DNA of 64,000 nt, from the NCBI GenBank assembly GCA_026874595.1, contig CM049308.1, positions 36,450,027 to 36,514,026 of the forward strand. The letters run 5' to 3'. Both the position numbers and the translations under genes were made by a program. How positions within the stretch are numbered: the first letter of the stretch is position 1; each line of letters begins with the position of its first letter. The notes beneath the pieces were generated by a model, which worked only from the letters and a program-made list of their open reading frames with translations, did no database searches and was not told the DNA's origin. Origin of the DNA: Sipunculus nudus. Its lineage: Eukaryota > Annelida > Sipuncula > Golfingiida > Sipunculidae. Shown here one piece after another: positions 1-64,000 of this stretch.

Positions 1-2783
1 AATGTGTGAAAATTAAACAAAATACAGGTTGGGCCACTAGTCTACAGGAATTGATGAAGCACTCCATGGTAGGAAGCAGGCATATTTAGATATTCAAAAA
101 CAGAAGCTTTTGTATCACATTTTTAATTATTCTGGGGGTACTTACAAGCCCAATAGCTTGGAGGATATGGGTAACAGAGACCTATTTTCAGGTATCGATA
201 AGGACTTTTCATTGACCTCTTTAGATGATGAGTTAGAAGATTCTAGGTCAAACAGTGATGATTTGTGCCCTGTTAACAGATGATGCTTTACTTGAATGGT
301 CTCAAAAATAGAAAAAAATGCTTGAAAATTCGAAAAAAAACAGGTGGTGCCACCAGTCTGCAGGTACTGAAGAAATGGTCCATGATCAGTATGCATGCAA
401 AACATCATGGTGATCAATGCATTAGTTATTCAGATACTAGAGCATTTGTATCAAATTTTCAATAATTCTGAGGGGTACTTTATGCCCTATAGCTCTGAGA
501 ACATGACCTCATTTCACATTTCCTCATAGACTTTTCATGGACCTCCCTTGATGTCAAGTTAGAAGATTCCAAGTCCAGCAGTTATGATTCGTGCCATGTT
601 AACAACTGATAACTTCTTTGAAGGTCTCAAAAATAGAGGGGAAAAAAAATCGTAAAAATCGAAAAAAATACAGGTGGCGCCACCAGACTGCAGAAATTGA
701 TGACACATGCCATGATCAATATCCATGCAAAGAATCATGGTGGTCAATGCAATAGTTGTTCAGATACTTGAGCTTTTGTATCAAATTTTCCATTATTCTG
801 GGGGGGTAGTTCGGAGCCCCATAGCTCAGAGGTTATGGGTAACAGAGACCTAATTTCAGGTTTCCAAAGAGACTTTTTAAGTGCCTCCCTGCATGTCAAG
901 AGAGAAGATTCTAGGTCATGTCGTTACGATTTGTGCCCTGTTAACAGATTACCGCATCTTAAAGAGGTCTCAAAAATAGAGAAAAAATTGGTAAAAATCG
1001 AAAAAATACAGGTGGCGCCACCAGAGTGCAGAAACTGATGAAACATTCCATGATCAATATCCATGCAAAAAATCATGGTGATCAATGCAATAGTGGTTCA
1101 GTTACTTGAGCTTTTGTATCAAATTTTCCATTATTCTGGGGGGTACTTCGGAGCCCCATAGCTTAGAGGTTATGGGTAACAGAGACCTAATTTCAGGTTT
1201 CCAAGGGGAATTTCCATTGGTCTCCCTGCATGTCAAGAGTGAAACCTAATTTCAGATTTCCATGAAGACTTGTCATTGACCTCCCTGGTTGTCAAGTAAG
1301 AAGATTCTAGGTCAAACAGTGACAATTTGTGCCTTGTTATCAGATGACTGCTTCATTTGAAGATCTCAAAAATAGGGGAAAAAATGTGTGAAAATTAAAC
1401 AAAATACAGGTTGGGCCACTAGTCTACAGGAATTGATGAAGCACTCCATGGTAAAAAGCAGGCAAAGAATCATAGCAATTAATGATTTAGATATTCAAAA
1501 ACAGAAGCTTTTGTATCACATTTTTAATTATTCTGGGGGTACTTACAAGCCCAATAGCTTGGAGGATATGGGTAACAGAGACCTATTTTCAGGTATCGAT
1601 AAGGACTTTTCATTGACCTCTTTAGATGATGAGTTAGAAGATTCTAGGTCAAACAGTGATGATTTGTGCCCTGTTAACAGATGATGCTTAACTTGAATGG
1701 TCTCAAAAATAGAAAAAAATGCTTGAAAATTCGAAAAAAAAAACAGGTGGTGCCACCAGTCTGCAGGTACTGAAGAAATGGTCCATGATCAGTATGCATG
1801 CAAAACATCATGGTGATCAATGCATTAGTTATTCAGATACTAGAGCATTTGTATCAAATTTTCAATAATTCTGAGGGGTACTTTATGCCCTATAGCTCTG
1901 AGAACATGACCTCATTTCACATTTCCTCATAGACTTTTCATGGACCTCCCTTGATGTCAAGTTAGAAGATTCCAAGTCCAGCAGTTATGATTCGTGCCCT
2001 GTTAACAGATTACCGCATCTTAAAGAGGTCTCAAAAATAGAGAAAAAATTGGTAAAAATCGAAAAAATACAGGTGGCGCCACCAGAGTGCAGAAACTGAT
2101 GAAACATTCCATGATCAATATCCATGCAAAAAATCATGGTGATCAATGCAATAGTGGTTCAGTTACTTGAGCTTTTGTATCAAATTTTCCATTATTCTGG
2201 GGGGTACTTCGGAGCCCAATAGCTTAGAGGTTATGGGTAACAGAGACCTAATTTCAGGTTTCCAAGAAGACTTTTCATGGGCCTCTGTGCATGTTGAGAG
2301 AGAAGATTCTAAGTCCAGTTGTTACAATTTGTGCCCTGTTAACAGATGACCGCATTTTAAGAAGTATCAAAAATAGAGACAAAAAAATTGTAAAAAAATC
2401 GAAAAAATACAGGTGGCACCACCAGTCTGCAGAAACTGATGAAACACTCCATGATCAATATCCATGCAAAAAATCATGGGGATCAATGCATTAGTTGTTC
2501 AGATACTTGAGCTTTCGATCAAATTTTTCATTTTTCTGGGGGGTACTTCAGAGCCCAATAGCTCAAAGAATATGGGTAACAGAGACCTAATTTCAGGTTT
2601 CCAAGGAGATTTTATATCGGCCTCCCAGGATGTCAAGTAAGAAGATTCCAGGTCCAGCGGTTATGATATGTGCCCTGTTAACAGATGGACAGCCGGATGG
2701 CCGGATGGCCAGACGGCCGGACAGACGAACGACGGACAAAGAGTGATTGCTATAGCTCAGATGACTTTCAGTCAGCTGAGCTA
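1..2783 (-). mobile_element. Helentron-like non-autonomous element, tandem-repeat core (truncated by window edge)
   Basis: Read on the minus strand it begins at ~2783 with AGCTCAGCTGACTG and its imperfect hairpin (2754-2782), then a CCG/GTC-rich leader (2685-2745), then at least eight ~335-bp monomers to position 1. Monomers carry GGTGGCGCCACC (or one-base variants) near 343, 675, 1011, 1747, 2072 and 2412, and end CCCTGTTAACAGAT. A four-monomer higher-order unit (1-1381) restarts at 1382 and then skips one monomer. The 3' end is outside the window. Short ORFs here are incidental. Confidence 0.7.
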
Positions 2784-3542
2784 AAAACAGATCAATGTAG
2801 GTGGTGCCACCAATACCACAATTTCAGATATGACTTATATGACAAACATTGGCATAAAATTTGGTAATGATAGCTTCATCCTGAGGTTTTAATTTTAGTG
2901 TGCTTTTTTGGACAGATGACTAAGTTCAACTTCCTGTAACTCGGCCAAATATCACCAAACTTGAACCATTCAAACAAACTTGTGAGAGATTGTTCCAGGG
3001 ATTATTTCTGTGAAAAATTGGACAATTTGGCTGGACAGTTTTGGAGAAAAAGATTTTTTAGCTTTTTCCCTTTAAAATCTAAGAAAATGCAGTAGAAAAA
3101 AAAATAAACAAAATCCAAAAGGGTTTTTCAGAGGACTGATAATTTGCAAAAAATTTGGTGATGCTAGCTCCTGCTATTTTTTAAAATAGCTATTGTTAAC
3201 ATACAGATGACGCATGATGCATGGATGCACGAAGCTGCACTATTGCATAAGCTCAGAGGTTCGCTAACAATACAGCATTTTAACCAATAATTGTTACTAA
3301 TGAGACCAAACTGTTGTTAATATTTTACTACAATATGTAAGACCCATGCATAATAGTCATAGTAGTTCCAGCATTTAAATTAGGTATCCATTTAATGAAA
3401 TAAGGTGGCAATTATCATGACAGTTGAGAAGCTGATTACAAAGTTCATGGACAGATGAGTATCAGGGCTGCATCTCAAGAGTTAAGAGTCTGGGTCTGTA
3501 AACATGCAGTTATATGTTGATGAGATGCTGTTTGCGGCTCAC
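2784..3542. repeat. Degenerate repeat between tandem array and HHAT
   Basis: Contains one more GGTGGTGCCACC (2801-2812) and a stretch (2900-3260) with the same general style as the dispersed repeats (gacagatgac…gcataagctcag). It may be a decayed second element. No exon seen. Confidence 0.3.
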
Positions 3543-4052
3543 CTGTTTCCTGAATTGGTTGTAGCACAAAACTGGTCCAAATGTTTGGAATGGCAGGTAC
3601 ATGATGTAGGTAAGTAGATCAATAAAACTTGGGATGGATTCTGTCTCCTGATGATTTGATATGCCGTTAACACCTGCAGAGTCCATACATTTTCCTCCAA
3701 CTTTGGTTTTAGTATCACAGTTTACTTGCTTTGACCTCTCCTCTGCCTGAGCTTTCACAGACTTTGTGCTGCTGGTACCTGTAGGTGACTGTGTGTGTCT
3801 ATGCATTGCTTTGTTGCTGTTTGTGGACTTTTCTCCCTGCGACTGATACACTGCAGTTTCATCTATAAAATAATTACCCTGATGCTGACTAGAGGTTGAA
3901 AGTTTTGCTACTTTGACTTGGTAGTTTTGTGCGATCCAGCAGTATTCTATCATAAAACTGGTACAGCGAAGATGTGTCCAGGCCAACGTGAAGATCAGAA
4001 GGTTGAATCTCTCTTCATAGGGATCATCTCTCTGTCCTCCACATACATATTT
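3543..4052 (-). CDS. HHAT: HHAT exon 6 with long hydrophilic loop
   Basis: 170 codons, phase 0. Acceptor is a T-run followed by CAG, donor GTGAGC. Starts KYVCGGQRDD, contains the conserved membrane block FNLLIFTLAWTHLRC and EYCWI, then about 90 Ser/Thr/Gln/Lys-rich residues, then PSFIDLLTYIMYLPFQTFGP. No further HHAT exon is visible between this donor and position 1. Confidence 0.87.
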
Positions 4053-6120
4053 CTGAAAAAAAAACCACAAGAATATGCAAATATATTCATATATATATAC
4101 AGTGAAACCTTGTTGTGTCAAAGTGACCCTCAGAAACTTTGACACATCCGAGGTTTGGCACAAGCAGTTTTATTTGGTAATTATTTAATAGAGTTGTCCG
4201 GAATATCCAGTCTGTAACTTCAACATATGCGGGGTATTCGACTTAAGTGAGTTTGACACAAAGAGGTTTCACTGTATAAATAATTAAAGAGGATTTCTAC
4301 ATACCAATACTGCAATAAATCAGAAGCCATATATTTCATATTACATTCCTTGGGCAGAATCCACGATATTGGAAATTTGTTCCCAAAAAATTAATCCAGA
4401 AAGGGAAGTCGACTTATGTGCGAGTCTAAGCCTGAGAGGCAAAATTTTGCACGAACTTTTTGCATGAACTGATCAATAACTAGATATCCGTTTACGGTGA
4501 AGTCAGGTACAAAAGTCCCCCTTTCAGCCCAAAAATACAGTCTAATAAGGTTTCCGTATATTTTTTTATATATTTTGACCATTTACGCTGTCCTTTCATA
4601 TGGATAATGCAGCATATTAAAATGTTTGCAATTTACATGGTTGCTGACAACCAGGAAATGACCCGCGTCTAGCTATAATGAGCATCATTCACGGGCGATT
4701 AAGTACGAGTGCAAGAGGAACGGGTATTGTGTAATCAGTTGGGATTTTATCCAGGGCATCAGCCCTTGTGTATTTGACATCCAATTATGTTGCAATATTT
4801 CCGCACAAAAACATTTGGTGCCTGCGTAAGTTTGCAAACATGTAAACGGTAAGAGCCTGTGGGCCGTGGTATCTGAACCACAGACAGGTGACAAATGGCT
4901 GATTACAGCACCGATTAGTGCGCACTCAGTACGGGGATGGCTGTTTGTCCCAAGAAGCCCCAAACTAGGTCACGCTGTTCACCTGTGTACTTACACGCGG
5001 GGGAAATTATCACTCCGTTCGGAATTTCCTACTTTAAAGTTCAACCTGACATTGATATTGCAATGAACAAAAGAACACAAAACCTGCAAGACTTAGTCAA
5101 AATTAGTACTCAACAGAATGTGAAATATATGATTCATTCACGAAAAAATTTCATCAGAAAGATAAGAAAACGGAGTTTGATCAAAGAACGACTGACGTGT
5201 TGTCCGTGTGTAGCCCTGGCTTCCGTGCTCTCACTCTGCGGTTCGCTATGCTGGATACCTACGCTGCATATATGCAGTTATATTGCATGTAATTGTTCAT
5301 TAGTGCATCAGTCTGTTGAGGCAAGGAAGACTGGAGTTAATTAAAACTTGAATAGAACTGTCGTTTACGACCTTGTGTTTTCTCAGAAAGTGTAATAAAA
5401 ATCTCTGATAATAAAATTACTACCCTTGATCCATGGATATGAACAAGCAGAGGACAGCTTAAACTGTCACTTGGTCTTTTCAGGCGACTCGCTTGGTCCA
5501 AGCGCGTTCTCTTCAATTTAGATTATATAAAATGTAGAGAAGTCCGCGACAATCCTGTTTTATTAACACGCCTAAATAGTCATGTTTTAATTGATATCTG
5601 ACACAAACAATCATTAGAAGTTTAAAATAAATGAGCAATGACGGCAAGTGTAAGAAATCCTCGGCTGTTCTATTATCGCCCACCTGCCGATTCTGGGTGT
5701 CAGACAATCTTCATATCTGCAAAATACTTAAAGTACTGACCTGTTATATTGATTAATCTTAATCTTTTTGATGCCCAATAACTTTTAAATAGATTGCACA
5801 ACAAAGCAAATGACATTTTTACAGTTTAAAAAAAAATCAAGTGGGATGAATGTCAAAAACGATTTGCCAGTCATACAATTCACCTTTCCCCAGTGGCCTG
5901 TCCACTACTCTCGATGGTCATGTATGCTGCTTCAGACCTGTTTTGACCTCCAGAATGGCTTGAAAAAATTTTTACCTGCTATTTACCCTGAAAATTTATA
6001 CTCGACTTATATGCGAGTTTTTATGGTATATATATATATATAGTATATATTCATATATATGACACAACTAGGTTTCACTGTACATATATATATGAATATA
6101 TACTACATAACATATAACTC

Positions 6121-6192
<72 letters not shown>

Positions 6193-9100
6193 TATTATAT
6201 ACTATAATGATTGACTGTGATAAAAGGAACCCTGCCAAACCCTGAAACATTGAAAAACCATGAAAACACAGCCCCGCTGATATAAAGGCAACCACATGCA
6301 TATGCATGATAAATGGTACATGTGCGTCACACAAAATGAAATATCAAGTATATGAGCTTTTACTTGGGATGAACCCATATATATGTAATGCACAATGTGT
6401 GAAGGTAATGCATGGTCCACATACAAAACCTATCACTACAAGGAACAAGTTTTCATGAGCTTAAAAAAAAAGAGAGGAACCTACTGGCTTGTTGCCAAGT
6501 CCTGCTACTTCTGAGTATTTTCGAAAAATTGTACATACATGATCCATTATAGAAAACAACGGGTCATATTTTTTCTAAAAGGTTTACTCTATCAATGGCA
6601 ATTTATAATACTAATTTATGAGGGAACATGACATATAATATCCATTTTAGCATAAATTTCAGTCAAAGTGTCAGAAGATGAATACAGCATTTATATATTC
6701 TTGTCTTTTTCTTGAATCTGAATATGGTTTGAATGAGAAGCCACTCAGCATTCTCTTCATTTTTTTCTCTTTTATATCTTGATAAATATGATGGAATCTT
6801 AATAAGTAAGAGACCCAATATTGGAGTCTTTTTAAACAACGCAGATATTCATATGGTTACATATCATGCACTCTGTCAGAATATATATATGTTTCCAGCT
6901 TAAAATTCATTGAGAGAGAATGAGAGAGAGAGAGAGAGGCAGACTGTGAGCTTACAAGTGTAAATGTATGTGTGTTTGTGGGAGAGAGATTCAACAAGAC
7001 AGAGAGAAGAGCAGTATGAGAGAAATTTGAGTGAAGTCAGACAAATATAACATGTGACCCTGAAGTCACAATGTATGCCAATCTTGTCAACAGAAGTATC
7101 TCTTACCATCCATGAGATAAATGGTTCAAAGTTGAGCGTTGTGAGGAGACCAATGCTGACAGCCCAGCACCAGGGGACAGACTCGCTGGCTGCTGCAGTG
7201 CAGTAAGACACCACACAGAACATGACATGGACCAGTGCTGGCCACAACCCGTAGCTTACGACTGATACTGCAGTGTCATACACCAACAAAATGTGACCTT
7301 TGTACTGAAAGCAGAATATTAGATACTCAGGTAAAATCTTTTAATATCAAATTAGTTATACTCATGCACATCTGTTGATTTTTTTCAAATTTTGTATGCA
7401 CATGTCAGTCAGAATGTGCCAGTGGTTGGGATGATACTTTTCTTATCAAACAAAAATCAATGCAATCAAGAATATACCCATATATGTTGTATGCATTATA
7501 TGGACTGACATTTGCATCAACTAAGAGGTAACTGGATTGACTACATGTGTCTGGCAAATTATTTTGATTAAAAGGGTAACAGACCATTCAAAATAATAAC
7601 TATGGGTGGATCTACTGCTAGATCATGATTTTTTTTTATTGGGCCATTACAATGTTCTCACTATTAACACTGAAGGTTGGGTATCTGTCACCTCATTCTG
7701 AAGATGAAGGTATGAGAAAATTCATCTTTTTCTATGAAGTAAGATCTTCCACTGTTATGTCACTCTGTGTTCAGGTCAAACTGATTTTATAACATGGGTT
7801 GTAAGACTGATTCTGCCAGTTTTTCGTATAATTTTACAAACGAGGCATAGCATGTTAAAAAAAGTGCTAATCAATGAATGACCCATGATGCAAAATATGG
7901 AATTAACTAGTATTTACTAATACACTGTCAGAGTAACATGAATATTCAATTTTTGGTGTCACAAACACACCTACCTGCTGAAGTTTTCCAGTTTTGTTGA
8001 GAAGGTGACCCAGAACCAGATGACCAATGATCCATGGTAACAGTGACAAGAAGCCATGAACCCAGGTCTCCCACTCAAAATTACTGGCATCCTGTGAATA
8101 TATCAAGGTATTTATTCAAACATACAGCTGTACTTTATATGGAGAAATTTGTTACATGCATATTTAGTAACAAATAAGACCTTTTTATTTGACCTCTTCA
8201 AGGATACTTCATCAAAGTTGAAAATACTGAATAAAATCTAACAATTGTAATGCTTCTTACCTTTCTACGGCCAATGATGGACCATCCTTCCACAAAACTG
8301 TATGGGTTCAACTTGTGCTCAACTTCTGCAGAATAAAGATTTGAATGTGCAGTTTCAACTGATACTTGTATCTTCTTCAAATACTTCTTAAGATAACAGC
8401 ATGAAAATCTAACTTATCCCTGAGGTAATAAAACATAACAAGCCATAATTATATGAGACTATTAAACTAAACATAACAAGAAATCCTACAAGATTGTCTG
8501 ATACCAAGTTATTTGAACTTGTGAATATCAGTATAATAATCTATGTTTTTTTTTTCTAAATAACTGTTTCAATGCTGTTTAATTTACAGCATAATTTGAA
8601 GAACAACATTAGAGAGAGAATTTATGGATGAAAATACAACAGCACTGCAATAAAAAGTCTATGGTTGTATTTTATGTGATTATTTTATCTGTAAAGAAAA
8701 TATATCACGTCTGAGCAATAAGAATAGGAGTAAATATTTCCAATTAAATGTATATAAAAAATCCTAAAAATTATAAACAAAAATTCAGCTATATAAAAGG
8801 TAAGGTTCAAATGAAATCTGCAAATGTTGAAAACACATCATAGAAGAACTTGTATTATATAGGTGACACTGAGCATTAAAAAAGAGCAAAAATAGGGTAC
8901 TCCTTATATAACCCAAAGAATGTATTTGTTTTTCACTTACCTTGTGAAACCCGGTAGATATCAAAGCACATGTAAACCACAACACCAGTCCACAGAGATA
9001 TGTATGCCCATGTTTCTGGCCAGGAAAGGGCCGAGTGCGCCTTTGAAGGGGGTCTGTTCCTCATGGCGTTGATCTAAATCAAAGACAAATCAGTAACTCA

Positions 9101-11168
9101 TATGGCTTCTACTTCATGAAGACTTAATTGAAACATATGGTAAAAATCAGTTTGATGATGTATGAGCATCTTACTACATTATTTGAGAATTTGGGTGTGG
9201 TCCAAAAATGTTATTCCACTTTGAACTTATGGTACACAGTTATAAAATTAATAAGTAAAGCTGTTTCACTTTTTATTAATACAATTATTATTCATCGTAG
9301 TTACTTTACTCAAAAGAAGCGAAGACCTTGTTCTTGATAACAAACCTCAAAAATAGCAAAATATATAGCCTTACGATAATATTATTCAATCAGAAATTTT
9401 TCATTTGTAAACTTCCCCTTTAAGCCTTTGTTTGGCTGAAAAACAGTCAGGGTCCATATTAACAACAGGTATCAGTTAGAACTATATATCTTCCAGAAGG
9501 AGATGCCTTTTTCCGCATGAACTTATATTTTCTTCTAAGCACAACAAACAAAATCTCGCCTCCACGGGGAATAGTCCTGCCTCAGTCTGGAATAGTCCGA
9601 TCTTAGTGGGGAAAAGTTTCGCCTCTGTGGGGAAAAGTTTCGCCTGTGTGGGGAATAGTCTCACCTCTGTGGGGAATAGTCCTGCCTCAATGGGGAATAG
9701 TCCTGCCTCAATGGGGAATAGTCCTGCCTCCATAGGGAATAGTCCTCCATATTGCCATGGTGCAGTCAAAGTAAAAGCCTTTTTGGAGCGTGTTCAGAAT
9801 CTGATCTACATTTGAGAAATGGAATATATAAACATTTTCTCTGTTTATTTCTACATGTTTATTTCCTATGTATTCTACAAGATGTCTCTGATTTCCTACC
9901 ATAACTTGCCAATGAATGTCAAAAGTGGTCACTGTCTGGCTTTGACCCTACAGTCTCTTGAGAAGGCGTTCCACACGTTTTTAACTGAGCCATGGCAGAC
10001 GTACTGAATGGGTCAATTTTGGTTTATTTATGTCTAGTTGCCAAGCACAATCTACCTAGTAAACAGGAACCTATTTAGGATCTTTTACATTAACATATAA
10101 TGTAAGGTGGGGGTATTGCCCCCCCCCCCCCCTTCTCTAGCAGGTAACCCAGGTTCCCAAGACCCCTCATGCACTAATATAATGAACTCCAGGTGTAGGC
10201 TCATTCTATATGGGGAATTTAATAATATTTCTGTAATTGTTGTTTTGTTTCTCATTAGGTTTAAAGTTTGCATACCATGTAGGATATACCCGGAACAAAA
10301 ATTACCATCCCAAGTCTCAAGATTGAAAGTGTTAAGGAAGAGTAATAGACTAATTTGTATAACACAAAGGCGCCCCCTAGTAGCAGTGGTAGCAGATGAA
10401 GCAGCCATGTTTGGACAGACGACAGGCTGTTTCTGAGTACCCAGGTGGATAAAGACCCACATATACAAAAATTAATACATTTTAGCCATCTAATTATTAT
10501 GTAAACCTGCTGTGGATATACCAATCAAACAGACTAAATGCATTTTTTAAGCTAACATCATCCACATAAAAAGTGAGAAGCTGTCAGTTTAAAAGTTAGT
10601 TCTAACTTTTTTGTTTTGATATCGGAGTGTATGGATACCGATACCACTACCAGCGATGTCAATTCTGCTGGTATGGTATATATACTGCTAGTTCGATTCC
10701 CAACACAGGCGAATTCTGACTCATATATTCACTAGACTATAACTCATGTTAGAAGGTAGGGGTCGACATCTGCAGGTGGACTTAGGAAGTAAAATGAGGA
10801 CATAAGAAGAGACTGTTTATTTATATTTTCATGTTCCAGAATGTAGACCCAATTCTTAACACCCCCCCCCCCCCCACCCAGTCCCATCAGTTTATTTTTT
10901 TTTTTTTTTAAGAAAAGGGCCTGCGAGTCATGTTTTCATGACTACCGTAAAGTTCTGAGCACTAAACCAGTAAATAATGTTTGCCAGTAACTTGAGTAGG
11001 TTGTTTTATATAGTAAGGCATTTTGTGATTTTACCTTATTATTACTATAGTACTAGTCAAGCATGCTGATTTGTGCAGTGACCCATATTGATATCAATCC
11101 CCTGTCTTCTCTGGTCAGATTTTCCGGGAACACTTCAGATGACAGCTCCTCACCATGGGCGCAGACAT
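3543..11168 (-). CDS. HHAT: Hedgehog acyltransferase, 5' six exons (partial gene)
   Basis: Spliced minus-strand model: 11168-11154, 9073-8941, 8325-8261, 8091-7975, 7304-7107, 4052-3543. All junctions are GT-AG and the phases join without a break (1038 nt, 346 codons). HHAT is a multispan ER membrane O-acyltransferase (MBOAT) that palmitoylates the N-terminal cysteine of Hedgehog proteins. The family is recognised from DASNFEW (residues 72-78), the aromatic run LLTTLNFEPFISW (exon 5), FNLLIFTLAWTHLRCTSF with EYCW (192-215), and IDLLTYIMYLPFQTFGPV (320-337), all in HHAT order. The start MSAPM comes from a short first exon with a strong GTGAGG donor, in frame with exon 2; a later ATG at 9064 is an alternative. 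The catalytic His region lies beyond the left edge. Residues about 226-314 form a hydrophilic loop much longer than in vertebrate HHAT. A Drosophila Rasp-like name is equivalent. Confidence 0.85.
4100..4274. mobile_element. Tigger/pogo-like MITE
   Basis: 175 bp with inverted ends CAGTGAAACCTTGTTGTGTC and its near-complement (GACACAAAGAGGTTTCACTG), flanked by TA on each side (4098-4099, 4275-4276). CAGTGAAACC is the pogo/Tigger terminal signature. Lies in HHAT intron 5. Confidence 0.75.
6045..6110 (-). mobile_element. Solo end of the Tigger-like MITE, inverted
   Basis: GACACAACTAGGTTTCACTG followed by TA, with an AT-rich flank (tatattcatatata) matching, in inverse orientation, the flank of the 4100-4274 copy. 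It looks like an inverted partial duplication of ~4080-4120. Confidence 0.45.
6126..6190. repeat. (TA)n microsatellite
   Basis: About 32 uninterrupted TA units in the HHAT intron. Confidence 0.95.
7107..7304 (-). CDS. HHAT: HHAT exon 5
   Basis: 66 codons, phase 0. Acceptor TTCTGCTTTCAG, donor GTAAGA. Encodes two hydrophobic spans separated by a small polar turn, ending NFEPFISWM. Confidence 0.85.
7975..8091 (-). CDS. HHAT: HHAT exon 4
   Basis: 39 codons, phase 0 at both ends. Begins DASNFEWETW and continues into a hydrophobic segment (LSLLPWIIGHLVLGHLL). The D-x-S-x-FEW motif is the clearest single HHAT signature in the window. Confidence 0.88.
8261..8325 (-). CDS. HHAT: HHAT exon 3
   Basis: Acceptor CTTTATTCTGCAG, donor GTAAG. 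Encodes EVEHKLNPYSFVEGWSIIGRRK (first residue shared with exon 2). The GW..(I/L)GR(R/K)K block just before DASNFEW is the family order. Confidence 0.8.
8941..9073 (-). CDS. HHAT: HHAT exon 2
   Basis: Acceptor TTTGATTTAG, donor GTAAGTG. Encodes a short basic leader and a first membrane segment (WAYISLWTGVVVYMCFDIYRV), matching the N-terminal TM and the following EVYKVS-like stretch of HHAT. Leaves phase 1. Confidence 0.8.
9550..9750. repeat. 21-bp minisatellite, ~9 units
   Basis: Units of the form GGGAATAGTCCTGCCTCAATG with variants (GGGAAAAGTTTCGCCTCTGTG). Because 21 is divisible by three, heptapeptide repeats are open on both strands, but there is no exon signal and no conserved flanking protein. 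It lies in HHAT intron 1. Confidence 0.85.
10119..10132. repeat. Poly-C tract
   Basis: 14 consecutive C. Similar tracts occur at 10862-10875, 17959-17971, 57970-57988 and 61484-61501. Confidence 0.95.
11154..11168 (-). CDS. HHAT: HHAT coding exon 1 (start codon exon)
   Basis: Encodes only MSAPM, then a donor reading GTGAGG on the minus strand. It joins in frame to INAMRNRPP of exon 2. The 5' UTR presumably continues towards 11.2-11.3 kb, where the sequence is locally GC-richer. The short coding part makes this the least certain exon of the model. Confidence 0.6.
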
Positions 11169-11169
11169 A

Positions 11170-11310
11170 TTTGATGACATGACATTTTCATCACAGGAGT
11201 GAACAAAACGACGGAACGTTGTAAATATTTGTTGTCTTAAGAACGCCCGTCACCAGGTGGCGCTGTTTCTAAGTTCACTGCGCTCCGTTGCGCTCTGCCG
11301 CCGGCTCCCC
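11170..11310 (-). promoter_or_regulatory. Probable HHAT promoter / 5' UTR region
   Basis: GC- and CpG-richer than the surrounding AT-rich DNA and immediately upstream of the HHAT start exon. It contains CACCAGGTGGCGCTG at 11251-11265, a full match to the animal CTCF core consensus. No TATA box is obvious. The transcription start is inferred, not seen. Confidence 0.35.
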
Positions 11311-11459
11311 ATAAAGTCAGAACTACCACTCAACACTATACAAGTATACATACTTTGGTATTATTCCTCCTTGGGTAGACATTCAAATGATTTTAAAAAC
11401 ATATATTTCGACCCTACGTCAGTTGAACCCTATTGTGCTACAAGCAATTAAATTATTTT

Positions 11460-13326
11460 AAAATAAAAAAAAAATATAATAAGAAAATACAGTTCACTAA
11501 GCAACAGTCCATACATCGGACATATTTTCTTTTTTCAACCATACGACCCATTCTGAAATTTTCACTACAGCTCATTCACATAGAATTTGCTAAGATGTTT
11601 TAGTTCTCATGTAGGCTTACATAATGTACGTATATGCTCCAAACTATCTTTGAATTATATGGACGATACATATTTTTATTTAACACTGGACAAAAAGTCG
11701 AATACTTATAATTTCGAAGTTAATTTAAATTTAATTCAAACATAATTTAGTTTCTTAATCATTTTCTTAATAAAGTTCCTAATACATTCCTTGCTGATTT
11801 AAGGGCACTGCCCGGCGTTCCAAAATTGAGTACTACATTCTTTTATGTGTCCTTCTATTATGTATCCTTTATACTAAAGCCTCCGCAATGTAGAACTGTA
11901 ATACTTAAATTATATAAAATATTAATTATAGTTGCCTTGCCTGCTTGAATCGAATTGAGGCTCTCCACTTTGGTATTTGGCACTTTGTATATTGCTGAAA
12001 TTTATTGATTTTATCTAGATTGTAAAACAATTGAATAAATTTCATATATTTGTCCAGAGCATCATTTATTCCTGCTGCATATGTGTAACAGATAAAGAAA
12101 ATCTCCGGGCATCATGTAAAATATGGATAAACCCCTGGGGCTCCAGATTTTTTTCTTTGGGGTTTTAACTTTTAACATTATGATTTTATATGGTATTTAA
12201 GTTTTAAATATACATGAATATAATAAAAAAATTACCTGTGTGAGAAAACGTTTACAATTAGATATTTTGACAATTACATTTTTTTTTTACCATGCAAAAA
12301 TGGCTGAGCAATATTGAATTAAGTTAAAATATATAGAACCAATTAATTGTTTTGAAATATTTTAAATAACAGTCAGTTTTTTTTTTTAACTTGGAGAATT
12401 TTTATAAGCCACTTTGTAGAGAATATTTAAGCTTTAAAAATTAAATTGAACAACAGTCAAGGAATATGAAGGAAAAAATGTTGAACTCTGTTCAATCAAT
12501 CTCGTTAGACAGCTCAGACCCCCTTGGCATTCGGCCAAGATTATAAGCTCCGTTTACTTTAAGCCAGGGCACATTGTGTTTGATATAGGTCGCCCTTGTG
12601 ACAGGACAAACTTTAATCGTTTTAATTCGTTTTTAAAGCAAATTTGTCAACTATTCCATGATATTATTGCATGGTTAGATAAGAATTGCCGTCTTGTCCA
12701 AATGGGACTGTCAATGTGTACTTGTGCTTAGATACTTCCCTATTTCGAATGATCTTCCCAAATGTAGTTTTTTTTTTTTGCCATTTTTTTTTTCAAAACA
12801 TCATTTCACCTGAACTATTGTTCGAAACATACAATCTCTGACATATGTGATTCTAAATATGTCAACTTAATATACTATTTACTGCCTAAACTTATTTGGA
12901 CGGATTTTATCAAGGAAAACATACAAAAGATAATTTGTGAGGGTTTCAAAATTAAATCTGATGTAAAAACGTAATTTTTAACTTAACTCACAAAACAAAA
13001 ACAAAAAAACTCCTGGGGATTTTTATCTAGATAATCGATTAATTTATAAATGTAGTTTGTATCTGCATTAGACATGCCGAAATAAATTGATTTTTGTTAA
13101 ATATTTAAAATTAAATTAAAACGCTTATAGGTTCAAACATGTTCCATCAAAACGGAGTTTCTGTTAACCAAAATGTAGAGACTCTTCTTAGATTTCAGAA
13201 ATTGTTACTTCATGGGGCCCTAAAGCAGCAGATTGTTCAGTGGAAAGAAAAAACTGAAACAAAGTCTGGTCATACGGAGGACCATGCAGTTCTGCTACCT
13301 TAAAGAAACATAAACTTGTGAAGTAT

Positions 13327-13330
<4 letters not shown>
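11460..13330. other. AT-rich intergenic spacer
   Basis: Between the two divergent genes. Long A and T runs, no ORF or repeat family recognised. Confidence 0.5.

Positions 13331-13331
<1 letters not shown>

Positions 13332-13398
<67 letters not shown>
13332..13398. repeat. (AT)n microsatellite
   Basis: About 33 AT units. Confidence 0.95.
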
Positions 13399-13401
<3 letters not shown>

Positions 13402-14194
13402 TTTAAAGCGTACTTGTGCTTGAAGGACAGGAACTCAATCAAGATTTCTGTCAGGTAGGAAACTCATTGCGGGGTCCCCAGAGACTGACCGGCCAGTACT
13501 ATGCATTTCAGGGCTGACGCACCAGTGAGTTGTAATGCTGCTTCTGTGTGAATGTGTTTCAGTGCATGAGAAGCAGGGTTGTGTCACTACTTGTGAGCAT
13601 GCATGCAGCACTCCAGATGGTGTAAGCTGGTCTGTTCATTGTGCTAATAGACACCTGTCTATGCCTCACCAACTGATGTTACAGACACTGGGGCAGGATG
13701 TTATTACATGACTTTTGACTTATATTCCATACACTCACTCATTCGGTTTATGTCTATCTGTACTTTGATTTCTGGTCTTTGTGAAACATGCAGAGCCGGA
13801 GCACCATCTGCAGAACATGTATATTGGGAAAATATAGACCCTCCCCTGTCATGTAAGTTTCAGTGATATTTAGTGAATTATAAGGAAAAGTAGGTTAATA
13901 TGTGCAGAAAATAATAAGAAAGTGATCACAGACAAGTCAGTATAATTGGGACGGTTTGATCTGTGGTCCCCTTTTGAATGTATGGGGCATTTAACAATTA
14001 ATAGAATCTACAAAAAAATAAAGGGCATGTTTGTAATGAACAATTAACTTTTCAAAAATGCATTTGATCGTTGTTTTGCTGTGCAAACAGCATAACGGCA
14101 TTATCATTATATCTACTAGTCATTTCATTATTGCTTGCCGGAAATCTTCGATTTCGGCAAGCATGTTCGTCAGTTGCGTATGTCTGTTTGTCTT

Positions 14195-14250
14195 TTTGTT
14201 TGTTTGTTTGTTTGTTTGTTTGTTTGTTTGTTTGTTTGTTTGTTTGTTTG
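14195..14250. repeat. (TTTG)n microsatellite
   Basis: About 14 TTTG units inside the Helentron-like element, just after its 5' hairpin. A two-unit trace recurs at 15918 before the second module. Confidence 0.9.
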
Positions 14251-14639
14251 TCACGACTCTCCAGGTCACACTTTTGCATCAATCAACTTGAAAATTACAG
14301 GCTTGATTGACAAACCGATTTCTAGGTGCCCTATTGTTTTGGGTCAACATTGCTCCAAGGTCAAGGGTCAAGGTCACGACAGGTATGGTTAACGGTTTTT
14401 GCACTATAACTTCGCCATAAATAGGCTTATCCACTTCTGCAATAGCTCATTTTTTTCGTCATCACCTGGCCTTTCTTTTGACATGTAGCTTACTCAAATT
14501 TGCCGTTACCATGGTTACATTTTTTGGGCAAAAATCATGGAAATTGGAAATAACACGACTATTTTTTGTAACTTTGTCAGTTTTTAAGCTAGGCAGATCT
14601 AGTTTTCGGCATTTTGTTCCACATGACCAGCTTGACACG

Positions 14640-15916
14640 ACAGAACTGGAAGTCAGGCCAAATCTCGCACCATATCTCGTCAAACGAGAAAAAACGAGAC
14701 TTCGCGGAAATGCTTATAACTCGGCGACTTTTACAGCTAGACAGGTCTGGTTTTCGGCATTTTGTTCCACCAAACAAGCTTGACACGACAGAGCTGCAAG
14801 ACAGGCCAAATCTCGCACCGTATCTCGTCAAACGAGAAAACACGGGATTTCACGGAAATGCTTATAACTGGGCCAGTTTTACAGCTAGGCACGTCTGGTT
14901 TTCGGCATTTAGTTCCACTAGACCAGCTTGACACGACAGATATGCAAGTGCCGTAACCATGGTTACATTTTTTGGGCAAAAATCATGGAAATTGGAAATA
15001 ACACGACCATTTTTTGTAACTTTGTCAGTTTTTAAGGTAGGCAGATCTAGTTTTCGGCATTTTGTTCCACATGACCAGCTTGACACTACAGAACTGAAAG
15101 TCACGCCAAATCTCGCGCCATATCTCGTCAAACGAGAAAAAACGAGACTTCCCGGAAATGCTTATAACTCGGCGACTTTTACAGCTAGACAGGTCTGGTT
15201 TTCGGCATTTCGTTCCACCGAACAAGCTTGACACGACAGAGCTGCAAGACAGGCCAAATCTCGCACCGTATCTCGTCAAACGAGAAAACACGGGATTTCA
15301 CGGAAATGCTTATAACTGGGCAAGTTTTACAGCTAGACACGTCTGGTTTTCGGCATTTAGTTCCACTAGACCAGCTTGACACGACAGATATGAAGTCTAG
15401 CAAAATCTCGCACCGTATCTCGTCAAACGAGAAAACACGGGATTTCACGGAAATGCTTATAACTGGGCCAGTTTTACAGCTAGACAGGTCTGGTTTCCGC
15501 CATTTCCTTCCACATGACCAGCTTGATACGATAGATGTGCAAGTCAGGCCAAATCTCGCACCGCATCTCGTCAAACGAGAAAACACGAGATTTCACGGAA
15601 ATGCTTTTAACTCGGCGAGTTTTACAGCTAGACAGGTCTGGTTTTCGGCATTTTGTTCCACTAGACCAGCTTGACACGACAGACATGCATGTCAGGCAAA
15701 ATCTCGCACCGTATCCCGTCAAACGAGAAAACACGAGATTTCACGGAACTGCAGCTAGACAGGTCTAGTTTTCGGCATTTAGTTCCACATGACCGGCTTG
15801 ACATGACAGAACTCCAAGTCAGGCACAATCTCGCACCGTATCTCGTCAAACGAGAAAACACGAGATTTCACCAAAATGCTTTTAACTCGGCGATTTTTAC
15901 AGGTACGAAGGTCTAG
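14640..15916 (+). repeat. ~150-bp satellite array, module 1
   Basis: Monomers each contain TCTCGTCAAACGAGA (6-bp stem, 3-base loop) followed by gatttcacggaaatgcttataactcggcgacttttacagctagacaggtctggttttcggcatt-type sequence. Hairpins recur near 14676, 14825, 15125, 15274, 15420, 15569 and 15840; the copy near 15714 is changed (TCCCGT). 14950-15010 repeats part of the leader. Confidence 0.8.
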
Positions 15917-16799
15917 TTTGTTTGTTTGTCACGACTCTCCAGGCCACACTTTTGCATCAATCAACTTGAAACTTACAGGCTTGATTGACAAACCGATTTA
16001 TTAAGTGCCCTATTGGTTTTGGTCAGCATCGCTCCAAATTCAAGGGTCAAGGTCACGACAGGTATGGTTAACGGTTTTTGCACTATAACTTCGCCATAAA
16101 TAGGCTTATCCACTTCTGCAATAGCTCATTTTTTTTCGTCATCACTTGGCCTTTCTTTTGACATGTAGCTTACTTAAATTTGCCGTTACCATGGTTACAT
16201 TTTTTGGGCAAAAATCATGGAAATTGGAAAAAACACGACCATTTTTTGTTACTTTGTCAATTTTTAAGCTACAGACGTCTGGTTTTGGTCATTATGTACC
16301 TTATAGGCAGCTTGACATGATAAAACTGAAAGTCTCGCCAAATCTCGCACCATTTCTCGTCAAACGAGAGTCTTCGAGATTTCATTAAATATGACCTACA
16401 GGTTGCATTTTTTTAACAATGGCTTTGAAATTGATATATTTTGTGTTATGTATAAATATCTCGAAATCTGTTTTTCATTTTTTGGAAATAGCCACCAGGG
16501 GGCGTGGTACCTAAAACACTGTAACATATCATTTTTCTGCAATATCTAAAATAATTTTAAACATGGCACAATTTTTATCGTTGTATCTTAAACTAGGAAC
16601 ATTGGCTTATTCCTCCGCACATGTAGCTTTGTGCTGCCGTTACCATTGTTACCAAATTTGTGGGTTTAACTTGACGATCTGAAAATATGCAGTTTTTGGC
16701 TTCTATCTCGGTTAATATTTATGTTTCAAGGGTCTAGTTTTTTGCATAAGGCTGCTTCCCCTTGGTTCTAAGTCATTCAATTGCAAGTCTCGTCAAATT

Positions 16800-17860
16800 T
16801 CGCTCAGTTTATCGTCAAACGAGAAAAAAACGAGATTTCACTGAAATGCTTATAACTCGGCGACTTTTACAGCTACACAGGTCTAGTTTTCGGCATTTCA
16901 TAACATATGACCAGCTTGACACGCCAGAAAAGAAAGGCCAAATCTCGCACCATTTCTCGTCAAACGAGAAAACACGAGATATCATGGAAATGCTTATAAC
17001 TCGGCGACTTTTACAGCTACACAGGTCTAGTTTTTGGCATTTGGTAACATTTGGCCAACTTGACATAGTAAAACAGCGATACTTGGCGAAATCTCGCACT
17101 ATATCTGGTCAAATGTGGAAAAATGAGATTTCACAGAAATGCATATAAGTCGGCGACTTTCACGGCTAGACAGGTCTAGTTTTTGGCATTCATTAACATT
17201 TGGACGGCTTGACATGAAAAACCTGCAAGACTGGCCAAATCTCGCACCATATCTCGTCAAACGATAAAAAAGGAGATTTAACAGAAATGCTAATAACTCG
17301 GCGACTTTTACAGCTAGACAGATGTAGTTTTCGCCATTTCATAACATTAAGAGAGTTTGATATGACAAATCTACAAGACTGGCCAAATCCTGCACCATAT
17401 CTCGTCAAACGAGAAAACACGAGAGTACACGGAAATGCTTATAACTCGGCGACTTTTACAGCTAGACGGATCTAGTTTTCGCCATTTCGTAACGTTTAGC
17501 CGTCTTGAAATAATAAAACTGCTCGTCTTGCCAAATCTCGTACTATATCTCGTCAAGCGAGAAAAAAACATGATTTCACGTAAATGCTGATAACACGGTG
17601 ACTTTTGCAGCTAGACAGGTCTAGTTTTCGGTATTTTGTAATATTTGACAAACCTGACATGACAAAACTGGAAATCTCGCCAAAGCTCGCACCATTTCCC
17701 GTCAAACGAGAAAACACGACATTTCATGCAAATGCTTATAACTCAGCGGCTTTTATAGCTAGACAGGTCTGGTTTTCGGCATTTCATATCATTTGGCCAG
17801 CTTGACATGACAAACCTGAAAACGTCTCACTGCTTCTTGTCAAACGAGATTAACGGAATT
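16800..17860 (+). repeat. ~150-bp satellite array, module 2
   Basis: The same monomer, more diverged, with hairpin sites near 16810, 16958, 17107 (decayed), 17249, 17400, 17549, 17699 and 17835. Spacing stays close to 149 bp. Confidence 0.75.
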
Positions 17861-18155
17861 TCATGAAAAAATTTTGAACTTGGTCCCTTTTACACTAGAA
17901 AGATATGCAGCTGTTAAAGGTCAGCATGCATAAATAAACATATTATCCGTTTCTGCTGCCCCCCCCCCCCCATGTTGCTCATTCATATAACTGTTTCTAC
18001 ATGCTTTCTCTGTCTATCTGTCTGTATCATTTCCATTTCCGGCAAGCGCGTGACCTCTGGTCATCTTGTTTTGGAATTTCTTTGTCAGAAAATGATTTTA
18101 TCAGGAAAATCACGACAGAAATTAAAGAGACTCTTGTTAAGTAAACATTAAATAT

Positions 18156-18158
<3 letters not shown>

Positions 18159-18193
<35 letters not shown>
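18159..18193. repeat. (AT)n microsatellite
   Basis: About 17 AT units. Confidence 0.9.
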
Positions 18194-18196
<3 letters not shown>

Positions 18197-18833
18197 GTAT
18201 GCAAATGGCAGATCAGAGTAACCCACTGCCAAGTTAAAGTATTATACTTAACATCTGAAAGTTTGCACGTCGAGGCTTTCTATAAGCCAACTGATTCGGC
18301 CGAGGTGTTTCGAATGCTTTTGACAAGACCCTGTTATTTTGTCTTTTATTTTCGCGATCTCTTCGCTTGTCAAGACTGTTTCTTTCCAAAAAACTTACAG
18401 TTAAAAAATGTATTTTCTATTCACTACCTGTCAACCAATTCATTTGCGCCTATCACGAAGTACTTCCACTGTTGTGTGGCTGTTGAATATAGTTAGGAGA
18501 CCGATTCTATAGTCGACATCAAGTTATGTAAACAACTAAATATAATATTTGTGTGAATACATTTACTGTCAAGCAGAATCTTTTCAAAAATCAAAACACT
18601 TTAAGGTGAAAGCTCCATTTTTTTTGCGAATTCCAGTGGGTACAGTTGGAAATTCATTTCAGGTTCGCAAAATGCATCATAAGATCGCTGATGTGGCGCC
18701 GCAAGTATTCAGTCATATATATATTGAACTGATCATCACTTAATATAATGCGCCATTCTGGTATCTAAATTATCTCAGCTTGCATTATTGAATCGGCCGC
18801 CTCCCTAAATACTCATCTAGAGATCCATTATCC

Positions 18834-18999
18834 GTGGTGTATAACACGATAATACAGCCTCATATAGACTATGCTATAAGTGTAAGGGGGAACAGACTAA
18901 CAAAGCTGGATAAGGGGAGGATACAAAAATGTTAAACCGGGCAGCCCGTATCATTACTGGATGTTTTAATTTTAATTATCTAAGTGCAAAATACAAACT
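18834..18999 (+). pseudogene. Non-LTR retrotransposon RT thumb fragment
   Basis: VVYNTIIQPHIDYAISV, then NRLTKLDKGRIQK, a frame shift, and MLNRAARIITGCFNFNYL. The DYA(I/V) and RAARIITG blocks are typical of CR1/L2/Jockey-like RT thumbs. It runs into a (TA)n microsatellite. Confidence 0.7.
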
Positions 19000-19001
19000 T
19001 G

Positions 19002-19004
<3 letters not shown>

Positions 19005-19081
<77 letters not shown>
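19005..19081. repeat. (AT)n microsatellite
   Basis: About 38 AT units abutting the RT thumb fragment. Confidence 0.95.
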
Positions 19082-19082
<1 letters not shown>

Positions 19083-19396
19083 TGGTACATATATACATTC
19101 ATACATCTACTAAAGACTATTCCTTCTAAATAAAATTGTTAATAAACAATGTAGACCTTCTTTACTAGCTTTACTTTACTGTAATCATATTGAAAACTTA
19201 ATTATTTTACAGATGGTTTAGATTTATTATTAAAAGGCGATTGTGTAAAAGGGTTTATCTGGGGACAATCCATTCCAATTGAGTGAACCAGCGTCTTCCG
19301 AGGCAGAAAAAGTTAATTTTGTTAAAAAAAATTAATAAATGTTCATTTATCAAGCACCTGTTCCTTAGCATGTGAACTTCTTGAAATTGAATTTAA

Positions 19397-19860
19397 TTAA
19401 AGGGACCCAATCACCTACTGACCTTTATAAACTATAGGTAATCCCTTGGAACTTTCATAAAATTAGGTCAGAAAACTAGGATACCACAGCGCACAGGCTG
19501 CTTGTTTTGTTTATATGAACGTGTTTATAATATGTGGGGGCCGCCAAAATAATCAAAACTAATTCAACCATCTGGCAGCAAGTCAGATAAGCCAGAGCGT
19601 TTCAAACGTGGTTTTGCAACAAGTGACCTTTCTACCTCTTCATAAATGCATTCTACCACCTTAGGTTACATGTTATTCCCGTCTGTCAACATTGCTGTGT
19701 TTACAAACATGTTGTTCATTAACAAGTTCACACATCTTTCATGAAGGCCTCATAAGAACTTTCACTCCAAAATTTTTCCTTAAATCATTAATATATACAG
19801 AGAGGAAGGCAGAAATTACATGATTTCTTTTTCTAAAGGTAGGGGATTGGGCACCTTTAA
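19397..19860. mobile_element. TTAA-flanked MITE, copy 1
   Basis: Ends TTAAAGGGACCCAATCACCT and, inverted, TTAAAGGTGCCCAATCCCCT; about 460 bp, with no coding capacity. TTAA at both ends suggests piggyBac-type mobilisation, but TTAA is palindromic and could instead be part of the inverted repeat. A second copy is at 52267-52917. Confidence 0.6.
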
Positions 19861-19869
19861 AGGTATTTT

Positions 19870-20680
19870 GATAATCCAGCTAGTTATTAAAATATATTAT
19901 GGTTGACACTAGCTATATATAATCTATGTTAGACTTTATCTATGGCTTAAGAGACTTTAAAAACTTAAATGAGCACATGTTTGTACGCGATCGAATATTT
20001 TTCATCCCTTTTTATAATAAAATTATTGAGATCAATTAAGATAGATATGGTTATTTATATTCGTTGGTACTCTGCCTAATTACAAGAATAAACCATAATT
20101 GATTACAATATAATTAATTTATTTATAAATTTTAAATTGAAACAAAATATTCCCAAGGATGAAAGGAGCATCCTCATGATTCTAATCTGACACCAACCAA
20201 TGGTAAAATAGCAGAAGCCTTCTGCAAAAAAATAGTCTTGTTAAATAACATAAAGTTTGCTCATCGGGCCTATTGTACCCATTATTATTCCAGACAGCTC
20301 AAAATCATGATTGCATATATGAGCACTACGGAAATATTTTTTGTTTGGAAAATTTTAATTTTATCCTAGGTATATTTCGGGATGCATTTTCAAAATATTA
20401 TATAAATATATACTGATTCCCTGAGAAGAAAAATCAGTCAATCAATATGCAAGGAAAAATAGTAACAGACTACTATTTCCTTGACATATGTAAGGGAGAG
20501 GATCGTATAAATACTTTTTTAAGCATACTGAACATCAATTTAAAGAAGATTTTTGTAATATTTTCGCTCTTATTATATTTATCTAAATGTTAGTAATTTT
20601 ACAATTGATATAAATCTAAATAAAGTCGAAAAACTGGCAAATGTTGTACATGATATTCTTGTAAAGTAATTCTCCCCACC
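19870..20680. other. AT-rich upstream region of B3GALNT2
   Basis: No recognised repeat or ORF. No TATA box could be placed with confidence. Confidence 0.4.
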
Positions 20681-20684
20681 CATC

Positions 20685-20699
20685 ATGTCTGCGCCCTGA
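20685..20699 (+). promoter_or_regulatory. Upstream ORF in B3GALNT2 5' leader
   Basis: ATG TCT GCG CCC TGA lies 23 bp before the B3GALNT2 ATG and encodes MSAP-stop. If the transcript starts upstream, this four-codon uORF could reduce initiation at the main start. Its first 12 bases are identical to the first four codons of HHAT. Confidence 0.4.
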
Positions 20700-20722
20700 A
20701 CCAAAACAAATCGCCGGCAAAC

Positions 20723-20834
20723 ATGGCTGAGAAGCTGGCCTTCCTAGCATTTCTTGTTCCAGTGTTTATAGCGTACGTGATTCTTGATTACAGAGAAGAA
20801 TTCATCCAGCTTATCAGGAAACACTCAGATTCAG
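20723..20834 (+). CDS. B3GALNT2: B3GALNT2 exon 1, signal anchor
   Basis: Encodes MAEKLAFLAFLVPVFIAYVI then a charged stretch. This is a short cytoplasmic tail plus one membrane span, as expected for a type II glycosyltransferase. Donor GTAATC; leaves phase 1. A transposon pair begins only ~90 bp into the intron. Confidence 0.75.
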
Positions 20835-21860
20835 GTAATCAGATGCACTATTCAATTGTTATTTCAGCATTAATCGCATTTACATTGCATCGGATATCGC
20901 ATTTCAGATGACTGAGCTGAGTTTGACGGTACTGGGTAAAAGGCATATAATAAAACCAGGAAAAACTCGGAAATTCTCGGAAAAACTCGGAAATTAATAA
21001 AACTCGGAAAAATGGCCGGAAAAGAAGATAAACACACGAGGAAGAATAATTCAAATGATTCATTTAACAGAGAAAGATTCAGTGCGACCATACAGCTGTT
21101 TTTTATTTGCTTAAAATGAATAAAACTACTTTAACCGACCCTATTTAGTGTTGATCACACTGTAAATTTCCTGCGTCCGCCATCTTGGAGTCATGGTATG
21201 TCGGAAAAAAAAGTTGTCCGCTCGGAAATAAAGTAAATTTATGTTAACACTTTGTTAAACTGCCACATTATGGAACAAATCGTACATATTTTTTAAATAA
21301 ACCCAATTTATACTTCTTTTGGCAATCAAACCTATTTAATTTACACCAATCTAACTTTTAGAACTGGCGAGGACCCCTTCCTTGCTGTGGGGATCATTCC
21401 CTGATATAATTTTCTGTACAAGTCACAGATAAAACACCGTTAGGTTTTAGCTTCATTAGAAAACATGGAAAAATAAAAAAAGTAAATCATCGACAAATAT
21501 ACTGTTTATTTAGTAAACAATTCATGTTAATAAAAGATATATACAAGTACAACATATTATAATGGAGTTGTTGATATATAAATGATATAGGTATCTGTGA
21601 ATCATTTTCAATATGAGATATTATGCACATGAAAAGATTCACAAAAGTCACTTGGCACATTAGTGTTTAAACTATACAATGATAAAAGTTATTATTGTTC
21701 TCAAGGATTCAATTGAAACATTTCCACATCTACAGTGTAGTTACAATATGGAATTCCTTAAAACTTAAAATTTCTCATAACATTAAAAAAAATCATGACA
21801 AATACATATATTTTATTCAGAATTGTATGCACAGTGAGCATTGTTTAGGAATATATGTAA

Positions 21861-21905
<45 letters not shown>

Positions 21906-23908
21906 ATATGCTTCATGTCATAACTTGTTACTCTTTAAAACAAAATTTATATTTTAATTAAGTCATATGATTCCGGAAATGTTGAAAATACATATATGGT
22001 TGAAAAATGTGGGTAATCATGGTATAATGAATTGTTTACTAAATAAACAGCATATTTGTCGATGATTCACGTTTTAATTTGTCCATGTTTTCTAACAAAG
22101 CTGAAACTGACGATGTTCTGTCTGTGACTTACGCAGGAAAATTATATCAGGGAATGGTCCCTGGAGCAAGAAGCTCTAGCAAGTTCTAAAAGTTTGATTG
22201 GTAAAAATTAAATAGATTTGGATGCCAAAAAAGTATTAATTTCGATTTATTTAAAATAGTTATGCTTTATTTCATAATGTGATTGTTTAACAAAGTGTTA
22301 AAGAAACATTTACTTTATTTCCGAGGGGACAACTTTTTTTCGACATACCATGACTCCAAGATGGCGGACGCAGGAATTTTACAGGGTGATCAACACGAAA
22401 AGGGTCGGTTAAAAGTAGTTTTATTCCTTTTAAGAAATAAAAAAATAAACTGTATAAGCTCACTGAATTATTCTATGTTAAATGAATCATTTGAATTACT
22501 CTTTTACATGTGTTTTTATGCTTTTCCGGCCATTTTTCCGAGTTTTATTAATTTCCGAGTTTTTCCGAGAATTTCCGAGATTTTCCGGGTTTTATTATAT
22601 GCCTGGGTAAAAGCCGGGACTCCCGGCCGGGAGCCGGGAGTACCCGGGTCCCGGAAAAAGCCGGGACTAAGGATTAACAAGCGGACCGTATCAAACATGC
22701 TCAATTTGTTATACAATAATTAAAGCACGTATACCCAAGTATTAGTCCTAAACATATTTCGCTAATTCGTTCTTTAAACACAGAGTTATTTTTAAATGAT
22801 GTTTGCAAAATGGGTAAAAGCCGGGAGTAACTCCCGGCCAGGGTGGCTGGTGTCACGTAAATATATGTTCTCCCGAGCTTATGAGACCCCTCCAGACTGG
22901 TATCTTTTTAAAGGGGCCCCATGCATATACTGACCTGTGTAATTTTTAAAAGTATCTCTAGCCACACACACACACGGACACATATATGTACCCGGGTCCC
23001 AGAAAAAGCCGGGACTAAGGATTAACAAGCGGACCGTATCAAACATGCTCAATTTGTTATACAATAATTAAAGCACGTATACCCAAGTATTAGTCCTAAA
23101 CATATTTCGCTAATTCATCTTTAAACACAGAGTTATTTTTAAATGATGTTTGCAAAACGGGTAAAAGCCGGGAGTAACTCCCGGCCGGGGTGGCTGGTGT
23201 CACATAAATATATGTTCTCCCGAGCTTATGAGACGCTTTGTCATTCCATTAAGAAACTGCCAGGAGCAGTGTGTCAACCTTTCGCCAGGCAAATTTGATT
23301 AAAGAGTGATAAAAATGTCTGTTTCCCAGTCGGAGCCACGAGGAGACAGTTGACATTCCGACCAATATTTTATTTATTTATTTTTATTTCACTCATATAA
23401 ACTAAGAAGTGCGCTATAATGTGTCTATCTCTTACTAAAACAGCCACAAATTTTTGTAAGTAAACTGATGACATTATTCACAATAAGGTCTATTTAATTA
23501 TCATTTTTTTCTTTTTTTGAGTAATTAAAAAATAAAACGAAGATGTTTACTAAAGAAATAAATTGATTGATGATAAAACAGTGTGAATATTTTTTGCTGT
23601 CACTAACCATTCTTCAGCTAATCTTTTTCTTCTAATTATTCAGTTTATTTATTTTCAAGCTGTCCGAACATCCTTTTTATTTACTTTTATTCATAAACTC
23701 ATTTTTGGTATTTTAGTAATTTTATAATAAAATGGAAATGAAGAAGGTTAATAAAGAAATAAATTAAATTATGATAAAACAGTGTGAAAGGTTCCGCTGT
23801 ACTGTATGTTACTAACCATTCTTTAACTAATAATTTCTTCTAATTATTAAGTATATTTTAAGTATATTTAAATATATATAATAAAAATTTGCATTGGGTA
23901 TATATATA

Positions 23909-23956
<48 letters not shown>

Positions 23957-26900
23957 TGTGTCCGTGTGTGTGTGTGGCTAGAGATACTTTTAAAAATTAC
24001 ACAGGTCAGTATATGCATGGGGCCCCTTTAAAAAGATACCAGTCTGGAGGGGTCTCATAAGCTCGGGAGAACATATATTTACGTGACACCAGCCACCCTG
24101 GCCTGGAGTTACTCCCGGCTTTTACCCATTTTGCAAAGATCATTTAAAAATAACTCTGTGTTTAAAGAACGAATTAGCGAAATATGTTTAGGACTAATAC
24201 TTGGGTATACGTGCTTTAATTATTGTATAACAAATTGAGCATGTGTGATACGGTCCACTTGTTAATCCTTAGTCCCGGCTTTTTCCGGGACCCGGGTACT
24301 CCCGGCTCCCACCCGGGAGTCCCAGCTTTTACTACCAGTTTGACAGATCCCGTCCCCAAGAAAACCCAATCTAACCTCTTAAGACAAAGTAAACATAGGG
24401 GTTATATTATCACTGTCAGTACATACACGAAACCTTGACCCCAGATCGTCTGAAAGTAAGTTTAATAATATTTACTAATAATAGACTATTAATTGTGCAT
24501 TGTGCTGCTTACCAGTTACTGTGCTGTCCTTGGCTGACCCTGTGACCCCAGATGACCCGAGACATTAGGGGCCTGTCTAAAACAACGGAGAATCCATCGA
24601 GAGCTAGAGAATCTGCAGAGAATTCATGGAGAATTTTAATTATTTGCAGAGTTTTCATATGCAATGATACTTTTATTGCTAAATGTGTTGCATTTTAATA
24701 ATGTAAAAAAAAAAACCTAAAAATTTGCACACAGAGAATGCAGACCTTGGCCAAGGCAGCTCATTACTCCCATATGGCATTGTCAGATATACAGCATTTT
24801 CCTAAAAAAAATTCCTGGATACAGATGGCGATCTGGATCACACCAAAAATTGAAGCAGTTGTTCCTTATATCATTTCCAAAGTAACCTGAAAATGTCTTC
24901 AAAATCTGAACAAACTTTCAATCCGATACCTGCAAAAACATAAACTCATTTGGCGAAGGAAATAATGCACTTATGCCACATTCATTCTTTGGACAAGAGG
25001 GAACAAGAAGCTTTATTAGCCAAGACTCACGAGGAGGTGTTTTCAGATTTTCATTCACATTTTGGAGGGTATTTAATGGCATGTATGGAATGGGGTTACA
25101 TTTATTTTTTTTTTACAATTTCACATAAATAGAAAAAGTAGGTGTTAGAGGACTACCAGAATATAAAATATAGGGTGCAAATTACATTTTTTTTCTTGAC
25201 AATTCAATCTTTGTGAAAAACAGTTTGAAACATCAAATTAGACCTTTTTTATAATTATCTGAAGAGAAATATGATTCATAAAGGGTTATCTTTATATAAC
25301 ACGGTCTGATGGAGTCTGTTTGGGTTTGATGGGGCCTGATTGGGTCATTAGTCTGACTCTAAGAGTCTAGACTGTTGTCAGAATTCTTTTACATCTTCTA
25401 TTGAGGACTGCACTGTAAGGCTCAATGAGGATGCAGATATTTTTGTAATTTTTAGCTCAGTTGACGGAAAGTCATCTGAGCTATAGCAATCACTCTTTAT
25501 ATGCCATTCATCTGTCTGTCTGTCAGTTAACCAGGCACAAATTGTAACCACTGGACTTGGAATCTTGTTACTTGACATCCAGGGAGGTCCATGAAAAATC
25601 TCCTTGGAAACCTCAGATAAGGTCTCTGTTACCCATATCCTTTGAGCAATCGGGCTCTGAAGTACCCCCAGAATAATGAAAAAAATGATACAAAAGCTCA
25701 AGTATCTGAACAACTATTGCATTAAACACCATGATTCTTTGCATGGATATTGATCATGGAATGTTTCATCAGTTTCTGCAGTCTGGTGGCACCACATGTA
25801 TTTTTTTTATTTTTATGAATTTTATTCTCTATTTTTGAGACCTGTTCAGATGTGGTTATTTGTTAACAGGGCACAAATTGTAACCATTAGACCTAAAATC
25901 TTCTAACTTGACATCCAGACAGGTCCATAAAAAATCTCCTTGGAAACCTGAAATAAGGTCTTTATTAGCCATATCCTCCGAACTATTGGGCTCATAAATT
26001 CCTCCTGAATAATTAAAAATTTGATACAAAAGCTCCAGTATCTGAACAACTATTACATTGACCCCTAGATTCTTGGCATGCATATTCATCATGGAGTGTG
26101 TTATCAATTCCTGCAGACTGGTGGCACCACCTGGATTTTTTCAAATTTTTACACATTTTTAACTGTATTTTTGAGTGGAAAAGAAGCATTTGAATGAAAA
26201 CACATATCATGATGATGGCCCAGATTACCTCCAGAATTTAATGGATGGTCCCTCGGTTGTCACCCTGAGACTCCTGAAAATTTCTTAAAATCTGTCATTA
26301 CTTTTTTGTTAAAGTTGCTAACAGACAAGTGAACCAACAAACCAAATTAAATGCATAATACCAGTGACTCCCCAACAGGCAGCGGTATAATAAAATTATT
26401 GAAACAGAGGCCACTGTAAATATGATGTGTCACTGATTCAGGTCCAAAATATGAGTTGCTGGTTGGAGTGCTGTCAGCCAGAGAGCATTTTCAGGAAAGA
26501 CAAACCATCCGAGACACCTGGATGAAAGCTGCCAAATCAGAAGATAACCTGGGAAGGTCAGCAAAACCAAACATATACTCACAAACACAAACACAGATAT
26601 ACATATAATCTATAACCTGCTAGTTCTTGCCCAGATACGCCTAGTGATTTATATGTCAATAAGATAACTAAAAAAAGCAATCACACATGTATGCAAATGT
26701 ACACTGTTTGTTGCGGACGGAATAAGATCTGAATTTCTGCTCACCGGGCATTTTACTCTCAAAGTTAAGTCTAGAATAGTGAGTGAGACCATTTGCTTTT
26801 AGACACAAAATTAGGTCGAAGGCAGGTCTGGAGATGGGTATTCACCCACCTTGAAATGTTAGGTTTTTTGTTGAAGAATAGAACACCCTTATAAAATGAG

Positions 26901-29900
26901 GCCTTTATTAAGTAAGGTAACTGCTGTGGATTCTGACTCCAGTAAGTGACAGAAAATGAAACAGAGATGTATTAGGGTTTTGGCAAACTGATATGTTTAA
27001 TAGGCTTTTATGTCAGACCAATGTTTATGCACACATGTCCCTGCCAAATTATAAATGAAAAGTAGCGTTACTCTCGATCAAATATAATAATTGAGTTCTG
27101 CCAATTATTTATTATGTCACTCTTCAAAGGCAAAATAGTGATTTGCCACTCTGATAGCTTTGCTATCTGACATTAATACATCATATATACACTCACTGTC
27201 ACAATATTTAATCAAAATTCTTTTTTTTTCATATTTTAAGAGATGTATTAAAGGAGTGGAAGCAATTATGTTAACATAACTTTACAAAATATTTGCTTCA
27301 TGTAGTACATGGCCTGTTTACAGTTAAATTTACTTTTGAGTATTCACAGACAAAAAGTAAAAATCCATCTATTATTTCTGTGTATACTGTAGATATTATT
27401 GACATTTTCTTTCAGGGTCAAAGTATTATTTGTTTTGGGAAATCGAGCATGCCCTGTTCCTCGTGATGACAGAGAAAATGAATTTTCCTGTAACAGGTGG
27501 AATTTCTCACTTCCAGGTGAGGGAGTTGTTGGTATCACTAAAAGGATTGAAGTATCCATAAAAATTATTTGTAAAAATTTCCCTTACAAAATGCTACCAG
27601 GTAGATGATTGACATAGATCCACTCAAAATGCTGACACCAAATTCATAATCTCAAAAATAGCTTTTACCACCATAGTCCATTCTACTACCCTTGTATTTT
27701 TTATTTATTATAAATTCCTAGGATTAGAATTATCAGTTAATGTATTACTATTCACCAGGGCAATATGCATATTATATTGTAAACATGATTGCAGTCATGA
27801 TTTGTTAAAGTGTGTTACTTATCAATTTAATCATTTATTTAGGATTTTTGCTCAGCTGACTATATGTCATCTGAGCTATAGTAGTGGTCCTTTGTCTGTT
27901 GTCCGCCTATCCGTCCATCTGTTAACAGGGCACGTTTTAAAACGGTTGGACCAATGAATCCAAAATTTTGCATACAGTTAGATGTTCCCAAAAACTCCTA
28001 CCATACCGAAAATTGGGTCACTAGGACTTTGTTCCTTTGAAATATTAAGGAATACCTCCATTTTCCATAAAAAAGCTATTGTTACACTTCAAGGCTGCCT
28101 TATATCAAAACCACTGATCTGTTTTTGATCATATTAAATATTTATATTCTCCCATAAATTTTCTATGAACATACCAAAAATTTGGTCAGTATTGTGTATT
28201 GTTTTGAAGTTATGGGCCCAAATATAATGCAATTTTTTAAAAATCAGATAATATATTTACTCACTAAACAGGAGAATTGCTGAAGCTGGAGACTTTTTTT
28301 CAGGGATATAACTTAATTTTATCATGATTCAGTTGTTTACCCAAAACTAGATCTGAATTTTGCAAATTTTCTTGCAAAGTTATCAGCATAAATAAAAAAA
28401 TCAATACCTTAATTTTTTTCCAAATTTGGCTACCTCACATTTTTTCCCTATAAGAAATGTTAATTTAATTTTCACAGCATATATACATAGGTATTTAATC
28501 TTTTGAAATCTGAAATTTCAAAGCAATTGATTGAAAAGAGAAGCTTTTATTCAAGTTTTCATACACTATGTCAAGTGTTGTTTACGGCAAGCCACCCTAG
28601 TAGTGTAGCCTTCACTTATGTTATGTAACCCACTGGAGGCAGCTTGCCTTGGCTCAGCTTGGCCACTACCAGCAGGCTTCCCCTCTGACCTGCACTCCCC
28701 CAGCTGGTGCATAAACTTGATGAATGTTAAAATTTTCTGTATTTGATTCATTCTTATTCTAGGCTATGCTACATTTTAGATTTTGTATTGTACCACCAGG
28801 GTTACAATAATTAAAGTGCACACTTAATTGTGTCCACAAAGTGGTGTATTGTTATGAAAGTGTGGATGTTCATCAGATAAGTAATTCCTTACTTCAGAAG
28901 AGTAAAAACTTCACCAGGTGTGAAATTGACTATTGATTCCAGTAATAAATTATACCTGAGATAGTAATTAGCACAATGATATTGTTTGTCTCTCATTTAG
29001 CCAACAGTGTGTATACTTTATTTGAAAAGATGTTTTTATTTTATCAAATTTACTGGATCTTTTATTTTGGTGAACAAAATTAAGCATGTGCTGAAAACTC
29101 CAATGTACAAAACTTTTTAATAGTGATTCAATAAATAATCTTGAAGATGCCTACGCTCCCTAGGCAGTGGAAATCTTACGCTTCTAAAGAAACAACTGAT
29201 TTTCACGCTGCAAGCTTTGACCTTTTATGATATAATTAGACATCAGATGGCGTTTCATTGTCCGCTGAAAAAAAATGTGCGTATGATGTGACAAGCAGCC
29301 AACCAGATGGCAATAAACAAACGCTCGACAGGCATCCTGGCTCTGCCCATAGCTGCGCTTCAAGCGCCGTTTGAAGACAGTTAATGTTTGAATTTTAATT
29401 GCTCCCTCTCCATTCTCGCATCATCAACCGATTCAATTCTGACAGTATGACTGTGTTAGTGTTGCCATGTATGTGTTGTCTGCAGAACTGAAACCAGCCA
29501 GTGAGGTGTGCACGCAGCCTTTGTTGTTACGTTTCGTTTGAATTTACAGCTCACCGGCCGGGCATCTTGTGTCCAAGGCCTTAAGCAAACCACGTCTGCG
29601 GCAATTCTCTCTGAGACTGTGGCCTGTTCAGACGGTTACCGGGGGGATGAGCTGTCACTCAAAACGAAATGAACATGATTGGCTCCGTGTATTCCTTGCT
29701 TGGCTGTGTCTTCCAGCACAAGGTCTCACCTGATTGGACAAAAATACAGTGCTCCCCTCTGGTGTAGCAATTCAGGATACGAGGTCATAACAAACAGCGC
29801 TTACCATATAGGTAGTAGGCCTATAGTTAAAGCGCTGTGTAAAGAGCGTAGAAGATGCCATGTTGTGGCATTATTTTCTTTTATATTTAGTTGAAACATT

Positions 29901-32900
29901 TGTGATTAAAAGTAATTAAATATGTGTATGCCTGATATAGGCTACACTCTGGATAAATAATAATTGCAACTTAGAATTCTGATATTTTAACTTATATTTT
30001 CATATTTTTTTATTACAAGTTTATAAAACTTGTAAATAAAAAAAAATTTATCTGATAAAAACTATTAATGGAAAAAGTGGATATGCTAAAAAATAGGGTT
30101 TAATATAAACTTAAATGCATTATTCCCTTGAAAGTGAAATAAAGGTAGTCCGTTCTGTCCACTTGCCTGTCCATCTGTAAATTTTCATATGCATTACAGT
30201 ATCTCAAAACTTTCTGTTTTTCTTCATGACAGTCTTGTCAGAGTATTACTATTAGTTTTGCAATTATATATTTAAAACTTTACTATAACCAAGTAGTAGG
30301 GCCCTTTTCCTCTTAACTTCTCATATGCTTATATATATATGAAAAACATTACAATAAAATATTTTGCATATTTTGTATTTGCAAAAATTTCAAACTTCAG
30401 CTGAGCGCCGTGACCCATGGGTCCCTTGTTCTGATTTTGTTATTGTAATATGTACTTCTATCAAACAGTTACCTCAGGTCTGTTGTTTTCCTGACCTTAT
30501 TTTAAGTGACACCTCCTAACTGAAAAAGATAAAAAAAAAATAGAAAATGTATACCAGAATATCTGTTTCATGATTATTGTGTCATTTAGCAGTATAATGT
30601 GAACAAGTCTCTTTGCTTTTCATCAGATAAAGTTGAAGAAGTTGAGCTATTCACAGAGACAGAAAGAGCAGGCATCAACTTTGAAAAGAAAAACTATGGC
30701 TTGCAGTCAAAATCATTCATGGTAATATTATATTTCATATTTTGATTAATAATATTATGTACTTTTAATTTATATTTTATTTTTGATTTGCTAAAATTGC
30801 TAAAAACAATATTTGACAAGTGTGAAATTTCCCCATAGATACATATTTGGTCTGTTATGATATTATATCAGTACGTTGGTGTTGGATAATATTCACAGAA
30901 TAATTACAGGTGGCATTTATTAATTTGTTCTCAGGTTCAACATCCAGTCATACTGAGTCAGCTTGGCCTCCATGCAGACAGTTTAGGAAGCAGGGTACAA
31001 GTCAAGTTGCTAGCTGCATACAGACAGGTATCAAAACAGTATTAAATTATGAAAATATATATCTTACTTAATGGTTTCAGCTCAGCTGACTATAAGTCAT
31101 CTGATCTATAGTTATGGTCCATTATCCATCCTCTGTCTGTCTGTCTGTTAGACAGGCATGTTTTGAAACCATTGGACCTACAAATCCAGAATTTGGCACA
31201 CTGTTAGATGTCCCCAAAATCTCATACCAAACAGAAAACTGGGTCACTATGCATTGTTTCCTTCTAGAAATTAAGGAAAAACCTCAATATTCCATTTAAC
31301 ACCAATTATCACCAATATTTTCCATGAACACTATTCTATATATTTTCTATGTCCATGCCATAAATTAGGTCATTATTATGCAATTTCTTAAAGTTATGGG
31401 CCAAAACATATTATAAACATTTAAGCTTCAGTTTTTTACCCCCAAGGATAGAACTTTATTGTATCCGCCAAAACATAGTTTTGCAGATACTATGTTTTTG
31501 ACCGGGTTTTTCCCTTCGCCGTATTCATTTCCGGAGAACTCCTCTGAGACTACTGGACTAATTTTTTTGAAACTTACACCAATTATCGGGTCACATGTGA
31601 ACTGGTACCTAACCAATTTGTGTTGACCTCTGACCTTTTCTCTCAGCCCAGTGTCCATTTGTGCATCTGTTTCCACACATAAACCCATATATCTCGAAAC
31701 CATTTGACCGATCAGGAAAAAATTTTGTACAAATGTAGCCTTTTGATAGCTTTATAACATACACAAAAAATGGTGGCGCCACCTGCAACCATGTTTGCAC
31801 AGTGTTCATCTGTTCATCTGCCTTGGGTTAAAATCACTTATATCTCTGCACTGGTTTGACTAATTTACCTGAATTCGGCATGCATATACATCCTGGATAG
31901 CTTTCTTGATTTTATGACAGGTGGCACCACCTACATTCATGTTCCTGCTGTAGACATCCATGCTAATATCTTCGGACTGGTTTGACATATCTTCCTGAAA
32001 ATTTGCATGTGTATAGATCTCACATAGCTCTTTATTGTACTCAATACTGGTGGCACCACCTGCAATCATTTTTGCACAGCGTCCCTCTGTTTGTCTGCCG
32101 TGGGACAAAATCACTCCTATCTCTGCAGTGGTTTGACATATCTGCCCAAAATTTTTTCAGGTTTATACATCTAAAACAGCTTTCTTGATTTTATGACAGG
32201 TGGCGCCACCTACATTCTAGTTCACCCTGCAGACATCCAAGCTCATATCTCGGGAACTGTTTGACTGATTGGGCCAAAATTTTGCATGTGTATAGATCTC
32301 ACATAGCTCTTAATCATACACAAAATAGGTGGCACCACCCGCCATCATTTTTGCACAAGTCCTTCTGTTTGTCTGCTGTGGGATAAAATCTCTTATACAT
32401 GTAGTGGTTTGACTTATCTGCCTAAAATTTTGCATATGTATACAACTTGGACAGCTTTCTGGATTTTGTGGTTGCTGGCACAACATACATACACATTTAG
32501 GCTGCAGACATCCATGCTAATATGCAACAAACCTCACTCTATTTCCCCTTGCCACTTTATACATGCTTCACTTCACCCTTTTCACTCTGATTTTGGCGGA
32601 TACACATAGTCACTTGTCGACTACCTGTATTTTAGTTTAATCAAAATTCAACTGTATACCTGAATTTAGATCAGAATCTTGTACATTCAAGTTATTAGGA
32701 CAAATATAAAGTCAGTACCTTGAATTTGACCCAAATTTGACTATTGCATGTTTTTTCCGTGTAAGTACGTTTGATTTAATTTTCACAGCATGTACACATA
32801 AGGAATTAATCTGTTAAATTCTTAAATTTGAAAATAAAAGCTAAAACATTTGGCTGGTTACCATGGTTATATGGTATTCACTTGCATTTTCAAGCTCCAG

Positions 32901-35900
32901 GCAACCCATTCTGATCAATGTAGGTTGTTTAATAAAGTTTTGCCTGCTTATACCAGATTTGTAATGCATCACTGGCAGAGCTGAGGTGTAGTAACTTCCA
33001 CCATTCTCCCATCCCCCACCCCCCATTGAATCCTTGCACCTGTGCACTGGAGAAATTAGTTTAATTGCAACTGTATAAAAATTGATTAAAATAAAGAAAA
33101 TCAGTATAATAAAAAAATTTAAGATCTGATTGAGATCATATAATATTTTAGAATGGGAGATAAAGTGATCAGCTTTGTTTGTCTACCTGTATCTTTTTTA
33201 AATATTCAGTGATTGTGAAACAAACTTTTTTCCCTGTAAGCACTGTTGAATTAAATTTCATAACCCTAATTATATGTACAAACATTTAATAACTCCCATC
33301 GTTCCTCTACATCCCCCCCAACCACCACCACTACCAAGTCTTTGCAACTGTGGACAGGGAATGTTAGTTATATTGCAACTGTATACATTTAAAAACAATC
33401 AGGTATAATAAAAAATAGGATCTAATTGATTAAGTGTCAACATGCTGAACTGTCAACAGCTTATCAAAGAGCCAAGCAATGATCATGGTAATAGTATACC
33501 GGTAGACCTTATGTTTTCAAACTGCTCACATGCTTCGGTTTCAGCATTAGAAAACACATGTTCAGATCAGAAAATATTATTTGCAACAATTTCTTACTCA
33601 TCAATACAAACTAGTCATATCAATGAACCATGGCCTATATTATCTCTTCCTCTTAGACTTGATCTCCATTTGATGTTATTTAGATTTTTACCTTCAATTA
33701 ACTTCAGCTGAGCACCATGACCCATGGGTCCCTTGCTTTTTCTTTTAGGATAACCTTTTGTATATTGCATTGTCAAATCATGAATCTGAATAATATCAGT
33801 TTGGGATGTAGATCAGGATAACATAAATTCCGTTCCACCAACCTGTGTCCGCCTGTTTTTTTGGAGATAATATTCAATATTTTTCAGTAATCTCCAAAAA
33901 ATTGGCATTGGGAAGAGTTGGCCTAATGTAGATATTAAGAAATTTACAATAAATCTCCAGTTTATGTTTTACAACTTTATGGATTCTTCACAATGATCTG
34001 ACAGATCAGACATGTCCCTGCATGAGTAGCCATATTTATTTCAAGTTGTTATATATTTTAGAGTGTTTCCATGACATGGTCCATTCAGCAGCTGTCAACT
34101 GAGGATGTTTTTGCATGTGACAATTGACCTTGACTATTGTAAGTGGGACTGTATGTTGTAAAATGTAAACTGGTTTTTCCTATTTTTAAATAATTTTGTT
34201 TCTTAAAAAAAGTGTTAGGTAGAAATTTATTCACCTTTTTTAAATTTAGGTCCTTGAATCTTCTACCCTACATTACCAATTTCCCCTTTAAATGTTAATA
34301 ATAATTTTCATAGCAAAAAACAGGTGGATATGAGAGGATGAAGCAGATGTTAGTCCTTGCCATGTGCTAGAAAAATCTAAATTCCAGAAGGCAGAAGAAG
34401 TAACATGTACTTCTTATCACAGTAACCTTTATATTCATTTGAGAGACAGTGCCATAAAACAGATATTAGACAAACTGTATAAAAATAATAAAAATATAAA
34501 TGATTGGGTTGGAGATGCTGTGTTTTGCAATTCATACAGTCTTCTTTTTGTCAAAGGTGTTATTTAAAAGGCTAATAGTGAATAAATTAGCTGATCAGAT
34601 CAAAGGAATTATACAATTTCAGTGAGATTAAATCCTGGATCAAGGGGAAAGTGCATCTTGAAAACCATTGAAAATCTTTGAATCATATAACAATGTTTTT
34701 CCATGGCTTGAAAATCATGGAACTGGGTGTTTCGCCAATAAAATCTGTGAAAACCATTGAATTTTTTGTTTTATTGTAAAGAACATTTTCCTAATTTTTA
34801 CAGCACACTCTTATTGGTCATCAGTGAAAGTAAGTACATCCTCTGGTTGGCCAATGGCTGTCAGACAGCCATCAATACCTGTCCCCTTCTGTTTATCTTC
34901 CCATATAAAAAACTCAGTGTGGCACTGCACAAAACCATTATGATTTGTCGAAATTTCATATCCCTGTGAAAATTTTGGAAAACCTCACCCTGAAAATATC
35001 TTTGAAACCTTGGAATTTTATCCTGAAAACTGTGCAGAAACCCTGTAGATTAAACAGTTGACCCATGGTTCTTTATGCTAAACATATGATCTGTGAACAA
35101 GGTTTCTGGATGTTAGAAAAATTGGTAATTAGCAGTAATTCTAGTACACCCTATTTCAAATGATGTTAATGGTTCAGACATATGAGCTCTCTGTATAAAA
35201 TGGATATACATGTTTTGCACTGAAATATTTCTGCTGGACAAGTCAGCGATCTCTTGATATGTGCATTTATAAATTGTGCTCTATATAATGCCAAGTATGA
35301 TCTACTGTCCATTGTTTGTTGCAAAATCAGATGAAAAATAAAGTATTTTTATGACATTACTCCTATTTTTAGCATTTAACTCACCCTGCCAATTGTTTGG
35401 ACAGTGTTTAATAAATTTGTTAGCAACTGAAAGAATTATATTTATTTGAGGTTATATATCATGTTTTGTTCCCAAGAATTACAAGTAACAGCAATAAATA
35501 AGTCATAAATGTGGACTTGCTATATGGACTTGAAATAAAGGTACATTTTTTAGTTCACTCTTGGAGTGTGCAGCATCCACTGTCTGTTACCAAATATCTC
35601 AACAGCCACTGCAGATATGTTCTTGAAACTTTGCAGACTTTTTTATCATGCAAAAAAAAGTGCCATCTATGTTGACCTACTTTCTGCAAGCTGAAATGAT
35701 TTTTCCTGCTTTTTCCAGTAAAAGTCATAAAGTATTAACATTTTGGCTTCCATTTCATGGTCAGCAGTCCCTTAGAGGAAGGGAAATAACATGAGTATAA
35801 ATTCAGTCAAATTATTTTAAAAATAGGGTCTTTACGGAAGTTCAAATTTTGTTTGACCCCAAAATTTGACTTTTTTTTTGTTTGTTTGCAGAAATAATGT

Positions 35901-38900
35901 CATGTGTGTTACCAAATATTTCAGGAACTGCTGCAGCCTTCAGCACCAAATTTCACAGGAATATTAATTATGTGATCACTATTTGATTTTCATCTGCAGG
36001 CGGCACCACCTGTGTTGACCTACTTTCTGCAGGCTGTATTGGTCTTTTCTGCCTTTTCCAAGATTTGTCATAAAGTATAGATGTTTTGGCATTCATATCA
36101 AAGTAAACAATTCTGTTTAGATATGGAAATAAAATGAGTATAAATTCAGTCTACTTATATTCAAGATGGCATGTTTACAGAACTTCAAATTTTGTCTTCT
36201 AATAAATCTGTGTCCCGTTCATCCTTTTCTGTCACATTTTAAGTTCGACCCCTTTGTTAACTTGTGCAATGCAGCTGGGAAATGCATAAATGATATTTTA
36301 ACATTCAGTTTTATATCTTAATCACCCACCATCATGCACAGTAATTCACACAGTGAACATTAGAACCCTGGGGCTTGTTTTCAATTTTCAAGATCTCATA
36401 AATTAGACAATTTGAGTCAAACATTCAAACATTTGCTAAGCAAATACCCAAATAAAGTTGCTCTGATGCACAAGAAAATATCTTTACACAGTTTACAGCA
36501 AGCCATAACTTAGCTTGATGATCCTGGATAGCTCTTTATGCTCAGCAAGACTTGGCTTGATGACCCTGGATAGCTCTTTATGCTCAGCAAGACTTGGCTT
36601 GATGACCCTGGATAGCTCTTTATGCTCAGCAAGACATGGCTTTAAGACCCTGGATAGCTCTTTATGCTCAGCAAGACTTGGCTTGCTGATCCTGGATAGC
36701 TCTTTATCCTCAACAAGAATTGGCTTGATGACCCTCGATAGCTCTTTATGCTCAGCAAGACTTAGCTTTAAGACCCTGGATAGCTCTTTATGCTTGGCAA
36801 GACTTGGCTTGATGATCCTGGAAAGCTCTTTATGCTCAGCAAGACTTGGCTTGATGATCCTGGATAGCTCTTTATGCTCAGCAAGACTTTGCTTTAAGAC
36901 CCTGGATAGCTCTTTATTCTCGGCAAGACTTGGCTTGATGATCCTGGATAGCTCTTTATGCTCAACATAACTTGACTTGATGATCCTGGATAGCTCTTTA
37001 TGCTCAGCAAGACTTGGCTTTAAGACCCTGGATAGCTCTTTATGCTCAGCAAGACTTGACTTGATGATCCTGGATAGCTCTTTATTCTCAGCAAGACTTG
37101 GCTTTAAGACCCTGGATAGCTCTTTATGCTCAGCAAGACTTGGCTTGCTGATCCTGGATAGCTCTTTATCCTCAACAAGAATTGGCTTGATGACCCTCGA
37201 TAGCTCTTTATGCTCAGCAAGACTTAGCTTTAAGACCCTGGATAGCTCTTTATGCTTGGCAAGACTTGGCTTGATGATCCTGGAAAGCTCTTTATGCTCA
37301 GCAAGACTTGGCTTGATGATCCTGGATAGCTCTTTATGCTCGGCAAGACTTGGCTTTAAGACCCTGGATAGCTCTTTATTCTCGGCAAGACTTGGCTTGA
37401 TGATCCTGGATAGGTCTTTATGCTCAGCAAGACTTGGCTTGCTGATCCTGGAAAGCTCTCTATGCTCAGCAAGACTTGGCTTGATGATCCTCGATAGCTC
37501 TTTATGCTCATCAAGACTTGGCTTGCTGATCCTGGATAGCTCTTTATGCTCGGCAAGACTTGGCTTGATGATCCTGGATAGGTCTTTATGCTCAGCAAGA
37601 CTTGGCTTAATGATCCTGGATAGCTCTTTATGCTCAGAAAGACTTGGCTTAATGATCCTGGATAGCTCTTTATGCTCAGCAAGACTTAGCTTAATGATCC
37701 TGGATAGCTCTTTATGCTCAGCAAGACTTGGCTTGATGATCCTGGATAGGTCTTTATGCTAAGCAAGACTGGGCTTAATGATCCTGGATAGCTCTTTATG
37801 CTCAGCAAGACTTGGCTTGATGATCCTGGATAGGTCTTTATGCTCAGCAAGACTTGGCTTAATGATCCTGGATAGGTCTTTATGCTCAGCAAGCAAGTCT
37901 TGCTGATCCTGGATAGCTCTTTATGCTCAACAAGACTTGACTTAATGATCCTGGATAACTCTTTATGCTCAGCAAGACTTGGCCTAATGATCCTGGATAG
38001 CTCTTTATGCTTAGCAAGACTTGGCTTAATGATCCTGGATAGGTCTTTATGCTTAGCAAGACTTGGCCTAATGATCCTGGATAACTCTTTATGCTTAGCA
38101 AGACTTGGCTTGATGATCCTGGATAGCTCTTTATGCTCAGCAAGACTTGGCTTAATGATCCTGGATAGCTCTTTATGCTCAACAAGACTTGGCTTAATGA
38201 TCCTGGATAGCTCTTTATGCTCAGCAAGACTTGGCTTGATGATCCTGGATAGGTCTTTATGCTCAGCAAGACTTGGCTTAATGATCCTGGATAGCTCTTT
38301 ATGCTCAACAAGACTTGGCTTAATGATCCTGGATAGCTCTTTATGCTCAGCAAGACTTGGCTTGATGATCCTGGATAGGTCTTTATGCTCAGCAAGACTT
38401 GGCTTAATGATCCTTGATAGCTCTTTATGCTCAGCAAGACTTGGCTTGATGATCCTGGATAGGTCTTTATGCTCAGCAAGACTTGGCTTAATGATCCTGG
38501 ATAGGTCTTTATGCTCAGCAAGACTTGGCTTGCTGATCCTGGATAGCTCTTAATGCTCAACAAGACTTGACTTGATGATCCTGGATAGCTCTTTATGCTC
38601 AACAAGACTTGACTTGATGATCCTGGATAGGTCTTTATGCTCAGCAAGACTTGGCTTAATGATCCTGGATAGGTCTTTATGCTCAGCAAGACTTGGCTTA
38701 ATGATCCTGGATAGCTCTTTATGCTCAGCAAGACTTGGCTTAATGATCCTGGATAGCTCTTTATGCTCAGCAAGACTTGGCTTAATGATCCTGGATAGCT
38801 CTTTATGCTCAGCAAGACTTGGCTTGATGATCGTGGATAGGTCTTTATGCTAAGCAAGACTGGGCTTAATGATCCTGGATAGCTCTTTATGCTCAGCAAG

Positions 38901-41900
38901 ACTTGGCTTGATGATCCTGGATAGCTCTTTATGCTCAGCAAGACTTGGCTTAATGATCCTGGATAGGTCTTTATGCTCAGCAAGCAAGTCTTGCTGATCC
39001 TGGATAGCTCTTTATGCTCAACAAGACTTGACTTAATGATCCTGGATAACTCTTTATGCTCAGCAAGACTTGGCTTAATGATCCTGGATAGCTCTTTATG
39101 CTTAGCAAGACTTGGCTTAATGATCCTGGATAGGTCTTTATGCTCAGCAAGACTTGGCTTAATGATCCTGGATAGCTCTTTATGCTCAACAAGACTTGGC
39201 TTAATGATCCTGGATAGCTCTTTATGCTCAGCAAGACTTGGCTTGATGATCCTGGATAGGTCTTTATGCTCAGCAAGACTTTGCTTAATGATCCTTGATA
39301 GCTCTTTATGCTCAGCAAGACTTGGCTTGATGATCCTGGATAGGTCTTTATGCTCAGCAAGACTTGGCTTAATGATCCTGGATAGGTCTTTATGCTCAGC
39401 AAGACTTGGCTTGCTGATCCTGAATAGCTCTTAATGCTCAACAAGACTTGACTTGATGATCCTGGATAGCTCTTTATGCTCAACAAGACTTGACTTGATG
39501 ATCCTGGATAGGTCTTTATGCTCAGCAAGACTTGGCTTAATGATCCTGGATAGGTCTTTATGCTCAGCAAGACTTGGCTTGATGATCCTGGATAGGTCTT
39601 TATGCTCAGCAAGACTTGGCTTAATGATCCTGGATAGGTCTTTATGCTCAGCAAGACTTGGCTTGCTGATCCTGAATAGCTCTTAATGCTCAACAAGACT
39701 TGACTTGATGATCCTGGATAGCTCTTTATGCTCAACAAGACTTGACTTGATGATCCTGGATAGGTCTTTATGCTCAGCAAGACTTGGCTTAATGATCCTG
39801 GATAGGTCTTTATGCTCAGCAAGACTTGGCTTGATGATCCTGGAAAGCTCTTTATGCTCAGCAAGACTTAACTTAATGATCCTGGATAGCTCTTTATACT
39901 CAGCAAGACTTGGCTTGATGATTCTGGATAGCTCTTTATGCTCTGCAAGGCTATTGGTGCAAATTACAATTTATTCATTTTGATTCATTTCTTTAATGTA
40001 TTTTTAGCTCAGCTGACTATAAGTCATCTGAGCTATAGTCGTGGTCCATTGTCAGTTTGTCCGTCCGTCTATCCTTTGGTGTGGCACATTTTGAAACCGT
40101 AAGACCTAGGAATCCAAAATTCAGCATAATGTTAGATGTCCCCAAGATCTCCTTCCAAGCTGAAAACTGGGTCTTTGCGACTTCGTTCCTTTGAGAAATT
40201 AAGGAAAAACCTCAATTTTTTATTAAAAACCTATTTTCACACTTCAGGACTGCCTAATATCAAAACCACTCATCTGTTTTTCCTCATATTTACCATAAAT
40301 TTTACTCTATATAGTTCCTATGGACATGCCAGAAATTATGTCTGTATTATTCAATTTAAAAAAAGTTATGGGCTCAAACATAATGCATTTTGTAAAAAAT
40401 CAGGAAAGATATTTGTTCACTTAACACAAAACATGTTTTAGCTATGGACTTTTTTTCAAGTAATATAACTTCAATTAATCAAAATAAAATTGTATACCCA
40501 AAATTAGATCAAAATCTTTAAAAATTTTTAAAATATTAACAAAAATTAAAAATTGATACCTTAAATTTTGCCCAACTTTGACCATGGCACATTTTTTTCC
40601 TGTAAGTACTGTGGATTTAATCTTCACAGCATGTTTGTATCAGCATTTTGTCTGTTAACACCAAAAATTTGAAACCAGTTGATCAAAAACCGTAGATTTT
40701 GTTCAAGTTTTCAAGCACCATGTAACTATTGTTTACATCAAGCAAGTGTTATGCAGTTTGCAAGAGCTCAGCTCCCCAGCTTCAGCTCTCAGTTCCTAAA
40801 ATTTGGCATACAATTAGATGTCTTCAAAATCCTCTACCATGCCAAGAATTTAGTCACTAGGACTTAATACCTTCGAAATATTAATGAAAAAATTCATTTT
40901 TCCATTAAAAACCCATTGTTAACTTCAAGACTGCCTAATATCAAAACCACTGATCTGACTTGAATCATATATAATATACATATTTTTTTATACATTCTCT
41001 ATGCACATGCCAGAAATGATGTCAGTATTGCGTAATTGTTTTAAGTTATGGGCCCAAACATAATGCACTTTGTAAAAAATCAAGAAATATATTTACTCCC
41101 TTAACAAGAGGATTGCTGAAGCTAGAGATTTTTTGTCAGGGATGTAACATTATTTTATCAAGATTCAATCGAATACCCAAAATTAGTTCTCAGTTTTTCA
41201 AATTTTATAAGTTATTAGTATAAATATAAAATTAGTACCTTAAATTTTGCCCAACTTTGACCATGGCACTTTGTTTCCTGTGAGCACTGTTGATATAATT
41301 TTCATATTATGCACACATAAGGATTTCAGCTTTTTAGTTTAGAAAGCTGAAAGAAATTGGCCAAAAATTGTAGCTTTTATTAATGTTTTTATGAGACCAT
41401 GTCAGTCTTGAGTCACCTGTATGGTGACCTTGTTGACCTTTCACCAAATTATGCACGCTTGAGGCGAGGCATACACTGGGGCAGCCAGGCAGCTTATGGC
41501 CAGCCACAGTTGATCCAAGTGTCCAACCCTCTAGTAGTTTTAACCAACAACATAACAATACACAATAAATTAATAAATTTTTATTGGTTATAATAACAAA
41601 TTAAAGAAAAATAGAAAAGGAATTTGTTAGTTGATAATAACAGGAAATTAACTTGCAGTTACTGATGATATAAGAATCTTGTATCGATGGATAGAATGTT
41701 ACGTATTCCAAATAACACCATGCAGTCACCTATGGTATTATTCAGTTCAATTTTAATGATAAAAAAATAAATCATATTATTCATTACTAATCATTAGGGA
41801 TCATATGAAGGAAATTAATGATAGACATGATGCAGTTGATAATATTAATCTAGATTCCTACTGTATCTAGTGTGTACATTGATGTGAAATTAGTCCAAAA

Positions 41901-44900
41901 TGAAAATATTACATTTATTTTTTTTTAATATAAATAAAAGCCATAAAACCAGGTACTTATGATCATTATTTAAATGTGTGAATTTTGTATATTCTGGATT
42001 CTCAACATCATTGTATGGTGAAAACTGAATAAATAGCAGACATGGTGCAAATACTTTGCAAATGTATTTGAATAAGAGTATGAATATGTACTCCATTATA
42101 AAAATTATTGCATAAGAATGGGAATTCAGGTAAAAATGAAAGTATATGAATACCAGTGCAAATACTTTCAAAATGTATTCATGAATGCATTCATGAATGA
42201 ATATATTCTTTAATATTATTTTAATAATCATTTAAGTTATATTTTATTTGAAAAAATCATATGATTCTCTTATTATTTTTAATAAAAATTATATTTGGGA
42301 CAATATTTGTAATTATTTTTAATAAATAGTTAAACTCTTATATTATATGTTCTACTTATAAGTTATATGGCCAAGTCAAAATCTGTGTGACAATAGCACT
42401 CCATTTGTTAATAAAATAAATGAAATCAATCCTCTTCCCTGTCTCCAAAGATACTATCAAAATCATACATAAGCTAAACACCAACAACTTATAATACAGC
42501 TTATATTTATCACCACACAAAACCAGCATGTGCCACATTTCTAAATCATATTTTTTTATCATATATAACAGCTGAGCGCTGTGACCCATGGGTCCCTTGT
42601 TTTTACTCTGAAGTTATAGCTGACCAATTGTTAATAAAGCACAAATCATTATGGTTTGGCCCAATAATTTCTTTCTTCATATCTAGTTAGGTCCTTAGAA
42701 ATATTGTTACATACTGAAAATAAGGTCACTATTATATATAATTCTGTGAGTAACGCACATGTTTGGTGTTTTTAGCACTTAGAGAATCATATTTGTGTTA
42801 TTATTCTTGGCTGCAAGACAAAAAATTTGCATCAACTTAAAAAATGAAAGATTGTGCCATCTGCACATATATTATTGTTACCATGCAAAAAATGAAGAAT
42901 ATTGGCCCAGCCAGTTCTTCAGAAATGTTGTAGACACAATTGTGAAATTTTAACATTTTTGACTGTTGCTGTACCATGTATGAAATTCATACTTTAGATC
43001 AAGTATCCCAATAATGATTGCATGGATAATTCTGAAATTCAGCAAGCTTATTGGTCATGTTCAGAACTGTCATCTATTGAAAGATGGTTGTGTAATCTAC
43101 ATTTTCTTAATTTTTACGCCTTTTTCAGACTTTGATATATGGGTGGACATGTTACAATTGTAGTCCTGCAAACAAATTCATTATGTATTTAATGCACAGA
43201 TTGAAAGAACATGCATCATCACACATATGTATCTTTAACCATGAACAATTTCATTTGATAAATTCTTCAAAAGTGCCACAGACACAATTGCAATAATACT
43301 CAAATGACAGCAAAACTAATTTGATAGATTTTCTCACTTTGAGAGATCAGCTGAGTGTCATGACCCATGGATCACTTGTTAAGTCTACATGCCATTGGAA
43401 CATGGACTACATTTGGCATATAATGTACCCTGACGTGAGATCCCTTGAAATTTACGGCTTATAGGAGATGCAGAAGTGTTGTCTGGCTTTGGCAGTGTCG
43501 CCTTCTATAATGCCTTGTCTTGTGACCCCTATGACTGATCTTGAAAAAAATTGCATCAAGCCATTTCTTAGAAATATAACAATTAAAACGCCTAAAAAAA
43601 TATAAAAAGGGGATGCAACAAGCATGGTCAATAGAAAATGGTAGCGGAGATCTGTAGGAAATTTTCAGAATGCTAGATGAAGCAGCTCAAGAGAAATATG
43701 ATATTTTATATGAATTGCATTAAAAAACTGACTAATAGTTTGTCAAGGTTTGTTTCCTTGTCATGGTCATGACCCATATTTGAAGACACTGACCTCCCAC
43801 ATATATATCTAAACAGATGCATAATTTGAAGAAATCTATGAAGTGTTTTTGAAGTTATATATGTACAACAAAAACAGCCAGATATCTGTGGGCATGCCAA
43901 ATTTGAGGCAGATGCCTCCAACCGCTCCTGAAATTTCCAAGGTTTTGTGTGATTTTAACCTAAAATGGATCTTGCAAGGGAGATGAACCATCAAAATGCA
44001 GAAAATCAACTGGTTTGAATATAGTTTACTTCCACAGGATTACAAGCGTAGTGATTTTGGCCAACAGAGAAGCTCTCCTGTACATATCACAATATGTAAA
44101 ACATGTTAGAAGCAACACTTTGGCAAAGAAAGCCCATGTAAACCTGTTACCTAACACAAGCAGTTGAAGCTATTATATGTACATATACATACACAATCAC
44201 ATATAGTGAAAAAAGTAACATTAAACATATAAACACACAGTAAAACATATATATATGTATGGCAGAATGTTTCCTGGGTAGTACTTTTTTTTAATATTTC
44301 CTTACCGATATAAATACATGCATTACTGAATCCTGTGACAGGCAGTATATTTACCAGTGTCAGAGATTTTAGCTTTCATATACAGTGGATCATTTAAAAC
44401 AATTGTGTCAGTTTTATAAATTTAGATACTGATAATATTTTTATCTTCGTTGTCAAGTTGCGGTCTCCGTACCATAGAAATGTTTTCAAACGAGTTTTAT
44501 CAATTCGCTTTGCAGGTTTAATATTTACACAGTCGAAGTTCAATGCTTTCTTTGTCAAATTCATTCTTAATACACTAGTTAAGGTCAGATCTTTGCTAAT
44601 TATTTTTACGGCACTCAAACATATAGTGCTCGGCATTTTCTTCAGCTTCGTTACATGCACAAAGTGGATTTTTTGCCATCTCCATTGTAAATGGTTACAA
44701 ATAAAGTGATTTAGAACCTAACCGTGACCTCATAAGTTTTATTTCATCCATCCTTAATTTGTGTTGAATTATTAAATTGAAACTATTAATTTGATTATAC
44801 TGCATTATAGGCTTCTTTGAATTAAAACATATTGTATATCGTTGTAAGCTGTGGGTATAAACAAGTTTTTACATTGTGCTTCTTTAAACATGGGGATATG

Positions 44901-45862
44901 GAATGCGTCACAGTGGCATAAACCATAAATTGTGCACTTAATAAGAATTTTGGAATCAATCCAAACAAATATTCTGGCGCAATTTTTATTAATCATTTTG
45001 TAAACATTTCAAAGAATAATGATCTCCCGCCTGCTTTGTAAACCAGAGGCAAAGCATGTCTGAAGTAAACGTGAAATGCCCTGATATATATACTCGAAAC
45101 TACACAAACATAACAGCCCGTCAGGGAATGTCAAATGCGGTGACCGCCGCTGTGAGATTTGCGATATTTTAAACACCAAACCCACATTTCAGTCCCCAGG
45201 ATCTAACATAACCCTCAGGCCAGGCCCTTTTTCTTGCAATTCCTCAAATGTCATTTACTTTATTACTTGTAAAAAATGCCTCAGTGGGGAGGGAAATTAT
45301 ATAGGAGAAACCGGGCCCAAATTAAGTCTCAGAATGAACAACCACAAAAAAACCATCCGCGACAACACTCCCGGATTCCCCGTGGCCGCACATTTCAACA
45401 AATCCGACCATTCTCTCCGAGATTTAACATGCACCATCCTTAAAGGCAACTTTCCCTCGAGCAAAGACAGATTCACATCCGAACAAAAGCACATCCATAC
45501 CCTACGTACGCACGTAAAAGGATTAAACATGGACTTGGCTTTTCTCTGTAAATACCCGGCACTCAGCACATACTTTTCCCCCCGAGACTAACCCCTCCCT
45601 GTCTTTGATACCCCAGCAGCCCTGTTTGGATATACACGGGCCAGTTCTGACAAGACATCCGACAGATTAATGAGTATAGCTGGCAAGCCAGCCCCGTTGA
45701 CCTAGCGAAGGGTCACACTATCAGCTTTGTTTACAGTTAGTCACTCGCTCTGACGAAGGCTACAGGGTAACTGAAAATCTAGCAACAATCTGTATATGTT
45801 ATCCAAATAATATGATTGTTTGAAATTTTGGCGTTGATGTCTCTCTTCTTGTTATGTTCATT

Positions 45863-45911
<49 letters not shown>

Positions 45912-48900
45912 CAGCCTCCCTCTTAATGTCCTCTTATTTTCTTCTTAGTTGTTGAAAAAGACAGCCCTGTGTTGTAGCTGTGGTCATATCATCGACTTGT
46001 AGAATCTCTCAGAAACTTTTAAAGTCAAACTGTATTTATGATACTGTAATAGCCCAAGCCTTTGTGAGGCCTTCAGGGAGAATTTTTTTCTAAATAATCA
46101 ACAAAAGCATCAAACTGGTGGTTTCAGTGAGTTGCTGTTCGCGGAAGAATACTGTTGGACGAATAACCTTCTTTCTTCCATTAAGGGAGCTAAGGGTCTT
46201 GGTTTTGTCTGTATTGAGTTTAAGTTTCCATTGTCGAGTCCACTAACCATTAATTACGATAAAGATCCCTGTTTAAAGAGTCTGCGGACGCAACGGGATC
46301 CCCTACAGTAGAGTACTCCATAATCCAGTGTTATTCTCAATTTGATAGTAAATGTCATTCGTATAGATTAAAAATAGTATTGGACCTAAAATTGACCCTT
46401 GTGGCACGTGTACCCGATTTAATGGTTTAGGTATTCAAGGTGACCCCCGGAAGAAACGCTCTGAAATCTGTCAGTGAGATATCTTCTGAATTTGCCCATA
46501 AAGAGAACCTTTTAGACCCAGGTTTCCCATTTCGTTTGAAAGTCCCTGATACTGTTATGAAGTGGTAACTTTAAATATTGGTAATCAAGCTAAAACATAA
46601 AATGAATCATAAATAGGCGTAAATGATTCTGTACAGATCTCTCGGTTCAGCTTCTGTGTTCTGGTTTAGGGATTTACAGACGGGAATATTGATTGGTCAT
46701 GAATTGTAAATTGCTTTGTGAGTTAGGAATAACAGTAATTACTTAGATCAACAATTACTGCTTACCCAGATCTCTCAGAGCAGCTAAGTTGAGAGTTTAG
46801 GGAAAATTGATTATTTCCGTGACATTATAGGTAAGGATTTTAGCTTCGTATATAAAGTTTATGTGGCGTCGCACATGAGATTTTCCAGAGAATTTTGGTT
46901 CAATAAGATCACAGGAAAGTTGGTAAGTTCACTTCGAACTCTGACGTTATTGTGAACTACTTTAAGTCATCCAATAAGTTATAGCTTTTATGACAAAATG
47001 AAAATATATATGTCTCATATGTCACGTGATAGCTCTGTATCAAAACTCCTGTATCGTGCATGCCCACGGAGCTAGACTGCGCGGTTTAGGACAGTGAGAC
47101 GGCACAGACTGAGGAAGACCACCCATCTGTTGTAACATGTCTGAATATGAGGCAAAAAATGGAGGCCCTGTTGACTGACACACACACCCTACGAAAAACT
47201 AAAAAAAAAAGACCCCACAGCCATGTATTCTAGACAGGTCATCTCGGCTTTAAAGGCCATTAAGGCATCTGGGGCTCTGACTCGGAAACAATATCTTGAG
47301 TTATACCCCACTTCCTCTGTTGCCCCAAAATTCTACGGCCTCCCCAAGATCCACAAGACTGGCGTCCCTTTGCGCCTAATAGTAGCCTCTCATGGATCTG
47401 TCACGTACAATATCGCCAGGTTTGTGGCTAAGATACTTGCCCCTATGGTGGGTAAATCTCCACGTCACATCAAGAACAGGAAAGACCTGGTAGAGAAATT
47501 ATCCCGCATCATGCTGGCAGAGGTGTACCTGTTGATGAGGCCCTTAAGATTATCTTGGAGCTGCTGAAGAATGACGAGACCCTCAACGATAGGTATGACT
47601 TAAATGCAGCCCAGGTAACGGCCCTTCTCTGGTTATGCCTCAAGACGACCTATTTCGTTTACAAAGGGGGGTACTACAAACAGAAGGAAGGTGCCGCTAT
47701 GGGCTCCCCAGTAAGCCCTATTGTGGCTAATCTCTATTCATGGAGAATTTTGAGGAGAAAGCCATCTCTTCATTCCCCCATCCGCTGAAATTTTGGGGTC
47801 GCTTTGTCGACGACACCGTCTCATCGCTCAAAACCGCACTCATTGACCTCTTCGCTGTCCACCTGAACAGCATCGACTCTAAGATACAGTTCACATTGGA
47901 ATATGTTTATGACAAGAAGATTGCTATGCTTGACGCTAAGATTAAGATTCAAGACGACGGATCCCTTGAGTTCTCGGTGTATAGAAAACCCACACACACC
48001 ATACCAATATCTGCATTTCGACAGCCACCAGCCCCTGCAACACAAATTTGGTGTGGTACGCACCCTCAAGCACCGTGCTCATGCAATCTGCAGCTACCAG
48101 GAAGCCCTTGACACTGAACTCGACCATCTAGACAAGGTTTTCAGTGTATCGGGCTACCCTCGCTGGGCGAAAGAGGCTGCCACTCACACGGACACCCTGG
48201 TACTGCCCCACCCTGGCACTGAGCGCTCTTTTCCTGTTAAAGGTCATGTCACGATCTCCTATGTGGAAGGCATTTCTGACATTCTAACCAGGATATTCAG
48301 CAAATTGGGTGTTGTAACTCATGCGGTCCCTGCCACTTCCATCCGCAGACACCGTGGCATCCCCAAGGATAAGGACCCCATGTCGGATATGGGTGGTATT
48401 GTGTACCATCTCCAATATGCAGACTGCGACCACCAATATGTCGGTGAAACGGGTAGCGCCTTTAATGTGCGTCACTCAGAACATCTAAAGGAAGCTAATT
48501 CCCCCGTCTTCCAACATCTCGACAGTATGGGACATCATCTAGAAAAAGGAAAAATGGTTGACAAAGACTCACGCTGGGTCGAACGCGACTTACGCGAAGG
48601 GATGCAGATACGAAAATTCCACTCCACTCTCAACCAGGACCAAGGGCGCCACCCTCTCCCGAGGACCTACAACCCCTTGTTGTTGACAAGGGCTCTGCTT
48701 TCAAATACTGTGCTTGTGAGTACTGTTAAATCGTTTCATATTTAACATGTCAACTGATCTGGAATAAATTCAAGTGTCCACCAACCTCGTCTTGTCTCTC
48801 TCTTCGTATCGTATTTTTTTTTTTCGAAACCTTTTATGTAGCGTAACATTTAATAACAACAACGTGTCAGAATCATTTTCTTGTATCCAGAATTTGTAGA

Positions 48901-51900
48901 AGACAGAAGATGCTTCCTTCCAGGTAGTCATATAATCTATTTAATGTGATTTCTCAAATAATTGTGGCACATCATTTAAAATAGATATTATTAACAAAAT
49001 GACATTCGGCTTTTTTTTTTAGTTTTTTTCCCCACCCACCAGTTTTCTTACAGTAATTGAATAATATACAGAATGGTAAACATGGTGTCAGCATTATTCT
49101 TTAAAATATGGTTACATTGATTCCACCAAGCTCAGTTGCCTTGTTGAGTTTAGCTTCGCACATTGCTTTATATATTTCATGTTCTTATACCAATGGATCC
49201 ATTACCACACGTCTTGGTACATCTGGAAACGAAATGACTAATAAAATATGACTTTTTCTGTATCATCAGTTACGTATTGGCCTCCGTATTCCATATTCTA
49301 TGGAAGGAATACTTTTTACATATTTATCTCTTAATAGTGGATGCAATAATTTCTGCCAATTACTTTATTCCTTTTTCACACAGTGTTTTATTTAATTGAT
49401 ATAAACTTTATTTATTCCACATGGATTGTACGTCTAATACTGTTTTGCAGTAACTAATACGAGGTACTCTCCATGGATCGGGTGGTGGCGTTCGGTAGTC
49501 TGTAGAGGGCAAACAGACTTAACGACCTCCGTGAATGAAGAGCATCGACAAAATTCGAGACAGTCGGATCCAAGTTACCTCTCATAGAACACCTAGTTAA
49601 GCCTAAGCCAATACTTCCTAAGCAATCACAGGAATATCTAGTTATCATGAAGGGCGTAAACCCGGAAGCTGATGCCAAGCTGTAATGTAGCGTGATGGAA
49701 GAAACTATACCAATAGTCACAGTAATACGGCTCCGGTGCGCGGCAAGAAAGAAACCAACACACAAGGTTACAGTAGTTTTTAAAGATAAGGATTTTTTAG
49801 ATTGTGCGCTACAACAAGGAATCGAAGTCGGTGTCAAGAAATTCAGGACAGAGGTTTACATGTCCGTTCAAGTCCCCCTTGTGGCATATGGCGCGGTTAG
49901 GGCCATACATGACGGGAGTGTCAACAAGCCCCACGCTGTTATAGTTGCAGAGGTCCAAACTACACAGCTAACCATTGCACCACCACGTCAAGGACATGAG
50001 CAAACTGTAAAGAGGTACACAGCTTTGCATACAGAGGCTGCACTGCCTACAAGGCTGATAAGAACCAAGCTTAGGAACAACCAGAAACTACAAGCCAAGA
50101 TAAAATCCCGTAATCAATGCCGATGGAGTATAGAGTATAGAGCCAAGTATACCTGCTGCCACCGTCACACAGACGGAAACATCGGGAAACACAGACTCCC
50201 CCTCTCACACTTTTCAAGCCGGAACAACAAGATGCATGTGTTATTACCTAGTATTACACTCCCATTCAACTATTTTATTTGTTGGCCGCCTCCTGACTTC
50301 ATCACAACTGGGAAGAGGAAACAGAAATTTTACTCACTCGAGGCTTAACTGGCTGCCCAGAACCTTCTACTTAAGGATATTGATCCAGACTTATTTTAAT
50401 TACAATTAGCCGAGCTATGTCTATACATTTGTGCATTTGACAAGGTACAAATGATGAAGAAAAAAAGGAATATGGAACAGTCCTTTGCACCGTAATGTCT
50501 ATTCATGAACAACTGAACAATCAAGAAATTAATCCTTTAGGAGTATTTATTGTCAAGTAAGGAAGAAACCAGAGAACAAGAAGAATGGTCTAATAATTCA
50601 TCGCCGCAATAGTATTAACGACAGAGATCAATTAAAAATAACAGCACAAAGCTCCTGAATAAGATAAAATTAAACGATAAAGTAGAGACCAGCCAACCGA
50701 AAACAGTAAACCACAGTCGCACCTGTAGACCGCAAAGCAGAGGTTCTACAGGAGGGATCCACTCGGCAAGAGATAACTCAAATAAGCCGAAACTCTGCAG
50801 CAGACAAATAATGCAGCTGGGATCCGCCTAGATCAAGAGGACTACTGACGAGACTGGGTGGCTTCAAGTCAACTTTCAGGGAACATCACTCATCTTTATC
50901 ACCATCTACTTTTCGTCTTACAAGCCCGGATCTCCCATTCATACCATGTTGTCATTCTTGGGCGCCGGTGACGGAGCCGGCGCGGGATCTCCATTTATAC
51001 ACACCAACGTGTTCGGCTCGGCCACCGTCTCTATTACATATATTTGACTTTGAATTGCCTTAAGAAAAGCTTGAAATCCACCATTCATTTATATTTCTTC
51101 GTTTACCCATTCGATCAAAACATATTTAGTACAATACAATTTTAGATGTGTACGATGAAATGGTTCTTCTTGAATGGCGGCTGGTCCCATTCGAAATTCT
51201 TCCAGCAAGGACATTTATCTGGAATTGACACAACGTGGCTTCTTTCCAGGGGCGTCAACACAGGGGGGGGGGGGGGGTGTATATATCCCCCACCACTAAA
51301 GCAAGGGGATGGTCAATGTTATCACCCCTTGCTATTCAGATAGTAATATTTATATTCTGGAAATTAAATATATTAATTATTAGAATTATAGACTGGTTCC
51401 ATTTTTGGGTTTACTCTGAAATATTAAATATAAACCTGGTTTAGAAGAGAACCATACCAAAACATAATACCGGAAAAATAATACATAAAACATAATTTTT
51501 AACCTTAATTTTATTGTATTTGAAATGTGTCACACATACAATAAAAGGTATATATATATATAAATTGTTCATAAAAAAGCTATAGTTTAGACCTGGTTTA
51601 GAATAAACATATACAGGAAACATAATACCTTATTTTTTAAACCTTAAACTTAATTGTAATACATGTGAATTTTGTCACGCAAGAAAAAGTGTATATATAC
51701 ATAAATATATATGTGTGTGATCATATATTTATATTTAAAAAAGCCCGAACTTTGATCACTCCGAGCCCCCCCCCCCCCCCCTCCGTATTTAAGATAAATT
51801 GACGCCACTGGTGCTCTTAGTCAAGCACCTTCGGTTATATGTTTTTTCTGTTTTTTAACATGGGCACACGTAGCGTCATGTCGACCCTCTGGCATTACGA

Positions 51901-54900
51901 CAAGATTACTGGCGCCAGAGTGTCTTTACAACTAAGTCTGAGGAACGCATTATAAGGCCTTATGAAGATGCAAATATATTCGTCATTTATGATAACGCTT
52001 CATGGCCTACAGGTACACTGTCAATTAGCATTTTTTTGGGTACTTTCTAAAAATACCAAAAATGAGCGAGAAAAGTTCCGTTTTAACCCAGCAGATTCGT
52101 AGACCCCTCAGAATGTATGTTGACCGCATGAACACAAGCAAGGCTCGCACGAGTTACAGGACGCAGGCAGCTTGCAGGCGATACAGAAAATGACCTGTGT
52201 CCATTGTTATTAGGTCATTTTGGCAGATTAAAAAAGATTCCCAGTAAGCCATCCCGGCACAAGGGCTTAAAGGGGCCCGATCGCCTAACTGACCTTTATA
52301 AACTTAAGGTAATCTCTTGGAGCTTTTATAAAAATAAACCAGATAACGTGCATAATGCACACAGGCTGCTTCGTGTTTTTAATATGACGGGGGCCCGCAA
52401 AAATAATCAAACAAACAAGGGCATCTGCATGGCAGCAAGTTCGATACGCAAGAGCTTTGCGAATAGCGTTTTGCAACAAGTCACCTTTCTACCTCCGCAT
52501 TTATGCAACCTACCACCTTAGGTTACATGTTTTTCCCCGTATGTCAACATTGTTGTGTTTGCAAACATGTATTATAATATGTGGGGGGCCCGCTAAAATA
52601 ATCAAACAAACATGGGCGTCTGCATGGCAGCAAGTTCGATAAGCCAGAGCTTTGCAAATAGCGTTTTGCAACAAGTCACCTTTCTACCTCCGCATTTACG
52701 CAACCTACCACCTTAGGTTACATGTTTTTTCCCGTATGTCAACATTGCTGTGTTTGCAAACATGTTGTTGATAAACAAGTTTACACTTCCTTCACGAAGG
52801 TCTAATTAGAACTTTTCACAACCAGAATTACCCTTAGATCATTAATGTATACATAGAGGAAGTCAGAAAGCACATAATTTTTTTTTTCAAAAGGTAGGTG
52901 ATTGGAGTGTACTTGTTATTGGTCTGTGTGTGAGTAAATAGTCCACGTTTGTCTGCTCACCATAACCTAACTGCGTAACCTGAGGTCCGATGTTGCACAC
53001 GTGCCACAAATATGAAACGAGAAGAAATTTCTAAGAAGAAACACGGGAAATATCATTGGTAGGAAGCTTAATAAATTTCATTTTTTAAGTTGCGCGATAC
53101 GGCCACCAGGTACCGTTTACGCTAGCTAATGTTTTGCGCCCCTGATCGTGCCCGATGCAAACAGTTCTACACTTGTGTACTGGAGTAAGCAAACGGTTTT
53201 AGAACGACACATTAAACGAGTTTAATTAATTTTCATAGTGTGCATCTTTCCACGAGGTAAGCATCACGGAAGCGGATTCAGGGGAGGGTCACCTTTTTAG
53301 CCGCCCCTACCTTTTATTTAAGGGTTTCAGACCATTTTCTTTTATTATGTATTATCTCGAGATGAATTATTTTGTTGTGTCCTAAATTTTGTTCTGTGAA
53401 ATACCTTGTCGAGATCTCACAAATATTACGTCGAGATCCCGGGATAATTTTCCTTTCCAAAACGAACCACCCTAAAATTGCGGTGATTGAGAAACCAGCC
53501 TTTTTCAGATCAAAGAACAACGGGCTGGAATGTGTTTTTGAAGGAGTACTTCTTGCAAATTTCTAAACAGATTCACTGTAGCCGAGGACGACGACGCAAG
53601 TCTGTTTTTTAAAAACACTGATATTGTAAGACTTGTATTGCACCAACCACGAAAAAAAGTAACTTAAGGCCAAAATAAAAAAAAGGTATGGTTCTCAGGC
53701 ACTTTTTTTCAGAAATCAATGCGGGCGGGCGCTTGTTTAATTTTATATTTTTATATATGTTTCTATAAAAATGTCAAATGATAAGGGAAAAGCATGAAAA
53801 TAACAGTTTTATTTTCCTAAATAAGTAAAAGCCTTACAAAACAAAGCAAACTGTATGGGTCTATCTTCTTGAAAGAAATGTCGGAGCGGCAGCAGCTCAA
53901 AATTCCAAAGTTTTTATTGAAAATCAAAATAAAAAGTTTTGATGCGGGGGTTTAAAATTGATGCGGGCGGTGCCTGAGAACCATACCTTTAATTTTTTTG
54001 GCCTAATAAACAACCGTATAAAAAGTGAGACCAGTTTTGAGTTGGTATTGTACGAGTGTTTCAAAGTAAATTAAAATAAATGCTCTTTATGTTAGAACTT
54101 TTTGGACGGACACAAGAAACGGGGAGACTGTCAAGCATAATAAAACATGGTTATGATAGTATTTATGTGCCACAAAAAAATGTACAATGCAGTTTCTACA
54201 ATTTCAGCCGAGTACGTTAGTCGTTTTTACTGACCTACCACCCCGCATCATTAATGGATTAGCCCTTCTCGGCGGCCAGGTGACACTTGTCTGTTTTCCC
54301 CGATGATAAGCGAAGGCCATTATGGGATATGGTAATTTTCCATCATAATTATCAGTTAATACTCGTACATAGACAAACTAAACCGTAACAGTTTTGGTTG
54401 TTTTTATATAATTCGTATTTTACAATGTACATACCAAAATGGTCAATGAATTTTACGCGCGAAAATGCTGGGATTATATGCCATCGCATGATTGACAGAA
54501 AAAGAACATGTTTGGCGCGTAGTGTTACAGGTAACTTTTATCATTGTAATTACCTTAAAATGACCATTTTACCTATCGCGGCAGGATATAAGAGTAAAGA
54601 AAAAAATTGCCTAGCAGCCGACCGAAAAGTAGTTACGTGGATGGTTGTTGAAAAGAAGTTTTGTTTCACTAGTTCCAAGAATTAAGAATCGATGTCTGGC
54701 AGCGAATTGAAGACAAAAGGTGGTATTATTAATTGTATTGATAGCTTTTTGACTGGGCTTTCGGAGGCGGAATTACCCTGTTACCGCCTTTTAAGATTAT
54801 TATCATTATATCAACCTGAGCCCTAGCGATATCACGGCGACTGTCCGTCGTCCGTTTGCCAATTATATTCTCGGCAATTGCTGATCCAATTTTCTCGAAA

Positions 54901-57900
54901 CGTACAGAATTGTAAAATTGGGCGTCGATGAACCAATACCATACAGTTCTGAATCCGTAATGAATCGGGCTTCGTGAACAAATTTGGTGGCGCCACTTGC
55001 CTTTTTTTATAATTTACATGTGCAGTTTTATTTCAGATACTTTGAATATTTTTTTTTTAGAATTTGGCCTTTTAGTACGCCGTCATAGAGTAACCATGCA
55101 AGTAAATGAAGGCATTTGCATAATGTTCACCATAACATCGGAAAAGGGACTGTTCACGTTCAAACCCTATTGTTTTGCACGTCGACGATTTTGTGCATAT
55201 TTTTAGTTCATTCACATTTTATTAGCTTTTCCAGGGCTTGACATTTAAATGTTAAGCTTGGCTGACCTTTCAGGCTGATAGACCGTCATTCTTACCTGTC
55301 CAGCTGAAAAGCTTACTTCAGAATTAAGACAATGTAAATTTTATTAGCAGATTCAAAATATTTCAGTACAAGTAAGATTAATATGGACTAATAGCGCTTC
55401 TGAGAAAAAAGAACAGATTGGTGTGCAAGAACCATTGCCCTCAATTCAGAAGCCCTACAGGCAGAGGCCTGTCAAATTTGAGTTGCTCTTTTTTTAAGAA
55501 TTTACTGAAAGTTACACTAATTACTCTAAAAAGAAGGTTTTTTTTCACTCTGTTTTTAGCAGCACTTTTTTCCCTCTTTTTCCAGTGAAAGAAGATGTAT
55601 ACTCTTTCTCTCCTGCTATAACTGTTTAGTTGGAACAAGAATGGGACACCACATTTTTTGTGTGTGTACATGTCAGGCGTGTCATAACATGTGGAAAATG
55701 CCATTATGTGGGTGGATGTGCATGATGCATGTATCTGACTTCAGAGCAGTAAATATACACATTTGTAGTAAGCGAAGCACATCTTTATTCAGTCTTTGAA
55801 AAAAAATGGGGAATTACAGTTAATTTTCTTCTTTTTTTTTTCTCATTTTTCCATTTCGTTTTTTTTATTTCAAAGATTTTTTTTTGGTATTTTCCCTTTG
55901 GCCAGCCTGGCCTGGCTCATTTAGTGAATCTGTTACCTGTCCCTCTTTCATGTTAAGCGTGCACTGGAAGTCCGTCTAAAAGTTCCCACTGGTTAACAAA
56001 TATAGGTGTCTGTCATTACTCAGAATGAGCTGGAGGCTGTTGTAGAAGGCTCCAGGCTGTCCTAATTTCCCCCAAATACAGGTCTTGGGTAAAAATAAGC
56101 TCACACTTAATGGTTGTGTACTGTATTTTTACATTAATCTTGGTGAAAACAGGTGGATTTATTTATGTCATGTTGTTTTGTAATTGTATCCACCAAAACA
56201 AAGTTTTGCAGATACAATGTTTTTGACACAGTTCCGCCGAGGCGGCTTTCCTTTCCGGAATAGAACTCTTGAGACCACAAGACAGATTTTTCCGAAACTT
56301 TACATGATTATCGGGTCACATTCGAGCTGGTGCCAAAAAATTTCTCATTGACCTCTGATGTTTCCTCTCTCCAGTGTGTCCATCTGTACATCTGTTTTGA
56401 CACATTAACCCAGATATCTTCTGACTCGTTTGACCAGTCAGGCTAAAAATTTGCACAAATGTGGCCCTTGGATAGCTTGATAACCTACATAAAAAATTGT
56501 GGCGCCACCAGCAACCATTTTTGCACAGCGTCCATCTGTTCATCTGCCTTGGGATAAAATCACTCGTATCTCTGCAGTAAATGGACTTCTCCACCTGAAA
56601 TTTTGCATATGTATTCATCCTGTATAGCTTTCTTGATTTTATGACAGGTGGCGCCACCTACATTCACGTTCAGGCTTCAGACATCCAGGCTTATATCTCA
56701 GGACTGGTTTGATGTATCCTCCTGAAATTTTGCATGTGTATAGATCTCACATAGCTCTTTATCAAACGCAAAACTGGTGGCACCACCTGCAACCATTTTG
56801 CACAGCATCAGTCTGTTAGTCTGCCGTTGGATAAAATCACTCTTATCTCTGCATTTGTTGGACTTATCCACCTGAAATTTTGCATGTATATACATCTTGG
56901 ATAGCTTTTTTGATTTTGTGGCGGGTGGCACCACCTACATTCACATTCAGGCTTCAGACATCCAGGATGGTTTGATGTATTCTGCTGAAATTTTGTATGT
57001 GTATAGATCTCACATAGCTCTTTATCATATCTCTGCAGTGAATGGACTTGTCCACCTGAAAATTTGCAATTGTATACAACTTGGATAACTTTCTGGATTT
57101 TGTGGCAAGTGGCACCACTGCATACACACCTAGCTCTATTTCCTCTTGCCACTCAATCCTGGCCTCACTTCACTTGTCCCACTCTAATTTTGGCGGATAT
57201 TCTAGTTTTTTTAATTGTTTTCAAAATGTCTTCAGTTGCACAAGTATCTTTCATTTTTATTAAAGCAAAATGATGTGCATTCATAGCTATAATCCTTTCA
57301 TAGTGCAAGATTGGAACAAAGCCGATTGAGCAAGTTCCCTGGTAACATGGCTGAAACTCTTGAAATGGGTATTTTGAAAGCTTTGGAATCCTTTTGTATA
57401 TTTTTCCTGTACTTTAACTGCTCAGGCAATGATCTTAATCCAGTGTAGGTCATTGTTGATTCTTTACACAACTTGCCCTTTTCTCATTTCTACAATCATA
57501 TTAATTTTGAATGATCTTTCTTCTACAATCATGTCAATGGCAGCTAGACAGATGCTTTACAGACAATCAGATGAGCTGACAAGATTGTTATCTGTTTAAT
57601 CATGATTGAAGGGGATGAAAAAGTATTTTATTGCTGCTGAAGAAATGTACAGTAGGATCAACAGGAATTGGTGATTAGATAACTGAACCTTTTCAGTTCT
57701 AAATTAAAATAATGGGTGATTAATAATATTTGCTGGGAGGATTGCTGTTAATACAATCTTCATTACCAATGGTTTCTCATCACCAGCTAGATAACTTGCC
57801 CTAAATAACTTGGAGTGAATTAAGCCTGATGGAATTGTTAACATTGCAGCTCATATCCGTCAAGGTTTTGAGACCACTTGTGGAGTCTTGTGTAAATTTT

Positions 57901-59342
57901 CTCCCCATAGGGAATTCAGGTGTGCATAAATTACTGTACTCTCCCCACTGATGTTAAAACAAAGCAGTCCCCCCTCCCCCCCCCCCCACCCCACACACAC
58001 CCACCCCTTTTCACAGTAAAAATTCTCAACTCTTTCATTTAGTGCTGAAGAACATGCAGTTTCTAACCTGATCCTGTCATGGCCCCGCATGTATGTAGGG
58101 AATTTGAAGGGACATTGCAGGGATATCTAATTTAAATATCAATTTTTTTAACCAAGGAACCCATTAATCACCATATCTTTATGATAGATTTAATGTTGAT
58201 TGCATAAATATTGCTGGTTTTCCCTGTACCCTGTCCTATATGTCCCCGATACAGAGATCTTGGAGTGAAGTGTGCTCTAATTGTTTGCTTGGCACACTTG
58301 TACTGCTGTATACTGGGAGACTATCATTTTATAGATTTAGCTTCACCTAAGTGATGTGTATTAAGCCTCAAAATTGGTGCAAAAATAAACAACTTTGCTG
58401 GCAGTTCTGATGGAGGTCTGGTAAAATCTGCCTAGTGCTAGCTCCAAGGGGCTGGCAAAAATTCAGTGGCATGTATTTTTGTTTGCCAGTTATTTTAACA
58501 GTTTCACCAGATTGCATTCTGCAGTGATGCCCTATACCCAAGATATACAAAACACACAGAGCCGGTCTAATCCACTACTCTTGTCCACCGGTTTTCTCAC
58601 ATTTAATTTTTAGTAAGATTAGTCCAAATTTTAGCAAAAGCGCAGAAAGAATAAAATGCCTAATTACCTGGTGAGAAATGCAGGACTAGTTTGGTTAGGT
58701 TTTCTTGGTAATAATTTTAAGTAAACATGTATGAGAAACAATTCCTCCATTGGTGACATCTTACAGTCATTAGCATGAAACAGACCTGCCAGATTATAGT
58801 GATGATGTCATAATAGGGCTTTAAGTTAAAAAAAATGCTGGTACTAGTACAGAAATAATAATCTGAAACTGCTGGTCACTATTTACTTTGATCCTTGTGC
58901 TGGTCTTTGTATGTGCATCATTTTCACATCACGCATATTACTATTTCCTGAAGGAATAATGGGGACTTCATAAGTCACTCTCTTTAGAATACATAAATCA
59001 CAGATATAGACGCAGATAAGTCAACCGGGCTGTAAAGTAGACAATATTTATTTCATAACCAGGACTGGTATTACTAATTACCCCTTGGCCTCTTTCTGTC
59101 TCAAGTACATGTAGTGTTGGGCCAATTTGACAATTTTATAAAATTATCACACACGCATAAAAAACCTGATGAACATGCAAAGTAGAGTGGGGTTAGTAGA
59201 TTTTGGGTAACTTTATGGTTGATTCTCCTTTGTTACTGTTTTGTAGACAGAAATTGTCAGTGCAGTTTTCACAAAGGAAAATCCAGGCACGGTAATCCAG
59301 GGTTACAGATACCTACCTGTGGAACCATACCTTCTTCCAAAG
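20723..59342 (+). CDS. B3GALNT2: Beta-1,3-N-acetylgalactosaminyltransferase 2, 5' six exons (partial gene)
   Basis: Spliced plus-strand model: 20723-20834, 26442-26556, 27416-27516, 30627-30721, 30935-31027, 59247-59342 (612 nt, 204 codons), with GT-AG ends and continuous phases. B3GALNT2 is a type II ER/Golgi GT31 glycosyltransferase that adds beta-1,3-GalNAc to O-mannose-linked GlcNAc, best known on alpha-dystroglycan. Evidence: an N-terminal signal anchor (residues about 6-22), then YELLVGVLSAREHFQERQ and TIRDTWM (41-65), the GT31 opening block in its B3GALNT2 form; VLFVLGNRACPVPRDDRE and NEFSC in exon 3; and SFMVQHPVILSQLG in exon 4/5, which corresponds to the family's SF-V-YPI-ITSLG stretch. 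The DDD metal-binding motif and the rest (~300 residues) are not in the window. The start ATG has a purine at -3 and G at +4. Introns are stuffed with repeats. Confidence 0.85.
20942..22603. mobile_element. Nested fold-back element, 9-bp TSD, MULE-like
   Basis: Inserted in the left arm of the larger fold-back. Ends GGCATATAATAAAACC and its inverse. Arms of ~590 bp (20942-21530 and ~22020-22603) share, for example, cctgcgtccgccatcttgga inverted. Target duplication TGGGTAAAA at 20933-20941 and 22604-22612. The inverted copy of this site at 24318-24336 is uninterrupted, so the window itself supplies an empty-site paralogue. Long inverted arms plus a 9-bp duplication fit Mutator-like elements. 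No ORF. Confidence 0.7.
21873..21903. repeat. (AT)n microsatellite
   Basis: In the loop of the nested fold-back element. Confidence 0.9.
23900..23951. repeat. (TA)n microsatellite
   Basis: At the inner end of the right arm of the outer fold-back element. Confidence 0.9.
25453..26170 (+). mobile_element. Helentron-like element, same subfamily as 1-2783, short copy
   Basis: Begins AGCTCAGTTGACGGAAAGTC with the hairpin partner GTCATCTGAGCT, then gcaatcactctttat. It has two ~335-bp monomers with GGTGGCACCAC near 25787 and 26119. Opposite orientation to the array at the left edge. No 3' terminus (cagctgagc … cttgt) follows, so it is 3'-truncated or decayed. Confidence 0.65.
26442..26556 (+). CDS. 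B3GALNT2: B3GALNT2 exon 2
   Basis: Acceptor ACTGATTCAG, donor GTCAGC (weak but canonical GT). Encodes PKYELLVGVLSAREHFQERQ and TIRDTWMKAAKSEDNLG. The VGVLSAR and IR-TWM motifs open the GT31 domain. Confidence 0.85.
27416..27516 (+). CDS. B3GALNT2: B3GALNT2 exon 3
   Basis: Acceptor ACATTTTCTTTCAG, donor GTGAGG. Encodes VKVLFVLGNRACPVPRDDRE and NEFSCNRWNFSLP. It matches the family stretch in which a beta strand is followed by C-x-VP-(x)2-DRE and a second cysteine. NWS/NFS sequons are possible glycosylation sites. Confidence 0.85.
27849..30431 (+). mobile_element. Helentron-like element family A, copy 1
   Basis: 5' end GCTCAGCTGACTATATGTCA with hairpin partner ATCTGAGC. The inverse motif CAGCTGAGC is at 30398-30406, followed by the hairpin GACCCATGGGTC and CCTTGTT. 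Internal sequence (27900-28760) aligns by eye with copies at 31079 and 40005. The middle (about 29150-29830) does not match the other copies. Confidence 0.65.
29150..29830. other. GC-richer unassigned block inside family A copy 1
   Basis: Compared with its surroundings this ~700 bp is noticeably richer in G, C and CpG (for example cgcttcaagcgccgtttg, ctcaccggccgggcatc) and carries ATTGG/CCAAT-type motifs. No splice-bounded exon or repeat match was found. It could be an enhancer, an alternative promoter of B3GALNT2, or captured foreign DNA. Confidence 0.35.
30627..30721 (+). CDS. B3GALNT2: B3GALNT2 exon 4
   Basis: Acceptor TTTGCTTTTCATCAG, donor GTAATA. Phase 1 in, phase 0 out. Encodes an acidic stretch (KVEEVELFTETERAGINF) ending in the conserved SF-M start of the next block. 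Confidence 0.8.
30935..31027 (+). CDS. B3GALNT2: B3GALNT2 exon 5
   Basis: Acceptor TTTGTTCTCAG, donor GTATCA. 31 codons, phase 0. Encodes VQHPVILSQLGLHADSLGSR and VQVKLLAAYRQ. A Helentron-like element starts about 50 bp after its donor. Confidence 0.8.
31079..33735 (+). mobile_element. Helentron-like element family A, copy 2
   Basis: 5' GCTCAGCTGACTATAAGTCA (31080 on), inverse CAGCTGAGC at 33705-33713, then hairpin GACCCATGGGTC and CCTTG. Interrupted by the family E element at 31461-32616. Starts ~50 bp after the B3GALNT2 exon 5 donor. Confidence 0.7.
31461..32616 (+). mobile_element. Helentron-like element family E, copy 1 (nested)
   Basis: 5' GTATCCGCCAAAA (31461-31473), exact inverse TTTTGGCGGATAC at 32591-32603, then a 13-base tail ending CACTTGT. 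The core is ~280-bp units, each with two ~140-bp halves centred on GGTGGCRCCACC (31771, 31920, 32050, 32200, 32328). No coding capacity. Nested in family A copy 2, hence younger. Confidence 0.65.
33740..35550. other. B3GALNT2 intron, unassigned
   Basis: No exon with good splice sites or recognisable protein. 34650-35060 contains a loose internal repetition of (t)gaaaaccattgaa-type phrases. Confidence 0.35.
35553..36210 (+). repeat. Two ~335-bp monomers of another dispersed repeat (family D)
   Basis: 35560-35890 and 35895-36205 are related (tgttaccaaatatctcaac… / tgttgacctactttctgcaggct / gagtataaattcagtc). The second carries GGCGGCACCACC. The first begins TTAGTTCACTCTTGGAGTG, a possible terminal hairpin. 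The other end was not identified; the minisatellite follows 300 bp later. Confidence 0.5.
36514..39950. repeat. 42-bp minisatellite, about 82 units
   Basis: The unit reads GATCCTGGATAGCTCTTTAT then GCTCAGCAAGACTTGGCTTGAT, with limited variants. Length 42 keeps frames open on both strands, producing 14-residue repeats (LMILDSSLCSARLG and SIKSYPGSLSQVLL) that are by-products. Higher-order structure: a ~1092-bp block (26 units), marked by the insertion agcaagcaagtcttgctg at ~37886 and ~38978, and a 252-bp (6-unit) repeat at ~39431/39682. The earlier segment 36640-37000 recurs 462 bp (11 units) later. No terminal structure of its own is visible. Confidence 0.95.
40005..42601 (+). mobile_element. 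Helentron-like element family A, copy 3
   Basis: 5' TTAGCTCAGCTGACTATAAG with hairpin partner GTCATCTGAGCTATAG; inverse CAGCTGAGC at 42570-42578, hairpin GACCCATGGGTC (42583-42594), end CCTTGTT. Internal sequence 40246-40745 is repeated, diverged, at 40930-41400. Starts ~55 bp after the 42-bp minisatellite ends. Confidence 0.7.
42605..43380 (+). mobile_element. Helentron-like family A, decayed copy 4
   Basis: Directly abuts copy 3. The leader resembles a decayed family A start (gttatagctgaccaattgttaataaagcacaaatc). The 3' end is clear: CAGCTGAGTGTCATGACCCA then TGGATCACTTGTT. Tandem insertion of this kind is consistent with a preferred target. Confidence 0.5.
43381..44393. other. Unassigned intron sequence
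   Basis: Contains phrases typical of the dispersed repeats (for example ccaaatttgaggcagatgcctccaaccgctcctgaaatttccaagg near 43900), but no terminus or ORF. Confidence 0.3.
44394..45010 (-). pseudogene. Non-LTR retrotransposon ORF2 C-terminus, degraded
   Basis: Minus-strand frames contain NLFIPTAYNDIQYVL (post-thumb region), the terminal zinc-knuckle block CACNEAEENAEHYMFEC, and the end motif LWYGDRNL…FIKLTQLF. Several stops. Same strand as the RT core at 45906-46560, so probably the 3' half of the same insertion, split by the Penelope-like fragment. Confidence 0.65.
45085..45591 (+). pseudogene. Penelope-like element, C-terminal GIY-YIG fragment
   Basis: 169 codons open to a TAA. Begins after a stop with a CxxxxxCxxC linker (KCGDRRCEICD), then VIYFITCKKC, NYIGETG and LSLRMNNHKKTI of the GIY-YIG nuclease, and later a conserved E (SEQKHIHTLRTHVKGLN). 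The RT part is missing. It is a different subfamily from the copy at 47-48.7 kb, with a shorter C-terminus. It lies between two minus-strand pieces of a CR1-like element, as if inserted there. Confidence 0.75.
45866..45906. repeat. (TA)n microsatellite
   Basis: Separates the Penelope-like GIY-YIG fragment from the CR1-like RT core. Confidence 0.9.
45906..46560 (-). pseudogene. Non-LTR retrotransposon RT core, degraded
   Basis: Minus-strand translation gives VPQGSILGPILFLIYTNDIY (RT motif B region), a decayed AD-D region (YSTVGDPVASADSLNRDLYR), then WKLKLNTDKTKTL and a decayed thumb reading LFQQLRRK…REAA. Several stops and shifts. The motif set is that of CR1/L2/Jockey-type elements. Upstream sequence to 46560 still resembles the RT stretch LGLKGSLYGQI. 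Ends at a (TA)n tract. Confidence 0.7.
46561..47130. other. Sequence between CR1-like remnant and Penelope-like RT
   Basis: Possibly the 5' (pseudo-LTR) part of the Penelope-like element near 47050-47130 (gactgaggaagaccaccc). No firm boundary. Confidence 0.3.
47154..48745 (+). pseudogene. Penelope-like element, RT plus GIY-YIG, broken
   Basis: Remnant of a Penelope-like retroelement in three or more frames. Order: a short piece (MEALLTDTHTL then a K-rich run), frame shift in an A-run near 47205, then PTSSVAPKFYGLPKIHKTGV and PLRLIVASHGSVTYN, the diagnostic PLE reverse-transcriptase opening. The stretch that should carry RT motif A with its first catalytic Asp is deleted near 47515-47530: the frame jumps to VPVDEALKIILELL. 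GAAMGSPVSPIVANLY and the RFVDDT catalytic pair remain. A 2-base insertion near 47738 and a shift near 47990 follow. The C-terminus is a GIY-YIG nuclease (GGIVYH…YVGETG) with the typical LNQDQGRHPLPRTYNPLL end. It cannot encode an active enzyme. Confidence 0.85.
49632..50348 (+). pseudogene. Retroelement ORF1 (Gag-like) remnant
   Basis: One frame runs EYLVIMKGVNPEADAKL, one stop, then METIP-type sequence with VTVIRLRCAARKKPTHKVTV and VFKDKDFLDCALQQGIEVGV then KKFRTEVYM. The pattern (VxRL, a K-P-T block, V-F-K-D-K-DF, AL-GI-G, a (R/K)-E-Y strand) resembles the RRM-like nucleic-acid-binding domain of non-LTR ORF1 proteins. The CCHC knuckles expected next are not recognisable. It may instead be a chance-preserved unknown ORF; a longer open frame (218 codons) is unusual for this AT-rich DNA. 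Confidence 0.4.
51247..51810. mobile_element. hAT-like MITE
   Basis: Ends CAGGGGCGTCAACACAGGGG and, inverted, CAGTGGCGTCAATTTATC, with G/C homopolymers (51263-51277 and 51766-51781) just inside. CAG(G/T)GGCGT matches the CAGNG start of hAT ends. The interior has a diverged ~165-bp direct repeat (51390-51560, 51585-51720). An exact 8-bp duplication was not found. Confidence 0.5.
52267..52917. mobile_element. TTAA-flanked MITE, copy 2 with internal duplication
   Basis: Starts TTAAAGGGGCCCGATCGCCT like the 19397 copy, and the right end stops at GGTAGGTGATTGG, lacking the last ~12 bases and TTAA. A ~190-bp inner segment (tatgtgggggcccgc…tttgcaaacatg) is present twice in tandem; copy 1 has it once. 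Confidence 0.6.
53668..54003. mobile_element. Harbinger-like MITE
   Basis: 336 bp with ~40-bp inverted ends starting GGCCAAAATAAAAAAAAGGT and containing GGTATGGTTCTCAGGCAC. Flanked by TAA on both sides (53665-53667, 54004-54006). A 3-bp TWA duplication and GGC start fit PIF/Harbinger. No ORF. Confidence 0.7.
54010..54790. other. Unassigned sequence
   Basis: The plus-strand open frame at 54398-54685 (95 codons) has no recognised homology or splice context. No repeat recognised. Confidence 0.3.
54800..55210 (+). repeat. Decayed family A-like element
   Basis: Contains a leader-like run (gagccctagcgatatcacgg, then gactgtccgtcgtccg) and one GGTGGCGCCACT at ~54986. Termini not preserved. Confidence 0.4.
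55211..56180. other. Unassigned intron sequence
   Basis: T-rich and low-complexity in parts (55840-55890). No feature recognised. Confidence 0.3.
56186..57212 (+). mobile_element. Helentron-like element family E, copy 2
   Basis: 5' GTATCCACCAAAA (56186-56198), inverse TTTTGGCGGATA at 57188-57199. Same 280-bp unit structure as copy 1 with GGTGGCRCCACC or close variants at ~56498, 56647, 56775, 56924 and 57103. The tail after the inverse motif is diverged (tctagttttttt). Confidence 0.65.
57213..59246. other. End of the 28-kb B3GALNT2 intron
   Basis: No exon or repeat family recognised apart from a C-rich run at 57970-57988. Confidence 0.35.
59247..59342 (+). CDS. B3GALNT2: B3GALNT2 exon 6
   Basis: Acceptor TGTTACTGTTTTGTAG, donor GTAGGT. 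32 codons, phase 0. Encodes TEIVSAVFTKENPGTVIQGY and RYLPVEPYLLPK, matching the family segment that ends in a K/R-x-x-PVE-x-(F/Y)-LP motif. The preceding intron is ~28.2 kb. No convincing exon 7 was found before 64000. Confidence 0.8.
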
Positions 59343-62300
59343 GTAGGTAGTCTCTTGTATCTCATAGGAACCTGGACTTGTCAGATTTTAGATTGGATGC
59401 ATATTTGTTGGTGTCCAGAAAACTTGAGAACTGCATTTTGAAAGTTGTAATTTGATAATAGTAGGATGTAATTGTTATCTCATCCTTTACTTAAGAATGT
59501 GTATCAACACTTACCGAACAGAGGGCTGTCTGTGTTTTTGAAAAGGGAGCCAGTGAGCATTTGTGTTGGAATAAGTATAATTTTTGGAATGGCAGAGATC
59601 TCAAATAGCAAATATCCTAGACATGCTCATAAGCTATGTATATTCTGTACTATTTGTTTGTAATTTAGATGAAAACAGTAGATATGGATGGTTTATTAAC
59701 CTTTTCAGTAAGCATCCCTCAATGGTCATTAAATGGCTGAGCATGACCATTCAGGGAGCAGTGCTGGAGAGGATAATAATCACTGAGGTTAGTAACTCGC
59801 TGAAAAATAATTGAAAGTTGAATACCATCATCTGCTGGTCCAACTGTTTGTGAGGTATTCTGGTTTTATAACAAAACTATTAACTGTGTTAATTTTCATG
59901 ATGATGTCTTTGCAAACTGTTGTAAATACCCAAAGCTATTTGAAGAATGAAAATCCATTAAAAATAAGTTTATTTAACCTTGAAATTTAACATCCAAGTC
60001 CTTATTCTCAAATTAATAATAAATTTGTAGGTTTGAATTATCAATCAGTGGACTTAAACAGATGAATTATTATGTACATTTGTATAAATGGTTCATGGTA
60101 CTTGTGTGTGATAGGACGCTGTAAATTGAATTAAGGAGGTTTATAAAGACCTACTTAGATGTGAAATCCTTAAATATTTGGAATGGGAGGACAGTCGAGT
60201 GACTCTGTACAGACAACTTGTGCAAAAATGTGATGTCAGCACTTTAACCTGTGCTCATCAATAAAATGAAACCTGGAGCAACTGACTGAGAAATGGAAGA
60301 ACCAGATAACTGAGAAACCAGAAGAAATATATCAAACAATGAAGTGACAAGAACATTTTTGAACAAAGTGATGGTTTTTCAGCAGAGCAGAAGAAATGGT
60401 GACTTCAGGTAGGTGGTATTTCAATTTGAATATGTTAAGTGAAAGAAACTTGTGTAAAATGATATCAAAGTCCTGATTTATCAACTGATCAGAAGATTTC
60501 AATCCATCAGGTAAGTGGGATATCATTTTGACAAGGTGTGGGTTTCTGGGCAAATCTATATGACAAATATTGGACTGGTTATGTTATACTTGAGTAACCA
60601 GAGATGTCTTTTTTTGACTGGCTTCAAAAACAGATTTTTCAGATTTGATGGATTTTCTGCTGGGCCCAACAAAAAATATGGTGAGATTTTGGAGCTCCCC
60701 TTTTCTTAGCATTATCCCTTATTGTGAACCAGCTAGCTTTAAGTGGAAATACAATAAAAGTTGGGGTACAGTTTATAAACAGATTTTGTGAATTTTGCAA
60801 ATGACCAACATTCATTTAAAGTAGATAGCTGGAAAATTTAAAAGACTTCAGTTCATGGTAAAGGATAAAGCTGAAAGATGGTGAAGGACTACTCAAAAAT
60901 TGATGAATTGTAAATGTATTACTTCCTGAATGATTCATGTATTGTGGACCAGTGCTCCCAAAGACACTGATGTCAGTGCTGTTGCATACTGACATCTAGT
61001 GGGTATATTGGGTACTAATCCTAAACATGAACCTGAATTTTATATATGGACCAGGCAGATTGGACAAACCAGGACTTTTTCACAACTGCAGAACTGGATC
61101 CAGGGAGAGGGGTTCAGACTCGCAATTTTCAGCTGCCACAACTTTTTAAGTGCTTCAGACCAATTTTGGCATCCTGGACTCCCCCTTTTCCTGACCTGGG
61201 GACCTCATCGGGTTTAATCCTCTGTGTTGGACCCCTCCTTTTCCCAAATCCTGAATCTGCCATCTGAGCTGCACAGTTGAAAAGTTAACACAGCTCTATA
61301 TAAAATACTACACAATTGCTCTGGTAATATCTCGATAGATATCTTCTTTTGTCAAAAACCAGGAAATATTGAGAGCAAATGTTGCTTTAATTCACTCATT
61401 TGTATCCTCTCGGTCATTTTGGGGTCTCCTTTATAATTTATATTTTAACTGACAATACTTAATTCATTTCACTACATCTACTACCCCCCCCCCCCCCCCC
61501 CAAAAAAAATTAAGCCTAAATGTTGAATGGCTGACCTTGGGCAAAATTGTTTTCAATTGTCCCTTTGAAATATATCCAATTTTAAATATTAAGTCCTATT
61601 ATAAATTTTTCAAGCAAGACTGGTGTAAATTACAAGATGCGACTGCTCCAGACAACATTTTACAAGGCTGCTCTTTTTGCTGGTGAATGTCGGAGCAGTA
61701 TCTTTCAAACAAGATTATTTTATATTGATTAAACAAAGCTGTGAAGACAAGTTTGTTGTCAAATACAGTCAAAGTCCTAGCAGCTGACACCCCAGAGGAG
61801 TTTTTCACCATTTGTTAATCTACTGGTCATGCATGTAACTTATAAATCTGCAGGCTTGACATCACAGCCTATTGTTTTAGAACCATATCATCATATTATA
61901 TAAAGAAAATTGCATTTTTTTTGTATTAACATTTAATCTGTTATTGTGACTCTTTGCTGTTGTACATCATAAAAGTGCCATATATAATTATTATTTGTAC
62001 TGTTTTATATACTTAAGATTATAATAATGTACCAGTAAATGGTGGATAATTACAGGATCCAGACATCCATTAATTATTTTAAATATGTTATTTAAAGTGA
62101 AGCTCAAATAATATTAATAATAATAATAATAATAAAGATAATTCCTAACCTGGGGACATATCTTTATTTACTTCTGGGAAATCTAAAAGATCTTTGTTTA
62201 TGACGAAAAGTACAAACAGTTAATGCTGCCTCATCAGAATAGTATGTATAAGTGTGGCAGTGTCAGTAGCCCTCTTTTCTTCTTTCGTCTCTGTGGTATT

Positions 62301-63086
62301 CTTATTTGATATTCTTCACCAAGTATAGTGTCCATTAGTTTATGTAGGCAGTAGGTTTTGATAATGAACTTATAATTAATAGCAAGTAGTTTACAAGAAG
62401 CGTGATACCAGAGATGAGGCTATGAAGAATATCCTGACCATTTAAAGGCAAATGAGGTGCCCATAGGTATCACCCATATTCCAGTTCAGCCGTTAATCCA
62501 CTGCCAGAGCCATACTTAGTGACTGAACTATCAGATCATGGTCTTGGTTTTGAAAATGCAGAGATAAAGGCAGTTGTAACAAGCTTGATTATCTGATATG
62601 TTAGATATTGAAACAATTATTGAATTTTTATAGATCTATACTTTCAGTTCCCCTAAAATGTAAGTTGTAAGTCAGCAGTAATGCTTATAAGGTCTGATAA
62701 TGTCTGAGGGGAGCATTACAAATGCTGCACACACAGCTCATACATAACACACTGATGAGACATATTATGAAGGGGAGATTCAGATCATTTATAACAGATG
62801 TCTATCACACAATGCTCAGATTCCTATCAGCCTTATCTGTGGCATGTGGGTTGAATATAAATATAAACTACTAGCTGATAAACCTGGTATTCCAGGCTTA
62901 TTACCGGGGTTTGAGAGAGAAATTAACTGAGATGTGAAATGTTGGCTCATTTTGTATTCTAAAAGTAAACAGAAAAAATAAGGTTTTCAGTGGGAAACTG
63001 TCTCGATAAGATGTGTATAAATATATTTTACATTTATTTTGTGGTGCTGTGCTCGTGGCAAAAAATTCTTACCCTGGTGTGTTTAC
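59343..63086. other. B3GALNT2 intron 6 (or downstream), unassigned
   Basis: Searched for the next B3GALNT2 block by eye without success. Notable only for poly-C at 61484-61501 and an (ATA)n run at 62115-62136. Confidence 0.35.
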
Positions 63087-63176
63087 CTTGAAGACCTGTT
63101 CAGTGATGATGTTTACATTACCAACTCGAATAAGACGCAGTGGGCATTCAGGTTTTTGATGATATTTGACTGGATT
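63087..63176 (-). CDS. Possible second exon of the same unrecognised gene
   Basis: A 30-codon open block bounded by a pyrimidine-rich acceptor (…TTTTTCTACTTCCAACGATAG) and a donor GTAAAC. Encodes NPVKYHQKPECPLRLIRVGN and VNIITEQVFK. Phase 0 on both sides, compatible with the exon at 63287-63511. Function unknown. Confidence 0.35.
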
Positions 63177-63286
63177 CTATCGTTGGAAGTAGAAAAATTA
63201 GGTTGATGTGAAGAACACATGAAAGATTTATTAAATGGACATTTCAAGGAAACTGTTCCTGAAGAAAGAAACAGAAATATGCATAC

Positions 63287-63511
63287 CTCATTAGTAGCAG
63301 AAGTGGACCCAACGGACTCAATGCAGAGGGTCTGTATCCCATTTTCAGTCACCGCAACCTTTTTTTTTATGGTATCAGACACATTATGAGGCCTGAAATC
63401 TGCCACCCTGTTCCTGAAATTGGTACCTTGATTTAGGTTTTGTGCGAGAACATGTTTTTTCTTATACTGACCACGCACATTGGTGAGAGCCTCGTTCAAA
63501 TGTAAGGCCAC
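63287..63511 (-). CDS. Possible exon of an unrecognised minus-strand gene
   Basis: An open frame reading through VADFRPHNVSDTIKKKVAV and ENGIQTLCIESVGSTSATNE, ending at a good donor (GAG then GTATGC) in phase 0. The right limit is uncertain: the frame has a GTG but no ATG, and no strong acceptor in the right frame is visible. I do not recognise the protein. It joins in phase to the candidate exon at 63087-63176. Confidence 0.3.
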
Positions 63512-64000
63512 ACATGCTCAAATCCCTCACTGAAAGCAAGGGTTATTCATTTGAACAATAGTCAGTAATATTGTTTTTGCGGTTGCGTGACCACGGTGCA
63601 TGCATTCAAGTCATTAGTTCTAATCTCCATGCAAGTCGGGGATAAAAAACAAAAAACTCAAAATTATATGTACATTAAAATTATTTATTCTCATATCACC
63701 TATGTCACTACAACAATAATAAGTTTTAAAATGATGTTTGGCACAGTATTGTACACAAAGCTGTTTTAGAGAACATTGCAATCAAATGTGAACCAAATTC
63801 CTTTTTAAGTATTAGATGCATGATTTGCCCAGCAGAGCTGTATGTCAGACTGGCCTTAGTTAGCATTAATAAACCATTTACATACTTCAGACATAAATGA
63901 AATACTAATCAGATGTGACCTTGCTTTATCATGCAGTCACATTTCCATTACACAATGTGAAGCAGCTTTTCTCATTAATCCTAGGGTTATTCTTTTCACT

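Follow-up and report, generated by a model that had tools for sequence, protein, structure and literature searches.

Three families of repeats (A, B and E) lie in one stretch of the Sipunculus nudus genome, with like-built ends around mostly unrelated cores, and this raises the question of what kind of element they are and what moves them. The stretch, hereafter the window, is 64,000 nucleotides long (assembly GCA_026874595.1, contig CM049308.1, positions 36,450,027 to 36,514,026, forward strand). A preliminary description of the window likened the ends to those of Helentron/HINE rolling-circle elements and proposed that one Rep/helicase source moves several passengers recognised by structure alone. 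Our analysis indicates that A, B and E are very probably (about 0.92) three non-autonomous Helentron (HINE) families, that is, rolling-circle transposons without genes. This part of the earlier proposal is backed by the ends, the hairpins and empty sites, and for A also by Rep elements that end in the A terminus; the membership of B and E is based on structure and target site. The elements of the window are as follows (window coordinates, strand, description):

105..2781, minus: A336-type element with its 5' end at 2781; the low repeat limit is approximate and the element may run off the window
14133..18068, plus: B element (very probably a HINE), with ATT before and TTTT after; ends parsed
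14133..14162, plus: 5' subterminal repeat of B and its inverse partner, hairpin GCTTGCCGGAAATCTTCGATTTCGGCAAGC
14181..14251, plus: (TTTG)n microsatellite of B, where copies nested elsewhere in the genome appear to have landed
14578..17818, plus: core of B, tandem repeats of ~148 bp (TRF rows within 14578-15919 and 16812-17818)
18035..18068, plus: 3' end of B, with inverse repeat at 18035-18047, hairpin TGACCTCTGGTCA at 18051-18063, and TCTTG
25455..26420, plus: A336 (A-type 5' end and a core of 336-bp repeats); right limit approximate
27850..30428, plus: A copy 1, full length
31080..33735, plus: A copy 2, interrupted by E
31461..32635, plus: E copy 1, lying within A copy 2; its 3' end is corrected to 32635, with hairpin TAGTCACTTGTCGACTA at 32607-32623
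40007..42599, plus: A copy 3, full length
43348..43378, plus: further A-type 3' end, TCATG..GATCACTTG variant, not previously described
56186..57205, plus: E copy 2, part of the 3' hairpin missing (GGCGGATA|TTCTAG)

The window also holds two adjacent foldback-like elements (20941-22604 and 22607-24332), with arms of 185 nt and 384 nt that are 84% and 98% complementary, respectively. A 42-bp tandem repeat at 36508-39949 has 82 copies and is open in more than one frame. At 45085-48745 there are frames that we would tentatively assign to a reverse transcriptase of Penelope type with a GIY-YIG domain. Neither these frames nor five others in the window gave a Pfam match at 0.01.

Ends and abundance of the three families

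All three families are built on one plan, in which a 5' subterminal repeat, paired in a hairpin with its inverse close by, is followed by the core, an inverse repeat, a 3' hairpin, CT(A/T)G and a T. Ends were parsed in 264 kb, made up of the window and 20 stretches of 9.9 kb from contig C1 (stretches are given L numbers throughout); this sample favours B because the C1 stretches were picked for carrying the B motif. Besides these stretches, most of the window and short stretches around Rep genes were read. In the 264 kb the 5' hairpin was matched 51 times for B, 36 times for A (a figure that takes in wrong-strand hairpins) and 3 times for E, and 3' ends were parsed 34, 12 and 2 times, respectively. 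The search patterns for the 3' ends of A and B demanded CT(A/T)G; when A 3' ends were listed without that demand, 12 of 13 still had it. The arms of the 5' hairpin are GCTTGCC..GGCAAGC in B, GCTCAG..CTGAGC in A and GTATC..GATAC in E. In each family the 5' repeat pairs with its inverse within about 30 bases. Ahead of the core there is then a microsatellite in B (TTTG) and in A (GTCC-like); none was noted in E. Such an inverted repeat, complementary to the 5' subterminal inverted repeat (subTIR), is a trait of DINE-1- and Cg_HINE-type elements. The subTIRs of all three families are asymmetric, as in HINEs and Helentrons, with the 3' copy well inside the element; it ends 21 (B), 22 (A) or 32 (E) bp before the 3' end. 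A short 3' palindrome, another trait of this group, was found at all parsed A, B and E ends except a few decayed ones (E being represented by two copies). The 3' hairpins of A and B have GACC..GGTC in common, which, like the 5' hairpins, had been missed by the preliminary description. A T follows 46 of the 48 parsed 3' ends, the exceptions being a B copy in L015 and A copy 2 of the window.

Two of the original statements about sequence need amending. The tail had been said to close with CTTGT in every family; in E these letters form the loop of the hairpin TAGTC-acttgtc-GACTA, and the element ends 18 bp beyond (...TTTTAG|TT), at 32635. This copy has TTAG in place of CT(A/T)G. The second full E copy, in L016, ends ...GTATTCTAG|TT, and both full E ends reach (T/C)TAG|TT. 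The cores had been described as lacking similarity; for A, B and E this holds for the most part, but a short stretch with ACTGGTGGCACCACCTG is common to E and to the core of A336. The latter, first recognised here in the copy at 25455, is an A-ended type with a different core, and no 3' end of its own was seen in that copy before the next A copy.

Base changes in the 3' hairpins include compensated ones in B and A. The outer pair of the B stem is C-G in 11, T-A in 7 and T-G in one of 19 distinct rows, and none of 500 shuffles reached the covariation score. Two of the 34 B 3' ends (L020 and L022), which parse one base off, were kept out of this alignment. For A, with nine rows, two of five pairs have a double change in one row each (7 of 500 shuffles), and the outermost pair is unpaired in five of the nine, a point against the HINE reading.

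That the families are real and very abundant, as first claimed, is clear from counts both in the window and genome-wide (1.43 Gb in 153 contigs). The A motif GCTCAGCTG occurs seven times in the window against 0.30 expected (0 of 100 shuffles reached seven), and the E motif GTATCCGCCAAAA, with at most one mismatch, four times against 0.06. The B motif GCTTGCCGGAAAT is present exactly at 14133 (plus) and 18035 (minus); with two mismatches there are four matches against 1.11 expected, which is not clearly above chance (4 of 100 shuffles reached four). Genome-wide, the B 5' motif was found at 9,480 exact places against nine for the pattern read backwards. Control searches gave zero for each of the 3' ends, which were counted 14,599 times for A (oriented), 4,937 times for E and 933 times for the CTTG type of B.

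A loose structural grammar found 36 sites in the window, compared with 13-29 in 12 shuffles (mean 21.5) and five in the reversed sequence. We dropped it as proof; it does not single out A, B and E because most of its sites are chance AT-rich words. A structure-only scan of the 264 kb that required a 5' hairpin placed B (35 5' and 24 3' ends) and A (13 and 4) at the top, bar two AT words, and E, at one and one, came out no better than chance words. Nothing comparable was found in the reversed 264 kb except AT words.

Rep elements and the source of family A

The genome has at least 143 matches to the Rep profile PF14214, a lower bound with 150 of 195 candidates scored, and none was found in 14 control genomes. 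Stretches at 24 of these loci were read. The locus on C17 has a single frame of 2342 codons that matches Helitron_like_N (2.7e-27), PIF1 (4.2e-23) and, weakly, Exo_endo_phos (2.7e-4; 21.2 bits, below the Pfam cut-off of 24.5). The first part of the frame (L035) has Herpes_teg_N (2.2e-12) near the N-terminus, DUF6570 and internal repeats; a herpes-tegument-like domain is known from Helentrons, molluscs included, according to excerpts of an earlier report (PMC9741609). An A 3' end finishes 1,023 bp past the frame. Rep, helicase and A ends are brought together in this element with an endonuclease match that is weak and sub-cut-off; the ends would also fit Helitron2 without endonuclease, and this is the one partner frame that was scanned for the domain.

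A-type 3' ends were found at eight of the 24 loci (C17, L050, L052, L053, L047, L064, L065 and L057) and another end at two (L051 and L059), and the stretches read at the other 14 contained no A, B or E 3' end. The first group consists of C17, L050, L052 and L053, which are 98.1-98.9% identical over 1,046-1,080 bp; the alignments stop at CACTTG|TT and the flanks differ. All four have the same inner A-type 5' end 9.0-9.9 kb upstream of the Rep match, flanked on both sides by the A336 core (L038, L061, L062 and L063). C17 is the only one in which an outer A-type 5' end was seen as well. A stretch of 726 bp in the 5' region of this Helentron matches the A336 copy at 25455 with 81.7% identity. In the second group the terminus is the more frequent A variant. 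Its members L047 and L065, scanned for Rep and end alone, share 224 bp at 99.1% identity as far as CCCT(T/A)G|T, beyond which they diverge. L064 has the flank of L047 and so is not independent. L057 has two A 3' ends downstream of the frame, one with a compensated stem (TGGCCCATGGGCCA), in one copy only. Two A-type 3' ends in succession were also observed in L053 (45 bp apart) and in the window (0.78 kb apart, at 42599 and 43378).

Taken together, the common 3' termini with exact boundaries and the common 5' end identify the coding partner of family A. A Rep-helicase carrying these termini had been expected, and for A the expectation is borne out by two Rep groups that have the A end as their exact 3' boundary; no coding partner with B or E ends was found among the 24 loci read, out of at least 143. 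Lying downstream of the Rep matches C3:41770464 and C5:20308942, L051 and L059 share 309 bp at 99.0% identity; their terminus, GCGGGGGCATTC-GTGTCGttcCGACAC-ATCTAG|TTT, is a different repeat on the same plan.

These loci bear directly on the proposal that one Rep-helicase source moves A, B and E in trans, reading layout and not sequence. The layout is indeed common to the three, down to CT(A/T)G|T and a T-rich target; A and B also have the GACC..GGTC stem in common, and the absence of a B or E partner among the loci read would fit such a source. However, the A ends keep a conserved sequence and are found on Rep groups of their own, and the group of L051 and L059 bears a repeat of its own on the same plan. 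We therefore regard a single source reading structure alone as unlikely, although B and E may still be moved in trans, given that partners were looked for at 24 of at least 143 Rep loci. The termini seem instead to follow their own Helentron lineages, because the A end bounds two Rep groups and L051 and L059 end in another repeat on the same plan.

Insertion sites and nesting

Five empty-site junctions were obtained, and at each the gain equals the element and two T's, with no longer duplication; for family A this counts the A before GCTCAG as belonging to the element. The comparison covered 67 pairings of 5' and 3' ends (80 in an earlier round), leaving out pairings in the B microsatellite or across unrelated ends, and the five are the clean junctions among the matches listed. 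The joined flanks of an A copy in L012 are 97.9% and 97.1% identical to L013, and those of a B copy in L019 have 94.3% identity. For a B copy in L026 the values are 89.8% to window positions 3049-3174, with a one-base run-length difference, and 82.3% to L019; for the E copy in L016 the value is 84.3% to L011. The fifth site, that of E inside A copy 2, was judged by eye against diverged A copies. The target is T-rich at the five junctions, with no target-site duplication beyond an ambiguous TT, as is characteristic of HINEs and Helentrons. Insertion between T and T without duplication had been predicted. The junctions agree with this in having no longer duplication, but the two T's may be the element's own or a duplicated TT. 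Apart from the 3' end of E, the conserved ends lie where they were first placed.

The two T's gained at each of the five junctions could also come from MITE-like elements that move by cut-and-paste and duplicate a target TT. TT precedes all 39 B 5' ends that have GCTTGCCGGAA. It is not constant at the 3' side of B, however, because TT is found in 26 of the 34 flanks there (TC in five; TA, TG and CA in one each). Moreover, the inverse repeat sits well inward of the 3' end, which makes the ends asymmetric, and Rep elements have the same end as A. Cut-and-paste movement is thus very unlikely. Canonical Helitrons (Helitron1), defined by 5'-TC, 3'-CTRR and insertion between A and T, are less probable still. 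CTAG after a hairpin does terminate 24 of 34 B, 2 of 12 A and one of two E copies, but the CTTG of 10 of 34 B and 10 of 12 A copies falls outside CTRR, the inverted repeats are asymmetric, and the defining 5' end is lacking, the 5' starts being GCTTGCC, GCTCAG and GTATCC. Finally, satellites or segmental duplications mimicking elements, which the tandem arrays of B units on C1 and the nested runs might suggest, can practically be dismissed, as they are contradicted by the empty sites, the precise boundaries with unrelated flanks and the thousands of dispersed copies.

The runs of B have a structure of their own. The sequence that follows the B microsatellite was found after 20 of 34 B 3' ends, and the sequence that precedes it was found before 17 of 39 B 5' ends. 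At C1:300600-330300 (L011-L013, minus strand) there are seven B 5' ends in a row and then ten 3' ends with one 5' end among them, and two A copies lie between the two runs. We read these runs as B inserted into the microsatellite of an earlier B; the alternative is unequal exchange. Head-to-tail B units of ~1.27 kb occur in a neighbouring stretch (L003; L011), with one junction of CTAG-TT-GCTTGCC. Self-insertion that yields several 5' ends has been reported for Fusarium Helitrons, in the excerpts of that report (PMC5148889).

Based on established knowledge of Helentrons, movement of the HINE families would begin with a nick at the element end by the Rep nuclease, after which the helicase would peel off one strand. 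The 3' hairpin and CT(A/T)G would mark the stop, and a single-stranded or circular copy would be joined into a T-rich site. Each terminus family would be served by its own Helentron lineage. Nesting of the families in each other is observed, as with E in A copy 2.

Orientation of families A and E

On C1:0-18 Mb, 71 of 100 E places agree in strand with the A listed closest to them, and none of 99 rotations of the E strands reached this number (mean 49.9, highest 69). Agreement is strongest at close range (9/10 below 5 kb and 16/18 at 5-20 kb, or 25/28 below 20 kb) and fades with distance (18/26 at 20-50 kb, 11/19 at 50-100 kb, 12/19 at 100-300 kb and 5/8 at 0.3-1 Mb). Without the first 1.2 Mb it is 63/92. 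The A places beyond 5.2 Mb on C1 are those of one A variant only. Of the B loci no farther than 25 kb from a listed A or E, three agree in strand and one (two copies) does not, numbers too sparse for a test. In the window, the elements at 25455, 27850, 31080 and 31461 are all on the plus strand and lie, by eye, between or beside plus-strand exon pieces; these pieces (26444-31026) give a weak match to Galactosyl_T, at 20.9 bits against a cut-off of 23.

This agreement was unexpected and is unexplained. It is a lead only, because C1:0-18 Mb alone was covered, segmental copies of A and E together were left in, and there was no control repeat. We tentatively suggest, as a possibility that we hold to be doubtful, that insertion is strand-directed at the scale of genes, the unrelated A and E being co-oriented within tens of kb. 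The target might then be the strand left open during transcription or at the replication fork, whichever Helentron lineage acts.

Over longer distances, 41 consecutive listed A 3' ends are minus at C1:64038-1169103, as are 84 of the first 100 listed A places on C1 (0-5.2 Mb); genome-wide the strands are balanced. Megabase strand domains were not kept as an explanation. The sparser list of one A variant has 37 runs against 49.4 expected (z -2.6), or 37 against 44.2 with near copies collapsed (z -1.6), and agreement at 0.3-1 Mb is 141/235 pairs. By eye, a rare variant over C1-C10 showed no clear chromosome-end effect. An asymmetry of T runs was likewise rejected as the cause of orientation, as none was seen outside elements in 20723-36500 (45 T runs, 47 A runs). 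No report of shared Helitron orientation was recognised among the matches listed by a literature search, which consisted of partial texts. If the shared orientation holds genome-wide, it would be a footprint of strand choice by rolling-circle elements in an animal genome.

Comparison with known elements

The comparisons below draw on excerpts of the cited papers. Similar to Cg_HINE of the Pacific oyster, the families described here have a 5' subTIR with an adjacent complementary inverted repeat, a 4-base microsatellite, central tandem repeats, a 3' subTIR, a 3' palindrome and an oligo-T target without duplication, and there are several families per genome that differ in their repeats (PMC7492417). 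Microsatellites of the GTCY/GTCC types are found both in Cg_HINE and in A (PMC7492417). The 3' tail of CT(A/T)G does not appear in the excerpted passages that describe Cg_HINE (PMC7492417). The authors of that study could relate no autonomous Helentron to the oyster elements, whereas the A-type ends are here tied to Rep elements (PMC7492417).

Other oyster Helitron-like elements have a CTAG 3' end and subTIRs and were called possible intermediates (PMC7992393). In contrast to those elements, which have 5'-TC and an A|T target and for which no autonomous element was detected, the target here is T-rich and A has coding partners (PMC7992393). The oyster papers, in these excerpts, left open or did not find an autonomous element for such HINEs (PMC7492417, PMC7992393). 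The pairing of HINE and enzyme becomes testable here, because Rep elements of this genome bear such ends.

Fusarium Helitron2 elements resemble those described here in their asymmetric terminal inverted repeats, in the terminal hairpins of some groups, and in having several 5' termini with one 3' terminus, which was explained by self-insertion; they differ in being fungal elements without an endonuclease domain and in using other target words (PMC5148889).

DINE-1/HINE elements of Drosophila, Culex and a mite have subTIRs, a 3' palindrome and a T-rich target with a varying number of T's, DINE-1 also has the 5' inverted repeat, and these families have a partner that encodes an endonuclease and has the same ends (PMC4067079). 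The elements of S. nudus differ from them in sequence, in the CT(A/T)G tail and in the two A-type 5' ends of the A-group Helentrons (PMC4067079). The anatomy is therefore known, being that of DINE-1 and Cg_HINE as given in these excerpts (PMC4067079, PMC7492417). What is new in S. nudus is the members themselves, the corrected end of E and the tie of family A to Rep elements.
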